DNA of 64,000 nucleotides from Bolinopsis microptera (taxonomy: Eukaryota; Ctenophora; Tentaculata; Lobata; Bolinopsidae), in contig NC_087078.1 in the NCBI RefSeq assembly GCF_026151205.1, positions 19,197,765-19,261,764 of the forward strand. The letters run 5' to 3'. The notes below the pieces were generated by a model that was not told the DNA's origin, ran no database searches, and was given only the letters and a program-made list of their open reading frames with translations. Each line of letters opens with the position of its first letter. Position 1 is the stretch's first letter. Shown one piece after another: positions 1-64,000 of this stretch. The translations under genes were made by a program, and so were the position numbers.

Positions 1-353
1 CACGACTACTGCTATCCAGTTCTGCAACATGCACGACTACTGCTATCCAGTTCTGCAACATGCACGACTACTGCTATCCAGTTCTGCAACATGTACGACT
101 ACTGCTATCCAGTTCTGCAACATGCACGGCTACTGCTATCCAGTTCTGCAACATGCACGACTACTGCTATCCAGTTCTGCAACATGCACGACTACTGCTA
201 TCCAGTTCTGCAACATGCACGACTACTGCTATCCAGTTCTGCAACATGCACGACTACTGCTATCCAGTTCTGCAACATGCACGACTACTGCTATCCAGTT
301 CTGCAACATGCACGACTACTGCTATCCAGTTCTGCAACATGCACGACTACTGC
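1..353. repeat. 31-bp minisatellite, about 11 copies
   Basis: Direct tandem repeat of a 31-bp unit (core ctatccagttctgcaacatg), starting at or before the window edge. Because 31 is not a multiple of 3, the three forward frames all stay open and rotate through one another; these ORFs are not genes. The unit resembles the start of the exon-like sequence just downstream (ctgctatccattctgc at about 345), so it may derive from that exon edge. Confidence 0.95.
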
Positions 354-359
354 TATCCA

Positions 360-1001
360 TTCTGCGCCAACAATGAGTCAGGTATTTACAACTTGGATGG
401 TTGTAGTCCCACTTGTACTTACGGTCAATCCTCTAGTGACCAGCACAGCCAAGACTACTAGTACTACTACACCACATTATCTTACAGCTGCAGCCCAACA
501 AACAGTGTAAACGCAACTGGTATTGTGGGTAGATGTTCCTGCGAAGCTGGCCTGTACTGGTCGGGGGGTCACTGTCTACCTTGTCCAGCGTACAAGTACA
601 GTGCTGCTAACTCAGTGAACTGTACCCAGTGTCCTAACGGAGCTACCTCCACCCCTGGTTCAAGTAACTGTATTTGTTTTCTAGGACTGTACAAAAATGA
701 CACAGAGTGTATGGAATGTGGTGGGAACACTTTCAGTGTTCGGAACAGCACTTCTTGTACAAATTGTCCTGAAAACAGCACCGCCTCTCTCGACCACTGT
801 GCTTGTGTGTGTCAGGACAACTATATCTGGAACCCAGCCGGCAACAACTGCACTGAGACAAAGAAACACCACTCAGAGGAACCTTCAACCAACAGGACTA
901 CCACAGTGCCATCGAACAACGCCGCTCAACCACAAAGAAGAACATCACCCAAAACAACAAGCAGACACCAGCTCAAAACAATAACACACCACTGGGAATA
1001 A
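360..1001 (+). CDS. cysteine-rich ephrin-receptor-like repeat protein, partial, with one in-frame stop
   Basis: One forward frame reads Cys-rich protein from about 345 to a TAA at 999-1001, interrupted by a single TAG at 459-461. After the TAG it has the pattern C-x-C-x-GLYW..C..CPAYKYS..NSVNCTQCPNGATS..GSSNCICFLGLY, repeated twice, typical of the ephrin-receptor-like / GCC2-GCC3 extracellular Cys module. It then runs into a Thr/Pro/Asn-rich tail. Such modules occur in large secreted or membrane proteins, so this is probably one 3' exon of a gene whose body lies left of the window. A splice acceptor (ttatcttacag, ending 487) could start the exon after the TAG, but I found no donor between the array and the TAG in matching phase. 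An AATAAA lies near 1238. Product and function are not further assignable; the stop may mean a pseudogene, a polymorphism or a sequence error. Confidence 0.5.
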
Positions 1002-1048
1002 TACCTGACACCAGCCCCGCAAACACCGGACCACCAACTTGCTGTGTA

Positions 1049-1201
1049 GGGTACTGCGACAATTGACCCCCCGACAATTGACCCCTATGTAATTACACTG
1101 GGGTCAGGGTTAATTGTATTAACTTATATTGTCTGGGGGTCAATTGTCGGGGGGTCAATTGTCGGGGGGTCAATTGTCGGGGGGTCAATTGTCGCCCACC
1201 C
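1049..1201. mobile_element. MITE-like element with gacaattgacccc terminal inverted repeats
   Basis: Ends are inverted copies: left GGGTACTGCGACAATTGACC, and the reverse complement of the right end GGGTGGGCGACAATTGACC. An 8-9 bp direct repeat (gctgtgta/g) flanks it at 1041-1049 and 1202-1210, as expected for a target-site duplication. The interior holds further copies of caattgtcgggggg in both orientations. The 8-bp duplication suggests a hAT-type non-autonomous element; family is inferred. It lies in the presumed 3' UTR of the upstream exon. Confidence 0.65.
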
Positions 1202-4070
1202 GCTGTGTAGACGAGGAGGACATTTATGAGATGCCCGAATAAACTTGAGCACGTTATGAGTAAGGGTATTTGTACATATTTGCTAGTAATATCACTACCA
1301 TGATGTTACACCCGTTTAAGCAGATGATTGTTTGATAAACCGTTTATTTTTGTGAATTATGTCTCGAATAGAGTAAAGTAGTTCACTTTTAATTTCACCA
1401 AATTCAGTTTGTGAAGACTGCACTTGCTATTTTACCAAATTTATCATCTTTCAAGCAGAGTTAATGATCTTATTTTTCCCTACTTTTTATAAACTAATCT
1501 AGTTAATTGGTGATTGGACATATTATTGTACAACTTTTAGGTGCTTGGGTATTCCTAGAAATTTTTGTTTATGTGATTGTAGATCTTTCTAGAAAAAAAA
1601 ACATCTAGAAATGTAGTGAATTAGAATAGGGGTTATTTTCATAACATTTACATAGGGGTTATTTTCATAACTATCCATCATGTTACGCACTCGGAATCAT
1701 TATCCACCAGTTGTCGGCGGTATGACGTGTGCTATGTTGTTTTGTGCTTTGATTCAGTTTTACTTTTATTAAACGTAAAATTTTGATTGTTTGTCTTTTT
1801 TCAAAGAATTTGATCCATGGGCATGATGCATTAGCCATATGACGGACAAGTAAGGCGTTGTTTTTCATTTGATTTGATTTGATTGCGGGTACAAGAGCTC
1901 GTACCTGACGTTTATTTGACACCGTCACTCTATCTTAGGCTTAGAAATGTCTCGTGAGTTATTCACAAGACCAAAGCTGATGCTGACATCTTCTTCTTCG
2001 TGGGGCAGTGGTCTTTACTACTAAGGAATAGATCAAAACCACTATAAGATAGAGCATTGAAGCCCTGTGCTTACCCCGGTAAAGTTAATCTGTGAAGAAA
2101 GCAAGGTTAAGCCTTGTCCTCTCCACATTTGGTAATGCTGACATCAGTAACAATTACCTTGAATATACATTATAAAGCTCTTGCAGGTGAGTCTCGCTGC
2201 AAGTGCAATATGTTTACTGTTTAAACATATTGCAGCCCATCGACCACCCTTGTATATTATTTGCGCAATTAAGCAAACGCCGTGCTCTATAATATTATGT
2301 TTAAAGAAAACAAAAGGTGGTGACCAGTCCCAATTTCATTATGAGATCTCCAAAGCAGTAAAATGCGGTTATATTACATGATATTCACGTGTATTGGGTA
2401 AACCTTTATTAAGAACAAGCACGGGGTCATGCACAAAATGCGTTGATTTCTTTAGGGAAGCCTTTGATTATATGCACATAATTTGTCGGCATCAAACTTA
2501 TTCAAATTTGTAACTCCTTGCATTGTTCATACTAGCATTCAAACATTCGCAAGATATTGCTGTCATTAGCAAATGGAGCAGTTATGATCTAGTGACAATT
2601 CTCGTAAGGAACCGACTAGATTTGTGTATTTTAGGGATTGTCAGGCCTTTCCAGGTACTACAATCTTTAGTCTCTATTCTGAGAATATTCAAATATCCTC
2701 CAATTTAAGACTGATGCGTATATTTGTTGATTTTTCCTGATAATGAGGACCTTTATTGTGAGTTTTAAAACGTGATTGTAACTCAAGTATGTGACTTGTG
2801 GAGCACACATCGCTCAAAAGCAATCGCTAAGCAGGTCTCATAAAGACCAGGTGCACTGTATATCTTAATATAGGGCTTTTTCCTGAGGACAAATTACCAG
2901 TAGTTTACGTTTGTGTTGTGTGTTACGATACATCGTTTGATTTTTTCCATTCACACGTTTTTGTAAAAAAAGTAATAATGAAAGGTTACGAATGGTCGTT
3001 TTTGCAGAAAAACGTGGATTTTGCAGATAGCGGTAGGTGGGTCTGAATATGTTGTCATTCCTTCCTTCCTTTCGTTAGTTACCATGACAACTAGCCGCGT
3101 GCAGCGCGCGAGGATTACTTGCGGAGATGTGATGTATAGCTAGCCTGTGGTCAATGAATGCGCGGTGCAAGTGTATTCTAATGTATACTATGTAATATAT
3201 AGTATTAGGTAATAAGCCCAATTTGTACGTGACACAGTACGCGTAGTGTACTGATGTGTATAAAACATGAGTATAGTTATTTTTGCTTACAATTTCTTGA
3301 ATTACAGATACAAGTTAAGTTCTAGTTCTACGGCAATTTCAAGTGTTTCCCGTATTTGTTGGGTATGTTGGGTATTTATATTTATGTACGGGTATTTATA
3401 TTTATCAAACTTTATATTAGTAATTCTTCAATATTATAGTAAATATTAACCAGTGTACCAAAAGCTTGTCCCCAAACAACCAACAAATTATCTGTAGACC
3501 TCAAAGTTTTCGTAAACACGGGCAAGGGCGAATGTTTCTTTATGCAGCCAGGGGTGTATATTTGAGTTGCCCGAGAAATGAGGTTGCGAAACGTACGAGG
3601 GAAATAAACAATAAATTTTATACATAGTCATGTCATAATATTAATATGAGTTCCCTGTTTGCATTGGATCCCTCTGTTGAACGTTTAACATCACGAAATA
3701 TATCACGGACAGTATGGTTATTCAGATATTGACATAATACCAGGTCAGTAAATGAAACTCTAAAACAGCACTATAAGAAATTTCAAAAGACCATTATTGT
3801 CTGATTTATACAAAGCAAAGACAGTTTAAGTTGCTTGGCGTTTAAGAGGGGTATGATACAGAAGAAGGTATATAATATTCAGAACTCGTAATATCTTTAA
3901 ATAGCTTATAGCTTCGTTGCAACATTCTTTGAGGTCATTCTTTCGAAATAGTTGTCCTTTCAAAGAAATCGCTTTGTTTCATATCGATATTTTTTTAAAC
4001 AATGAGTCGAGGGTCAAGAATATGTACGATCTATTAAGGAACAGCAGTTTATAACATCATATGGATATTG
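1202..4070. other. gene-poor intergenic stretch
   Basis: No convincing exon on either strand. AT-rich, with a 24-bp direct duplication (ataggggttattttcataac) at about 1626-1672. Short ORFs here show no recognisable domain or splice context. Confidence 0.5.
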
Positions 4071-4078
4071 TTTAGTGT

Positions 4079-4470
4079 TCATGTGTTGTCGGAACATTGA
4101 CAACATCGTGACACTGTGTTGTCGGAACATTGACAACACCGTGACACTGTGTTGTCAGAACATTGACAACACCGTGACACTGTGTTGTCGGAACATTGAC
4201 AACACCGTGACACTGTGTTGTCGGAACATTGACAACACCGTGACACTGTGATGTCGGAACATTGACAACATCGTGACACTGTGTTGTCGGAACATTGACA
4301 ACATCGTGACACTGTGTTGTCGGAACATAGACAACATCGTGACACTGTGTTGTCGGAACATTGACAACATCGTGACACTGTGTTGTCGGAACATTGACAA
4401 CACCGTGACACTGTGTTGTCGGAACAGTGAAAACATCGTGACACTGTGTTGTCGGAACATTGACAACAAC
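4079..4470. repeat. 33-bp minisatellite with hairpin units, about 12 copies
   Basis: Each 33-bp unit contains gttgtcggaacattgacaac, an inverted repeat (GTTGTC/GACAAC, 8-nt loop), followed by a gtgacactgt spacer. A period divisible by 3 keeps frames open on both strands; these ORFs are repeat translation, not genes. Point differences (acc/atc, gtt/gat) distinguish the copies. Confidence 0.95.
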
Positions 4471-4619
4471 ATTTTGATTTATACCCTTTTGTGCTCCTCG
4501 TCCGGTCCCGACAAGCCGGAGGTACTTATACAAGACAGATATATAAGATATATAAGAAGGCCGGGTTACACTAGTATAAGATATATAACAGCTATACTCA
4601 GACATTGTTAGATCTGAGG

Positions 4620-6150
4620 ACCTTGAATGGAGTAATTCTATCAAGCTATTCCACCAAACCTCCTAAGTGCTTACTACTTACAATGGTAGTGACCTGGAAT
4701 GCTTTCTGCTTTGAGTTATCAGAGAGTTTAAGAGTTCCGCTTATCCTCACTATCAAAATATTACTATTTTATTAATTCTGTGGTGATATACCTCAATTTA
4801 TGTGGTGTGACATATCTGCCGTTTTCTGACAAAAGTGCTTAAGTAGACTAAGGTTCATTTTGTGCAAATTGACTTTAAAGATTTCAGTTCTGTAATTGCT
4901 CTGGGCTAGCTGCTGTCAAATTTAAACTGCACCCACTATGTTTCTAAGGTGCTTTGTCGACTGATTTATATTTTACATTGCCCGACAGCTTTAATAAATT
5001 AGAGGTTTTATTACAACAGCTTTCAAAAATGAGCACTTATATTTATCACTCGTAATTTTGTTTGCCCAATCGCTATGTCACTTACTTCAAAACTTCGAAC
5101 TTTATACTTTTTATCTATACTCTTTATGTTGGGCATCAATATTATACTTGATAATTTAGATGTTTTGTAAATCCTTCTTTTAGGAGACAGCTACGTATTG
5201 TTTATACCGCATATTTGATAATCTGTTCTTCGTATCAACTGTTAATGGACATATAACTTAATAACCATGATTCAAAATAAAGAAAATTCTCCAGACAAGA
5301 CTTCGTATCTCAGTGGGAGGATCTTTCCTACTTTAATACCACGAAAAATCATTTACATTCGGGGAAGCGTACTGATTACTGATAGCTAGGATTCGGTTCC
5401 AAATAGCGGTGGAGTAGGGTAATTACTAGTAGGGTGGTTAATTAAAAGTGTTTTCCGGAGAATCTACGTCAATATTAATGATTTTATAAGGCGGAGAATA
5501 TTCCAGGACTAAGTCAGAGCAAAATATACCCAATATATGACATGACGCGGGCCATTAAAATTTAAACATATCCATTTATTGCTAGACATTTACTATTAGT
5601 TCATTTTTCTTGTTTATAGCGGCTATGGATGAGTGGTATGGTTTGCTGGATATTTGCCAAGGAAATAGATCATTTAGGGACATTTATTTATAGCAGTTTT
5701 ACATTTATTTATAGCAGTTTTACACTCTGCAGATAGTTGTTACGTAGCAGTGCTACTCTTCCAAGTTCCAGCCTTCCTTAGTTATGATTAACTGATTTAT
5801 ATAATATAGCGACTTGATTAGAGCAGAGGCCAGAGGTCATGTGCACAGCTATAACAGGTCATGTGAAGCGTGTCAACTTCTTAAAGTGAGGAGCAATTCT
5901 TTGTCGGCAGAGTTCGCGTTTGCAGAGACTTCCTCACTTCCTGTTTGCATTCTTGATAACTTATCTCAAGGATACCAATTGAGAAGCGTTCGAGCTTATA
6001 TTATATTATAACCCTTTAACTTTTCTGTTTATTCAATTAACTTTTTACTTTCATTCTAAAGGTGCAACTTAGATTTGTTATTTAAACTAAGAATATAACT
6101 ATTAACTATATTGCATTCAGGAGCAGGTTAAAGAGCAGATACGTACTCTG
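4620..6150. other. intergenic, upstream of the GPCR gene
   Basis: No supported gene. Contains a short direct duplication (catttatttatagcagtttt) at about 5680-5722. Some of this may be promoter or 5' region of the receptor gene, but no specific element is identifiable. Confidence 0.4.
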
Positions 6151-6171
6151 TTTCCTTGATTTTTGTGAAGC

Positions 6172-7314
6172 ATGGTATTACCTCACAAACCAACAATAAA
6201 TGAGTCGGTTTTTGAACTGTATGCTGAATATGAATCTCAGTTTGGAGGACATCTCAACGTGGAAACCCAGCGGCCACTTTGGATAACATTCTTCTCTCTT
6301 GGAACAATCCTCGGTCTGATCGGCAACACAATAATCCTCATAGCAAGCAACCGGAGAGTCATCAAACTGGATAAAATCACAACAACCTTGATCTCTCATG
6401 TGGCAGTCCTGGATCTGATCAACACCCTTATCTTCATCTTCCCAACGTTCCTAACAGTAGCAACAGACCACTGGATGTTCGGCAAAGAGTTCTGCTACTT
6501 CCAGGTCTACACCCGCAACCCCTTCATCTACTGCAGCATGCTCCTTGTTTGTGCTCTCAACTGTAGTAAACTAGCCTCTGTTCTCCTGCCCTTCAGATCC
6601 ACTAACTGGAGTGTGAAACACGGTCACGTGACAGCTGGAGCCATGTGGCTCCTCTCAGTAGCATCTCTCCTACTCCTTATCACCAGCAGCTACACTGTCA
6701 TCTTCTTCTATCCCCTCATGAGTTGCGGGGTCATTCTCACTAATTATGCAATTAATATAATAGTTGAGAGCACGATACTGGTTGTGTGCATGGCGATTGT
6801 GGTGGGAACTACAGCCGGCCTCATTGTGATCGCGATCAGGCTGAACTTTCAGCGGGGCAGGGCCGCTAACTTACAAGGAATAATAACGGTTATCATTGTC
6901 GCCACGGTGTACTGCGCAAGCTTCCTACCAACAGTCGCGTACTCTGTTACCGAACTAATGATTGTTAATGAGATTATCAGCGATTCGGGCGGGTTTGTGG
7001 AGATTATAACCCGATTTTGCGCCATCATGAGACTGGTAATTTATCTGAACAATATCTCAAATGTTCTGATATACTATGCTTCCGTTATCAGTTTTCGGGA
7101 GTGGGTTAAGACTATGTTTTTGTCGCTGTTCATGCTCCATGATCGGGAGAGGTGTAACGAGTTCCTGAGACAGCGGGTAACTAACAGGGTCATACCTACG
7201 GTGAGAGACCACAGGACCCAGCAGGGGGTACATCTTGGTGAGAATACGGCGAGAAGTGAGATTGGCATGTTACAAGAGCTAGGAGAGGTCTCAAGAGCAA
7301 GGCACTCCTACTAA
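6172..7314 (+). CDS. intronless class A-like G-protein-coupled receptor
   Basis: 380 aa with seven hydrophobic segments, approximately 36-59, 71-97, 111-140, 153-180, 188-223, 235-261 and 279-303. Family landmarks: TM1 GN (51-52), TM2 D81 within AVLD, extracellular W101, C108 at the start of TM3 and C185 in loop 2 as the likely disulfide pair. TM6 has C-A-S-F-L-P (P253). The DRY motif at the end of TM3 is replaced by SKL (132-134) although the following VLLPFR context is kept, and TM7 reads NVLIYY instead of NPxxY. The C-terminal tail is basic and Ser/Thr-containing. Plasma-membrane receptor; ligand unknown. The ATG lies 1 nt after an acceptor-like tract (tttccttgatttttgtgaag), so a 5' splice or trans-splice is possible. 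Single coding exon. Family call strong, subfamily unknown. Confidence 0.85.
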   Translation: MVLPHKPTINESVFELYAEYESQFGGHLNVETQRPLWITFFSLGTILGLIGNTIILIASNRRVIKLDKITTTLISHVAVLDLINTLIFIFPTFLTVATDHWMFGKEFCYFQVYTRNPFIYCSMLLVCALNCSKLASVLLPFRSTNWSVKHGHVTAGAMWLLSVASLLLLITSSYTVIFFYPLMSCGVILTNYAINIIVESTILVVCMAIVVGTTAGLIVIAIRLNFQRGRAANLQGIITVIIVATVYCASFLPTVAYSVTELMIVNEIISDSGGFVEIITRFCAIMRLVIYLNNISNVLIYYASVISFREWVKTMFLSLFMLHDRERCNEFLRQRVTNRVIPTVRDHRTQQGVHLGENTARSEIGMLQELGEVSRARHSY

Positions 7315-7720
7315 CAGGCCACATTTCCAGATCCCTACATAATTTGTGAACGATCTCTGACTTATAATACAGGCACTATACTGTTGCGCGGAAAAACGGG
7401 AGTTTTCCAGAACCCTTCTGATTATTTTCATACGCACGTGAGTGAACTGTATTAACTAACAATGCTTAAATAATTTACTGATCGTTTCTGTTGTAACAAT
7501 GATAATTGTGTTTTGAAATTTGGTTTTTAAACCAAATTGATATGAATTTTTTTTTAATATGAATTTAAAAATGATATGAATTTAAAAATTCATATCAGTA
7601 AAATAGTTGTGATTAAATCTCGAGTACTGTGGTCTCTAATATATTAATTCATAATATTCGATCCAAATTTCCAGCTCGAGCATACTTTTAAGACCACATT
7701 AGTGTCACCATCCTGGATTA
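7315..7720. other. 3' flank of GPCR
   Basis: AT-rich, with short inverted and direct copies of atatgaattt at 7540-7600. No gene seen. Confidence 0.4.
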
Positions 7721-7778
7721 ATCAACCCAGAACGGAACAGCAGCTTACTCTAGCCTTGAAAACTATTAATCCACTTAC

Positions 7779-8165
7779 TTTGGCCTCTTCTTCAAGCTGA
7801 CCCTCCTTCTCCCCGTAGTACAGTGTCATATAGTGGAGCAGCTCATGTTCGTCTATAAACCCGTCCCCATTGTGGTCTAGAGTGTGGAAGAGCGTTTCCA
7901 GGCGCACGTGGTCCGCCTCCACGTGCTGCAGGGGCGTCTGCACGTGCTGCGGGGGAGTCTGCACGTGCTGCAGTGGTGTGCGCGCGCAGGGCACAGGGTC
8001 ATGTTCTTTAATACTATAATACCTCCGCCACTGAGTGCTGCGCGCTATAATTCCCGACAGCTTGCTGGAGGGAATTTGCGGGCACGAAGTTGCGGAGGTA
8101 TTATATTTTATAATACGTTCCGGTTCCGATTGCAGAAGGGGTGTAATCCGATACGTGCGCATCAT
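7779..8165 (-). CDS. EF-hand protein, first exon, with a mitochondrial-type leader
   Basis: Exon of 129 codons from ATG 8165 to a GTAAGT donor at 7778 (phase 0, after GAG GCC AAA). The last third is a canonical EF-hand loop, D-H-N-G-D-G-F-I-D-E-H-E, preceded by RLETLFHTL. The N-terminus is rich in Arg, Ser and Thr with few acids and has an RRYYS segment, resembling a mitochondrial presequence. Then come three near-repeats of TPLQHVQ. This layout (leader, calcium-binding N-domain) would fit the N-terminus of a calcium-regulated mitochondrial carrier, but no carrier exon was found, so that is only a suggestion. The downstream exons are not identified. Part of the leader is encoded by a 14-bp inverted repeat (8015-8028 / 8092-8105). 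Confidence 0.55.
8015..8105. repeat. short inverted repeat inside the EF-hand exon
   Basis: Perfect 14-bp arms (tataatacctccgc and its complement) separated by about 63 bp. Related fragments (ataataccctcgc, ggaaggtattata) recur at about 8245-8340. Could be a small MITE captured in the exon, or a foldback; no target duplication is obvious. Confidence 0.5.
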
Positions 8166-8651
8166 ACAATATAGTGTCTAATATATAGAACGCCAGTGTT
8201 ATTTGTTTTGAAACTTGCCGCCAGCCAGTCTGAGTCTGGGCTGATAATACCCTCGCTTCTCTTGCGGGAAAAATGAGCAAATTATCAGCCCTCGGTGTCC
8301 CCGAGTTTTAGTGGATATAATTCCCGGAAGGTATTATAACAGTCATTGCCTCACATAGGAACTGATGCTACTACACGTGTAAGAGAGTTAGATCTGCTGG
8401 ATATTCACAAGCGGGTATAAAGTCAGGGAAAGTTGCAAATCGGCGGCATTTTTACTTTCACACATCATAAGCGGAAATACAAAAACTAGAAGCATTACCA
8501 GAGGAATCAAAAATGTGAATGGAAAGAGCATAAGTGATTAGAGACGTAAGTGATTAGAGATTCCTGCAAATAGCAAATTCTGTGATCATTATTGAATTCA
8601 ATAGTAATTTTACTACATTTTAATATCCAGTGCATAAAACACATAATAGTA

Positions 8652-9158
8652 TTGGTTTACATGTCATTAGTAGTAGTAGTGGTTTACATGTCATTAGTAG
8701 TAGTAGTGGTTTACATGTCATTAGTAGTAGTAGTGGTTTACATGTCATTAGTAGTAGTAGTGGTTTACATGTCATTTGTAGTAGTAGTGGTTTACATGTC
8801 ATTAGTAGTAGTAGTGGTTTACATGTCATTAGTAGTAGTAGTGGTTTACATGTCATTTGTAGTAGTAGTAGTGGTTTACATGTCATTAGTAGTAGTAGTA
8901 GTGGTTTACATGTCATTAGTAGTAGTAGTGGTTTACATGTCATTTGTAGTAGTAGTAGTGGTTTACATGTCATTTGTAGTAGTAGTGGTTTACATGTCAT
9001 TAGTAGTAGTAGTGGTTTACATGTCATTTGTAGTAGTAGTGGTTTACATGTCATTAGTAGTAGTAGTGGTTTACATGTCATTAGTAGTAGTAGTGGTTTA
9101 CATGTCATTAGTAGTAGTAGTGGTTTACATGTCATTAGTAGTAGTAGTGGTTTACATT
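8652..9158. repeat. 27/30-bp minisatellite, 18-19 copies
   Basis: Unit ggtttacatgtcatt followed by (agt)n; copies differ by one extra agt triplet and by tta/ttt. All length changes are multiples of 3, so frames on both strands stay open as simple repetitive peptides (YMSLVVVVV, GLHVISSSS, MTCKPLLLL). No start context, signal or conserved domain; treated as repeat, not gene. Confidence 0.95.
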
Positions 9159-9209
9159 AGGATGCAAATTATTTGTAAAACTACATCAGCTCTGACTATT
9201 AACTAGATT

Positions 9210-10880
9210 GAAAGCCTACAAAGTTAGGCGAGAACGAAAAACAAAAAGCATCGGAGCTCTTGAAACCGGACGCTTGAAGTTGAACTACTCGCACATTTTA
9301 CACGGCACTATTAATGTACATCTGAAGCTGCTGCCAATTAACTAGCATGGAGATAAGGCTATTATCAAATAATGAACTACTTATGCGAGCTGGTATGGGT
9401 AATTTCTTGGGAAAGTTGTAACCAGTTATATAAGATTGTCATAATTTAAAGTAATTATGACCCATTATATGACCGTTATTTAAAAGCTTAACGTCTAATA
9501 TGATTTGTGTCGTTGCTTTAAGTGACCGTGCTCCATTATCATTGCGATAACAGCACAAGTCTGACTATAAAGTGATAAGAGATATTATGCAATCAAAATA
9601 TACAATATAAGTTTGACAGTATAACATATAAACTACAGTAGTGAATATTATCATACAGTAATCAGTAAACACGACTCCATCACTAAATCACTAAGCTTAC
9701 TTAACTACTACTACTTAACCCCCACTACTTAACTACTCCAGTAGCAACAGCGTTAATGTTACCTATAAAATGACGGACAGCAACATGTTCCTTGTATAGT
9801 TTGTTACATGTGTACAACTGCAATAGCTGGAAGAAGTGCCAATAAGGCTCGCGAAATTCGTAATATCTTGTTACGATTACAACAACAGTTCACCACAAAC
9901 ACTGAATTGTCAGCTTATATATTAAACAGATTTATTTATTTACATCTCTGAGAAGTGAGATGTAAATATGGTGTGTATAATGGAGCTTTAACTTTATAAT
10001 AAAACCAGCGATAGGTCGGTAAATATATAATATATAATAGCATGTCAAATGTAATGACTGAATAGCAGATAAGGTGGCTCAGTCGATGAGCGATGATGAC
10101 GTGAAATAGAGATGGTAATCGCATGAAATGCATACTTTGTGGATATCATAATGTGCATAATGTGTACACGGTGTACACTGTGTATAATTTGTACACTGTG
10201 TATAATGTGTGTAATGTGTATAATGTGTACACTGTGTTCACTGTGTACACTACTACATCTGCCACGTTGCCTGCTAAAGAATTAGCTAAGTGAAGTATCA
10301 AGTATAACAGTTTATGCTCTGATTTGGATCCTGGACCACTCAGGGAATTAAATGAGTTAAACTCACCATACTTTCGATTCTAACATCTATGATATTCCTA
10401 TGTACTGCCTATATCGTAACAAAATATATCAGATATAAATACTGAAACTTCAAAGCCTCATATATCATAAAAATGTCAATGATTTACAGTCTGACTTACA
10501 AAGTAAGACATGTTAAACGCAGCTAACTACATAATTCAAAATAAGGATTAATTCTTATTATAATCATTTTCATAATTATGCAATATGCAATACAAGATAT
10601 TATGCTTAGTATTCTGAGTAAGTGTTTGTCCCTGTGTTCTGTAGAATATATATTTAAGTATAGCAATGTTACTCAGGGGTAATCTCGAAGTTTCACATGA
10701 CGATGTCTTAAAAGCTCACTTACAATGTAAAAGTTAGAGCACTCTGCATAACAAAACAAACCAGCTTAGATCGCTAGTAAAATATTATTTATACAACCAG
10801 GCCAGCTCTGCTGTATATGCAGAAACAAAATCTAAACAAAATTACATATCTGTCAGACATGACTGTATTTGGCGGCTCTT
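9210..10880. other. intergenic, no gene seen
   Basis: AT-rich. A degenerate gtgtacactgtgtataat repeat lies at about 10150-10250. Remaining ORFs are short and featureless. Confidence 0.45.
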
Positions 10881-10888
10881 ATAAGGAC

Positions 10889-12096
10889 ATACAGTATCTT
10901 TGCAACTACGCCCTGCTACTACAGTATCTTTGCAACTACGCCCTGCTACTACAGTATCTTTGCAACTACGCCCTGCTACTACAGTATCTTTGCAACTACG
11001 CCCTGCTACTACAGTATCTTTGCAACTACGCCCTGCTACTACAGTATCTTTGCAACTACGCCCTGCTACTACAGTATCTTTGCAACTACGCCCTGCTACT
11101 ACAGTATCTTTGCAACTACGCCCTGCTACTACAGTATCTTTGCAACTACGCCCTGCTACTACAGTATCTTTGCAACTACGCCCTGCTACTACAGTATCTT
11201 TGCAACTACGCCCTGCTACTACAGTATCTTAGCAACTACGCCCTGCTACTACAGTATCTTTGCAACTACGCCCTGCTACTACAGTATCTTTGCAACTACG
11301 CCCTGCTACTACAGTATCTTAGCAACTACGCCCTGCTACTACAGTATCTTTGCAACTACGCCCTGCTACTACAGTATCTTAGCAACTACGCCCTGCTACT
11401 ACAGTATCTTTGCAACTACGCCCTGCTACTACAGTATCTTAGCAACTACGCCCTGCTACTACAGTATCTTTGCAACTACGCCCTGCTACTACAGTATCTT
11501 TGCAACTACGCCCTGCTACTACAGTATCTTAGCAACTACGCCCTGCTACTAGTAGTATCTTAGCAACTACGCCCTGCTACTACAGTATCTTTGCAACTAC
11601 GCCCTGCTACTACAGTATCTTTGCAACTACGCCCTGCTACTACAGTATCTTTGCAACTACGCCCTGCTACTACAGTATCTTAGCAACTACGCCCTGCTAC
11701 TACAGTATCTTTGCAACTACGCCCTGCTACTACAGTATCTTTGCAACTACGCCCTGCTACTACAGTATCTTTGCAACTACGCCCTGCTACTACAGTATCT
11801 TTGCAACTACGCCCTGCTACTACAGTATCTTTGCAACTACGCCCTGCTACTACAGTATCTTTGCAACTACGCCCTGCTACTACAGTATCTTTGCAACTAC
11901 GCCCTGCTACTACAGTATCTTTGCAACTACGCCCTGCTACTACAGTATCTTAGCAACTACGCCCTGATACTACAGTATCTTTGCAACTACGCCCTGCTAC
12001 TACAGTATCTTTGCAACTACGCCCTGCTACTACAGTATCTTTGCAACTACGCCCTGATACTACAGTATCTTTGCAACTACGCCCTGCTACTACAGT
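10889..12096. repeat. 30-bp minisatellite, about 40 copies
   Basis: Very homogeneous 30-bp unit (acagtatctttgcaactacg then ccctgctact). Only a few variants occur: ctttgc/cttagc, ctgctac/ctgatac, and a single 1-bp slip near 11551. From about 11221 to 11550 the tta variant recurs in alternation with ttt copies, a higher-order pattern. The 248-codon ORF over it is repeat translation. Confidence 0.97.
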
Positions 12097-12273
12097 ATTA
12101 GGACAATTCAAATCAAACCAGATATGGTAGACTTGGTGGTTCCGATAAAACTGTAGCTAGAAAACATGAAACGGATCATTAAAAGCTAAAAATAGATTTA
12201 AGTAGTGGCTGCAGAATGAGTAGAGGTTTCTACCACTAGCAGGAAATGGTGTCACGTGCCATTACGTGTGCGG

Positions 12274-12493
12274 TGTAAAGGGGGAGGGGGGGGGGGGTAT
12301 TGAGTATTTTTGAGAGTCCCGACGAAAATGGCCAAATTCTCATACTCACAAATTATTTTTGAGTATTTTTGAGAAAAGTTTCCAGGAGAGGCGAAAAACT
12401 CATTCTAAAAAATTGATTTTGAGTATTTTGAGTACCACATCGCACTAATACGAAGAATGATTTGGTACATCCCCCCCCCCCCCCCCCTGTACA
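12274..12493. mobile_element. possible MITE with G-run / C-run ends
   Basis: Left end tgtaaagggggagggggg and right end cccccctgtaca are roughly inverted copies, giving about 220 bp bounded by a 12-G run and a 17-C run. The interior repeats ttgagtatttttgag. A TA duplication is possible but not diagnostic. Confidence 0.35.
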
Positions 12494-14388
12494 TTAGACA
12501 TGAAGTAACTTGAGCTGGTAAAAAGCTGGTCTTAACTTAGAGAATTGAACAACTTGGCAGTAGTGGACTTTTTGAGGAGGGGACACATGTTTTACGCACG
12601 TGACCTTTTTGTTAATGTTGGGCAGGATTGCAGATCGGGCGTTAAGTTTAAAAACGATTCAATTATAATAGTTAGGGCACGAATAGGATAAACTGCCCGA
12701 ATGAATTCGAAACAAAGGTTTCTCTTCAGGAATGTGTTGTCTATAGTCCCAGGAAATACCCCGAAATGTTTTCAGACTGAAACTGACGGGGAAATATAAG
12801 CAATATGAAAGAGGCGCTCATATGCCCCGACCTTAAAAGTCATAACTAAGTTTTGGAGGGTCTGTGGGTTGCAAAATAACTGCAATACTATATTATGTAA
12901 CCATTGGTTACCTTACCAATAATGGGAAAAATTCAGACCAAGTAGCAGATTCTCGTGCTCAACTGACAATAAATACATAATTGTCAGTATCTGTACAGAA
13001 GCAATTCAATGAACTACACACACGAGAGTTATTTTGTGCTATAGTAAACTGTATGCAGACAACAGCAATACATGTATGTAGACATCATGTGTCACCATGG
13101 CAACACAACATGTGTGTGCAGCTCAGCAGCTAGTGCAGTAGAAGCCGGAAGTGATTGTTTTCTTGTGTATCGCAGAGAGCAGTGCTATTTTCATACTTCG
13201 ATACATATTAACCTTATGTCGAAATTGAAGTTATACAGTGTAGTATAGCTGTTGATATTTATTTTGTAGCTTTCTACCTATGCAGCAAGGAAATTAAGGA
13301 CGAATTTACAGCAATAATAGCTTAAGATCGGACCATTGTGTTGGTCCGACGCTCAGCAACTACAGGATCCGACAAAACGAACATTTTGTTACAGTGAACA
13401 AGGAGACTGCCAGTGAATGAACAACTGGACTGATGCTGTTTCCCTGCATATATTCACCCAGCGTGACAATACCTGTGAGCCGGAGCCTAGAATGCAGCAT
13501 ACAAGATGGTCACTACCTAGAATACATATTGTTACAGCCAGACAGCAGTATTTGCAAAACCTTGTTAGGATCAAGTGAAACAACCGCGGCAGCAACCTTG
13601 GGAAAATCACATGAAGAACAAAACATGGAGCTTCACAATATTTTCAGGGTCCATTAGCTAATGAATATGGATGAAGCAGTCTTCACGCGATCTCTTGAAG
13701 TTTTGTAGTGTGTCTCTCCAGAAATAGTGAGACTTTTGTGCAGTTAATTGAAATACTACCGCACGTCTGCTTATCCCACAATGCTTTGGATATTTTTCGG
13801 ATGGAGACATACTTTTTAACAGCTCATGTAAATTTGCATACCTTTTAACAGGTTATAAAAATTGCAACACAAAATACCTGAATTTCAAAACACACAAGCA
13901 AGAATATTCACAAATTCTCAAACTCAAGGATTAACAAGATGAACTGTGTTGCCTGTTGAATTAGACTTAATCAGTAGTCAAAGAACGTTAATTTATACTT
14001 GAGATGTCAATGATTGATCGCGTATGTGATGCCGCTTGATGGCAACGGTTGCTAAAAGTCACTCACACGCAGGTCAGTATTTCAAAAATGAGATTGATTT
14101 ATTTTCATCAAATTAACTCATAGTTGTAGTCCAGGTGCTGTTAACAGTTAGTGGCTGCACAAATTGAGAAGCAGTGACTAGTGAGTAACCATTGCTTGAG
14201 TAGATCATAACATATCTTTTTAAGGGCAACTTTTGAGTTTAATTCGGGTTAACTTGTACAAACCTTGCTAAGTGTAGGAGGGGTAGCGTTTCCAAACAAA
14301 TATTAGTGGATAACACCAATTTTGAGGACGGCATTGAAAATTAACGGTGGGAAGTTCGAGCACCAAAATATGATAACACACATCAAAA
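12494..14388. other. intergenic, no supported gene
   Basis: No exon with both coding character and splice context found. Short ORFs around 13389-13657 overlap on opposite strands and lack domains. Confidence 0.4.
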
Positions 14389-14400
14389 TTAAAAACTAAC

Positions 14401-14551
14401 CTCAATTTCACTTCGGTCCGTCAACATTCCTTTCCTGGTGAGGTACCTCTCAAGTTCATCCACAGACACATACCCATCCTTGTAGTAGTCGAGAGTGTAG
14501 AACAGTGCCGCCAACCTATCCTCATCTGCGAAGTACTCCGATATTCCCGGA
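14401..14551 (-). CDS. EF-hand-like internal exon
   Basis: 151-nt exon between an acceptor (cactcttgcag, exon from 14551) and a donor (GAG|GTTAGT, phase 0). It encodes SEYFADEDRLAALFYTLD followed by an EF loop YYKDGYVSVDEL. The last loop positions keep D-G-Y-V-S-V-D-E but the first half (D-Y-Y-K) is weaker than canonical, so calcium binding is uncertain. The layout and phase-0 end match the EF-hand exon at 7779-8165, so the two are paralogous exons, either of neighbouring genes or of one gene. Partner exons were not found. Confidence 0.5.
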
Positions 14552-14611
14552 CTGCAAGAGTGATGAGGACTTAGTAAAGGTGTGAATAGAAAATATACGT
14601 TTATGGACAAC

Positions 14612-14966
14612 CGAAATTATTAGATATTTAATCTCATTTAACATACACTGTCTGGCAGGATCTTGGTTTTAGGCAGAAATATCGATTTGTATGACATACC
14701 TACCGAGAGTGCTTAAAATTAATTATAATTAATTAATTAATGTCAGGTGTTAAAATAGATTTGTGTCCCTCACGCTTCCTTCGTCGAGTTTATAAGAGTC
14801 AAACTATTTACTATAGGTAAATTATTATTTATCATGTGGGCCATACAGTTAAACCCGCTCATTATTCATCTATAAAACTTATACTACTCATGAGTTTGGT
14901 ATCACAATTGAACATAAAATTTGTTAGTCGTTCACATATTACGTAATCAATATTTTAGCAATTTTT

Positions 14967-15003
<37 letters not shown>

Positions 15004-15842
15004 GGCAGATTACGTAATATAATAACGACCCCATGGTGGGCGGGCATTAACTTTATCTGAACAACATATGCGCGTAAAAAACGTACGTGCATGCGCGTTT
15101 TCAAAATGACTACTGATGTGAAAATTATGGTTTGGTTTCCGCGCCTTAATACTGGTACGGAAATATGATTGCCAAAAAGTGGTACAAGACTGTTCAGGAC
15201 AACGTGGGGTTATTTAACCTCACTGAAGATAAGAATCTGTGTTATGTACTCAGAACGATTTACTTAACAAAAAAGATTAGTCGGTAACATGGAAATATAA
15301 TTAAATGACAAGATAACACAGCATTAGAATATGATACGTATAAACTTACACTTCGGACCAATCGACAAGTGGTTTTACATGATCATTGGATCCGTTTTTG
15401 GCCATAAATGGGATATCGTCTGCTGTTCTTCTGATGTTTTATAGCACTATTCTATCTTATTAGCTAGAGAGTAAGTTTGTTTGTCATTTAAATCAAACAT
15501 TTGGATGAACCTAATATTACTGCCGAGACAGATAAAATGAAGGAAAAAACTTACAAATTGTTCATTAAAACGCTGGAATAGAATAAGAACTGAAATAGAG
15601 AACCACAATATCAAATATCAGAGAATTCATCAAATTTGGGATGCAAAAAATACTAACTTAAATCTGTACAGAACTTGATAACAACTGGAGCCAGAAATAA
15701 AAACCAATCTCTTTGCAATATTAAACATCAAAACAGAAAACTATCAGATTGGGATGCAAACGATGCCAACAATCGACTTCAAAAACTGACGATAAATATT
15801 TACACCTATATTGCATAGAATTTCCGATATTTATCAAACATT
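14612..15842. other. intergenic with a 34-bp poly-C tract
   Basis: Homopolymer C at 14968-15001. Two short related A-rich stretches around 15600-15760. No gene seen. Confidence 0.45.
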
Positions 15843-16556
15843 TCACAAACTCTGTAATACATTCAAAACACCTGAAGGCGTGGGACGTTCACATATTCTG
15901 ATAATATAACCATCGCCAAATAACGCTGAAATACCAGCGGCAGTGCTTTTACCAAATGCCACAAGCACACACTCCTTTGTAAGTTTATCTTTTAACGTTC
16001 CAGCTGTAAATCCTACACCGGATGGGCTGAAGAAAACCACAGCTTGGAACGAATCCTTGTCAAGTAGAGAGGAGAGTTTATTATCAAAATCTTTCTGTTT
16101 TTCCACTTTGTAAACCACAACCTGCTTTAACTTAACATCGTTTTGACACAAAGTCTTTGGAATTATATCCAAAGCTTGGTTACCAGCATAAAATATCCAG
16201 GAGTAGTTTTGAGGGAAAGAGGAGAGGATAAGGTTGCAAAGAGCTGTCGCGTTATCAGCCCAAACAATCTTAACATTGTGATACTTTTCCGCATGTTCTC
16301 CAATGAGTTTAGCTGTGTTTGGTCCAACAACTGCCAATACTTTACCACTGACATCAATCCTGTTATTCACGATAAAACTGACACCATATTTGCTGGAAAT
16401 AATGATTCCTTGGTGGTTTGCAGTGCTTATATCAGAACTATCCCCCAAATCAAGAACTCTAGTTTGTAGGACGGGAAGGTTTGTTATCTTTATGTCATGT
16501 TCCGATAACAGGTCATCGTACCTTGTATCAGCGTCGTGTAGCAGTAAACACTTCAT
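15843..16556 (-). CDS. UROS: uroporphyrinogen-III synthase
   Basis: 237 aa in a single exon, close to the family length of about 250-265. It cyclises hydroxymethylbilane with ring-D inversion to give uroporphyrinogen III in haem synthesis (cytosol). Family signatures along the protein: N-terminal MKCLLLHDA, GIIISSKYGV, VVGPNTAKLI, the second-domain IPKTL and VVVYKVE, then VVFFSPSGVGFTAG and VAFGKSTAAGI, ending with ERPTPSGVLNVL. These match the two Rossmann-like halves of HemD/UROS, whose sequences are otherwise poorly conserved. The start is the first ATG giving the expected N-terminus. The gene is 3' of MED1 on the same strand with about 823 bp between coding regions. No intron is visible. 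Confidence 0.93.
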   Translation of the reverse strand: MKCLLLHDADTRYDDLLSEHDIKITNLPVLQTRVLDLGDSSDISTANHQGIIISSKYGVSFIVNNRIDVSGKVLAVVGPNTAKLIGEHAEKYHNVKIVWADNATALCNLILSSFPQNYSWIFYAGNQALDIIPKTLCQNDVKLKQVVVYKVEKQKDFDNKLSSLLDKDSFQAVVFFSPSGVGFTAGTLKDKLTKECVLVAFGKSTAAGISALFGDGYIIRICERPTPSGVLNVLQSL

Positions 16557-17379
16557 TCTTTACATTATCATGTCTCCACCACCATACAGTTTCGTGGACA
16601 TTCTTTTCATATATCAACTAAAATTAATTATATCAGAATTGAAATGATCAAGACGTGTGAGAATAAAAATTGGCAAATGATAATAATGAAATGTCTTAAC
16701 ATAATGTCATGTTAACGAAGATTGATGAGGGTTTCGTTTGAATCGATCGATTTCCCCCCAAATTTTGATAGTTAAACACAAGATTTTATAACTTCAAAAA
16801 TTGAGTGACACATGACACAGTGAAATCAATATTCAGTAAATGATAAATACCAAAGTAAAGGTGCTAATTAAGCAGTGACCATCCCAAAACGCTTTACTCT
16901 TATCTTGATTAATCTAATCAATCTCCGTTGCCAATATATTCTTTCGGCACCAATGTAATGTTTTGGTTCAGCCGAAATAAATTTTACTTTGATGTTTACA
17001 TAATGTTTCTCACTCCAGCTGTAGTCTGGTAGTGTTGAGTCTCATGAATATTTTTCTAGCTCTCTTTTTCCATGTTTTTGCCTCACAGGAGATATTGTGG
17101 TCTTTTTTATTGAATATAACTGTAATACATTGATGTAAAGTTTATTTGAATTTTGAAATAAAAAAATATCTCCAATAAATAATACAGTATCACCAAGATA
17201 CAAAGTTTAAAAGTTAAAAGATTGCTCCCACATTGAGTAATGAAATGAATTAAATTACCAACACGGACGATCGTATTTCTCTGAAGCAAAATTTACATCA
17301 CAAGAAGTTAAGTAAAAGTTCGAATTTTGCAATTGGAATAGACATATAATCTTCAGTCACGTGATATGACCACACGAGG

Positions 17380-20300
17380 TCACGTGTTACTATCATTCCC
17401 CTCACCACCCTGGTCATGTTCAGACTCACTCTTAATCTGTATCCCTGCTTGGAGAGCCGGCACAGGACTTTGTAAATTCGGCACACTACTTTGCAGTGCT
17501 GGCATGACTCGAGTCATGCGCGGCGCGGGTGATAAACACGGTATTATACCCAGTCCTCCTTGAGGGGACGATGAGTGTATTGGGGCAGGTTTTAGAGATG
17601 GTGGCCCGATGGGTCTCATGGGGTGTCTGATAGTGTTGTTAGATAGTCCACTCATGGGTGATAATACAGGAATACTTGGGACAACTGAATCACAGATCTT
17701 CACCAGCTTGGTGGGCTTTTTCAGCAGAGCTTCATCTCCATCACATCCAACGGGGCGTTTCCTCTTCTGAGCGATAATATCGGGTGGGCTTGGAATAGTT
17801 TTGAGAGAATCAGGCCCGAAAGGGCTGGACATGGTGGGCATGTGTCCCTGGGACATGGGAGGCGGTGTGAGCATTGGTCCGACGTCTGTAGGAACTGGGT
17901 TGTATTCAGAAAGAGAGCTCATAGCTTCACATTTTACTACAGTTGGAGGAGGACTAGCCACCTTCACAGAGCTCATATCGTAGTCTGACGAGATAACGGG
18001 AGATTCCTTTGTTTCTTGTTTGGGTTTCACGGGTTTGATGTTGTTTTTGTGGTGGTGGGTGAGGATCCTGAGTATACTATGCAGAGTCAGAGGAACAGAC
18101 AGGTATCTACTGGCAATCCCACTGAGAACTGATGTTTTCTGTGTGTCAGATGAGGATACGGCCACCACAGTTTCCGACCTGATCTGTGAGGAGAAGCTGG
18201 TCTGTGAGGAGAAGCTGGTCTGTGGTGAAATGTCCATGTTCATAACACAGAGCTGGGGTAGCTCGGGGTGAGCGAACACGAACTCGATGGAGCAGCCCGG
18301 TTGAAGGGTAATGTCAACTGTGGTCTGGTTGCAACATGTTGTTGTTGGGAGGTTGTCATGACAACTTAATATCAGCCTGTTGTAGACTGTTTGCTGTCGT
18401 AACATGTTGATAATCACTGGGACCTGTAAGTTGTTTAACAATATTTAGTTTTATATGACTAATAATGGAGGTGAAACGTGTTTTCTATAAATTAGATATA
18501 TTATATTATTATATTATTATATATTCATTTCATTTCATTGTACATATATATGACGCATAAATGTTAAAGCACACGGCATTTTCCTGACCATGGCTAAGAT
18601 AATTTCAATAATGTGTCCTCCAAACCTGGGATGGGTGTGAGAAGGGAATACGGTGAATTTCAACAGCTTTCTCATCGCCACTGCAGGGGAGGTAGTACAC
18701 GTGGTTCAGTTTGTTGTGTTTCAGAGACTTATCCTTGTTTTGCAGCACCTGGCTCAACCTGTAAACATGTTCATAATTACGTTACGAGTAGTATTAAAAA
18801 CAATAACGATCGTTATTTTCGTGAAACCAACCCGTTTAATCCAATAAAACAACGAAATTAATCTCCTTGGCCTAAGGCAAAAGAACAATGTCCCACAATA
18901 CCACAGAACAATGTGTCACAATACCACAGAACAATGTGTCACAATACCACAGAACAATGTCCACAATAACACAGAACAATTTCCACAATAACACAGAACA
19001 ATGTCCCACAATAACACAGAACAATGTCCCACAATAACACAGAACAATGTCCCACAATACCACAGAACAATGTCCCACAATACCACAGAACAATGTCCAC
19101 AATACCACAGAACAATGTCCCACAATACCACAGAACAATGTCCCACAATACCACAGAACAATGTGTCACATACCCCGCATTGTTGAGCAACAACTCCAGG
19201 AATGTGGTGGACACTGCCTCAACTTTAATGAGACTGTTGTTTCCTAGTTTCTTGAGGAGAGCGTTCATCTTAGATACGGTCATTACAAGGGGCCTACTTA
19301 GCCTCATTACAAATGTGGCTTCCACATATTCTGAAAAATACAACTCACGATGAGGAGATCAAATTATCTTGATCTAGATTATAAATAATTTTGGGCATCA
19401 TCCTTCTAAATTAAGAGAATATATTGAATTTACTTTTGTCAATTGGTCCCGCTGCTCACTAAACCAATAATTAAAAGAACAAATTAGGTAATATTACAAA
19501 CAGTACAGCGGGTTAACTTACCGGAATTAACTTTAAGGGACAACTGTTTAAACTCGTTGTTTCTGATAAACAAGTTTTGTGTTGGTAGTTGGTTGGTATT
19601 GGAACACTCCACTCCGATACTCACACTAGCTGACTCCTCCCCCAAAACATCACTCCCAGTCCCACTTTCTAGTTTCACTTTCACTTTCTCTTTCACTTTC
19701 TCTTTGGCTTTCACTTTGTTCTCACTGTTAATCAGTGACGTGTTGTGGAAGTACAGTATCTTGATGCCCATGCCACCACGTGACTTTATCACGTGACCAG
19801 TGTGGGTGTTGTTGATAGAGTAGGAGGTGGGAGGGTCTGGACTATTACTCATCACAATCAGGTCACTCTCCAGCGATCTGATCGATATATCGTATTTAGA
19901 ATTTATATACGAGGAATCATGATCATCAATATAGAGGCAGGTATAAATCGTTCATATTTGCAAAATTTATTGAGCAACAATATAATTGGACAAATTATTT
20001 TAAAAAACTGTGAAGAATGTTTTATCAAAAAACACATGTCCGTAACCAAACCTTAGAGCAGAAAACAGGATAGGTCGGACTCTGGGCTCCAAAGGAATGT
20101 TAAAAATGCTGATGAACCCCTTGAGGTGTTCCTGGAATTTGTTAAAGTCCCACTCGTTAAGCGTGTCCGCTATGTGGGGCTGGTCTTCTGGTTTTCCCTC
20201 CGTTACCAAACTCACTTTAGCTCCCGTACTCTGTGTTTAGTGGTAACGTTAGCAATCCAGGTATTCATATATTGGAGCTATTCACATATATATTGGGTAT

Positions 20301-21453
20301 TAAGTGCAAAATTCTGGGCGGGAAATCTGATAAACATGATATTATGTAAGCTGCAGCCTGCAAAACGAAGCCAGACACCAATCATATAAAAATGACAATG
20401 TGGGAACCAAAATCTTAATATGTCCCGGCTAAATGATAGTACAGCCACTGAAGTGACTACGGAAGCTTACCTCGGATTTGAAGTCGGACGACTGCCCGAA
20501 AGAGACATCCAGGTAAAACTCGTTAGCGTCAAAACTTATGTAACTTTTCAAATCGTCACCTTCTACGCACTTCAATCCTAGAGAAAAGTCAGTGTAATAG
20601 TCAAAATGTAGAAATTAAATTTTACACGACAAAATTTATGAATGATATCTATACTTTTAGAAATTTTTTCCTTTCGACGTTTGAGAATTGCAAATAGCTA
20701 CCCACTTACCTAGCGCCTGGCAGATATGCTGAATGGAAAGTTTCTTGGACTCCACAGTATCGCATTTGCTTGCTTTGTGGAGTTTTATCTTGTTTTCCAG
20801 TATATTCCTCTGTACGTGTTCTGAAGAAAGTTTCAGTAGTTTTATATTATTTATACCATTCGGTTCCACATGTCCAAAATGTTATAGTGTAAATGTTCAG
20901 CTGAAAAATAAACTTTAAAGCTTAGCTGTTATTGGTCAGTAGTAGTAGTAGTGGCCCGTCTATAAAGTATAACCTACTGTTATTGGACGCGGATAAGCCT
21001 ATCACGTCCTTGACCTTCATATTTCACATCAACTACTACTATTACTACTACTATTTCACATCAAGTGCGGTAAAATAATCAATTATTGGACCACAACTCC
21101 ACCCACCTGCTTTCAGTAAAGGTTTTAGCTTATCAATATAAGTCTGAAACTGTCTGTTCATACGTATTTCTTCAATCTTCATCTGCAGCTTATTGAAAAC
21201 TTGGCTCACCTGAATTTAAATTACATTGAACACAAAAATAAGTTCCGAAACCCTTTAATTTAATTATCTTCTTAAATAAATCTAAAGCAATGTAAACACA
21301 TTATCCAGAATATAGCTTTAATTATTCACTCACAAATGCAATATCCTGTTTAATACATCTCCGGGAGTACTCATGTTGGGTCTTGTTAGTTTTATAGTGG
21401 CAGATAACCTCACTAAGCTGATCAAAACACTCACCAACCGTTACACTCGACAT
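17380..21453 (-). CDS. MED1: Mediator complex subunit 1, 9 coding exons
   Basis: Exons (- strand, 5' to 3'): 21453-21334, 21209-21107, 20820-20710, 20577-20471, 20230-20052, 19877-19522, 19330-19174, 18758-18626, 18423-17380. All junctions are GT-AG and phases join into 769 aa. Matches MED1: FQEHLKGFISIFNIP (family ..FSKHLKGLVNLYNLP), SALRSLESDL, GHVIKSRGG, EATFVMRLSRPLVMTVSK, IPFSHPSQVPVIINMLRQQ and LSVPLTLHSILR, in family order. The C-terminal ~220 aa are Pro/Ser-rich and disordered with a basic KRKRP patch. MED1 sits in the middle module of Mediator and links activators to RNA polymerase II. The two nuclear-receptor boxes of vertebrate MED1, in the segment after the conserved domain, are not seen, and the protein is about half the human length. 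The ATG lies 3 nt after a strong acceptor (ttatttatttag). The gene lies between UROS and KANSL2. Confidence 0.9.
18890..19168. repeat. 23-bp minisatellite at the 5' end of MED1 intron 7
   Basis: About 12 copies of a 23-bp unit (caatgtcccacaatacca on +; ggtattgtgggacattg on the MED1 strand). On the gene strand it abuts the exon-7 donor gcggg|gtatgtg, and the unit resembles the donor region, so each copy carries a ggtattgtg donor-like site. Confidence 0.9.
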
Positions 21454-21743
21454 CTCCTAAATAAATAAAGTACATTTTATTCAGCACTTTATCGGTAAAT
21501 ATTTGATTCAGTTGTATAAGGAACTTTATATACAGATATATAAGATGACAGTCAAAGATTGAGTTTAGTTTACCTCATACAAATTTGAAAAAAGAAAACT
21601 TAAAGTTGAAACGAGTAAAATTATTGTAATATCTGACTAAATGAAATAACATAAAACAATTAAAATCATTACATGATATCTTTCGATGTAAAGTTTAATC
21701 ATTATATAAATAATTTGAGAGAAAACTGTTAGCCCTAATCTGA

Positions 21744-22092
21744 TGCTTACATTCCTAAACCCCTGCTTACATTCCTAAACCCCTGCTTACATTCCTAAAC
21801 CCCTGCTTACATTCCTACACCCCTGCTTACATTCCTACACCCCTGCTTACATTCCTACACCCCTGCTTACATTCCTAAACCCCTGCTTACATTCCTACAC
21901 CCCTGCTTACATTCCTACACCCCTGCTTACATTCCTACACCCCTGCTTACATTCCTAAACCCCTGCTTACATTCCTAAACCCCTGCTTACATTCCTACAC
22001 CCCTGCTTACATTCCTACATCCCTGCTTACATTCCTACACCCCTGCTTACATTCCTAGACCCCTGCTTACATTCCTAAACCCCTGCTTACAG
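21744..22092. repeat. 20-bp minisatellite between KANSL2 and MED1
   Basis: About 17 copies of a 20-bp unit (ccctgcttacattcctaaac, with a/c variation). It occupies nearly half of the 833-bp gap between the KANSL2 stop and the MED1 start. Confidence 0.95.
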
Positions 22093-22286
22093 AACATACT
22101 GATACTTTATCTCATTAACAATTTAGATTTGTCTAAGTCTAACATGAACAAACAATTAGATCAAACTTATGAATTAATTATGCTTAAATAAGCCTGGCAT
22201 GATGACCAATAACTGCCTGATTAACAGGTATCATAATTTGAAGAAAACTAAAAAATGAAGTTTGTGTTCGACTTGAAACATAATTT

Positions 22287-24744
22287 TCAACTCGTAGTGG
22301 GTTTGGCTTCGGTTTTGATGACGTGATCTTCATCACCGTTTTGTTTCACGGTGCTTGTCCCTTTGTCTTGGGTAACAGGCTCAACTTTAACTTCTGATAG
22401 TACAAATTGGTAATGGGTTAAAGATAACAAAAAACCACAGTCTCGTCAGTAAACCATGGTTAAGTCAAAATTCAGACAATTCGTCTGAGATATTGAATGG
22501 CGAATGCTAACCAAACTACACAAGTAGTAGTAGATACCAAGCACAGAAAAGCTTCTTTCAACAGAGAAAAATGAATACTAACCGACAAGTTTAGATGACT
22601 GTTTGGGAGGTAGTAGATCCAGTATCTCTGGGTGGTAAATACATCTGTCACTATTAGCCAACAACATGGTCCTTTTGCACCCTTCATGTGAACAGCACCT
22701 TATAAATAAATAAATTAAGTCACATTTTATACAACACTTTATATGTAAATATATGAGTCAGTTATATAAGGAACTATAAACCATGCTGTTAAGCAAATCA
22801 GATGGTTAAATCATAAAGATCTGGACTCCTTTTTCAACTGAACTTAACAACTGCAAGTCACTTTCAATTTTGTACGTGTCAAAGGAGCATTTAAACCCCA
22901 CAAATAAGCCATTAATAAATACAGTGTAAAGAATGATATAATTAATAAATACAGTGTAAAGAATGATATTATATTAATAAATGTATGTAAAGAATGATAT
23001 TATATTAATAAATACAGTGTAAAGAATGATATTATATTAATAAATACAGAGTAAAGAATGATATTATATTAATAAATACAGTGTAAAAAATGATATTAAT
23101 ATTATATTAATAAATACAGTGTAAAGAATGATATTATATTCGTTCTTATTAAACTTGATCAATACCACCAATTGTAGAACATACTTGAACAAGAGCTGTT
23201 GAGTGTCATGCCCCACGTGCGCGCGACAGTAAACAGTAAGCGGGAGCGCGATCTCGTCACACGCCCTACACCGCCCGTTTACTACACCTGACTCGGTGTA
23301 CTGTTTCTCCACTGTCAACTTGTGCTCTATTATTTCTTTGTTTTGGGTTACTAATTCCTCCTCATGGTGCAGCTGCATTGTTTGAGGAAACATAATTAAT
23401 ATAAATTATACTTTATCATAATTGTACAATTAATATAAATTATACTTTATCATTATTGTATAATTAATATATTATACTTTATCATTATTATATAATTAAT
23501 ATAGATTATACTTTATCATTATTATGCTTTCTTAGCTCAGTTAGAGTAATAGGTTTAAAAAACTGGTTAACGATTCCGATTTAGTGGCGAATTTGAATCC
23601 ATTTGGAATTTAGCTGATAGATTTTAAACGAGCATGCAAAATCATACCAAAACTTGCAGGCTTTACATTGAAATCATATCGATGGAAGTATTGAAAGCTA
23701 AATCTTCGTTCACATACTTTACATCAGTAGAAAGCAAAACAGAAAAAAAACCATGAAATATCTGTACCTGTACATACTGAGAGGAAGAGTATAGGTTGTT
23801 AAGTTTGCTGAGTTCCTGACCTCTTAATTCACTCTTATTGTACATTGATAGGGCTTGCTGCTGTCTTCTGGCCTGATTGTAAAAACTATTGCAGTTTACT
23901 GATGAGGACAGTACACATAATATTTGCATCATGTTAAATTATGATACAATTATATTGAAAATCATTTAACTTACTTGTTGCCGTTTATACAAGACAGCAT
24001 CAATGCCTCGTTTCTTGCAATAGTTTCGGAGACACTGCCTCGTTTTTGCCTTGATCAGAAGTTCCCTTGATAACTGTTTAGATGATTGGACCTGAAATTC
24101 ATATTGTTGAGAGATAAGCCACAGTATACAGGGTCACCATTATAAAGTGATGCTAGGTCTAATATTGTTGTAACAATTCAATGATTACACCAACCTTAAA
24201 ATCCTGGAAAGTGGGCTGCGGGATTGGAATGTTATGGTTGCTACCTTTTGCGCGGTTTAAAGACTGAGCTTTTTCCATCAAATACTTCCTTCTTTGACTT
24301 TTGTACTCCATGTGAAGATGTTTCATCTGCAAAGCATACAACTTCTGAAGCTTCTTCATCTTATCTCTCAGTATCCTGTGAGCTTCCTCCACGTTCCAAA
24401 CACCCGCATTTTCCAGTACTTCTTCCTCTGAACCATGTGACTCTGCATCACTGTCGTCATAGTTTTTCAGTTGATCCTGAGTAATGACGTGAATTTAATT
24501 AATTAATTAATTGTCAAGGTAACATGAGAGATGAAGTTTTGAATTTTGCAATATACATTTTTTTATGTCAAAAAAATTGGTCACCAACCTGTGAAAATCC
24601 ACATGATCTGGTTGAAGGGTAGTTCCAAGGCGACACTGCTGTTTGAGGAGTGTCTTCAGTCAAATTACGCCCATTGGAGAGTCGTATCGTGCGAAAATCT
24701 TCAACAACTGCTTCCCTCTTCTGCTGGGAGTCACTGATAGACAT
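22287..24744 (-). CDS. KANSL2: KAT8 regulatory NSL complex subunit 2, N-terminally short
   Basis: Exons (- strand): 24744-24589, 24476-24195, 24091-23975, 23872-23768, 23372-23185, 22698-22583, 22393-22287; 356 aa, all GT-AG with matching phases, ending in TGA. Matches KANSL2: an acidic stretch, then LENAGVWNVEEAHRILRDKM with KKLQKLYALQMKHLH (family LKHAGVYTAEE..), CLRNYCKKRGIDAVLYKRQ, and the C3Hc3H zinc module C-RAC..LPLTVYC..HVGHDTQQLLFKCC..C....C..H. It is a chromatin-associated NSL histone acetyltransferase subunit. Human KANSL2 has a further N-terminal C3Hc3H module; it is missing here and not found upstream as far as the LINE. An acceptor (atattgttacag) lies 9 nt before the ATG. MED1 follows on the same strand. 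Confidence 0.88.
22915..23140. repeat. 31-34 bp AT-rich tandem repeat in KANSL2 intron
   Basis: About 6-7 copies of taataaatacagtgtaaaga followed by atgatattatat, inside KANSL2 intron 5. Confidence 0.9.
23395..23525. repeat. AT-rich tandem repeat in KANSL2 intron 4
   Basis: About 4 copies of taattaatataaattata followed by ctttatcat, just upstream (gene sense) of exon 5. Confidence 0.85.
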
Positions 24745-24871
24745 TTGAACTATCTGTAACAATATCATAGTTTGAAAAGGCAATCGGTACATTACCAAAT
24801 GTGTTGACATGACACAGAAAATTTGGATATGCCACCATAAATTCCCAAGCCACAAATTAGGTTCCTATAAT

Positions 24872-26674
24872 GATTTAATATTGTTGAATAAAGAGATTTG
24901 ATATAATATTTGTTTTATTCTGAATATTTGTTTTATTCAAGCTGGTGACTGGTGTATCTATAGATGATTCAATCATGCCAATCCAAGCAGTTGCAGCTGC
25001 GCTGTATTATGGTTATACTTGCTGAGGGATCCAGCTCTCCTACTAAAAAATAGGCATGCTGAAGTGCAAAATGACATATTGAGGTCTGTCAAAAATCAAA
25101 TATTCAATATTCGTACATTTCGCCTGCTTACACAGATAAGATACAAGATAAACGCCAAAAAATTTTAATTAAAAAAAATTAAAACGAACACTGGGCCTCC
25201 AGCGTCCAATTAATGTCCGGTCCAATATAGTCCGATATGGTAGTCCGACTCCTCGGACTACATTAGATATATTCCTTTTGTACCCTCCTCAATAAAATGT
25301 AAAAGATTTTCAATGCTGTAATCAGTTTAAGGCCAGTTCAAACACATCCTTAACCCTACACATAATAATCGAATTTCCGTTTTACTAACCTGTCACGTGA
25401 CCAAGACAGTTTTTACCCTGTAACTCCTTAGGGAAGCATTTTTACCTTGCGTCATGAAGGGTGATTCGGAAAATATCTCAGGGCTTTTTCACAAGTTTTT
25501 GGAATTTGGGTGAGCAATTTAGTGCAATAATGAATGCCTAATGTGAGTATCATCTGTCAATGTCCTTGTAAAACAGTCTGTACAAGAGATATGAGTAACT
25601 AATATAGAAGAAAAAACAGGAAGTTGTCGTCTGTTGAAAAATAAATAGAACATAAATAGAATATAAATTAGAATATAAAATAACATTCAGTCAATGTGTC
25701 GTCAATAAACTGTACAATTATCAAATGTTAAAACTGGGTGATACAGTCACCAAAAATAAATACTAAGTATGATAAGTTAATAAATTAAATGTGGTCTATA
25801 AAACTACCACTAGGTATAATAGGTCAATAAATTAAAAGTGGTTTATAAAACTACCACTGTGCGAATCCCTTCTCCAGTTATGTAAAACATAATAAGTAAT
25901 AAATTAATGAGTGATAAAATAAGATATGATAAATTTAACAGTGAACTGTGGGCATGAAGGTAACAATTTATGTTGAAAATTACATAGATGCCCACTTTGG
26001 AATTTCGTAAGTAATATTATTTACAGTTATTGATTGAAATAAATTTTCGTGCACATACAGAATGAATGGTTAATAATTTAATATATATGTAGACCAAGGT
26101 CTGTGCACAGGATGCTTCCTGGAAGAATCCAGTTCTTTTAGCGGGGCACCCTACCTAAAGCCACACATAGAAGTATAGAACAATAATAAAATGGCAATGA
26201 TAAACTTAAAAACAACTCTAAATCAGTAGGCTGACACTCTATTAATGCACCACAACGCTCCCCCAACGCCTTGTAGGTTATAAAATAAATTCCACAATCC
26301 TAATTTTATATCGTGATGGAGACCAGTGTCCATACAAAACTTTTACTAGGTTGTCGTTTGGTGTGAGCAATAGCGAACCATCTGCACACTCCTTTGCCCC
26401 GTCAACCTATATCTAATATATTCATTATTCAAAGAGTGACAGCCATACTTTCTTTTTTTAAAGGGGAACCCCCAACCCATGTAGCTGAGACACCTCACAG
26501 CAAGTAGACCAAAGTGGCTCTTGCTTGTGAAAGGTGTATCAACTACCCGCCGAGGCGGTGGGTTGGGAGTCATGCTACACATTGAATTAGGATTCAATTA
26601 AATATCAAATTGATTTATTGTAAATTTGTATATTCTATGTAATAAATGGCATACAATTGTGATTTTTAAAAAAA
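24872..26674. other. region 5' of KANSL2, no gene seen
   Basis: AT-rich, with short internal duplications (aataggtcaataaattaaa-like). An open frame at 26346-26597 (- strand) has no recognised domain. This could be KANSL2 promoter plus relic transposon sequence. Confidence 0.35.
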
Positions 26675-26853
26675 GTAATAATAATAATTACAACATTTAT
26701 AAACCGCCTTATAGCTAAATCATATAACTCGATATAATAATTTAATCCTGGAGATAAACTCCAGTGCTTTCTAAAGCGGCTCTTACATTAACTGAGCTTA
26801 GTTTAATTGAAAATTAGACATGACAAGTTCATTTTACCTATGTAAATGCAAAA

Positions 26854-29748
26854 TCAATCAAATGCTAGAGAAAAGAAGTATGTTTTAAGTTTGGTCTTGA
26901 AAGATGTAACTGACTCAGCTGATCTTATGTCGTATGGCAAGGAATTAAATACTTTAACTGCACAGTGACTAAAAGCTTTCTCTGTGTTTACATAGTTAGG
27001 AGAGGGCGGAAAACTAAGGTAAAAATAATCATTATCAAGACGTACATTTTTAAAACTTTGCTGCCTAGGAGATATCAACTCTTTTAAGTAAGGAGGAGCT
27101 ATATTATTTAAACACTTGTAGGCAAGTAGGGCAATCTTAAAATCTATTCTAAATCTAACTGGTAGAAAATGAACTTTCTTAAGTAGTGGAGTAGTGTGTG
27201 CCTTTCTTCCTCTCCCGAAAATAAATCTTACAGCAGAATTTTGCACCTTCTGTAAACGACTTAAATCATAAGAGCTCAGTCCAAAATATACGCTATTGCA
27301 ATAATCAATTCTAGAGAGTACTAGAGCATGAACAAGCTGAATCTTAAGGTTAAAAGACAGTTTTGATGCAATAAACCACAAATTTCTGATCTGAATATTA
27401 CATGCTTGAACCACTGACGTAATCTGATCACTCATTGAAAGATAACTGTCCAAATACAGCCCAAGACTCTTCACAGTTCCACTAACAACATGTGGCTCTT
27501 GATCCTTAACAATCTGTAGAGATGCTGGAATATTTGTTGAGTCAAATTTAGAGGATATAACGATGACTTCAGTCTTAGAAGAATTCAGTTGAAGGAAATT
27601 GTTTGTCATCCATTTCTTGATATCAGACATACAGTGTTCCATATTGTGCTCTAGCTGTGATGGGTCATCAGAATCAAGAGTGAAATACAGCTGGGTGTCA
27701 TCAGCATACAAATGAATACAGCACCCATGCATACTTGCAATGTTCTCAAGATCTTTGGTGTACAATATGAATAGCAGGGGGCCAAGGATTGAACCTTGTG
27801 GCACACCTATCTCAAGAACAGTTGCTGAGGAAGACGAATCCTTGACTTTGACACAAAATGAACGGTTAGCCAAGTAGGACCTGATCCATGTAAGAGCAAT
27901 GCCTGTAATGCCATAAGCAGATCTTAGCTTCTTGATTAATCTTGGGTGATTGACAGTATCAAAGGCAGCACTCAAATCTAGAAGTAAAAGAACAACTTTA
28001 GTTTTCTTGTCAATAGTTATCAAGATGTCGTTATGGATTCTGGTTGTTGCAGTTTCACAGCTATGAAACTTCCTATAGCCGGACTGAACTTTAGAAAGCA
28101 AGTTGTTATCCTCAAGATAACTGGTGAGCTGTATAGATACACACTTCTCAATGATTTTTGACAAGAATGAGAGATTGCTAATAGGCCTATAGTTAGATAG
28201 AGATTCACCGTCAAGGCCACGTTTCTTCAAACTTGGACGAATGAGAGCCTCCTTAAGTTTTATAGGAAACTCACCTTTAACTAATGATTCATTGACTATA
28301 AATGAGATCAGAGGAAGGAGTTCTGGGAGACACTTGATGAGAATCTTTGTAGGTATGGGGTCAAGATCACAGAATTTGTTAGACATATTCTTTATGATGC
28401 TTACTAGTTCTTCATCAGACACATGACGGAATTGTACTATCTTTGGGCTATTAGAAAGAGGAACAAATTCATCTGAGTTAGGAGAATCTTGCGATTGTTG
28501 TTCTAAATAAATGTTGTTGTATATGTTGTCGACCTTTGATTTAAAGAACTGTGCAAAGTTGTTAGCACTCTCAAGATTTGAAGAGCAAGAAGGTGTAGTA
28601 GTACTAACTTTTTCTTTATTGAGCAACTTATTAACGATGGAATAAGTCTTTTTAGCATCACCTGCACTATCTTGTAACCTTGTTTTGTAGAAGTGATCTC
28701 TTGTGGATACAATGACTGAGGATGCTCTCTCTGATGCTTTCCTGTACAGTCGTTTATAATCTGGGCAATCATGATTCTTTTGATACAGTCTCTCAATCTT
28801 TCTTCTCATTGCTTTTGCTTGTTGACAGTGTGTAGACCACCATTCAGCGTTATGATCTTTTCTTGGGATGAAAGTTTTTTCTTTAGCATGCTTGTCCAAA
28901 ATACTGCTCAACTCAGACTCATAGATATCAACTGCACTATCGAGGTCATTGAAGCAATCAGTGTCACATAGTTTTGACTTAAGAATATCCTCAACAAAAG
29001 CATCTAGTTCTATGCAAGCAATGTTTCTGTAAGTAATTGGTTCTAGAGTGCCTATGGGTGCTGGAGATACATTGCAATTGAAAGCAACAAAGTAGTGGTC
29101 AGACGATGTACCAGAATCAGTAATGACAGGATCTAGAACTTCAATGCAATCGTGAGTAAAAGAACCATCCCTGGTAATTACAAGATCTAATATGCCCCCA
29201 TCTCTGTGTGTTGCAGCTGAAATTTGTTGCACCCACCCACAAGACTTAAGTAGTGAATTAAACCTTTGTGCAACTGAATCATTTTCGTCTTCAATGTGGA
29301 TATTAAAGTCACCCATGATCAAGGGCTTTCCAGGTTTGTCTACTAAATCAACCAAGAGTTGCTCAAAGTCAGTTAGAAATTGGGGGATGTTAGCACTCTG
29401 AGATGTGGAGGTGCCAGAACGGTAAATTGAAACAATTCGTAGTATATCTCCAGAAGATGATTTGAAGGTACATTCACAAGACTCAAACGTTTTGAATCGC
29501 TTGCACTTCTGAGGAGTCACTTTAAGACTTTTCTTATATAGAACAGCAACACCTCCTCCCCGCCCAGCTCTTGGCTGGCTATGAATGGAATATCCAAGTT
29601 CTTTCATCTCAGAAAACTTAGCATTGTCATCTTTTCTCAGCCAAGTTTCTGTAGCACAGCAAATATCAGTATCAAAGTCTTCAAGCAATTGCATAACTCC
29701 AGCAGTTTTATTGCAGATGGATCTGCAATTGAACAGGGCAAAGTTCAT
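26854..29748 (-). CDS. LINE ORF2: endonuclease and reverse transcriptase
   Basis: 964 aa. The N-terminal apurinic-like endonuclease domain is seen as NCRSICNK, ATETWL, GDFNIHIED and SSDHYFVAFN. The central reverse transcriptase has SNYRPISNLSFLSKIIEK, LLDLSAAFDTVNH, GVPQGSILGPLLF and the catalytic box YADDTQLYF. The C-terminal part has the LSRIDYCNSVYFGL / LQKVQNSAVR region typical of the CR1/L2/Jockey side of LINEs. It nicks DNA and primes reverse transcription at the target. No frameshift or stop. The start is the first ATG that gives the endonuclease N-terminus. Confidence 0.93.
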   Translation of the reverse strand: MNFALFNCRSICNKTAGVMQLLEDFDTDICCATETWLRKDDNAKFSEMKELGYSIHSQPRAGRGGGVAVLYKKSLKVTPQKCKRFKTFESCECTFKSSSGDILRIVSIYRSGTSTSQSANIPQFLTDFEQLLVDLVDKPGKPLIMGDFNIHIEDENDSVAQRFNSLLKSCGWVQQISAATHRDGGILDLVITRDGSFTHDCIEVLDPVITDSGTSSDHYFVAFNCNVSPAPIGTLEPITYRNIACIELDAFVEDILKSKLCDTDCFNDLDSAVDIYESELSSILDKHAKEKTFIPRKDHNAEWWSTHCQQAKAMRRKIERLYQKNHDCPDYKRLYRKASERASSVIVSTRDHFYKTRLQDSAGDAKKTYSIVNKLLNKEKVSTTTPSCSSNLESANNFAQFFKSKVDNIYNNIYLEQQSQDSPNSDEFVPLSNSPKIVQFRHVSDEELVSIIKNMSNKFCDLDPIPTKILIKCLPELLPLISFIVNESLVKGEFPIKLKEALIRPSLKKRGLDGESLSNYRPISNLSFLSKIIEKCVSIQLTSYLEDNNLLSKVQSGYRKFHSCETATTRIHNDILITIDKKTKVVLLLLDLSAAFDTVNHPRLIKKLRSAYGITGIALTWIRSYLANRSFCVKVKDSSSSATVLEIGVPQGSILGPLLFILYTKDLENIASMHGCCIHLYADDTQLYFTLDSDDPSQLEHNMEHCMSDIKKWMTNNFLQLNSSKTEVIVISSKFDSTNIPASLQIVKDQEPHVVSGTVKSLGLYLDSYLSMSDQITSVVQACNIQIRNLWFIASKLSFNLKIQLVHALVLSRIDYCNSVYFGLSSYDLSRLQKVQNSAVRFIFGRGRKAHTTPLLKKVHFLPVRFRIDFKIALLAYKCLNNIAPPYLKELISPRQQSFKNVRLDNDYFYLSFPPSPNYVNTEKAFSHCAVKVFNSLPYDIRSAESVTSFKTKLKTYFFSLAFD

Positions 29749-29777
29749 ACTCTGACATTCTGACTTAGAGTTTGTAG

Positions 29778-31427
29778 CTAGTTTTTTGAAGTAAGGATGT
29801 TTTGTTTATACCGATTCAATGCCTGTTGCATGATGGGGCACTGCTCTGAGCTGGAATGGTGAGTGTTACAGTGAGATGAGATTCTTGGATCTTTTGACAG
29901 ACTGCAATTGCGACATCTATGTCTGCTAGGGTCTTCCTTGTAATGACATTCTGATGTTCTATGCCTACCGCTGCAATACATACAAACCAGAGTTTCTTTC
30001 TCAGGACAATTTTGGGAAATATGGTGGAGCTTCTGACAATTATAGCACTGCTTGATGATGAATCTATCCTTTACAGGACAAGCACTATTCAGAATGAAGA
30101 TTTTGCCGTCTCCTGTCAATAGGTTCCTAATCTGAGGAGAGACCTTGATCCCAGCAGTAGTGTACCTTAGTCCAACATTTATGTACACAATTTCAAAGAA
30201 ATGCTCATTATCTAGCAAGTGTTTAAGTCCAGGATTTTGCAAGGGAATAATATCTAGAAGAGCTTTTTTAGTCTGTAACCGGAAATCTTCAGCGGGCAAA
30301 CCAGAGCGATCAATGGTTTCGAATATCTGACTGGGAATATTAGACACAGTGACCTTAGGGAGAGCTTTCTGTGAGAGAGTGATGTGAAAACCAAGTAATT
30401 TAATGACATCAGAGTTTTCAATAAGACTTTTAGCCTTCAGCCTATCAGATGAAGATGGAAAAACTAGCGTTATCTTCTTATGTGAATCTAGTAGGCTAGT
30501 TTTCATAGCAATCAATCGTGTGTCATAGAGCAACTCAGATAGAACATCTGGAGCAGATGAAATATCAGCAGAAGGAGAGGGACTATCTAGCACCAATATC
30601 TCTTTACTTTCCTTGCTAATTTGATTTATGTTAGCGGACACTTTACTTGGCTGAGGAGAACTAGCACCACCTACAAGAGCTTCAGCAAAATTGCTGTAAG
30701 AGGACAGTGCACTTGGAGACCGGGATTGCAAGTTTTCTTTGTTAACATTAGAAACTCGCTCTTCCAGCGAATGTTCAGAGGCTGGAGCACATAGAGCAAG
30801 CTTGTCGACAATAATGCTATGCATTTCCTCACGAAATGATTCCAGAAGGGCAGAGTTGTTTGCCCTCATCAGGTGCTCAACTTTGGAGAGAATATCAGGA
30901 GCTTCATCATGACCATTATCATGACTCATCACAGGGTTGGACTTAGGAGCATCTACCACAGATGGTACAGGTGGACCAGGTGGAGAAAAGTTTTTGGAAA
31001 AACGGGTGTCATCTACCAGTGAAATGCAATCTTCACATACGAATAGAAAATAACCCCAACGAGCTTGATCTGCAATCATAGGTCTCACCTTAGCACGGAA
31101 GGTATTTGTACAAATGGACTCAGGAAATTGAACACCGGTTTTTTTGCGACAAGCGGAGTGAAACATCCCATCACAGACATTACAGATAATCGATTCATTC
31201 ACAGTGTCATTACTCCCACACTGTTTACACGAGCCGTCTTCAAATACAGGAAGTATAACAGAGTTCTTCTTTGGCTTTAGAGTCTTCTTGAGCTTCTTAC
31301 TGGCCAGGGCCTCGTGCCCCTTTTGGCCCGCCATTGACATTGCTTCCTGAAACTCAATAAATGTATTTAATTGTAGTTGTGAAAAAAGTTTAAAGCTATT
31401 GCCAATATATATTTTTTTAGAAACCAT
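29778..31427 (-). CDS. LINE ORF1: PHD-like and zinc-knuckle nucleic-acid-binding protein
   Basis: 549 aa from the first in-frame ATG. Near the N-terminus lies a PHD-like Cys/His cluster (CKQCGSND..CNVCDGMFHSAC...FVCEDC). The C-terminus has CCHC knuckles C-x2-C-x4-H-x4-C (CYNCQKLHHISQNC) and CMYCSGRHRTSEC, followed by another Cys-rich segment. The Ser-rich middle is probably disordered. ORF1 proteins of this LINE group bind element RNA; here that is inferred from the knuckles. It ends 29 bp before ORF2. Confidence 0.88.
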   Translation of the reverse strand: MVSKKIYIGNSFKLFSQLQLNTFIEFQEAMSMAGQKGHEALASKKLKKTLKPKKNSVILPVFEDGSCKQCGSNDTVNESIICNVCDGMFHSACRKKTGVQFPESICTNTFRAKVRPMIADQARWGYFLFVCEDCISLVDDTRFSKNFSPPGPPVPSVVDAPKSNPVMSHDNGHDEAPDILSKVEHLMRANNSALLESFREEMHSIIVDKLALCAPASEHSLEERVSNVNKENLQSRSPSALSSYSNFAEALVGGASSPQPSKVSANINQISKESKEILVLDSPSPSADISSAPDVLSELLYDTRLIAMKTSLLDSHKKITLVFPSSSDRLKAKSLIENSDVIKLLGFHITLSQKALPKVTVSNIPSQIFETIDRSGLPAEDFRLQTKKALLDIIPLQNPGLKHLLDNEHFFEIVYINVGLRYTTAGIKVSPQIRNLLTGDGKIFILNSACPVKDRFIIKQCYNCQKLHHISQNCPEKETLVCMYCSGRHRTSECHYKEDPSRHRCRNCSLSKDPRISSHCNTHHSSSEQCPIMQQALNRYKQNILTSKN

Positions 31428-31599
31428 TTTTGTCAGACGCACACACGTGACAGGTGGCTAGTCTCATAAACCAATCATATTTGAGCTATTTATGCTTAAA
31501 TATTCAAGTTCATTTTTTCATGGTTTTTAAGTAATCGTGAAAATAATGTAAAAATTTTAAATACAAATTTGTGTTGATTGACGTTGTCAACCTTTTCAG

Positions 31600-31819
31600 A
31601 TCGTTGCTCTGCGAAGCAAAACAACAATCGCGCGGCCGGCCGGCCGCAAAAAGCTTTCTCGCCGGCCGGCTTGTAGGTTTACAACCTATTAGGACGCGCG
31701 CCGAGTTGGACTCGTCGACGGTCCAATATATGGAACAGATATTCTACGAGTATCACCCGTTAACGGCCGGCCGGCGTGCATGTTTCGCGTGCACGAGAGG
31801 TATACAACGTGTAGCAAGC
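31600..31819. other. GC-rich island with ggccggccgg clusters
   Basis: Sharp GC-rich patch in AT-rich surroundings, with three clusters of ggccggccgg (about 31635, 31662, 31764) and many CpGs. The 93-codon ORF across it has no recognisable domain. Could be a promoter-like CpG island for the LINE side, or inserted DNA. Confidence 0.45.
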
Positions 31820-32174
31820 TTGCTCTATCCAGAGCCGTTACGCTTGCAGTAGCGCGCGCCCGCCTCATGGCTGTAAAAGGGCTCTAAAAATTACAAGCGC
31901 GCCCGCAACGGCGCGAAAGCACATGGTTAGGTGAACTAAATGGCCACGATATAGATACAGCTGCACATTTGTGCGCGGCAGGTCTGCAACGTATGACAGC
32001 AAACAAGTCAAAATATAATTGCGCCCGTGCGGCGTGCATGCTTTCGGTACGGAAATATTCACCTAGCCATGAGTCTACCCGTACTGCGTGACGCGCTTGT
32101 TTCACGCGCTTGTTTCCTGTGCCACCTTTGGCGGTCGCACGCTACTGTAAGCGAAAGGGTTCTGGATAGAGCAA
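31820..32174. mobile_element. 355-bp element with 34-bp terminal inverted repeats
   Basis: Left 31820-31853 (ttgctctatccaga...cagtagc) and right 32141-32174 are inverted copies with 30 of 34 positions matching. The interior is GC-rich and non-coding. Target duplication is not evident, so the true termini may be slightly different. Non-autonomous DNA transposon is the most likely reading. Confidence 0.6.
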
Positions 32175-32591
32175 ATGGAAATATAACCTAGTGCGCCATA
32201 ATTTTTCACTTTATATTGATCGTGTTTTATTTGGGTTCATATCATGCAATGATCATATTTTACATCTGTGGGCAATATTTTTAATATTTTTGACTAGTTT
32301 TATTTAATGTTTATTTATTGCTGTACCGCGCTGCAAAGACTTATGATTAGGTGAATTAATGATTGGAATACGTTTTATCGTTTATTATAATTATTGTCTA
32401 TACCTTTTTTACGCATAGAGCCGCAGTGATATAACATAAAAAGGTATGCTCACTATGCATGCAACGTGTATCAAGTAAATGGACGAGCTAATTTTAACCT
32501 GGTTTAGTTTTTTTTAAAACTTCCATCCCATTATACAATATCAACAATGTAATAGTATATAGTGGTGTAATTATTTAAAAAATTCATGTGC

Positions 32592-32927
32592 TTAATTTGA
32601 ATTTATATTTTAGTACGAATATGGAAATCATGCTTCCCACAGTACTCTCCTTAGATTCACGATGTCAATCCTTCGCAGCTCGGCGAGGCCCAGTGGTGCA
32701 TCGCTCTACAACATTCTTCAGACTATAATACATAATTCTATTTGTAGTCAATAGTGAAATTTCACTATTGACTACAAATAGAATTATGTATTCTAGTCTG
32801 AAGAATGTTGTAGAGCGATGCACCACTGGGCCTCGCCGAGCTGCGAAGGATTGACATCGTGAATCTAAGGAGAGTACTGTGGGAAGCATGATTTCCATAT
32901 TCGTACTAAAATATAAATTCAAATTAA
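32592..32927. repeat. zero-spacer palindrome, 168-bp arms
   Basis: The sequence reads outward symmetrically from gtgaaatttcac (centre 32759/32760). I see one mismatch (actataat / attctagt). Open frames across it are mirror images and not genes. Confidence 0.95.
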
Positions 32928-32941
32928 ATATAAATTCAAAT

Positions 32942-33079
32942 TATGAACACAGGTAGGTAACCTTTTCACTTTGGGTAGCAATATTAAAATTGTATAACGG
33001 ATCAACTATTAATAGTTGATCCGTTATACAATTTTAATATTGCTACCCAAAGTGAAAAGGTTACCTACCTGTGTTCATA
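32942..33079. repeat. zero-spacer palindrome, 69-bp arms
   Basis: Perfect inverted duplication centred on aactattaatagtt (33010/33011), starting 14 bp after the previous palindrome. Confidence 0.95.
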
Positions 33080-34598
33080 CATTGCAGACATGTTGAATAT
33101 TAAAGATAAACTGATTGAAGTTAGTAAAGCGAGAGCGTGGCTCTGGTTAAAACCAAAATCGTATCCAACCCTACTATACAAATACAAAAACGCAATACAG
33201 TATACACACAATCCAACTAATCATGTGCCTATGCATACTACGTGTCGCGTACTAAGCAAGTGCAAGGGCTAAGTTATGGTTAGAGCAATAAACATAACAG
33301 CTGAGGGGCAAAGTGCAACTTTACAGCTGCTTATAACTGGTGCTAACTGCTACTTAATGCTATGTAATATGTTTTACTCTTGATGCAGGGTTATGCATTC
33401 AGTATTATCTGAGCAGTTACATATATATTTCTTTACATAAGAAAGTAAGCCTCCTCCTTAGCAAGATTTTCTAACTGGGGCTTGGTAGACTGGAGGATGA
33501 AAGCTAATCAATTGGGCCTCTTATTTTACCCCAAACTTTTAGTTAATTAGCTAGTTGTGTACAAGAAGTGGGATTTATCATAGCTCCAATTGCATTCGGT
33601 GGTGGCTTGAGTACATGTATTGCATCACAATACGACATAATACGTGCATTATATAAGGCTCCAACCGGTATCATATGAGACACTTGAAGGTTATCTGAGA
33701 GCTAGTGGCTACATAAACTAGTATGGGAATTGGGATAATGTGAACCTCTATAAGGTTTTTTCTATACGGGGTACTTTTTGATTCACCCCAAAATATAGAA
33801 TGTACTGACAAATTTTCACAATGTATAAAATCCTCGTTTATGTTGGATGTAATTAATGGTGTCTCATCATATAGAATTAACAATAGCGTTTGCTATTTCT
33901 GCACTCCAGCTCTGTGACAACCACATAAAGTGTTTTGGAGTCTTTGCTAAGATAGCAGGGTCCCATACAGTGTATACGTGCATTTCTAACCAAACCAAGT
34001 AATCCACAATCTTTTTTAGTTAATTTTTATTAAAAATAGTATAGAAATGTATGCCTCTGTTACTTTAATTAACATAACAATGACCAACCTGTTGTCCTTT
34101 TAGTTGTACTCCAAATTTGTTCTATACTTCTTCAAAAATGTTTACCCTGTAAATAATTGTACATAATTCTTACGAAATGTCAAAGTGAGTAACCATAATT
34201 TAATGGTTACCTTCATGCCCATGGTTTAATGTTTTAACCCATCATACCAATATACCATACTTAATAATCATTAACTTATTATTTATATATTTTTGTTTTG
34301 ATTCTTAGTCCTTAGAAGAGCACTCTATTAACAGTTTTTCATTGATTTGAATGTCCTGCACAGCAGAATGAAGCATTCTGCTGCTTAAAATTATTTACTA
34401 TTTTTATTGTGTTGCTGTGTAAATTTGATTATAATTCTGAATTCCTATACGAGAGGCCCGGTATATAGAGGTTTCACTAAAATATAGGGAACACTGAACA
34501 GAACTCATTTTACAGACTACATATTGTTAGTATTAGTTTTGCAAAATTTTGCTTTGGCAAGATACCTATTAATCAAACAGATTATAATCCTTAATCAT
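33080..34598. other. intergenic, upstream of the U-box gene
   Basis: No supported exon. AT-rich, with short ORFs lacking domains. Confidence 0.4.
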
Positions 34599-34613
34599 TT
34601 TCAGTGTAACAGC

Positions 34614-35521
34614 ATGTCAAATCCATGGATCCCGCAGCCAAGCAATGCAGGGAGTTTACCGTGTAGGAATGACGCAAGTTGTTATTTCTTGAAAAATGGA
34701 CACTGCTGGTACTTCCATCCTCCTCACCACTACACGCACAATCAGAGAGTGAATGAAAGGCAACCAACTACCACAAGCAACAGCAGCTCCAACCCTTCTT
34801 CAGAAGAAAACTCTAATCCATTTAGTCAACCATATAATAACAGTAGTGCTATCAGTAATGATGTTCCTAATGTTTTCAACACAACACACCCACCAACCAG
34901 AAATCAAGGTAATAGCAATCAAACTATAAGCAGTAATCGTAATGCCAGGAGAAGGAGAAACCAAAGACAAAACCGAGCAGCAAGAAACAATTCGAACAAC
35001 TCTCATTCATCTCACCCACCGAGAAGTGCTCCTTCTATCCAGTCTCCAGTTACTAAGCGAACAAGAATTGATACTCCAGAAATTGAGTCGCTTCATATGT
35101 CAAGTCTAACTATTCAATCTTCAAATGATAAAGAAATCACCATCGAAGCTTTTCAATGTCCAATCAGCATGGAGGTATTGATCTTTCACAAACAATCCAC
35201 CTTTTAATCATATATAGTATGCTTGTTTTCTGTAGATGATTAAACATCATTGCTTCCATTTGTGAACCTCAACAACCATTTGAAGATTTACAGTAATAAA
35301 TGATATTATCGTCTCTATTTCAGGCTATGTCAGATCCTGTGGTTGCTGCAGATGGACACTCCTATGATAGGATTTGTATAGAGCAGTGGTTACGTCATAA
35401 TAACAGAAGTCCTATGAATAACACCATCTTGCAGCACAAGAAGCTCTTGCCAAATTACACATTGAAAAAGTGTATTTTGGAGTGGAACACTTTGAAAACT
35501 GTTCTGTCACCAGAGATTTGA
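34614..35521 (+). CDS. U-box E3 ubiquitin ligase with a CCCH-like zinc finger
   Basis: Exons 34614-35174 and 35324-35521 (donor GAG|GTATTG, acceptor tctatttcag), 252 aa. N-terminus: C-x5-C-x7-C-x3-H (PCRNDASCYFLKNGHCWYFH), a CCCH-like finger. The middle is Asn/Ser/Pro-rich with an RRRRNQRQNR basic patch. C-terminus: a full U-box, CPISMEAMSDPVVAADGHSY, DRICIEQWLRHN, SPMNNTILQHKKLLPNY, LKKCILEW. The U-box recruits E2 enzymes; the finger may bind RNA or protein (inference). The intron splits the U-box after CPISME. The ATG is 9 nt after a strong acceptor (ttaatcattttcag), so the upstream open frame is non-coding. A named orthologue is not clear. Confidence 0.85.
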
Positions 35522-35844
35522 TTTTCTGAATTAAAGTTTTCTAATCCAGAAAATGTAATTAAAGTTTTAAGCCCGTATGGTTCATATTGAAAATGTGGGC
35601 ATATTTCATTGTAGTAGCCAGATTTGGGAATCCGCAGTGGATTTTCAGATACCAGTGATGTATAAAGTATAACCCCCTAATCAAATTTAATTTACATAAT
35701 GTATTTAAATTACAAAATAACACCAAAAGTGAATGTTATAATATAGTTCCACAAATAAAATGAGGATGAAACATGTGAAATCAATGTTATTGAAAGGTTA
35801 CATGGTAACTCTACCGGCTACCATGGCAACTCCACTGGTAATTA

Positions 35845-36033
35845 CAGTAAAACCCAGATTTACCGCAAACCCTGATTTACCGCAAACCCCCAATTTACCG
35901 CAGCCATTTTCTTTCCCCAAATACGGCTTAACATACATAATTCCAAGAACCAAAACCCCGATTTACCGCAAACCCTGATATACTGCGGCATTTCTCTTTC
36001 TCCCAAACACTGCGGTAAATCAGGGTTTTACTG
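35845..36033. mobile_element. pogo/Tigger-like MITE, 189 bp, TA target duplication
   Basis: Ends CAGTAAAACCCAGATTTACC and the inverted CAGTAAAACCCTGATTTACC, flanked by TA on both sides (35843-35844, 36034-36035). The interior has further copies of aaccc-gatttaccgca. The CAGTAAAACC terminus and TA duplication are typical of pogo/Tigger-derived MITEs. Confidence 0.8.
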
Positions 36034-36035
36034 TA

Positions 36036-37827
36036 TCTAACTAACCTATGAGATTTTAATGAAAGAAAGCTTTCAAATTTGAGTTTAATTTCTAGTTGTA
36101 AACTTCTGATGTGATGAAATCAACTCTTTGTAAACAGTAGGTTTACCATATATAATAATCGTAAATACAGTTATCAAATAATTTGGGATTTTTCAACAAA
36201 TCAAATGCAATTTCTGTACATCGACTTTGCTGTACTTATGATCAATTTCTTCAAACCCTTAAAAAACCAAACACCTAATATACCTATATAAACCAACCTA
36301 ATATATGCTGAACCATTCCTCTAAACTACCTGACAACTTTAAAGACACACAAATCCTTAAGGGTCCTATTTAACTATCTATGGCTATAATATATGATAAC
36401 CATTACTTTATTATACATTATTGTACATTATTCGGCATTATTCGAAATATTGAATGTGGTGTTAATCTTCATGAGCAAGTACACATAATTTAAATTTGTA
36501 CTTTGCGTATCCCTGTATCACTTGAACTCTATAACTGTCCTTTGTACAAAATTAATATTTATTTATAAAATAACTTCCATGGGTTTCAAGAATTATTCCT
36601 GTGTTGATTTGAGTATAAACGAAAGATGCAAGGTAGCAATGTAATGTATCACCCTGTAATTTGTATTTAACATTATAATTGACGATCTTGACATGCAGAA
36701 TCCGTATTCCGTAATAAACTTGTTGTAAAGTTTAATTTTTATAGCATATATTGTGTTCGGTAAATTATAGCCGCCAATGTTCTTGCCATACACTGGCACA
36801 TAGTGATAAATTTTAATTTCAGTTTATCGATTGTTTAAATCATTTAAAAAACCACAGTTTCAAGATTTTAATAAAATTGAAGTTTTAATTTGATTCTGTA
36901 ACGTTACTGTAATTGATGTTCAGTAACATGGAATCAGATACTTTTAAATCAAATGATGTAATAATATGGTAACCACATTGCATGAATGAGAGTGAGGTTA
37001 TTTCACCGCACTCTCAACAGTATCTGTTTAATATTGTATTATCACCTGCAACTATGACTTACCATTTTGAGGTTACCCCAACAATCCAACAATCAACAAT
37101 CAACATGATTATATAGCTGATATATGACCCGAAATCAGCATTATACTATATTACAACAAATGCCATGTGCTATGGTTTCGGTTTCGTAAAAAGTGATTAT
37201 ACACAATATGTTTCTAGAGTCATAGTTTAGACTGAATTATTTGTCCTCAATCAAAGCAACAAAGCATTTAAATTGAACAAAATAAACGAGATAAAAAACG
37301 AAAGCAATTCGAGAATTTTTAAATTTCATTCTTGCAGCAGACCTTTTCCTTCTTTTCAAGCAAAAATTTATTCAAAAGAGTTTTGCGCACGATTTGCAAT
37401 AGTTGGGCGAGAATAAGCCAAGATTTGTACGAGTATGATATCGAAGTTATCACAGATTCGTTCTATTGTGAAGTTGGCAGTTGCAGGTGAAAATTATTAT
37501 TTTTAAAACATTTTCAGTATTTGTATTACGAATTAATAGTTAAATTAAAACATTAACCAACATGACCAGTTTGTATAGGTTTGTATCAGTTTGTACTTTT
37601 GCATAACTAAATTTGTGTTTTATTATCACGCAAAGAATTTATCGTTATCTGACTGTGGGAATCATGATTTTGTGACATTAAATTTGTTGTCTCAAACACC
37701 ACCTGCTGACCATTTGAAATTTTTAATAATATAAAGGTTTTATAAAATTAATTGTTTTTATAAAACTCAAACTCTTTAACTCTATATAGATATCGTTATC
37801 TTCAACTAAACATGCTATTAATAGACG
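36036..37827. other. intergenic between U-box gene and GOT2
   Basis: No supported gene. AT-rich; short ORFs only. Confidence 0.4.
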
Positions 37828-40225
37828 ATGTTAAGGGCGCTGCAAGCAACAACCCCTCTGCTGAGCCGTTCTTTCTGGTCACATGTACCAATGGGACCTC
37901 CAGATCCTATTATCGGTGTAACAGAAGCATTCAACAGAGACACTAACCCTAATAAGATGAACGTTGGGGTCGGAGCTTACAGAGACGATTCCGGTTTCAA
38001 AACATAACGATATAATTTTGAGGCTGGCATATACCAATCGCTTCATAATGCAGTCTTTCTTTGCGAAATACGATGATTCGTATTCGATATCGTGCTGTTG
38101 CTCCTTCCTACTAAACCTGATTAACCTTTACGCTCAGGAAAGAAACCTGATTAACAGTTCCATTTACAGGAAAGCCGTTCGTTTTACCATCAGTACGGGC
38201 TGCAGAAGAGAAGTTACTTTCCCAGAACCTAAACCACGAGTACCTGCCTACACATGGGTGCCCTCACTTCAGGCAAGCTGCCAAGATCCTGGCTTTTGGG
38301 GAGGACAGTGTTGCTGTTAAGGAGAACCTCGTTGCTTCCGCTCAGTCGATTTCAGGTTACCTTCATGTTACTTGTTTGTGTGTAGCTGCAGTAGTGGTGA
38401 GTTTGTACCAATGCCGAATATCTTTGTAGATATATCCCTAGATACAGAGAGAATATCTACTTCTTAGAAAATCACTTTTAAAAGGAGATATTTTATGATT
38501 TCTTTGAAAATCTTCCTAAATATCTCCTTCTATTCTGATTATTTTTCGTTTGTAAAAGCTCCTCTTCAAAAATCTTCCAAAATCTCTTTTTATATTCTGA
38601 TGATTTTCCGTTTATCATTTAAGCTTTCTTTTGGAATAGAACTTTGAGTACCTCAATCGTGTCTTATGCCATCCTCAGTGACCTTGTAAGATGGTCATTC
38701 AAGAAAAATTCAGTCAAAACAGTGAAATTCAGGTCGCGGAAAGCTGAAATTCGAATATGTCCTACCGCGCCGGTAAGACATATTCAAAATGTTCATTGCA
38801 TCAAAGGTTTCTCCGGATATACTGCTTCCAGTACCTTGATGGCGACTTGTGTCACTCTCACTGAGTACTGACCTTGTTCACTGGTCAAAAATGCAGACAA
38901 AACCGCGAAATTTCGGTCAAGGAAACGCCGTTTCCTTTCCGAAACGGCAGAAAAGCTTATATCTGACCTGTAATTTAATAACATTTAACCTTATCTATGA
39001 CATCCACAGGTACGGGTGGTCTTAGAATTGGAGGTATGTTTCTGAAAAAGTTCCATAGCTCCAAGCAGCTTTACCTTCCATCACCTAGCTGGGGGAACCA
39101 CACACCTATATTCAAGTTAGTATGCTGAAGAAAAGGCTTGTAATTGGATGAAATTCTGGTCTTCAAAGAGACATTTAATTGTAAAGCCTTAAAATGTTGA
39201 TGTTTTATCGTAAATTTGAAGCTTCAACTCATAAATGACCATTCCTTGTTATGTTATTTAAACTCAAAACGTCAGGGAAAGTGGACTGGAAATCAAATCA
39301 TACTCATACTACAAAAAAGACACGAAATCTCTCGACTTGGAGAACATGTTAGCTGACATAGGTAAAATAGAGGAGGGAGCCACGATACTACTTCATGCGT
39401 GCGCGCACAACCCAACTGGAGTAGATCCAACCCCCGAGCAGTGGGACCAAATATCTCAGGTAATGTAGAATTGTTTTATGAACTGGTTGATGGTTCTCCC
39501 CAGGCTAAATCCCGGGGGTATTGATCATACCATGTTATCACATTTCAATGATCATGACTACTAGTAATAAATATCTTACCAAATGATGTCATCATAAGAT
39601 ACTGATACCCAAAATTTACCTCCAGGCTATAAAAAAGAGGAATCTACTGGTATTTATTGACATGGCGTACCAAGGCTTCGCCAGTGGCTCTGTTGAAAAA
39701 GACGCCTACGCAGTCCGCAAATTCATTGCTGATGGGCACAGAATCCTTCTGTCTCAGTCCTTCGCGAAGAACATGGGCGTGTATGGCCAGCGATGTGGTG
39801 CATTCTCTATTGTTGCTGAAGACGCTGAGTCCGCTGCAGCTATTGAATCCCAGCTGAAGATAATAATCCGCCCTCTCTACTCCTCACCTGCTCTGACGGC
39901 TGCTCGGCTGGTAACCACCGTCCTTACAGACCAGCAACTCCACAAACAATGGCTTATAGATGTAAAAGGGATGGCGGACAGGATAATATCCATGAGATCA
40001 GCGCTGAAAGCGGGGCTAGCCCGGGAGGGATCAGTCCACAACTGGGACCATCTCACCAACCAGATTGGGATGTTCTGTTTCACGGGCATGAATCCTGAGC
40101 AGGTAGAGCGGCTTACCAGGGAGTTTAGTGTGTATCTGACGAAAGATGGGCGTATTTCTGTTGCTGGCGTTAGTTCAAAGAATGTGGATTATTTGGCTAA
40201 GGGCATGCATGAAGTAACCAAATAA
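37828..40225 (+). CDS. GOT2: aspartate aminotransferase, mitochondrial
   Basis: Exons 37828-37993, 38170-38355, 39010-39115, 39276-39459, 39626-40225; 413 aa with matching phases. PLP enzyme interconverting aspartate + 2-oxoglutarate and oxaloacetate + glutamate, part of the malate-aspartate shuttle. Signatures: a short leader [16 protein letters not shown], then [103 protein letters not shown], and the Schiff-base lysine K262 in [12 protein letters not shown]. It ends with [17 protein letters not shown] and the C-terminal [14 protein letters not shown] and the leader point to the mitochondrial isoform. An acceptor-like attaatag lies 3 nt before the ATG. MTR follows on the same strand. Confidence 0.96.
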
Positions 40226-41810
40226 CTGAATAACTGTGTACGGAGTTCAGAGGGTTTGGAGCTCATAGTTAGGACAAATTCTATTATTCTAGGAAATTTA
40301 GAAGAAAAATAGTGGTCAATCTTCTATATACCATTTTAGGCTCACTATGTACACAATCTTCATGAACAGTTACCTGCTGACCAGTTTAAATCTGCTATTC
40401 ATTATTTTTGACGTGGTTTCCAAAGCTTTATTCGATGGGTTTAACTATTTTAAGGAAACGTTTTATCGATGCTGGGCATCTAATATTTAGTAACTTAATC
40501 AAGTTTAAAGTAGAAGTTTTACTGTCGTGTTTTTAAACCGAAAGTATTTATAGTTTAGCATGGTGAAACGTAAATTATTATATTAACATCTTCATAGTTC
40601 ATACATTATCATTTATCATTAAGTGTAAACAAGGATTCATTTCCAATAATCATTTTACGATCATGACAAAAACTTTGACAATGCAGGACAGCAAGATACT
40701 ATGTCATCAAAGTTGTTGAGTGCCAATGGATCTACCAAAATAGGTTTTTCAGTAGACCAAACAGATAGTTGTTACTGTAGATAGGTTCCGACAACAGGAG
40801 TGCTGCGGCCCGCCCGCTCACCTAGTCACTTGTTAGACTCCGCCACAGCCAAGCGACTAATAGTGAGGGGTTAAGGTACCATACGGGAATAACTCTCTCC
40901 AAGGATTAAACCACCGAGAACAGGTCATAGCCAACTCATTAATAAAACACAAGGTTATATTTGAAATCCATAAAAGCATCAAGGATGTCACTCCCAGATC
41001 TTGACCACCAGTTGGAGGATGAAGCGTAGCATGAGGCGTCACTGAATTTCCGCAAGGGATCAAACAATGGATCAAACATTTACGATCAAATTGTATTATA
41101 GCGCTCGATTGGAATTGATTTGTCTTTTATACAAATTATTGTTTAAATTGTCAATTTCTTTTACGTAAAAACCAAATAAATGTTATAGACCGATCTATAA
41201 CGATACGTAATATCCAGATCCGGAATTTTGCAACGATTATGAGTACATTTTTCAGATTTTTCTAACTTAGCACCAGATCAGGTAGTGACGAATGAAGTGA
41301 GCTAGAAGTTGAAACGAGTTGAGATCTAAAAATGACCTGACGTCATTAGACTAAACACGTGACGTAATCAGACGGTTTTAGGGATCTCTTCTTTCTTCCT
41401 TCTTCCTTCTTCTACATATAATAATCTGCAGTAAAATGAAGGAGAATGTCAGCGGTGAGATGGTTATTTTTGTTTATTATTGTTGATTCGAAAATATGTC
41501 TCGATCACATACAGGGGGGGGGGGGCGGGGGGTTGCCACGTGTCACCCCCTCCCATACATAATAATATAATATTCTCACTTAACGCAATAGTATTTCTCA
41601 GTAATTTAAGAAAATTTGACTGTAATTTATGGATTTTCATCTAATTATAGCTATAGCACCAAAGAACAAGTTTTTCAAACAGGAATATCCGGTTTGGAGA
41701 ATAATGATCGAATTTAGTGATAACAATCATTTCGTTGCATTCTGCAGGAATTTTCAGATAAATATCTTTCAACCTTTCGTAGCTAGTAATTTTGCACTTT
41801 TCTAGAAATC
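40226..41810. other. GOT2-MTR interval
   Basis: No gene seen. Contains a 12-G run at 41514-41525. An acceptor tttgcacttttctag precedes the MTR ATG by 5 nt. Confidence 0.45.
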
Positions 41811-44800
41811 ATGACAGGTAAATCGTTGATATTATGTTTGATATAATATTATAATATCAAGCATGATATCTTCTTGACGTTTCTTATTTGTTGTACCTTG
41901 TCCTTATTTCATAACCTATCTCCCTTTACACAAAGCCCCATTTTAGAAGCACTGCGAAGCGAGCTGTCCCGGAGGATGATGTACATGGATGGTGGTATGG
42001 GAACCATGATACAAGAACTCGACCTCAAGGAGGCTGACTACCGAGGTTTGAACTGTTAATTGGGATGAAAACTGTTAACTTTTCATAGTTATAAAATAAT
42101 GTAGATTTTTTTGATTCATTAAATTTGAAGCAACTACTGACTCAACCTTATAATAATTTTATTAGCTGTAGTTAAATAAAGTCTAAACAGGAGAACAGTT
42201 CTCCGAGCACCCGTGTCCGCTGATTGGTAATAACGACCTCCTCTCAATTACACAACCTTATCAGATCAAGAAGATTCACAAAGTTAGTTTTACCATATTT
42301 TCTAGGTTTTCGTTTACATTTTCCTATCTGTCGGGTTTCTTGTCTTTACATAACTTGGAAACTGCTGAAAACTTCAATTTTTTCTCTGGTATTAAACCGG
42401 GGTTTTAATTTATGGGTAGTGACACTGCCAGGTGACATCGATAAAATGGTATTTGTCGTGGAAGAGATGCTCTGCGTCCGATAAGAGAATTAACTTATCA
42501 ATTTACAAAGACTTAAATTTTTAACAAAGTTAAATTTTAACAATTCTTAATATAACCGGAGTACGTAATAATGACCAGATTATACTGCATTGTAAAAGTT
42601 TAATTAATATACAGGCTACGTCTGGTACTACCAGTACTGGTAAAATTGCAGTCCGGTCTGTAAGTTCATGACACTTATTTCTTCGTCAAACCCAAGCAGC
42701 TGTATGCAGCCCCCCGCCCCCCCCCCCCCCCCCCCCCGCCCCCGCTCAACCCCCCCCCCCCCCCGGTGGAACTGCAACTACCAACATGACATAAAAACAA
42801 CCTTATATATATATATATGATATACAGGGTGTACCACAGTATATCACATCAACTCTAATCTTTTTACAGGACTATCTACTGACTGGAGGAGCAGACTTCA
42901 TTTCTACCAACACTTTTAACTCAACAAGCATTGCAATGGCTGATTACCAGATGGAAAACTTGGTATGATAGTTAATAGTATGATTTAGTTTCATTCAAAA
43001 TACATTTTCTCTTTCCTACCCAATATTGAGGATAAAGTTTATTAAACTTTCCTATCCTGTTTTTACAAACTGTAATCCGTCAAATTTGGAACTGACACCC
43101 CCCCCCCCCCCCCCTAATCTTTACTCCCTTAGTAAATGTGATTTCTCCCAGGTGTACCAGCTGAACATGGCTGCAGCGAAGGTAGCAGTAGAAGCAGCCC
43201 AGGAAGTGACGTGTGAGACAGGAGTAGTGAGATATGTTATCGGAGTCCTGGGTCCCACTAACAAGACTCTGTCTTTATCTCCGAGTGTGGAGGACCCTGC
43301 TTTTAGGAATACCAGTGAGATTTTAGTAAAAATGAGAATCTCAGAAAATTGATGATAAAACGTCAGCGAATTATTAAATACAGTAACATAATATCATAAT
43401 ATATTATATAGTATATAATAGTTGTGCTAGTGATCATCTGTACAGCGGAGAGATCAAATCTCAGCTTGGTTGTCCGCCGGGGTAATAGTTACGTGCTCCA
43501 GCCTGGGTAATAGTTACGTTGTCCAGCCTGTGCCGCTTAGTTAGCTTAGTTAGCTTAGTTAGCTTAGTTAGCTTAGTTAGCTTAGTTAGCTTAGTTAGCT
43601 TAGTTAGCTTAGTTAGTGTATGACGTCATATCTTATCAGCGTTTGACGAGCTGGTAACAGCGTACACGGAACAAGCCACAGCACTACTCGACGGAGGCGT
43701 GGATATTCTCATGGTTGAGACCATATTTGATACTCTCAACGCTAAGGCCGCACTTTTTGCCATCAGTCAGCTGTTGGAGACGGACAAATATACACATTTG
43801 GATGTTCCTATTTTTGTAAGTTTTTATAATATCACGGATTTGATGAGTGAGTGAATTTTTTTCAAAAAAGTTATTATTTACGAATGAATTGGGTGCATTT
43901 TTGTGAAATATGAAATTGAAGAGAAAAACATAAATATTATGTAGTATACTAGTAGTAAATAGAGATATTACTACCACTTTCCTTTTATTTATTCTCTGGA
44001 TTTTGACTAAAATAACTTTCTTCCGCTGCGAATAAAGTTGAACTCAATACATTCCGCAGATTTCTGGAACTGTAGTAGATCTAAGTGGACGGACCTTGTC
44101 CGGACAAACAGTTGAGGCTATGGTAACGTCCCTAATGCACTTCAAACCTCTGTGTATGGGGCTCAACTGTGCTCTGGGTGCTACTGAAATGAGACAATTC
44201 ATTAGAGAACTAGGTTAGTTGGCTGCTAAATGGTAATTAATGGTTCTCTTATTTTTCACTATTTATTTTAGTATGTTTTCGATCGTTTGCAAAGAATAAT
44301 TCATATGCATATGAATTATTCTTTGCAAACGATCGAAAACATACTAAAATACCATATATATGGTCACGAGCGACAATTTGTAGTGCCAGAATTCTGCAGA
44401 ATTCTGACTCCATGAAAATTAATTCTAAACCAACTTTTTAAACAGGTGAGTTTTGTGATACGTATGTGAGTTGTTATCCGAACGCTGGACTACCTAACGC
44501 TTTTGGAGGATACGATGATTCTCCAGAGGAGATGGCTGAGATTCTACAGGTTTTTATAAACGGCTAGTTTTTTAATCAATAGAGTAACCCGGGTTTCCTA
44601 TCATTATTGCTCGAGAACCGTAGAGTAACCAAGTAACCAAATAACCAAGTAACCAAATAACCAAGTAACCAAGTAACCAAGTAACCAAATAACCAAGTAA
44701 CCAAGTAACCGAGTAACCATGTAACCAAGTAACCAAATAACCATGTAACCAAGTAACCAAATAACCAAGTAACCAAGTAACCAAGTAACCATGTAACCAA

Positions 44801-47800
44801 GTAACCAAGTAACCATGTAACCAAGTAACCATGTAACCAAGTAACCAAGTAACCATGTAACCAAGTAACCATGTAACCGAGTAACCAAATAACCAACTCC
44901 TCTCCTCAGGAGTGGTCGGACTCAGGACTAGTGAACATACTGGGGGGTTGTTGTGGTACCACACCGCAACATATCAGAGCTATTGTAGAAGCAACTAAAC
45001 ATGCTCCTCCCCGCTTACCGCACTCTAAACTGGACACCTTCAAACTCACTCTATCTGGTGAGAATAGTGTTTAATGATGAGCCCTTATTTTTCTTCGTGT
45101 TACTAGAGTCAGTGAATGCGTGAGGGGACTGAAGTGTCCGTCAGTTATGTGTTTTTAGTCGAGCTGTTATAACTTGTTTTAGCCGCATCGTTCATTTTAT
45201 AACAAAACCATTTTTCAGGTCTTGAACCCATGTTGGCGTTTGAAGAGAGCAACTTTATCAACATTGGGGAGAGGTGCAATGTGGCCGGTTCAACTGTATT
45301 CAAGAAACATATAATGAACGATGATTTTGCAGTGAGTATAACAGTGTTTGATGCAATTTTATTAAATCTAGACATCTATAATGTATACAGTATAACAGTA
45401 ACAGCTGTCAACAACGAAAATTTTCTCATTTTTGGTGGAAAATATGGATTGCGCCGTGTACATTGTAAAGGAAAATGGCGCGCAAATGCTATTATTTTGG
45501 CGCGCATGCATGCATGCAGTTACCTAAATACCTTAATTCCCAAAAATTTGGGCGACAAAAAATTTGAGCGGGCCTCTCGCCCAAATTTTTTGCAGACCAA
45601 ATAAATTGCATAAATCTTTTCCGTCTGCTAAATTTTTTGCTAACCAAACTTTTGGCATTTAGCCTGTGGCCCTGAGATCTTTACACTTTAGAAAGATGGC
45701 TTTTTCTTCATATCCAAGTGAAATAATATTTGAAATTTTAGTTTTCTAATCTGTCATTCATGGCTTAACCAAGTGAAATGACAGATTTCACTAGAAATTA
45801 ACGATTTTTAGTGGAAAATCGTTCATTTTTCGAAGAATTTGTGCCCAAATTTTTGGTCGCCCAAATGAGTTCAAATTTTCTGCCCAAATTTTTCGGGCTC
45901 AAATAAATTGTGCTCAATATAATGGCACACAAATTTTTGGGAACTAAGGTATACTTAGAGGAATCACGCCGAATGTTAGTTTCTCGGAAATATAGTTTCC
46001 CAATCTTGCATCTCGCCTGATGCCCAATGCGGGCAATGCCCATTACATCCCTTCATAGAAAGCCGAAAAGGGCTGCTTTATTTGACCGAGTGCAGTGGAT
46101 AGAATTAAGTCCCAGAGGTAGACCGAAGTTAAAAGGTCATAGTTATAGAACCTGAATAAATACCTAACCTTCACAATATAACACGTGATGTCGGGAAAAT
46201 CAGTAACGACAATTTTCTTAATGCTAATAATTTTTATTCAAATTTGTTTACGCCAAAAAATAAAATCAGATATCTGAAGATGGTGAAATCAACATGTTTT
46301 CTTCGTGCAGACAACTGCTCCGTTTCTGAGACAGGTGCAGACGTTGCAATCGTCCCTGATTTGCTCTCCCTCGTTGTATTCCTTGCCTTTGTATTCACAA
46401 GCTGCCCAAGCTTTGTCATCATCACAAATCTTTTTCGTGCAAGCAACTGCTCCATCTCTGAGACACCTACAAAGGTTACAGTAGTCCTTGAATCTGTCTC
46501 CTTCCTCGTATTGTTCGCCTTTATAATCGCAGGTGTCTTTGGTTTCTTCATCGCAGTTCTTTTTTGTGCAGACAACTTTTCCACTTCTTGTGCAGCCACA
46601 GTTGTTGCAATTGTCATGGAATCTCTCTCCTGCTTCGTATTGCTCACCTTTGTACTCACAAATGACGATAGTATCGTCATCACAATCGTCTCCGTCCGCT
46701 GTGCAAATAACTTTGCCATCTCCGAGACAGTGACAGAGGTTGCAGCCGTCTTTAAAATCTCCAGCTTCGTAATGTTTACCTTTGTACTCGCACATGGCAT
46801 CACAGTTTTTTTCAGTGCAGATAACTTCCCCAGTTCTGGTGCAGCCACAGTTGTTGCAGTCGTCCTTGAATCTTTCTCCTGCTTCGTATTGCTCACCTTT
46901 GTACTCACAAGTGGCTTCACCATCGTCACGATCACATGCTTTTGATGTGCAGACTACATTTCCATCTCTGAGGCAGTGGCAAATGTTGCAGTCGTCTTTG
47001 AATTCTCCAGCTTCGTATTTTTCACCTTTGTACTCACAAGTGGCTTCAACGTCGTCACGATCACAAGCCTTTGATGTGCAGACTACATTTCCATCTCTGA
47101 GGCAGTGGCAAATGTTGCAGTCGTCCCTGATTGCATCTCCAGCATTGTACTCCCTGCCTTTGTGTTCACAAGTTGCTTTGTCTTCGTCATTATCACAGTT
47201 CATCTTCGTGCAGACTACTTCTCCAGTTCTGGTGCAGCCACAGTTGTTGCAGTCGTCCTTGAATCTCTCACCAGCCCTGTATGTTTCACCTTTGTGCTCA
47301 CAACCTACGGGTACTGGTCTGTCACCTCTCACTGACACTGCAGCTAGTACCAGTATGACAATCACTAACATTATCTTCATCTTTAATTCCTTGAAGAGTG
47401 AAAAGGTTAAAATGAGTTGTTGGATTAAAGAATTGAAACTATAATTGTACGTGTAAAAGTTCATATGAAAAAAGCTCTGTCTATAACTGATAGTTAGGAC
47501 ATCAAGGAACATCGTCCTACATTAGCAAAAGTTAGCTGTGGTGTAAATTGTAAAGTCATATTAATTACATATGTAATTAATATGTATACATGTTGGTAAA
47601 ATGGATCAGTCTTTAAACGTTTAAAAGAGAGATCGTTTAGCAGTAAGTGACCCAGTCCAGGGCGAGAAAAATCTTTAAGGAAGCCCTTTCCGCTGCAATG
47701 AGAACATCAGAAAATATCTACTTTCCTCCGACTCCTCCGCCCCTTTTAAACGGCTTAACGTCCTTTGTTGATTTGTTTTACACATCTGGATCAGTGTGAA

Positions 47801-50800
47801 AAGTTTTTTATAATAAGGTCTATTTGTTAAATCCTTTGTTAAATCGTTTTTAACTTTAGAGTGTGAGAAGGTTTTTTAAAGAAATGTTTCTCACACTATA
47901 GAGGCGAAAATGACTCTTTTGTTAACATGTTTTTGTGCGTTAAGGAAATTTAAAAACCGCGATAACACGCCCATGACGGGCTCTAACCACAATAACAATT
48001 TTGCAATTTTAACATGAAGTTAGCTGGTAGTCGGGCTAATGCTCAGAGGGTGGTATATTTTGTTTTAAAGTGTGAACTGCGAGGACGAGATAGATGTTTT
48101 TTGTTATAAACTGATAAATAGCTTAATTGAACCTATTGTATTTTTATATAACACCTTTCCTCACTCCATCCTGAGCTAGACTAACAATGAGAATCTTTGT
48201 GTTTGCACCAATAGTAGTAGTATACACGCCATCTCCATGCAGTCCATTAAAACTATAAAAACAGAGTGAGGCTGGTCGTGGTGTTATGACGTTTCCTTTG
48301 TAAGTATCAAATATCATTACCGAAAAGTCAAGAAAAATGAAAATATAAACCTAAAAATATAAACGTACGATGTTTCTGCGTTCGTGAATTCCGCGTTATT
48401 TGACCATTATTGATCTCCACGAATAATAAATACACGATCTAAAATAACCGAGTTTAACCGGCGCGGAGGTTCTTTTTAGTTTAGTTTCATATTTCTCACC
48501 AGGCAGCACTAGAGATAGTTTAGTTAAAACTAAACACATTTCTCACCAGGCAGCACTAGAGATAGTTTAGTTAAAAGTAAACACATTTCTCACCAGGCAG
48601 CACTAGAGATAGTTTAGTTAAAAGTAAACACATTTCTCACCAGGCAGCACTAGAGATAGTTTAGTTAAAACTAAACACATTTCTCACCAGGCAGCACTAG
48701 AGATAGTTTAGTTAAAACTAAACACATTTCTCACCAGGCAGCACTAGAGATAGTTTAGTTAAAACTAAACACATTTCTCACCAGGCGGCACTAGAGATAG
48801 TTTAGTTAAAACTAAACATATTTCTCACCAGGCAGCACTAGAGATAGTTTAGTTAAAACTAAACACATTTCTCACCAGGCGGCACTAGAGATAGTTTAGT
48901 TAAAACTAAACATATTTCTCACCAGGCAGCACTAGAGATAGTTTAGTTAAAACTAAACATATTTCTCACCAGGCGGCACTAGAGATAGTTTAGTTAAATC
49001 TAAACACATGTCTCACCAGGCAGCACTAGAGATAGTTTAGTTAAAACTAAACACATCTCTCACCAGGCAGCACTAGAGATAGTTTAGTTAAAACTAAACA
49101 CATTTCTCACCAGGCGGCACTAGAGATAGTTTAGTTAAAACTAAACACATTTCTCACCAGGCAGCACTAGAGATAGTTTAGTTAAAACTAAACACATTTC
49201 TCACCAGGCGGCACTAGAGATAGTTTAGTTAAAACTAAACACTTTTCTCACCAGGCGGCACTAGAGATAGTTTAGTTAAAACTAAACACATTTCTCACCA
49301 GGCAGCACTAGAGATAGTTTAGTTAAAACTTAACACATTTCTCACCAGGCAGCACTAGAGATAGCCAGGAGACAGATTACAGAAGGTGCACAGATCCTGG
49401 ATCTTAACTTTGACGACGGAATGATTGACGGGGAGAAAGCCATGGCTCATTTTGTGAACCTGATTACGTGTGAACCTGACGTTTCTAGAGTCCCACTCTG
49501 CATCGATTCCTCGGACTTTCAGGTCAGTTCTCTCGTCCTAACTCCAATAATTGATCGACCCTTACTTTTACCCGCTTAGCAACTCTTGTGGAAAAAACTT
49601 GATCATAACTTTAACGCATTAACAATTCAATTCACTTTCCCAAATATTGAAGCTACCTGACCTCAATCGTCCTTATTTATATTTGTTTTGAACAAATATC
49701 ATTTTAACGAGTACGCCCAATTGGCTGCCCCGCCCCCCCCCCCCCCCCCCCCCCCCGGCCCCCCCCCCCCCCCCCCCCCCCCGCCAAGATAAACTACACA
49801 GGTAATAGAGGCGGGGCTGAAGTGCACTCAAGGGAAGTGTATTGTTAACAGTATCAGCTTGAAGGAGGGTAGGGAGGAGTTCCTTGCCAAGGCAGCTATT
49901 GTTAAAAGATATGGTGCTGCTGTGGTTGTAATGGCTTTCGATAAGCAGGGCCAGGTCAGCAGAAAGTATATCAACTTTCATCATCCAGGCTGTTAAATTC
50001 GCCAAATTTTCGTCAAAAAGTACGGCGTATTTAGAGTTCTCAGAAAGTACGCGAATAATTCGCCAATTTACAACTTCAAGTTTTAATTTTTAGGGCTGTT
50101 AGTGTTAAATTCGCCAAAAAATGCGCAGAAAATTCGGTAAAAATGCGGCAGTGGGAACTCGCAGCATTCTCGAGTACTAACCAGTAACCACGCACGTGTT
50201 GCGGGAAGCACATGTTTTGGCAATATTCCACCATACAAAGCCAACTTTCGTGAACAATTTGATGTGGGCACGTGATTTCCTGTTTCCGTATTTTTTTAAA
50301 TGCGGCAATTTTCAAAAAAAAATCGTACGCGAATTTAATTCGATTAATACGTTTAGTGCGAATTTAACAGCATTGTTTATCATTCCAATAATTTGTAGTT
50401 GAATTAGTTAAATACATACATCACATTTATGTGAATCAATAATTCAACATATTAATTAATAATTTAACCACGACCGCGACCGTCTTTCCACGTATTGTTT
50501 TTAAAACTCTAGTATTACCTGCTACATAATATACCCTATACAGGCGGACACGTTTAAACGGAAGATAGAGATCTGTAAACGGTCCTATGATCTGTTGGTG
50601 CATGAGGGTGGGTACAACCCTACAGACATTATATTCGACCCTAACCTGCTAACTATTGGAACCGGGCTGGTGGAGCATGCCGAGTATGGCCGGGACTTCA
50701 TCAGGGCCACTGAGTGGATCAAGGTTTTAAAATATACAATATATACATTCTTGGAAATTTCGGATTTACAATTTACATCGGTTAAAATATCTGTAATTTG

Positions 50801-53800
50801 AAACCTGGCTGTGATTAATTTGGTTCTCCTTTTAATTGTAGTATTTTGTGATTTTGTAATTTTTAATTTTTAATTTTTAATTTCAGAAAAACCTGCCCGG
50901 TGCCCATGTGTCTGGTGGACTTTCAAATCTTTCCTTTGCTTTCCGGGGAAACAGAATTATCCGAGAAGCGATGCATTCTGTCTTTCTGTCTTATGCTACT
51001 CAGGTAAGCTTAAACTCTGATATATCAGTATGATATGGAAAGACTGACGAGAGTTCTGAATGTGTTGCTGACTGCTGACTGCTGACTGCTGACTGCTGAC
51101 TGCTGACTGCTGACTGCTGACTGCTGACTGCTGACTGCTGACTGCTGACTGCTGACTGCTGACTGCTGACTGCTGACTGCTGACTGCTGACTGCTGACTG
51201 CTGACTGCTGAATATCGCACGTAGCTATCGCCATATAATGGAGGTCGTTAGTGTAAACCATATTCGTAAGTTCAAATGTTTTATTTCATAACACCCCTCA
51301 TTCTGCAGTTTGGTCTGGATATGGGGATAGTTCACGCTGGGAATCTCCCTCTTCTCAAAGATATTGACTCTACTCTCAAACAACTGTGCGATGATCTCAT
51401 ATGGAACCGAAACGGCGAGGAAGTCACCGACCTCATGCTGCTCTACGCAGAGGTTTGTAATTGGAATTTGGATACTGAACGGTGTCATATTATTCAGTTG
51501 TTTTAAACAACTTATCGGTTTTAAGTTATAGTGCAAAGATTTAGAATTGGCGGTTATTTACAAATTCGAAGTTCCTAGCGTTTCAAATGGAAATACCGTG
51601 AGACCCTCTATTATTATTATCAGAGATCTCAACCGCCAGTACTAAATTGTTTACGCTAATATAAGATACCTAGTCTTGTGTTGTTAATTGTTTTATTTAA
51701 TTTGTATTTTTGTGAGTCCTCTACCAGAGCTATTGCAGAAAGTTAAAGGTAGTGGGGGAAAGAAGAAGATGACAGACGATGATTGGTTCAAGAAACCGCT
51801 CGACGCGCGACTATCTGATGCCATAGTAAATGGAATCGACAAACATATAGTGACGGATGTTAAAGAACTACAGTTAACGACAGACATAGAACCTTTACAG
51901 ATTATTGAGGGTCCCCTGCTAGATGCTATGGGGATTGTGGGAGATCTCTTCGGATCCGGGAAGATGTTCCTTCCTCAGGTGCTTTCAAAATACAGATCAC
52001 AGTTCACACAATAAAACAATTAGCTAATTTCTTTATGAAGGTCAAAAATTGCGTTAATTACGTCTTAGTTTAAACTGACATTTCCTAATCAGTTTGTCTT
52101 TATTTTTATTGGAGCAATATGTTCAAGGTGATAAAAAGCGCGAGAGTAATGAAGAAAGCTGTTGCCTACCTCACTCCTTTTATTGAGGCATCAAAAGTTG
52201 AAGGACAGAATTACAAAGGTAACGATCAAGGATTTTTATCTGTCACGAAAAAGTCATTTTAAATAATCAAATTTTATGATTTTGCCTTCACTATATTTTT
52301 CCTGTGTCCACTGCTCCACGATTTCCTGCCCCAGATTTTACAGTCCTCTAAAATCTAAATCAATGCTAGAGTTGTTATAATAATGGGGATAGAGAGCAGG
52401 CCCATGAGTTGATATCACTGAACAACAGGATACAGCTCACAGCGCACTTCTTATTCTTGTTCCCTCCTTTAAAGGTACGATAGTGCTAGCCACAGTGAAG
52501 GGCGATGTCCACGATATTGGTAAAAACATTGTTGGTGTAGTGCTGGGATGCAACAACTACAGGTATTTATAATTCTCTACAGGTATTATATTACGCTGCT
52601 AGCTTTTATATAACTACTTATCTAATGAAGTTAGATCAGGATGAGCAAGTGTATCGGGGGGTTGATCTCTGATACCCTACTATATCTCTGTTGATACTAT
52701 ATTTCAATATAACTCTGCTGCAAAATTAATGGTTTGCCTCTACAGGGTTATTGATTTGGGGGTGATGTGTCCTTTAGAGAGGATACTGTCGACAGCAGAC
52801 AAGGAGAAGGCAGACATTATTGGAGTGTCGGGTATGTGGAATATAATTAGCAGATTATCATTACCGAGTACTCCTTACTCCTTTCGCGAATAATAACCTC
52901 TACGGTTATAACCTCAACGGTTATAACCTCAATCATAACCTTTATATCATAATCTTAATTATAACCTCTATATCATAGCCTCAATTATAACCTCTATATC
53001 ATAACCTCAATTATAACCTCTATATCATAACCTCAATTATAACCTCTAGTATAAACTGGTTTCCTTATCCCACAGGTCTGATAACTCCATCTCTAAGGGA
53101 GATGGTGAACATAGCAACTGAGATGAACAACAGGGGGATGACTACACCTCTACTTATTGGGGGAGCAACTACCAGCAGGTAGTGTGTGCTTTCTTAGTAG
53201 TGTGTGCTTTCTTAGTAGTGCAGTATCTTACAGTCGTCTCAGTGGTAACTACCAGCAGGTAGTGTGTGCTTTCTTAGTAATGCAGTATCTTACAGTCGTC
53301 TCAGTGGTAACTACCAGCAGGTAGTGTGTGCTTTCTTAGTAATGCAGTATCTTACAGTCGTCTCAGTGGTAACTACCAGCAGGTAGTGTGTGCTTTCTTA
53401 GTAATGCAGTATCTTACAGTCGTCTCAGTGGTAACTACCAGCAGGTAGTGTGTGCTTTCTTAGTAATGCAGTATCTTACAGTCGTTTCAGTGGTAACTAC
53501 CATGCCAGCAGGTAGTGTGTGCTTTCTTAGTAATGCAGTATCTTACAGTCGTCTCAGTGGTAACTACCAGCAGGTAGTGTGTGCTTTCTTAGTAATGCAG
53601 GTAGTGTGTGCTTTCTTAGTAATCTTACAGTCGTCTCAGTGGTAATTTATTACGTATGTTGGTAATTACTGGTAATTACAGGTAATTGATTACCTCAGAG
53701 GTACTGCTTTGTCTCCTCTTTCATCTTACAACTACAATAACATTCTATTCAGGAAGCACACACTACAATAACATTCTATTCAGGAAGCACACACAACAAT

Positions 53801-56416
53801 GACATTATATTCAGGAAGCACACACTACAATAACATTCTATTCAGGAAGCACACACAACAATGACATTATATTCAGGAAGCACACACTACAATAACATTT
53901 TATTCAGGAAGCACACACTACAATAACATTATATTCAGTAAGCACACACTAACATGACATTATATTCAGGAAGCACACACTACAATGACATTATATTCAG
54001 GAAGCACACACTAACATAACATTCTATTCAGGAAGCACACACTACAATAACATTCTATTCAGGAAGCACACACTACAATTACATTCTATTGAGGAAGCAC
54101 ACACTACAATAACATTCTATTCAGGAAGCACACCGCGGTAAAGATCTGGCCATCTTACCCCGACTTGTGTATCTACGTCCCGGATGCGTCCCGGGCCGTT
54201 AACGTGGCCACGTCCCTCGTTAACAAGGACCCGAAGTATATGGGGGACATTAGGAAGCTGTATGAGAAGGTGCAGCTGGATCACACCAAGGTTCTTCAGG
54301 TAGGAGATTTTTTTGAAATGAGTTTCCAGTTAGATACAGGTAGTTGTATTGCCGATCTTTTGGCAGGGCGACGGTTTACTTATTTTGAATTGAGTATATT
54401 TTTTACTGTGTCTGGTAACTCAGTAGGTATACCTACCTACTTAACTCGGTTTCTATTTTTACAGAAGAAACAAATAACCCCTCTACTAGACTGCAGAAAG
54501 AAGAGATTCCAATGCACCATGCCCACCCCTCCGACTCCAAACGAATTAGGTAATTATTTGTTTTATCACTTTATTATCAGACGAATACACTAATACAGTT
54601 GCCTGATTAAATATAAAATAACATACCGGGGTTACGTGTGTTTGAATTAATGTTCTAGAAAAGAAAAAAACAATTTCAGGGGTCCAAGTATTTGATAGTT
54701 ACGATCTGAACGAAGTCGTTGAGCTGATCGATTGGAAGCCGTTTTTCGATGTGTGGCAACTTCGTGGTCGTTACCCCAATCGGTCTTATCCCAAACTATT
54801 CGATGATAAGACAGTAGGTACGTAAGTCTTGTAGTTGTACACTGTCATAAGCTGTAGTACATATATAATTATATATTACATTACATTTTTTTAAATGGTT
54901 GCCCCCCCCCCCCCCCCCCCCCCATTGTGATTTAATTTAAATATCCTAATGACCCACCAGGAGCTGAAGCAAAGAAGCTGTTTGGTGATGCTCAGGAAAT
55001 GCTTGCGGAGTTGATGACGTCACTGGAAGGGAAGGCTGTGATTGGTCTGTTTCCAGCTCACTCCCAGGAAGATGACGTGATTATTCAGCACGGGGGACGG
55101 GATTTAACCTGTTACATGCTCAGACAGCAGGTTCAGTTCTAACCCTGTCTTTATTTCTTTAACCTATATACTATATAGTAATCCATTCATTACAAGTATG
55201 AAGACAAAACTGAGGAACCATATCTCAAATCAGTATCCATATCGCAGATAAAGTCAGGGAAAGAGGACGTGTACCTGAACACATCTGATTTCATTGGTCC
55301 ACCTGGGTCACATGATCACATGGGCATGTTCTGCTGTTCTATTTTTGGCTCTGTTGCCATGGCAGCTAAGTATGAAGATGCGGGTGATGATTACAATAGT
55401 CTCATGGTTAAGTCTCTGGCTGATAGATTGGTGAGCAAACTATTTTCCACCCTTATTTATGTTTGTTCAAATTCAATACAATCATATATAAGTATTTAAG
55501 TTAGCTTTGTAGATTTCTCCAGATGTGATCTATATATTATTTGGGTTAAGTTTAGTTTTATTGTCACCAGGTTGAAGCATTAGCTGAGCATCTCCACGTG
55601 AAAGTTCGCACAGACCACTGGGGATACGATAACAACGAGGACCTGGACATCGCCGACCTTCATTCTGTGAAATACCAGGTACATAAGTACAGACGATTAT
55701 TCGTAAATTATCATTGTCGGACCTTTATTAAACGCACCATTTTAAAATGTAGATTGTGGACCGATCTAAAAGCTCTTTTATCAGACCCTCTTGGAAAAAA
55801 TTAGATACTAAGGACACCAGTAGGGAAGAGTTGTGACTATACATTAGAAGTTAGTAGTAGTACTATTTGTATAGTCCCACTGTAAATATCCTGACTCAGG
55901 GCACAAGGCCAGCCCCCGGTTATCCGTCCCTACCTGACCACGCCCTTAAAGACGTGCTCTGGGACCTTCTCAGCGTGTCCGGCTCCATTGGAACTGAGCT
56001 GACTGACTCGTACGCGATGTCACCCCCTGCTAGTGTGTGTGGACTGTATATTGCACACCCGGACTCCTTTTATTTCAACCTGGGACTTGTAGGACGGGAT
56101 CAGGTGAGATTTATTCTTTACTCGTTAGTTCTGCTGCCTGTGTGCTACTTATTTTCCTTCTTTTAGTTTGGAATACTTATTTAATAGAGGTTATGGTTAA
56201 CTCCACAGAATGTTAAATCAACCTATTTGAGTTACCACTTATCTACCGTAACTGCAATCCAGCCTTATATTTATAATAGTAGTAGTATACTACTACTATT
56301 ATAATAGCTCTATACTTCATCAGGTGGAGGATTACGCCCAAAGACAGAATGTTAGTGCGAGTAGTGTTGAGATATCACTAGATACTGTGTTAGGATACGA
56401 GCCTGCCAAGAGATGA
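41811..56416 (+). CDS. MTR: cobalamin-dependent methionine synthase, 28 exons, 1229 aa
   Basis: Exons: 41811-41817, 41947-42045, 42191-42282, 42870-42962, 43152-43314, 43640-43815, 44060-44213, 44446-44549, 44910-45057, 45219-45331, 49349-49522, 49802-49954, 50544-50723, 50887-51003, 51309-51452, 51730-51978, 52128-52218, 52475-52562, 52746-52831, 53076-53178, 54125-54299, 54465-54549, 54680-54817, 54961-55130, 55248-55430, 55571-55678, 55900-56103, 56324-56416. All are GT-AG, phases close, total 3690 nt. It transfers a methyl group from methyl-tetrahydrofolate via B12 to homocysteine (cytosol). Domains: homocysteine/zinc ([11 protein letters not shown]247, C310 and C311 in GLNCALG and GGCCGTTP), folate ([20 protein letters not shown]), B12 with the cobalt-ligand H765 in GDVHDIGKN, and the AdoMet reactivation domain ([23 protein letters not shown]). 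Human MTR is 1265 aa. Exon 1 is only 7 nt (ATGACAG). Confidence 0.96.
42710..42764. repeat. C-rich tract in MTR intron 3
   Basis: About 55 bp of nearly pure C broken by a few bases, about 105 bp before the exon-4 acceptor. Confidence 0.95.
43537..43617. repeat. 9-bp tandem repeat (ttagttagc) in MTR intron 5
   Basis: About 9 copies, upstream of exon 6. The unit does not include the exon-6 acceptor. Confidence 0.95.
44264..44351. repeat. zero-spacer palindrome, 44-bp arms, in MTR intron 7
   Basis: Perfect symmetry around catatgcatatg (centre 44307/44308). Confidence 0.95.
44623..44897. repeat. 8-bp tandem repeat (gtaaccaa) in MTR intron 8
   Basis: About 34 copies of gtaaccaa with aataacc and catgtaacc variants, ending about 12 bp before the exon-9 acceptor. 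Minus-strand ORFs over it are repeat translation. Confidence 0.95.
45531..45949. mobile_element. MITE with ccttaattcccaaaaattt ends, TA target duplication
   Basis: Left end CCTTAATTCCCAAAAATTTG and inverted right end CCTTAGTTCCCAAAAATTTG, flanked by TA on both sides. About 419 bp, with internal degenerate copies of gcccaaatttttgg in both orientations. Inserted in MTR intron 10. Confidence 0.75.
46289..47380 (-). CDS. secreted 8-repeat cysteine-rich protein (pacifastin/VWC-like), nested in MTR intron 10
   Basis: 363 aa, single exon, antisense to MTR. Signal peptide [19 protein letters not shown], then eight repeats of about 36-45 aa with six cysteines each: C-x-Y/H-KG..Y..G..F/I-x-DDCN-x-C-x-C-x3-G-x-V-x-CT-x3-C. 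From the second cysteine on, this fits the pacifastin pattern C-N-x-C-x-C-x3-G-x3-C-T-x3-C, but the first loop is about 16 residues rather than 9-12; it also resembles short VWC modules. Two repeat types alternate, NNCGCTRTG (1, 4, 6) and N-x-C-x-CLRDG-like (2, 3, 5, 7, 8). Linkers are acidic. Extracellular; protease inhibition or adhesion are possibilities only. The upstream in-frame Met codons lie 5' of an acceptor (cttttcactcttcaag), so ATG 47380 is preferred. A minus-strand AATAAA is at 46238-46233. Confidence 0.85.
   Translation of the reverse strand: MKIMLVIVILVLAAVSVRGDRPVPVGCEHKGETYRAGERFKDDCNNCGCTRTGEVVCTKMNCDNDEDKATCEHKGREYNAGDAIRDDCNICHCLRDGNVVCTSKACDRDDVEATCEYKGEKYEAGEFKDDCNICHCLRDGNVVCTSKACDRDDGEATCEYKGEQYEAGERFKDDCNNCGCTRTGEVICTEKNCDAMCEYKGKHYEAGDFKDGCNLCHCLGDGKVICTADGDDCDDDTIVICEYKGEQYEAGERFHDNCNNCGCTRSGKVVCTKKNCDEETKDTCDYKGEQYEEGDRFKDYCNLCRCLRDGAVACTKKICDDDKAWAACEYKGKEYNEGEQIRDDCNVCTCLRNGAVVCTKKTC
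48480..49365. repeat. 47-bp minisatellite of the MTR exon-11 acceptor, 19 copies
   Basis: Strict 47-bp period. Every unit carries tttctcaccag|gcagcact then agagatag, which is the acceptor plus the first 16 nt of exon 11. The 19th copy (AG at 49347-49348) runs into the genuine exon 11. The rest of the unit is gtttagttaaaactaaac, a perfect hairpin (8-bp arms). Variants: caggcggcac for caggcagcac, and a few point changes. Confidence 0.97.
49728..49793. repeat. C-rich tract in MTR intron 11
   Basis: About 65 bp almost pure C, ending 9 bp before the exon-12 acceptor (aaactacacag); it could act as an extreme polypyrimidine tract. Confidence 0.95.
51064..51211. repeat. 7-bp tandem repeat (tgctgac) in MTR intron 14
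   Basis: About 21 copies, perfect. Minus-strand SQQSAV ORFs are repeat translation. Confidence 0.97.
52895..53048. repeat. degenerate 25-bp repeat in MTR intron 19
   Basis: Copies of ataacctctatatcataa followed by cctcaatt, just before exon 20; the acceptor is not included. Confidence 0.85.
53165..53643. repeat. 62-bp minisatellite of the MTR exon-20 donor, about 7-8 copies
   Basis: The first element is the true exon-20 end, actaccagcag|gtagtgtg (donor at 53179). It is followed by tandem 62-bp copies that each contain actaccagcaggtagtgtgt, i.e. the last 11 exon bases plus the donor. The unit also has ttacag, an acceptor-like AG. Confidence 0.95.
53747..54133. repeat. 31-bp minisatellite of the MTR exon-21 acceptor, about 13 copies
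   Basis: Units contain attctattcag|gaagcaca. The last copy is the genuine acceptor and first 9 nt of exon 21 (AG at 54123-54124, exon continues accgcggtaaag). Variants include attatattcag and tattgag. Confidence 0.95.
54902..54923. repeat. 22-bp poly-C tract in MTR intron 23
   Basis: Pure C, about 38 bp before the exon-24 acceptor. Confidence 0.95.
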
Positions 56417-57518
56417 TCATTCTCAAAGCTCAGCATACTGCAGACTTTGGTTTTTGGACTAAACAAAGTTACTTTTATTGTACCATATATTATTTAGTGT
56501 ATAAAGCTGCTTTTGTATGGATTTTATTTTCTTAATCAAACCATTCATACCTGTTTGTTGGAAATGTGCCAAGTTTATAATAGTTGGATCGTGGCCAAAC
56601 ATTCTCTTGGTTCCACCATGCTTGTCTGTATTTTTGCGAGGTTTATATTAACTAGCTGTGTATGTACTAATCTCTGAAATGTTCATATCAATGTAAGTGG
56701 CACAATTTATTTAGATCATGGGGAATTATTATTTTGGTGCAACTTAAGTTCTTTTATGTAATACGATGGTGAATGTCATCATTATTTTTTTATAACTTAT
56801 TGGTTCTTTTTATGTTTGGGAGTTCGTTTGTTGTTACTTTAATTTATTTCCTAATTTTATATACATAATTCATATTTGATACGATAATGTAGATAACCGT
56901 TTCCTGTTTGCTCATTGCTCCACCGTCACATCATACCCATAGTACATGAAAAATGAACATTTGGTATTTTAATTTTAATTTGTAATTTCCTAGTTATTAT
57001 GTTTTTACCTGAAACGTTGTATCCTTTGTTGTCTAAAATATTATATTATTTGATAGTAACCTCTTCTTAATGTGGGCGCATTAGATTTTTCACTTAAACC
57101 ATTCCAGCTTACAGATCAGAATTTTCTACCATATAATGTTAAATTTGTAAAAGTATAGACATAGTTGCTGTTAGTAACTAGGTAACTGTACTGTTAGTAT
57201 AGGGAGACAGATGAATAATGTATGGATTAATTTGGAGCCGAACTTAATTCAACATGTCTTATTCTAAGCTGAGCTGCTCGTATAAATACCATGATGCTCA
57301 TCATAATGTGGAGATCAAGGACTTGCAGACAATGTTTGAACCTAGGAAAGCGTCTAATATCCTTTTTAAACAGAGGCACATGTTTTTAAAATAGGTTATC
57401 TTCGCGAACTTTGCTGTGGGTAACAATAATACTGCACATTATACCGCACCAATACTGTATCATGCTAACTTTATCAAGATCAGAACAATGCCCAACCGGT
57501 CTCAGAGTGGGGGGTACC

Positions 57519-57553
<35 letters not shown>

Positions 57554-57885
57554 CGCCTCAGAGTCCAACATTAAACTCAGGAAGAGCTGTGTAAGACTAG
57601 CTACTCTCACTAATGTAAAGAAACTAGGGACTCTATTTAGCGGGATTTAGCTTAATTCGTTATTATAATGTCTTATTCTTAAAAGCTTAAACAAAGAAGA
57701 AAGATATCTGGGTTTTAGGAATGACGAGAAATTAATATTATCGTTCGTTTCTGAGCTGAAAGAGTTAGCCATCCCATGTTAATAACACACCCTGTTACTC
57801 CGAAATCCCTTACTGCACAAAAAGCAAAAATTATTATTTGATCTTTAATGACTAACCACAGCTATCTTTGTCCGTATTAACGACT
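56417..57885. other. MTR 3' flank
   Basis: Presumed 3' UTR then intergenic. A 31-C tract lies at 57520-57550. No gene is supported; see rejected items for a coding-looking stretch at 57254-57650. Confidence 0.4.
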
Positions 57886-57887
57886 GT

Positions 57888-58065
57888 TCCTGCTTCATAG
57901 TCAGAACATGTTGCAGATCTAGCCTCACTGAATCTTCCTACTTCACAGTCAGAACAGGTTGCAGATCCAGCCTCACTGAATCTTCCTGCTTCACAGTCAG
58001 AACAGGTTGCAGATCCAGCCTCACTGAATCTTCTTGCTTCACAGTCAGAACAGGTTGCAGATCCA
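57888..58065. repeat. 48-bp tandem repeat, about 3.5 copies
   Basis: Unit contains cttcacagtcagaacaggtt and gcagatccagcctcactgaa. Intergenic. Confidence 0.9.
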
Positions 58066-58402
58066 GTGGTAGTTCTAACAAATGGTAGATACTGAAGCTA
58101 GCGAGTCTAATAGGTGGTAGATAGGCTGTAACTAAAACAGTAAGGGTTCGGTTGGGGTTAGTGTTAGTTGGTTATGATAAGGCCACAGGGGTGCGTTATC
58201 AGTTGTAGAGGAGAATACTGAACTACGCATCAAAACTTCTCCTTCCATCAATTTGCACAACAAAATTAGAATTATCGATTTCATAATTAAGACTTTTCAA
58301 TAACTGGTGTACGCTGAAAATTTTCAGAGCTGTGAGGTAGCAACACTAAACTATGAGCAACGAGGTTTCTAGATTTTTCTAGAACAAAGCAGAGTGAACA
58401 TC

Positions 58403-59098
58403 CAGCTCCTTATCTGATGGCATCATCCTACTCTCTGCTCCTTATCTGATGGCATCATCCTACTCTCTGCTCCTTATCTGATGGCATCATCCTACTCTCT
58501 GCTCCTTATCTGATGGCATCATCCTACTCTCTGCTCCTTATCTGATGGCATCATCCTACTCTCTGCTCCTTATCTGATGGCACCATCCTACTCTCTGCTC
58601 CTTATCTGATGGCATCATCCTACTCTCTGCTCCTTATCTGATGGCACCATCCTACTCTCTGCTCCTTATCTGATGGCATCATCCTACTCTCTGCTCCTTA
58701 TCTGATGGCATCATCCTACTCTCTGCTCCTTATCTGATGGCATCATCCTACTCTCTGCTCCTTATCTGATGGCATCATCCTACTCTCTGCTCCTTATCTG
58801 ATGGCACCATCCTACTCTCTGCTCCTTATCTGATGGCATCATCCTACTCTCTGCTCCTTATCTGATGGCATCATCCTACTCTCTGCTCCTTATCTGATGG
58901 CATCATCCTACTCTCTGCTCCTTATCTGATGGCATCATCCTACTCTCTGCTCCTTATCTGATGGCATCACCCTACTCTCTGCTCCTTATCTGATGGCATC
59001 ATCTGCATCCTACTCTCTGCTCCTTATCTGATGGCATCATCCTACTCTCTGCTCCTTATCTGATGGCATCATCCTACTCTCTGCTCCTTATCTGATGG
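58403..59098. repeat. 30-bp minisatellite, about 23 copies
   Basis: Unit ctctgctccttatctgatgg then catcatccta, with occasional accatc and one short insertion near 59002. No junction with a recognised gene. Confidence 0.97.
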
Positions 59099-59099
59099 T

Positions 59100-60394
59100 T
59101 CCCAAACACATCACGTGACAAGATAAGCCAGTTAGAACGACAAAGCAGTTACGGCCAACCAATCTTTTTTAAGTCTGCCATATTTCTACGTGGAGATTGC
59201 CCTATCCAGCTTATAACCAGGCGACGAGGCCTCCTTCCGATATTTGGCACTTAAAGTTGAACAAATTAAATTGTTGTAAGTCTGGACTTTGCCTGCTAAA
59301 CAGAAATCTCTTTGTTATTCTATAAAAGCCTGGTCTTTAGCCATTGAAACGAGACTGATCTTCTCTCTAACCTGTTGAAAATCACCTGCAGCAGCTATCA
59401 TAGCTGGGCTGTGGAACTGCATGTGGAACTGCATGTGGAACTGCATGTGGAACTGCTATGTTTATTATAGGTGATATTATAGGTGATACTTATTATACTA
59501 TTAGCACACTAGATTACCTAATCGATAGCCTAATATGTATCCCGTACCGTCCAGTATATATATATAATTAATTAATTTGGGCGGTCGATTTCGATTGTAG
59601 TTTTGATTTTCAAGCGTATATTAAATATCAATCTTTCAAGTTTCAATCGACCAATGGGGACATAGTAACTCGGTTTACGGTATAGTTAAATGTAGCGGTT
59701 CAAGGTTGATTTCAATTTTGTTTATAGCGATCTTTTAAGCAATCCATCTTCTTTCGTGCTTTGTACGGATACAAAGAGAATTAGAACTAAAACAAAAGGT
59801 CAACCTGTTGCTCAGAACATGTGCTATTCTCCGCAATTTGTTTATCGCCCTCCTGTGATGCAGTGCTTAATGTTAAATCACTGAGACCCTGACGGGAAGA
59901 GAGAGAACACGATTAGCATTGTCATAGCAACACGATTAGCATTGTCATAGCAACATGATTAGCATTGTGCATTAAATTGTGGTGTGAAACATGTGTTACG
60001 TAAGACAGAAACCAGCTGACGCTGTCGAATCAGAGTAAATTGCTATCGTGGCAACTAGAAATCTATGGTTCATGATAATGCACCGGCATTAGGGTACCGG
60101 GATGCTTGCGATGAGTGTTTTAGATAAAATTTTCTAATGTAAGAAGCCAGAGAATGTAAAACCCCCCCCCCCCCCCCCCCCCCCCCGACAAAGGTAATAC
60201 CACGTGACAGTCAGGCAGCAGGTTTTCTTGCTGTTTTAGAATACTTTTCTCAATCTAACAATTGAAGGCCAGATTTTCCGACTTCTAATCCAATCAGCAC
60301 CTCCACAGGTGCGGTTCTTTAGAGCAATACTTTAAATGTTTTCATCCGCTCCAATTCTAAATTCGCGACATATTGTTCCACACGTTTAGTCAAA
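59100..60394. other. intergenic, upstream of the glutaredoxin-like gene
   Basis: Small direct repeats: ctgcatgtggaa at about 59415-59455 and cacgattagcattgtcatag at about 59910-59965. A 25-C tract lies at 60162-60186. No gene seen. Confidence 0.45.
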
Positions 60395-61252
60395 ATGAAG
60401 CTTTCCGTAATTTTCGCACTTATTGGGCTTTCTCAGACTTTAAAGTAAGTAACTCATAACTTTAGAGTAAGTAACTCATAACTTTAGAGTAAGTAACTCA
60501 TAGCTTTAGAGTAAGTAACTCATAACTTTAGAGTAAGTAACTCATAACTTTAGAGTAAGTAACTCATAACTTTAGAGTAAGTAACTCATAACTTTAGAGT
60601 AAGTAACTCATAACTTTAGAGTAGTTAACTCATAACTTTAGAGTAAGTAACTCATAACTTTAGAGTAAGTAACTCATAACTGGATCAATTCATTATATTG
60701 TCAGTAACTTTATGCAATATTACTACTAATGCTGGTTATCAGTAGTAGTATGGTGAACTGGACCTTACGTAATCTCTGAGGGATAGGGAACCCGGCCCTA
60801 ATAACAATAAATAACAGTAACACCTGCAGCAACCTGAAATGGGACGCAGACTGCTCCAACCTCGACCCAGCTGCTGCCAAGCATGTTGAAGATAAGATAG
60901 CCGGCAGCAAGGTATACCTCATCGGCCTCACTTATTGTGGATGGTGTACAAGAGCCAAAAGTGTCATCCAGAAAATGGGTTAGAAGTTGAATTTCAACTT
61001 TCACTGTTTAGTTTCAACTTTCACTGTTATATGTTATAAATATAACATATAACAGTATGTTTTCTGGGTAAATATGTTATAAATATAACTATATCAAGTT
61101 CTCATTAAACTTCTATTTAAACTTCTCATTAAAATTCAGCTTTACTTGATGAATGGACAAATGTTTTAATTGGGCGCGATTGAGCTATAAATATATCATT
61201 GATTAACACCTAAAATACGCAGGATTTGACAAGAGTGATATTGAGGTAGATG
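60395..61252 (+). CDS. secreted or ER glutaredoxin-like protein, 5' part
   Basis: Exon 1 60395-60444 encodes a signal peptide MKLSVIFALIGLSQTL. Exon 2 60830-60978 encodes NLKWDADCSNLDPAAAKHVE, DKIAGSKVYLIGLTYCGWC, TRAKSVIQKMG. Phases join (aa|c and g|ga). The strand-helix-CxxC context fits a glutaredoxin or thioredoxin fold with the CGWC redox motif. Exon 3 is expected to start GFDKSDIEVDV; that sequence first appears at 61223, but it is the first copy of the following array, so the true exon 3 may be a later copy or lie beyond the window. Reading through the first copy meets TGA after IRRI. An acceptor (ccacacgtttag) lies 5 nt before the ATG. Probably a disulfide oxidoreductase of the secretory pathway; the rest of the gene is missing. 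Confidence 0.7.
60438..60680. repeat. 22-bp minisatellite of the glutaredoxin exon-1 donor, about 11 copies
   Basis: The true junction reads actttaaa|gtaagtaactca; the copies read actttaga|gtaagtaactca plus taa. Each carries a near-perfect U1-matching donor GTAAGTA and the last exon bases. Confidence 0.97.
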
Positions 61253-64000
61253 TAACACCTAAAATACGCAGGATTTGACGAGAGTGATATTGAGGTAGAT
61301 GTAACACCTAAAATACGCAGGATTTGACGAGAGTGATATTGAGGTAGATGTAACACCTAAAATACGCAGGATTTGACGAGAGTGATATTGATTAACACCT
61401 AAAATACGCAGGATTTGACGAGAGTGATATTGATTAACACTTATTATACGCAGGATTTGACGAGAGTGATATTGAGGTAGATGTAACACCTAAAATACGC
61501 AGGATTTGACGAGAGTGATATTGATTAACACCTAAAATACGCAGGATTTGACGAGAGTGATATTGATTAACACTTAAAATACGCAGGATTTGACGAGAGT
61601 GATATTGATTAACACTTAAAATACGCAGGATTTGACGAGAGTGATATTGATTAACACTTAAAATACGCAGGATTTGACGAGAGTGATATTGATTAACACT
61701 TAAAATACGCAGGATTTGACGAGAGTGATATTGAGGTAGATGTAACACCTAAAATACGCAGGATTTGACGAGAGTGATATTGATTAACACCTAAAATACG
61801 CAGGATTTGACGAGAGTGATATTGATTAACACTTAAAATACGCAGGATTTGACGAGAGTGATATTGAGGTAGATGTAACACCTAAAATACGCAGGATTTG
61901 ACGAGAGTGATATTGATTAACACCTAAAATACGCAGGATTTGACGAGAGTGATATTGATTAACACTTAAAATACGCAGGATTTGACGAGAGTGATATTGA
62001 TTAACACTTAAAATACGCAGGATTTGACGAGAGTGATATTGATTAACACTTAAAATACGCAGGATTTGACGAGAGTGATATTGATTAACACTTAAAATAC
62101 GCAGGATTTGACGAGAGTGATATTGATTAACACCTAAAATACGCAGGATTTGACGAGAGTGATATTGATTAACACTTAAAATACGCAGGATTTGACGAGA
62201 GTGATATTGATTAACACTTAAAATACGCAGGATTTGACGAGAGTGATATTGATTAACACTTAAAATACGCAGGATTTGACGAGAGTGATATTGATTAACA
62301 CTTAAAATACGCAGGATTTGACGAGAGTGATATTGATTAACACTTAAAATACGCAGGATTTGACGAGAGTGATATTGATTAACACTTAAAATACGCAGGA
62401 TTTGACGAGAGTGATATTGATTAACACTTAAAATACGCAGGATTTGACGAGAGTGATATTGATTAACACCTAAAATACGCAGGATTTGACGAGAGTGATA
62501 TTGATTAACACTTAAAATACGCAGGATTTGACGAGAGTGATATTGATTAACACTTAAAATACGCAGGATTTGACGAGAGTGATATTGATTAACACTTAAA
62601 ATACGCAGGATTTGACGAGAGTGATATTGATTAACACTTAAAATACGCAGGATTTGACGAGAGTGATATTGATTAACACTTAAAATACGCAGGATTTGAC
62701 GAGAGTGATATTGATTAACACTTAAAATACGCAGGATTTGACGAGAGTGATATTGATTAACACTTAAAATACGCAGGATTTGACGAGAGTGATATTGATT
62801 AACACTTAAAATACGCAGGATTTGACGAGAGTGATATTGATTAACACTTAAAATACGCAGGATTTGACGAGAGTGATATTGATTAACACTTAAAATACGC
62901 AGGATTTGACGAGAGTGATATTGATTAACACTTAAAATACGCAGGATTTGACGAGAGTGATATTGATTAACACTTAAAATACGCAGGATTTGACGAGAGT
63001 GATATTGATTAACACTTAAAATACGCAGGATTTGACGAGATTGATATTGATTAACACTTAAAATACGCAGGATTTGACGAGAGTGATATTGATTAACACT
63101 TAAAATACGCAGGATTTGACGAGAGTGATATTGATTAACACTTAAAATACGCAGGATTTGACGAGAGTGATATTGATTAACACTTAAAATACGCAGGATT
63201 TGACGAGAGTGATATTGATTAACACTTAAAATACGCAGGATTTGACGAGAGTGATATTGATTAACACTTAAAATACGCAGGATTTGACGAGAGTGATATT
63301 GATTAACACCTAAAATACGCAGGATTTGACGAGAGTGATATTGATTAACACGTAAAATACGCAGGATTTGACGAGAGTGATATTGATTAACACTTAAAAT
63401 ACGCAGGATTTGACGAGAGTGATATTGATTAACACTTAAAATACGCAGGATTTGACGAGAGTGATATTGATTAACACTTAAAATACGCAGGATTTGACGA
63501 GAGTGATATTGATTAACACTTAAAATACGCAGGATTTGACGAGAGTGATATTGATTAACACCTAAAATACGCAGGATTTGACGAGAGTGATATTGATTAA
63601 CACGTAAAATACGCAGGATTTGACGAGAGTGATATTGATTAACACTTAAAATACGCAGGATTTGACGAGAGTGATATTGATTAACACTTAAAATACGCAG
63701 GATTTGACGAGAGTGATATTGATTAACACTTAAAATACGCAGGATTTGACGAGAGTGATATTGATTAACACTTAAAATACGCAGGATTTGACGAGAGTGA
63801 TATTGATTAACACCTAAAATACGCAGGATTTGACGAGAGTGATATTGATTAACACTTAAAATACGCAGGATTTGACGAGAGTGATATTGATTAACACTTA
63901 AAATACGCAGGATTTGACGAGAGTGATATTGATTAACACTTAAAATACGCAGGATTTGACGAGAGTGATATTGATTAACACTTAAAATACGCAGGATTTG
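61205..64000. repeat. 49/42-bp minisatellite of the glutaredoxin exon-3 acceptor, 60+ copies, leaves the window
   Basis: Units contain aaaatacgcag|gatttgac then gagagtgatatt, the acceptor plus the start of exon 3 (GFDESDI). Two forms exist: 49 bp with gaggtagatgtaac (nearer the left end) and 42 bp with gattaac (the majority). Copies are almost identical over 2.8 kb. Confidence 0.98.

Follow-up and report, generated by a model that had tools for sequence, protein, structure and literature searches.

Minisatellite arrays built across splice junctions, and clustering of array starts beside donor sites, in a genome most likely of ctenophore origin

The frequency at which tandem-repeat arrays start was shown to be several times higher beside splice sites, donors in particular, than elsewhere in introns, in a sample of 139 junctions and, for donor words, genome-wide. 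Within the 64,000-nucleotide stretch of DNA analysed (the window), five arrays identified with TRF and rebuilt gene models have a unit that runs across a splice junction, three in MTR and two in glutaredoxin. This confirmed the claim of an earlier note that the units of at least five arrays include a splice site and, in most cases, exon bases. The genes that carry them are as follows.

43152..56416, + strand: methionine synthase (MTR) gene; 24 exons joined in one frame, with additional 5′ exons from about 41946
60395..64000, running beyond the window end, + strand: two-domain glutaredoxin gene (locus L009); the rebuilt exons read through

The MTR product matched NCBIfam methionine synthase over residues 1-1146 with 1548.9 bits (cut-off, 1497). 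The glutaredoxin gene gave a Pfam Glutaredoxin match (6.4e-16) and likely encodes a signal peptide, as predicted by eye. In the rebuilt models, both genes are open throughout if the junction copy adjacent to the exon is spliced. Three of the 5′ MTR junctions used (42046, 42193, and 42283) are 1-2 bases off, and the array distances are hardly affected by this. No matches were obtained in the window from Rfam at the gathering threshold or from a tRNA scan.

The junction-spanning arrays of the window are given below; copy numbers include the genuine junction, and a slash marks the splice site.

48491..49364, + strand: MTR acceptor array, intron 45332-49348; unit 47 bp, 19 copies of caccag/GCAGCACTAGAGATA
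53165..53623, + strand: MTR donor array, intron 53179-54124; unit 62 bp, 7 copies of ACTACCAGCAG/gtagtg
53731..54133, + strand: MTR acceptor array, intron 53179-54124; unit 31 bp, 13 copies of ttcag/GAAGCACAC
60437..60681, + strand: glutaredoxin intron 1 donor array; unit 22 bp, 11 copies of ACTTTARA/gtaagtaactcata
61200..64000, ending 100 bp beyond the window, + strand: glutaredoxin intron 2 acceptor array; unit 42-49 bp, 68 copies of acgcag/GATTTGACGAGAGTGATATTGA

A sixth array, a further glutaredoxin donor array of 16 copies, lies just beyond the window end. The six comprise three donor and three acceptor arrays with units of 22, 31, 36, 42, 47, and 62 bp, and 7-22 exon bases recur in their nearest copies. 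In MTR, the terminal copies of the two acceptor arrays are the genuine acceptors 49348/49349 and 54124/54125, with 16 and 9 exon bases repeated in the nearest copies, respectively, and the first copy of the donor array is the genuine donor 53178/53179, with 14 exon bases repeated. The first copy of the glutaredoxin intron 1 array is the genuine donor 60444/60445. The genuine intron 2 acceptor, the terminal copy of its array, is situated 79 bp beyond the window end and was therefore invisible to the earlier note.

Other arrays in the window are the following.

18882..19164, - strand: MED1 intron array; unit 23 bp, beginning at donor 19174/19173
43535..43616, + strand: MTR array not spanning a site; 9-bp unit, ending 24 bp before the acceptor
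44624..44896, + strand: MTR array not spanning a site; 8-bp unit, ending 14 bp before the acceptor
52922..53054, + strand: MTR array not spanning a site; 26-bp unit, ending 22 bp before the acceptor

The MED1 array had been put forward as a weaker sixth member of the class; its start does coincide with the donor, but the exon bases that are repeated number only about two, as judged by eye. By TRF coordinates, a splice site is covered by 5 of the 13 arrays in these gene spans, or by 6 of the 13 when the MTR donor array is added, TRF having missed its first copy. The site-spanning arrays have units of 22-62 bp and the non-spanning ones units of 7-26 bp, except for a 132-bp coding repeat.

The six arrays hold 134 junction copies including the genuine ones, and an intact AG or GT is kept in 133 of these. 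Among the copies listed (at most 22 per array, with up to 5 mismatches allowed), all but two differ from the genuine 24-base junction at no more than 3 positions. The site score of the decoy was equal to or higher than that of the genuine site in 104 of 128 cases, scored with a matrix that had itself been trained on MTR and glutaredoxin, and splicing at the decoy copy led to a premature stop in 128 of 128. Real sites lie among up to 68 near-identical junction copies, and the cell must therefore choose the right one. Judged by eye, the repeated sequence in arrays close to acceptors was often a pyrimidine tract or a taac motif.

Outside the window, 93 of 144 counted exon matches were analysed, yielding 186 edges, from which 139 junctions were kept (site score of at least 2.5, at most 20 bases from the match end, duplicates removed). 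The matches left out were outside the retrieved DNA, near-identical copies, intronless, or weak or frame-broken; TIGR00957 picked up chiefly ABC genes whose open frames are long, so that the analysis took in only 5 of its 13 matches. Tandem repeats make up 8.9% of the sampled DNA. Array starts located 0-25 bp into the intron occurred at 3.06 per kb at the 139 real junctions, compared with 0.54 per kb (maximum, 2.07) at pseudo-junctions, and the real rate was reached by 0 of 400 pseudo-junction replicates, and likewise by 0 of 400 when these were locus-matched. The near/far ratio was 5.2, a value reached by 1 of 400 replicates and by 0 of 400 locus-matched ones, and it was 3.0 (p 6e-4) once spanned sites were counted. 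At all 203 junctions, array starts numbered 15 in the first 25 bp of the intron (3.1 per kb) and dropped to 2 over the following 25 bp (0.44 per kb); the rate at 50-100 bp was somewhat elevated (1.26 per kb). The comparison of array edges with splice sites that the earlier note had proposed was thus partly borne out: it held in the 139-junction sample for donors, which showed a 5.1-fold excess of nearby arrays, but acceptors outside the window showed no clear excess (ratio 1.7, p 0.17) and myosin genes no clustering (ratio 1.0). The near events outside the window number 13, and 11 of them belong to flippase-family loci.

When junction copies were counted strictly, two or more extra copies were found at 4 of the 139 junctions outside the window, all in flippase-family loci, and one more junction had a single extra copy. 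Arrays of the same kind are thus present at 4 of 50 flippase-family junctions, in loci far from the window; together with the clustering of array edges at splice sites, this supports the view in the earlier note that the arrays form a recurrent class. No junction copies were found at the 83 myosin junctions. The strict test is weak alone, with 10 of 203 junctions observed versus about 5 expected by a hand calculation from the collapsed intronic rate (approximately twofold). For MTR, uniform chance was not rejected by this test (3 of 52 junctions versus a local intronic rate of 4.4%, or 2.3 expected).

Genome-wide, the donor words AGGTAAGT and AGGTGAGT gave 1212 and 1016 tandem matches, respectively. 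The two sister-word controls comprise three words each, one letter away from AGGTAAGT and two letters away from AGGTGAGT; they gave 371 (AGGVAAGT) and 1058 (AGHTAAGT) matches. The backwards controls gave 11 for AGGTAAGT, 184 for AGGTGAGT, 283 for AGGVAAGT, and 142 for AGHTAAGT; the comparison of 1212 with 11 alone overstates the donor excess, the other controls being higher. Per word, both donor words were commoner in tandem than the sister words. On contig C1, a count by eye gave 17 arrays for the two donor words versus 15 for the six sister words (p 6e-4); two of the five AGGTAAGT arrays there have a common unit, as do two AGGVAAGT arrays. The acceptor word TTTTCAGG showed no tandem enrichment per single site (186 versus 84 backwards; singles, 18 versus 6 in the sample).

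We consider it somewhat probable that these are mirage-type minisatellites produced by tandem duplication across junctions, with duplication likeliest to begin at exon edges. A short segment across an exon-intron junction would have been duplicated in tandem, and the array would then have grown by slippage or unequal exchange, with all of the extra copies ending up on the intron side, as is seen in the arrangement itself. The gene would stay functional because the copy abutting the whole exon is still used. In the copies examined, the decoys of the six arrays include 7-22 bases of the exon and therefore would be without most exon enhancers, and transcripts spliced at them, with their premature stops, would be destroyed. 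As the likeliest cause of the clustering, tandem duplications in this genome would be initiated at exon edges with raised frequency; the main alternative cause would be selection that preserves arrays tied to a functional copy. Tentatively, exon edges, and donor sites most of all, may be birth hotspots for tandem repeats in this genome through some boundary-tied process, for which chromatin at exon ends or the DNA-RNA hybrids of co-transcriptional splicing would be candidates.

It is rather unlikely that chance and tolerance suffice, that is, that random duplications in a minisatellite-rich genome often cover tolerated sites with no junction bias. The repeat coverage of the sampled DNA, an MTR junction-copy rate near the local intronic one, the lack of excess in myosins, and the greater readiness of longer units to span sites are all consistent with such an account, but the pseudo-junction control, the fall in array starts from the first to the second 25 bp, and the tandem enrichment of donor words argue against it. 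The earlier note had offered mutational bias and selection or tolerance as alternatives; the clustering argues for more than tolerance, but the concentration of near events in one family, the lack of excess in myosins, and a strict count only about twice the base rate temper this conclusion. Survival rather than birth would give a similar picture if arrays arose anywhere and those anchored on a functional splice signal persisted, with selection acting against deletions that reach into the exon or the signal and with the terminal copy left whole. The closeness of the listed copies to the genuine junction and the motifs repeated near acceptors fit this reading, which we regard as improbable: deletion protection seems too weak for a fivefold excess, and donors, with few conserved intron bases, cluster more than acceptors.

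That decoys are kept by selection, either as spare sites or as brakes on splicing that adjust it or divert transcripts into decay, would agree with the intactness of AG or GT in nearly every copy. However, every decoy leads to a premature stop and therefore none is a useful spare site, young homogenised arrays would be intact anyway, and the arrays are present in some sampled gene families and absent from others; we judge such selection very improbable. The suggestion that the arrays resemble intron birth by tandem duplication of an AG/GT segment was unsupported for these introns, and we find it hardly credible that they arose in this way. Splice-junction sequence does lie within the units, introns are known to be gained through tandem duplication, and the best end-to-end 20-mer identity of glutaredoxin intron 4 (14) equals the shuffled maximum. 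Nevertheless, the best 20-mer identities between the donor and acceptor ends of five introns were 10-14, against shuffled means of 10.7-12.1 and a maximum of 14 each, and the donor-side and acceptor-side units of MTR intron 53179-54124 are unrelated by eye. Intron birth was rejected for the five introns, the likeness of their ends being within the shuffled range and not that of one duplicated segment.

The host is most likely a ctenophore, judging from a spliced-leader match and an apparent set of 13 large contigs. In 251 kb examined, a candidate leader ending in AATTTGAG was found: ACTTTCAACACTACTATATAAC(G/A)AATAATTTGAG occurs in 2 copies, identical to the Hormiphora leader at 33 and 31 of 44 bases. 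The Hormiphora-derived 15-mer with GT has only 5 exact occurrences in the whole genome, and the host leader therefore differs in detail. The assembly consists of 265 Mb in 232 contigs; nine of contigs C1-C13 are 16.3-23.6 Mb, and C1, C2, C9, and C12 are no shorter than 25.9, 21.5, 17.4, and 12.4 Mb, respectively. The karyotype of Bolinopsis microptera has 13 chromosomes, with 97.23% of bases in 13 scaffolds.

A paper of 2002 reportedly described mirages in lancelet Adh3. The class is already known, having been described in lancelets from 2002 to 2013: mirages are tandem duplications, resembling minisatellites, of the boundaries between exons and introns in the lancelet genes for Adh3, globins, troponin C, and PGBD5 (PMC3087553, PMC3902484); they span both boundary types, reportedly without disturbing splicing, and have units of 10-72 bp in Adh3 and 150-160 bp in globins (PMC3087553). 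They share with the present arrays intron and exon bases in the unit, the spanning of donors or acceptors, minisatellite size, and a genuine copy adjacent to the exon. All six arrays have a junction-spanning unit of a length in the reported range and together represent both boundary types, and the MTR and glutaredoxin reading frames agree with use of the exon-adjacent copy. Unlike the lancelet mirages, the present arrays belong to another phylum, reach 68 copies, and number three in each of two genes, and their edges, like those of other arrays in this genome, are shown to cluster at splice sites. A partial literature search found no ctenophore report of mirages. Intron gain by AG/GT tandem duplication (Rogers; Zhuo 2007; Gao and Lynch 2009, cited in PMC3087553; potato RdRp, PMC4974935) likewise involves tandem duplication across splice-site sequence, whereas the present introns pre-exist, their ends are unrelated, and the extra copies are intronic and would be discarded with the intron. 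Internal tandem repeats at exon-intron boundaries of human segmental duplications (PMC2812944) are also minisatellites able to alter splicing, but they belong to recent primate gene duplicates with altered transcripts, whereas the frames of the two conserved genes here fit normal splicing.

The arrays provide natural test cases in which 7 to 68 near-equal sites lie beside one real exon and local sequence is indecisive for the choice made by the spliceosome. Mirages being known from lancelets, in the accounts considered, the likely ctenophore cases and the donor clustering suggest a recurrent, measurable mutational phenomenon. If birth hotspots do exist at these boundaries, they would repeatedly copy splice sites into decoy arrays and thus constitute a standing supply for new exons and introns.

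Junction-containing units were found in six arrays within the MTR (methionine synthase) and glutaredoxin genes. Five of these had been named in the earlier note as arrays whose unit includes a splice site and usually some exon bases, and the listing of their copies bore this out. The arrays are as follows (copy counts include the genuine, exon-adjacent copy):

Junction 49349, plus strand: MTR acceptor array, 19 copies, unit 47 bp
Junction 53178, plus strand: MTR donor array, 7 copies, unit 62 bp
Junction 54125, plus strand: MTR acceptor array, 13 copies, unit 31 bp
Junction 60444, plus strand: glutaredoxin donor array (intron 1), 11 copies, unit 22 bp
Junction 79 bp beyond the window end, plus strand: glutaredoxin acceptor array, 68 copies, unit 42-49 bp
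Outside the window, plus strand: second glutaredoxin donor array, 16 copies, unit 36 bp

The AG or GT was intact in 133 of the 134 junction copies, and 7-22 exon bases recurred in the nearest copies. A site matrix trained on these very genes gave 104 of the 128 decoys (the copies other than the genuine one) a score equal to or above that of the genuine site; none of the 10 decoys of glutaredoxin intron 1 reached the genuine score. Splicing at a decoy was computed from the reading frames to produce a premature stop in all 128 cases. These counts establish the arrangement of the arrays, the integrity of the copies and their reading-frame consequences. The weaker sixth array proposed for MED1 begins at the donor, but by eye its recurring exon part is just about 2 bases. 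Of the 13 arrays that lie within the MTR and glutaredoxin gene spans, seven extended across no splice site; four of the seven stopped 3-24 bp upstream of an acceptor.

With exons placed via consensus splice sites, MTR (plus strand) comprised 24 exons in one frame throughout, and its product gave one unbroken match above the cut-off to the NCBIfam methionine synthase model. The match extends across all three repeat-bearing junctions, consistent with splicing at the exon-adjacent copies. The two-domain glutaredoxin gene, including DNA beyond the window end, had seven exons open throughout, the last partial, with Pfam support. MED1 (minus strand) gave a Pfam E value of 7.7e-5 and 22.4 bits, slightly below the cut-off of 25.

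Because repeats are dense, a spanning array alone is unsurprising. Junctions were set against positions inside introns, using collapsed coordinates in which an array counts once. At least two extra copies were found at 3 of 52 junctions in MTR, 3 of 12 in glutaredoxin, 4 of 50 in the flippase family, 0 of 83 in myosins and 0 of 6 in ABC genes. Local intronic rates were 4.4% (MTR), 7.7% (glutaredoxin), 1.85% (flippase family) and 0.82% (myosins), and 1.1% for the pooled outside-window loci. In total, 10 of 203 junctions were of this kind versus about 5 expected by hand from these rates, a total that includes junctions of a window picked for its odd look; outside it, 4 were observed versus about 1.7 at 139 junctions, also by hand. 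Taken alone, this excess is weak evidence beyond chance.

Array edges provided stronger evidence. At the 139 outside junctions, the zone 0-25 bp into the intron offered 3265 bp at risk, and 10 arrays began there (3.06 per kb). The corresponding rate at pseudo-junctions placed in these loci averaged 0.54 per kb and never exceeded 2.07 per kb in 400 replicates. The near/far ratio was 5.2; one of the 400 replicates came up to it, and none of 400 locus-matched ones did. With spanned sites counted, the near/far ratio was 3.0 (p = 6e-4). The suggestion that array edges coincide with splice sites held for donors in this sample (ratio 5.1); the ratio for acceptors was 1.7 (p = 0.17). By family, the ratio was 5.7 in the flippase family, whose loci held 11 of the 13 near events, and 1.0 in myosins (all four ratios with spanned sites counted). 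When all 203 junctions, those of the window among them, were pooled, array starts numbered 15 within the first 25 intron bases (3.1 per kb) and 2 within the 25 after that (0.44 per kb). Between 50 and 100 bp into the intron there were 11 (1.26 per kb), and deeper still the density was 0.28-0.73 per kb. By eye, near arrays often resemble copies of splice signals, with AAG|gta words downstream of donors and pyrimidine tracts or taac words common upstream of acceptors.

The whole 265-Mb animal genome, of which the window (C7:19197765-19261764) is part, was searched for donor words standing three times in tandem, 6-36 bases apart. AGGTAAGT and AGGTGAGT gave 1212 and 1016 tandem matches, compared with 371 and 1058 for the sister words AGGVAAGT and AGHTAAGT, each of which pools three words; singly, AGGTAAGT occurred 10758 times and its backwards form 7965 times. 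Because matches tally copies rather than events, and some units turn up at several locations, counting arrays gives the better gauge. On contig C1, arrays counted by eye numbered 5 for AGGTAAGT and at least 12 for AGGTGAGT; the two sets of sister words, six words in all, had 6 and 9. The difference has p = 6e-4, and 1.6e-5 when single-word sample frequencies are used. The acceptor word TTTTCAGG showed no tandem enrichment genome-wide (186 versus 84 backwards); its single occurrences in the sample were threefold more frequent than backwards (18 versus 6).

Other repeats were seen in and near these genes. At 51066-51211, about 98 bp upstream of the acceptor of an MTR intron, TGCTGAC is repeated 21 times; this unit resembles a branch-point consensus, and the array may thus be one of branch sites. 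In the flippase family, a donor copy (43-bp unit, about 30 exon bases) stands twice at the donor, and the same unit recurs 3.4 kb downstream in a 7-copy array (C13:6287600-6287740 and C13:6291009-6291309; loci L027 and L032), as though a single array had been broken in two. Five long C-rich homopolymer-like runs lie at 14968-15001, 42710-42764, 49728-49785, 57517-57559 and 60162-60186. A non-LTR retrotransposon lies at 26854-31457 (minus strand), recognised by eye from two frames, one for an endonuclease-reverse transcriptase and one with a PHD-like zinc finger; a 601-base piece of it had 29 genome-wide matches (98-100% identical, three partial). A gene with tandem cysteine-rich repeats (VWC-like by eye) at 46289-47521 (minus strand) is nested inside a 4-kb MTR intron; intronic nested genes are described as common in Hormiphora in sections of PMC8527503. 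Two spliced-leader-like copies in the sample, identical to the Hormiphora leader at 33/44 and 31/44 bases and both ending in AATTTGAG, are in keeping with a ctenophore host. Locus L065 holds one of them; another lies at about 2540-2583 (minus strand) of the glutaredoxin locus L009, inside an intron of the gene on the opposite strand. Passages of PMC10232365 give the Bolinopsis microptera assembly as about 254 Mb, with 97.23% of bases in 13 scaffolds.

No report of such arrays in ctenophores was found in the open-licence literature searched. The MTR and glutaredoxin arrays are alike in structure to the mirages of lancelet genes, as portrayed in portions of PMC3087553 and PMC3902484; these sit at 5′ and 3′ boundaries, show length instability and reportedly leave splicing undisturbed. 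The Bolinopsis arrays may arise by tandem duplication with slippage, with a possible birth bias at exon edges. Exon context would pick the exon-adjacent copy, and mis-spliced products would be cleared by decay.
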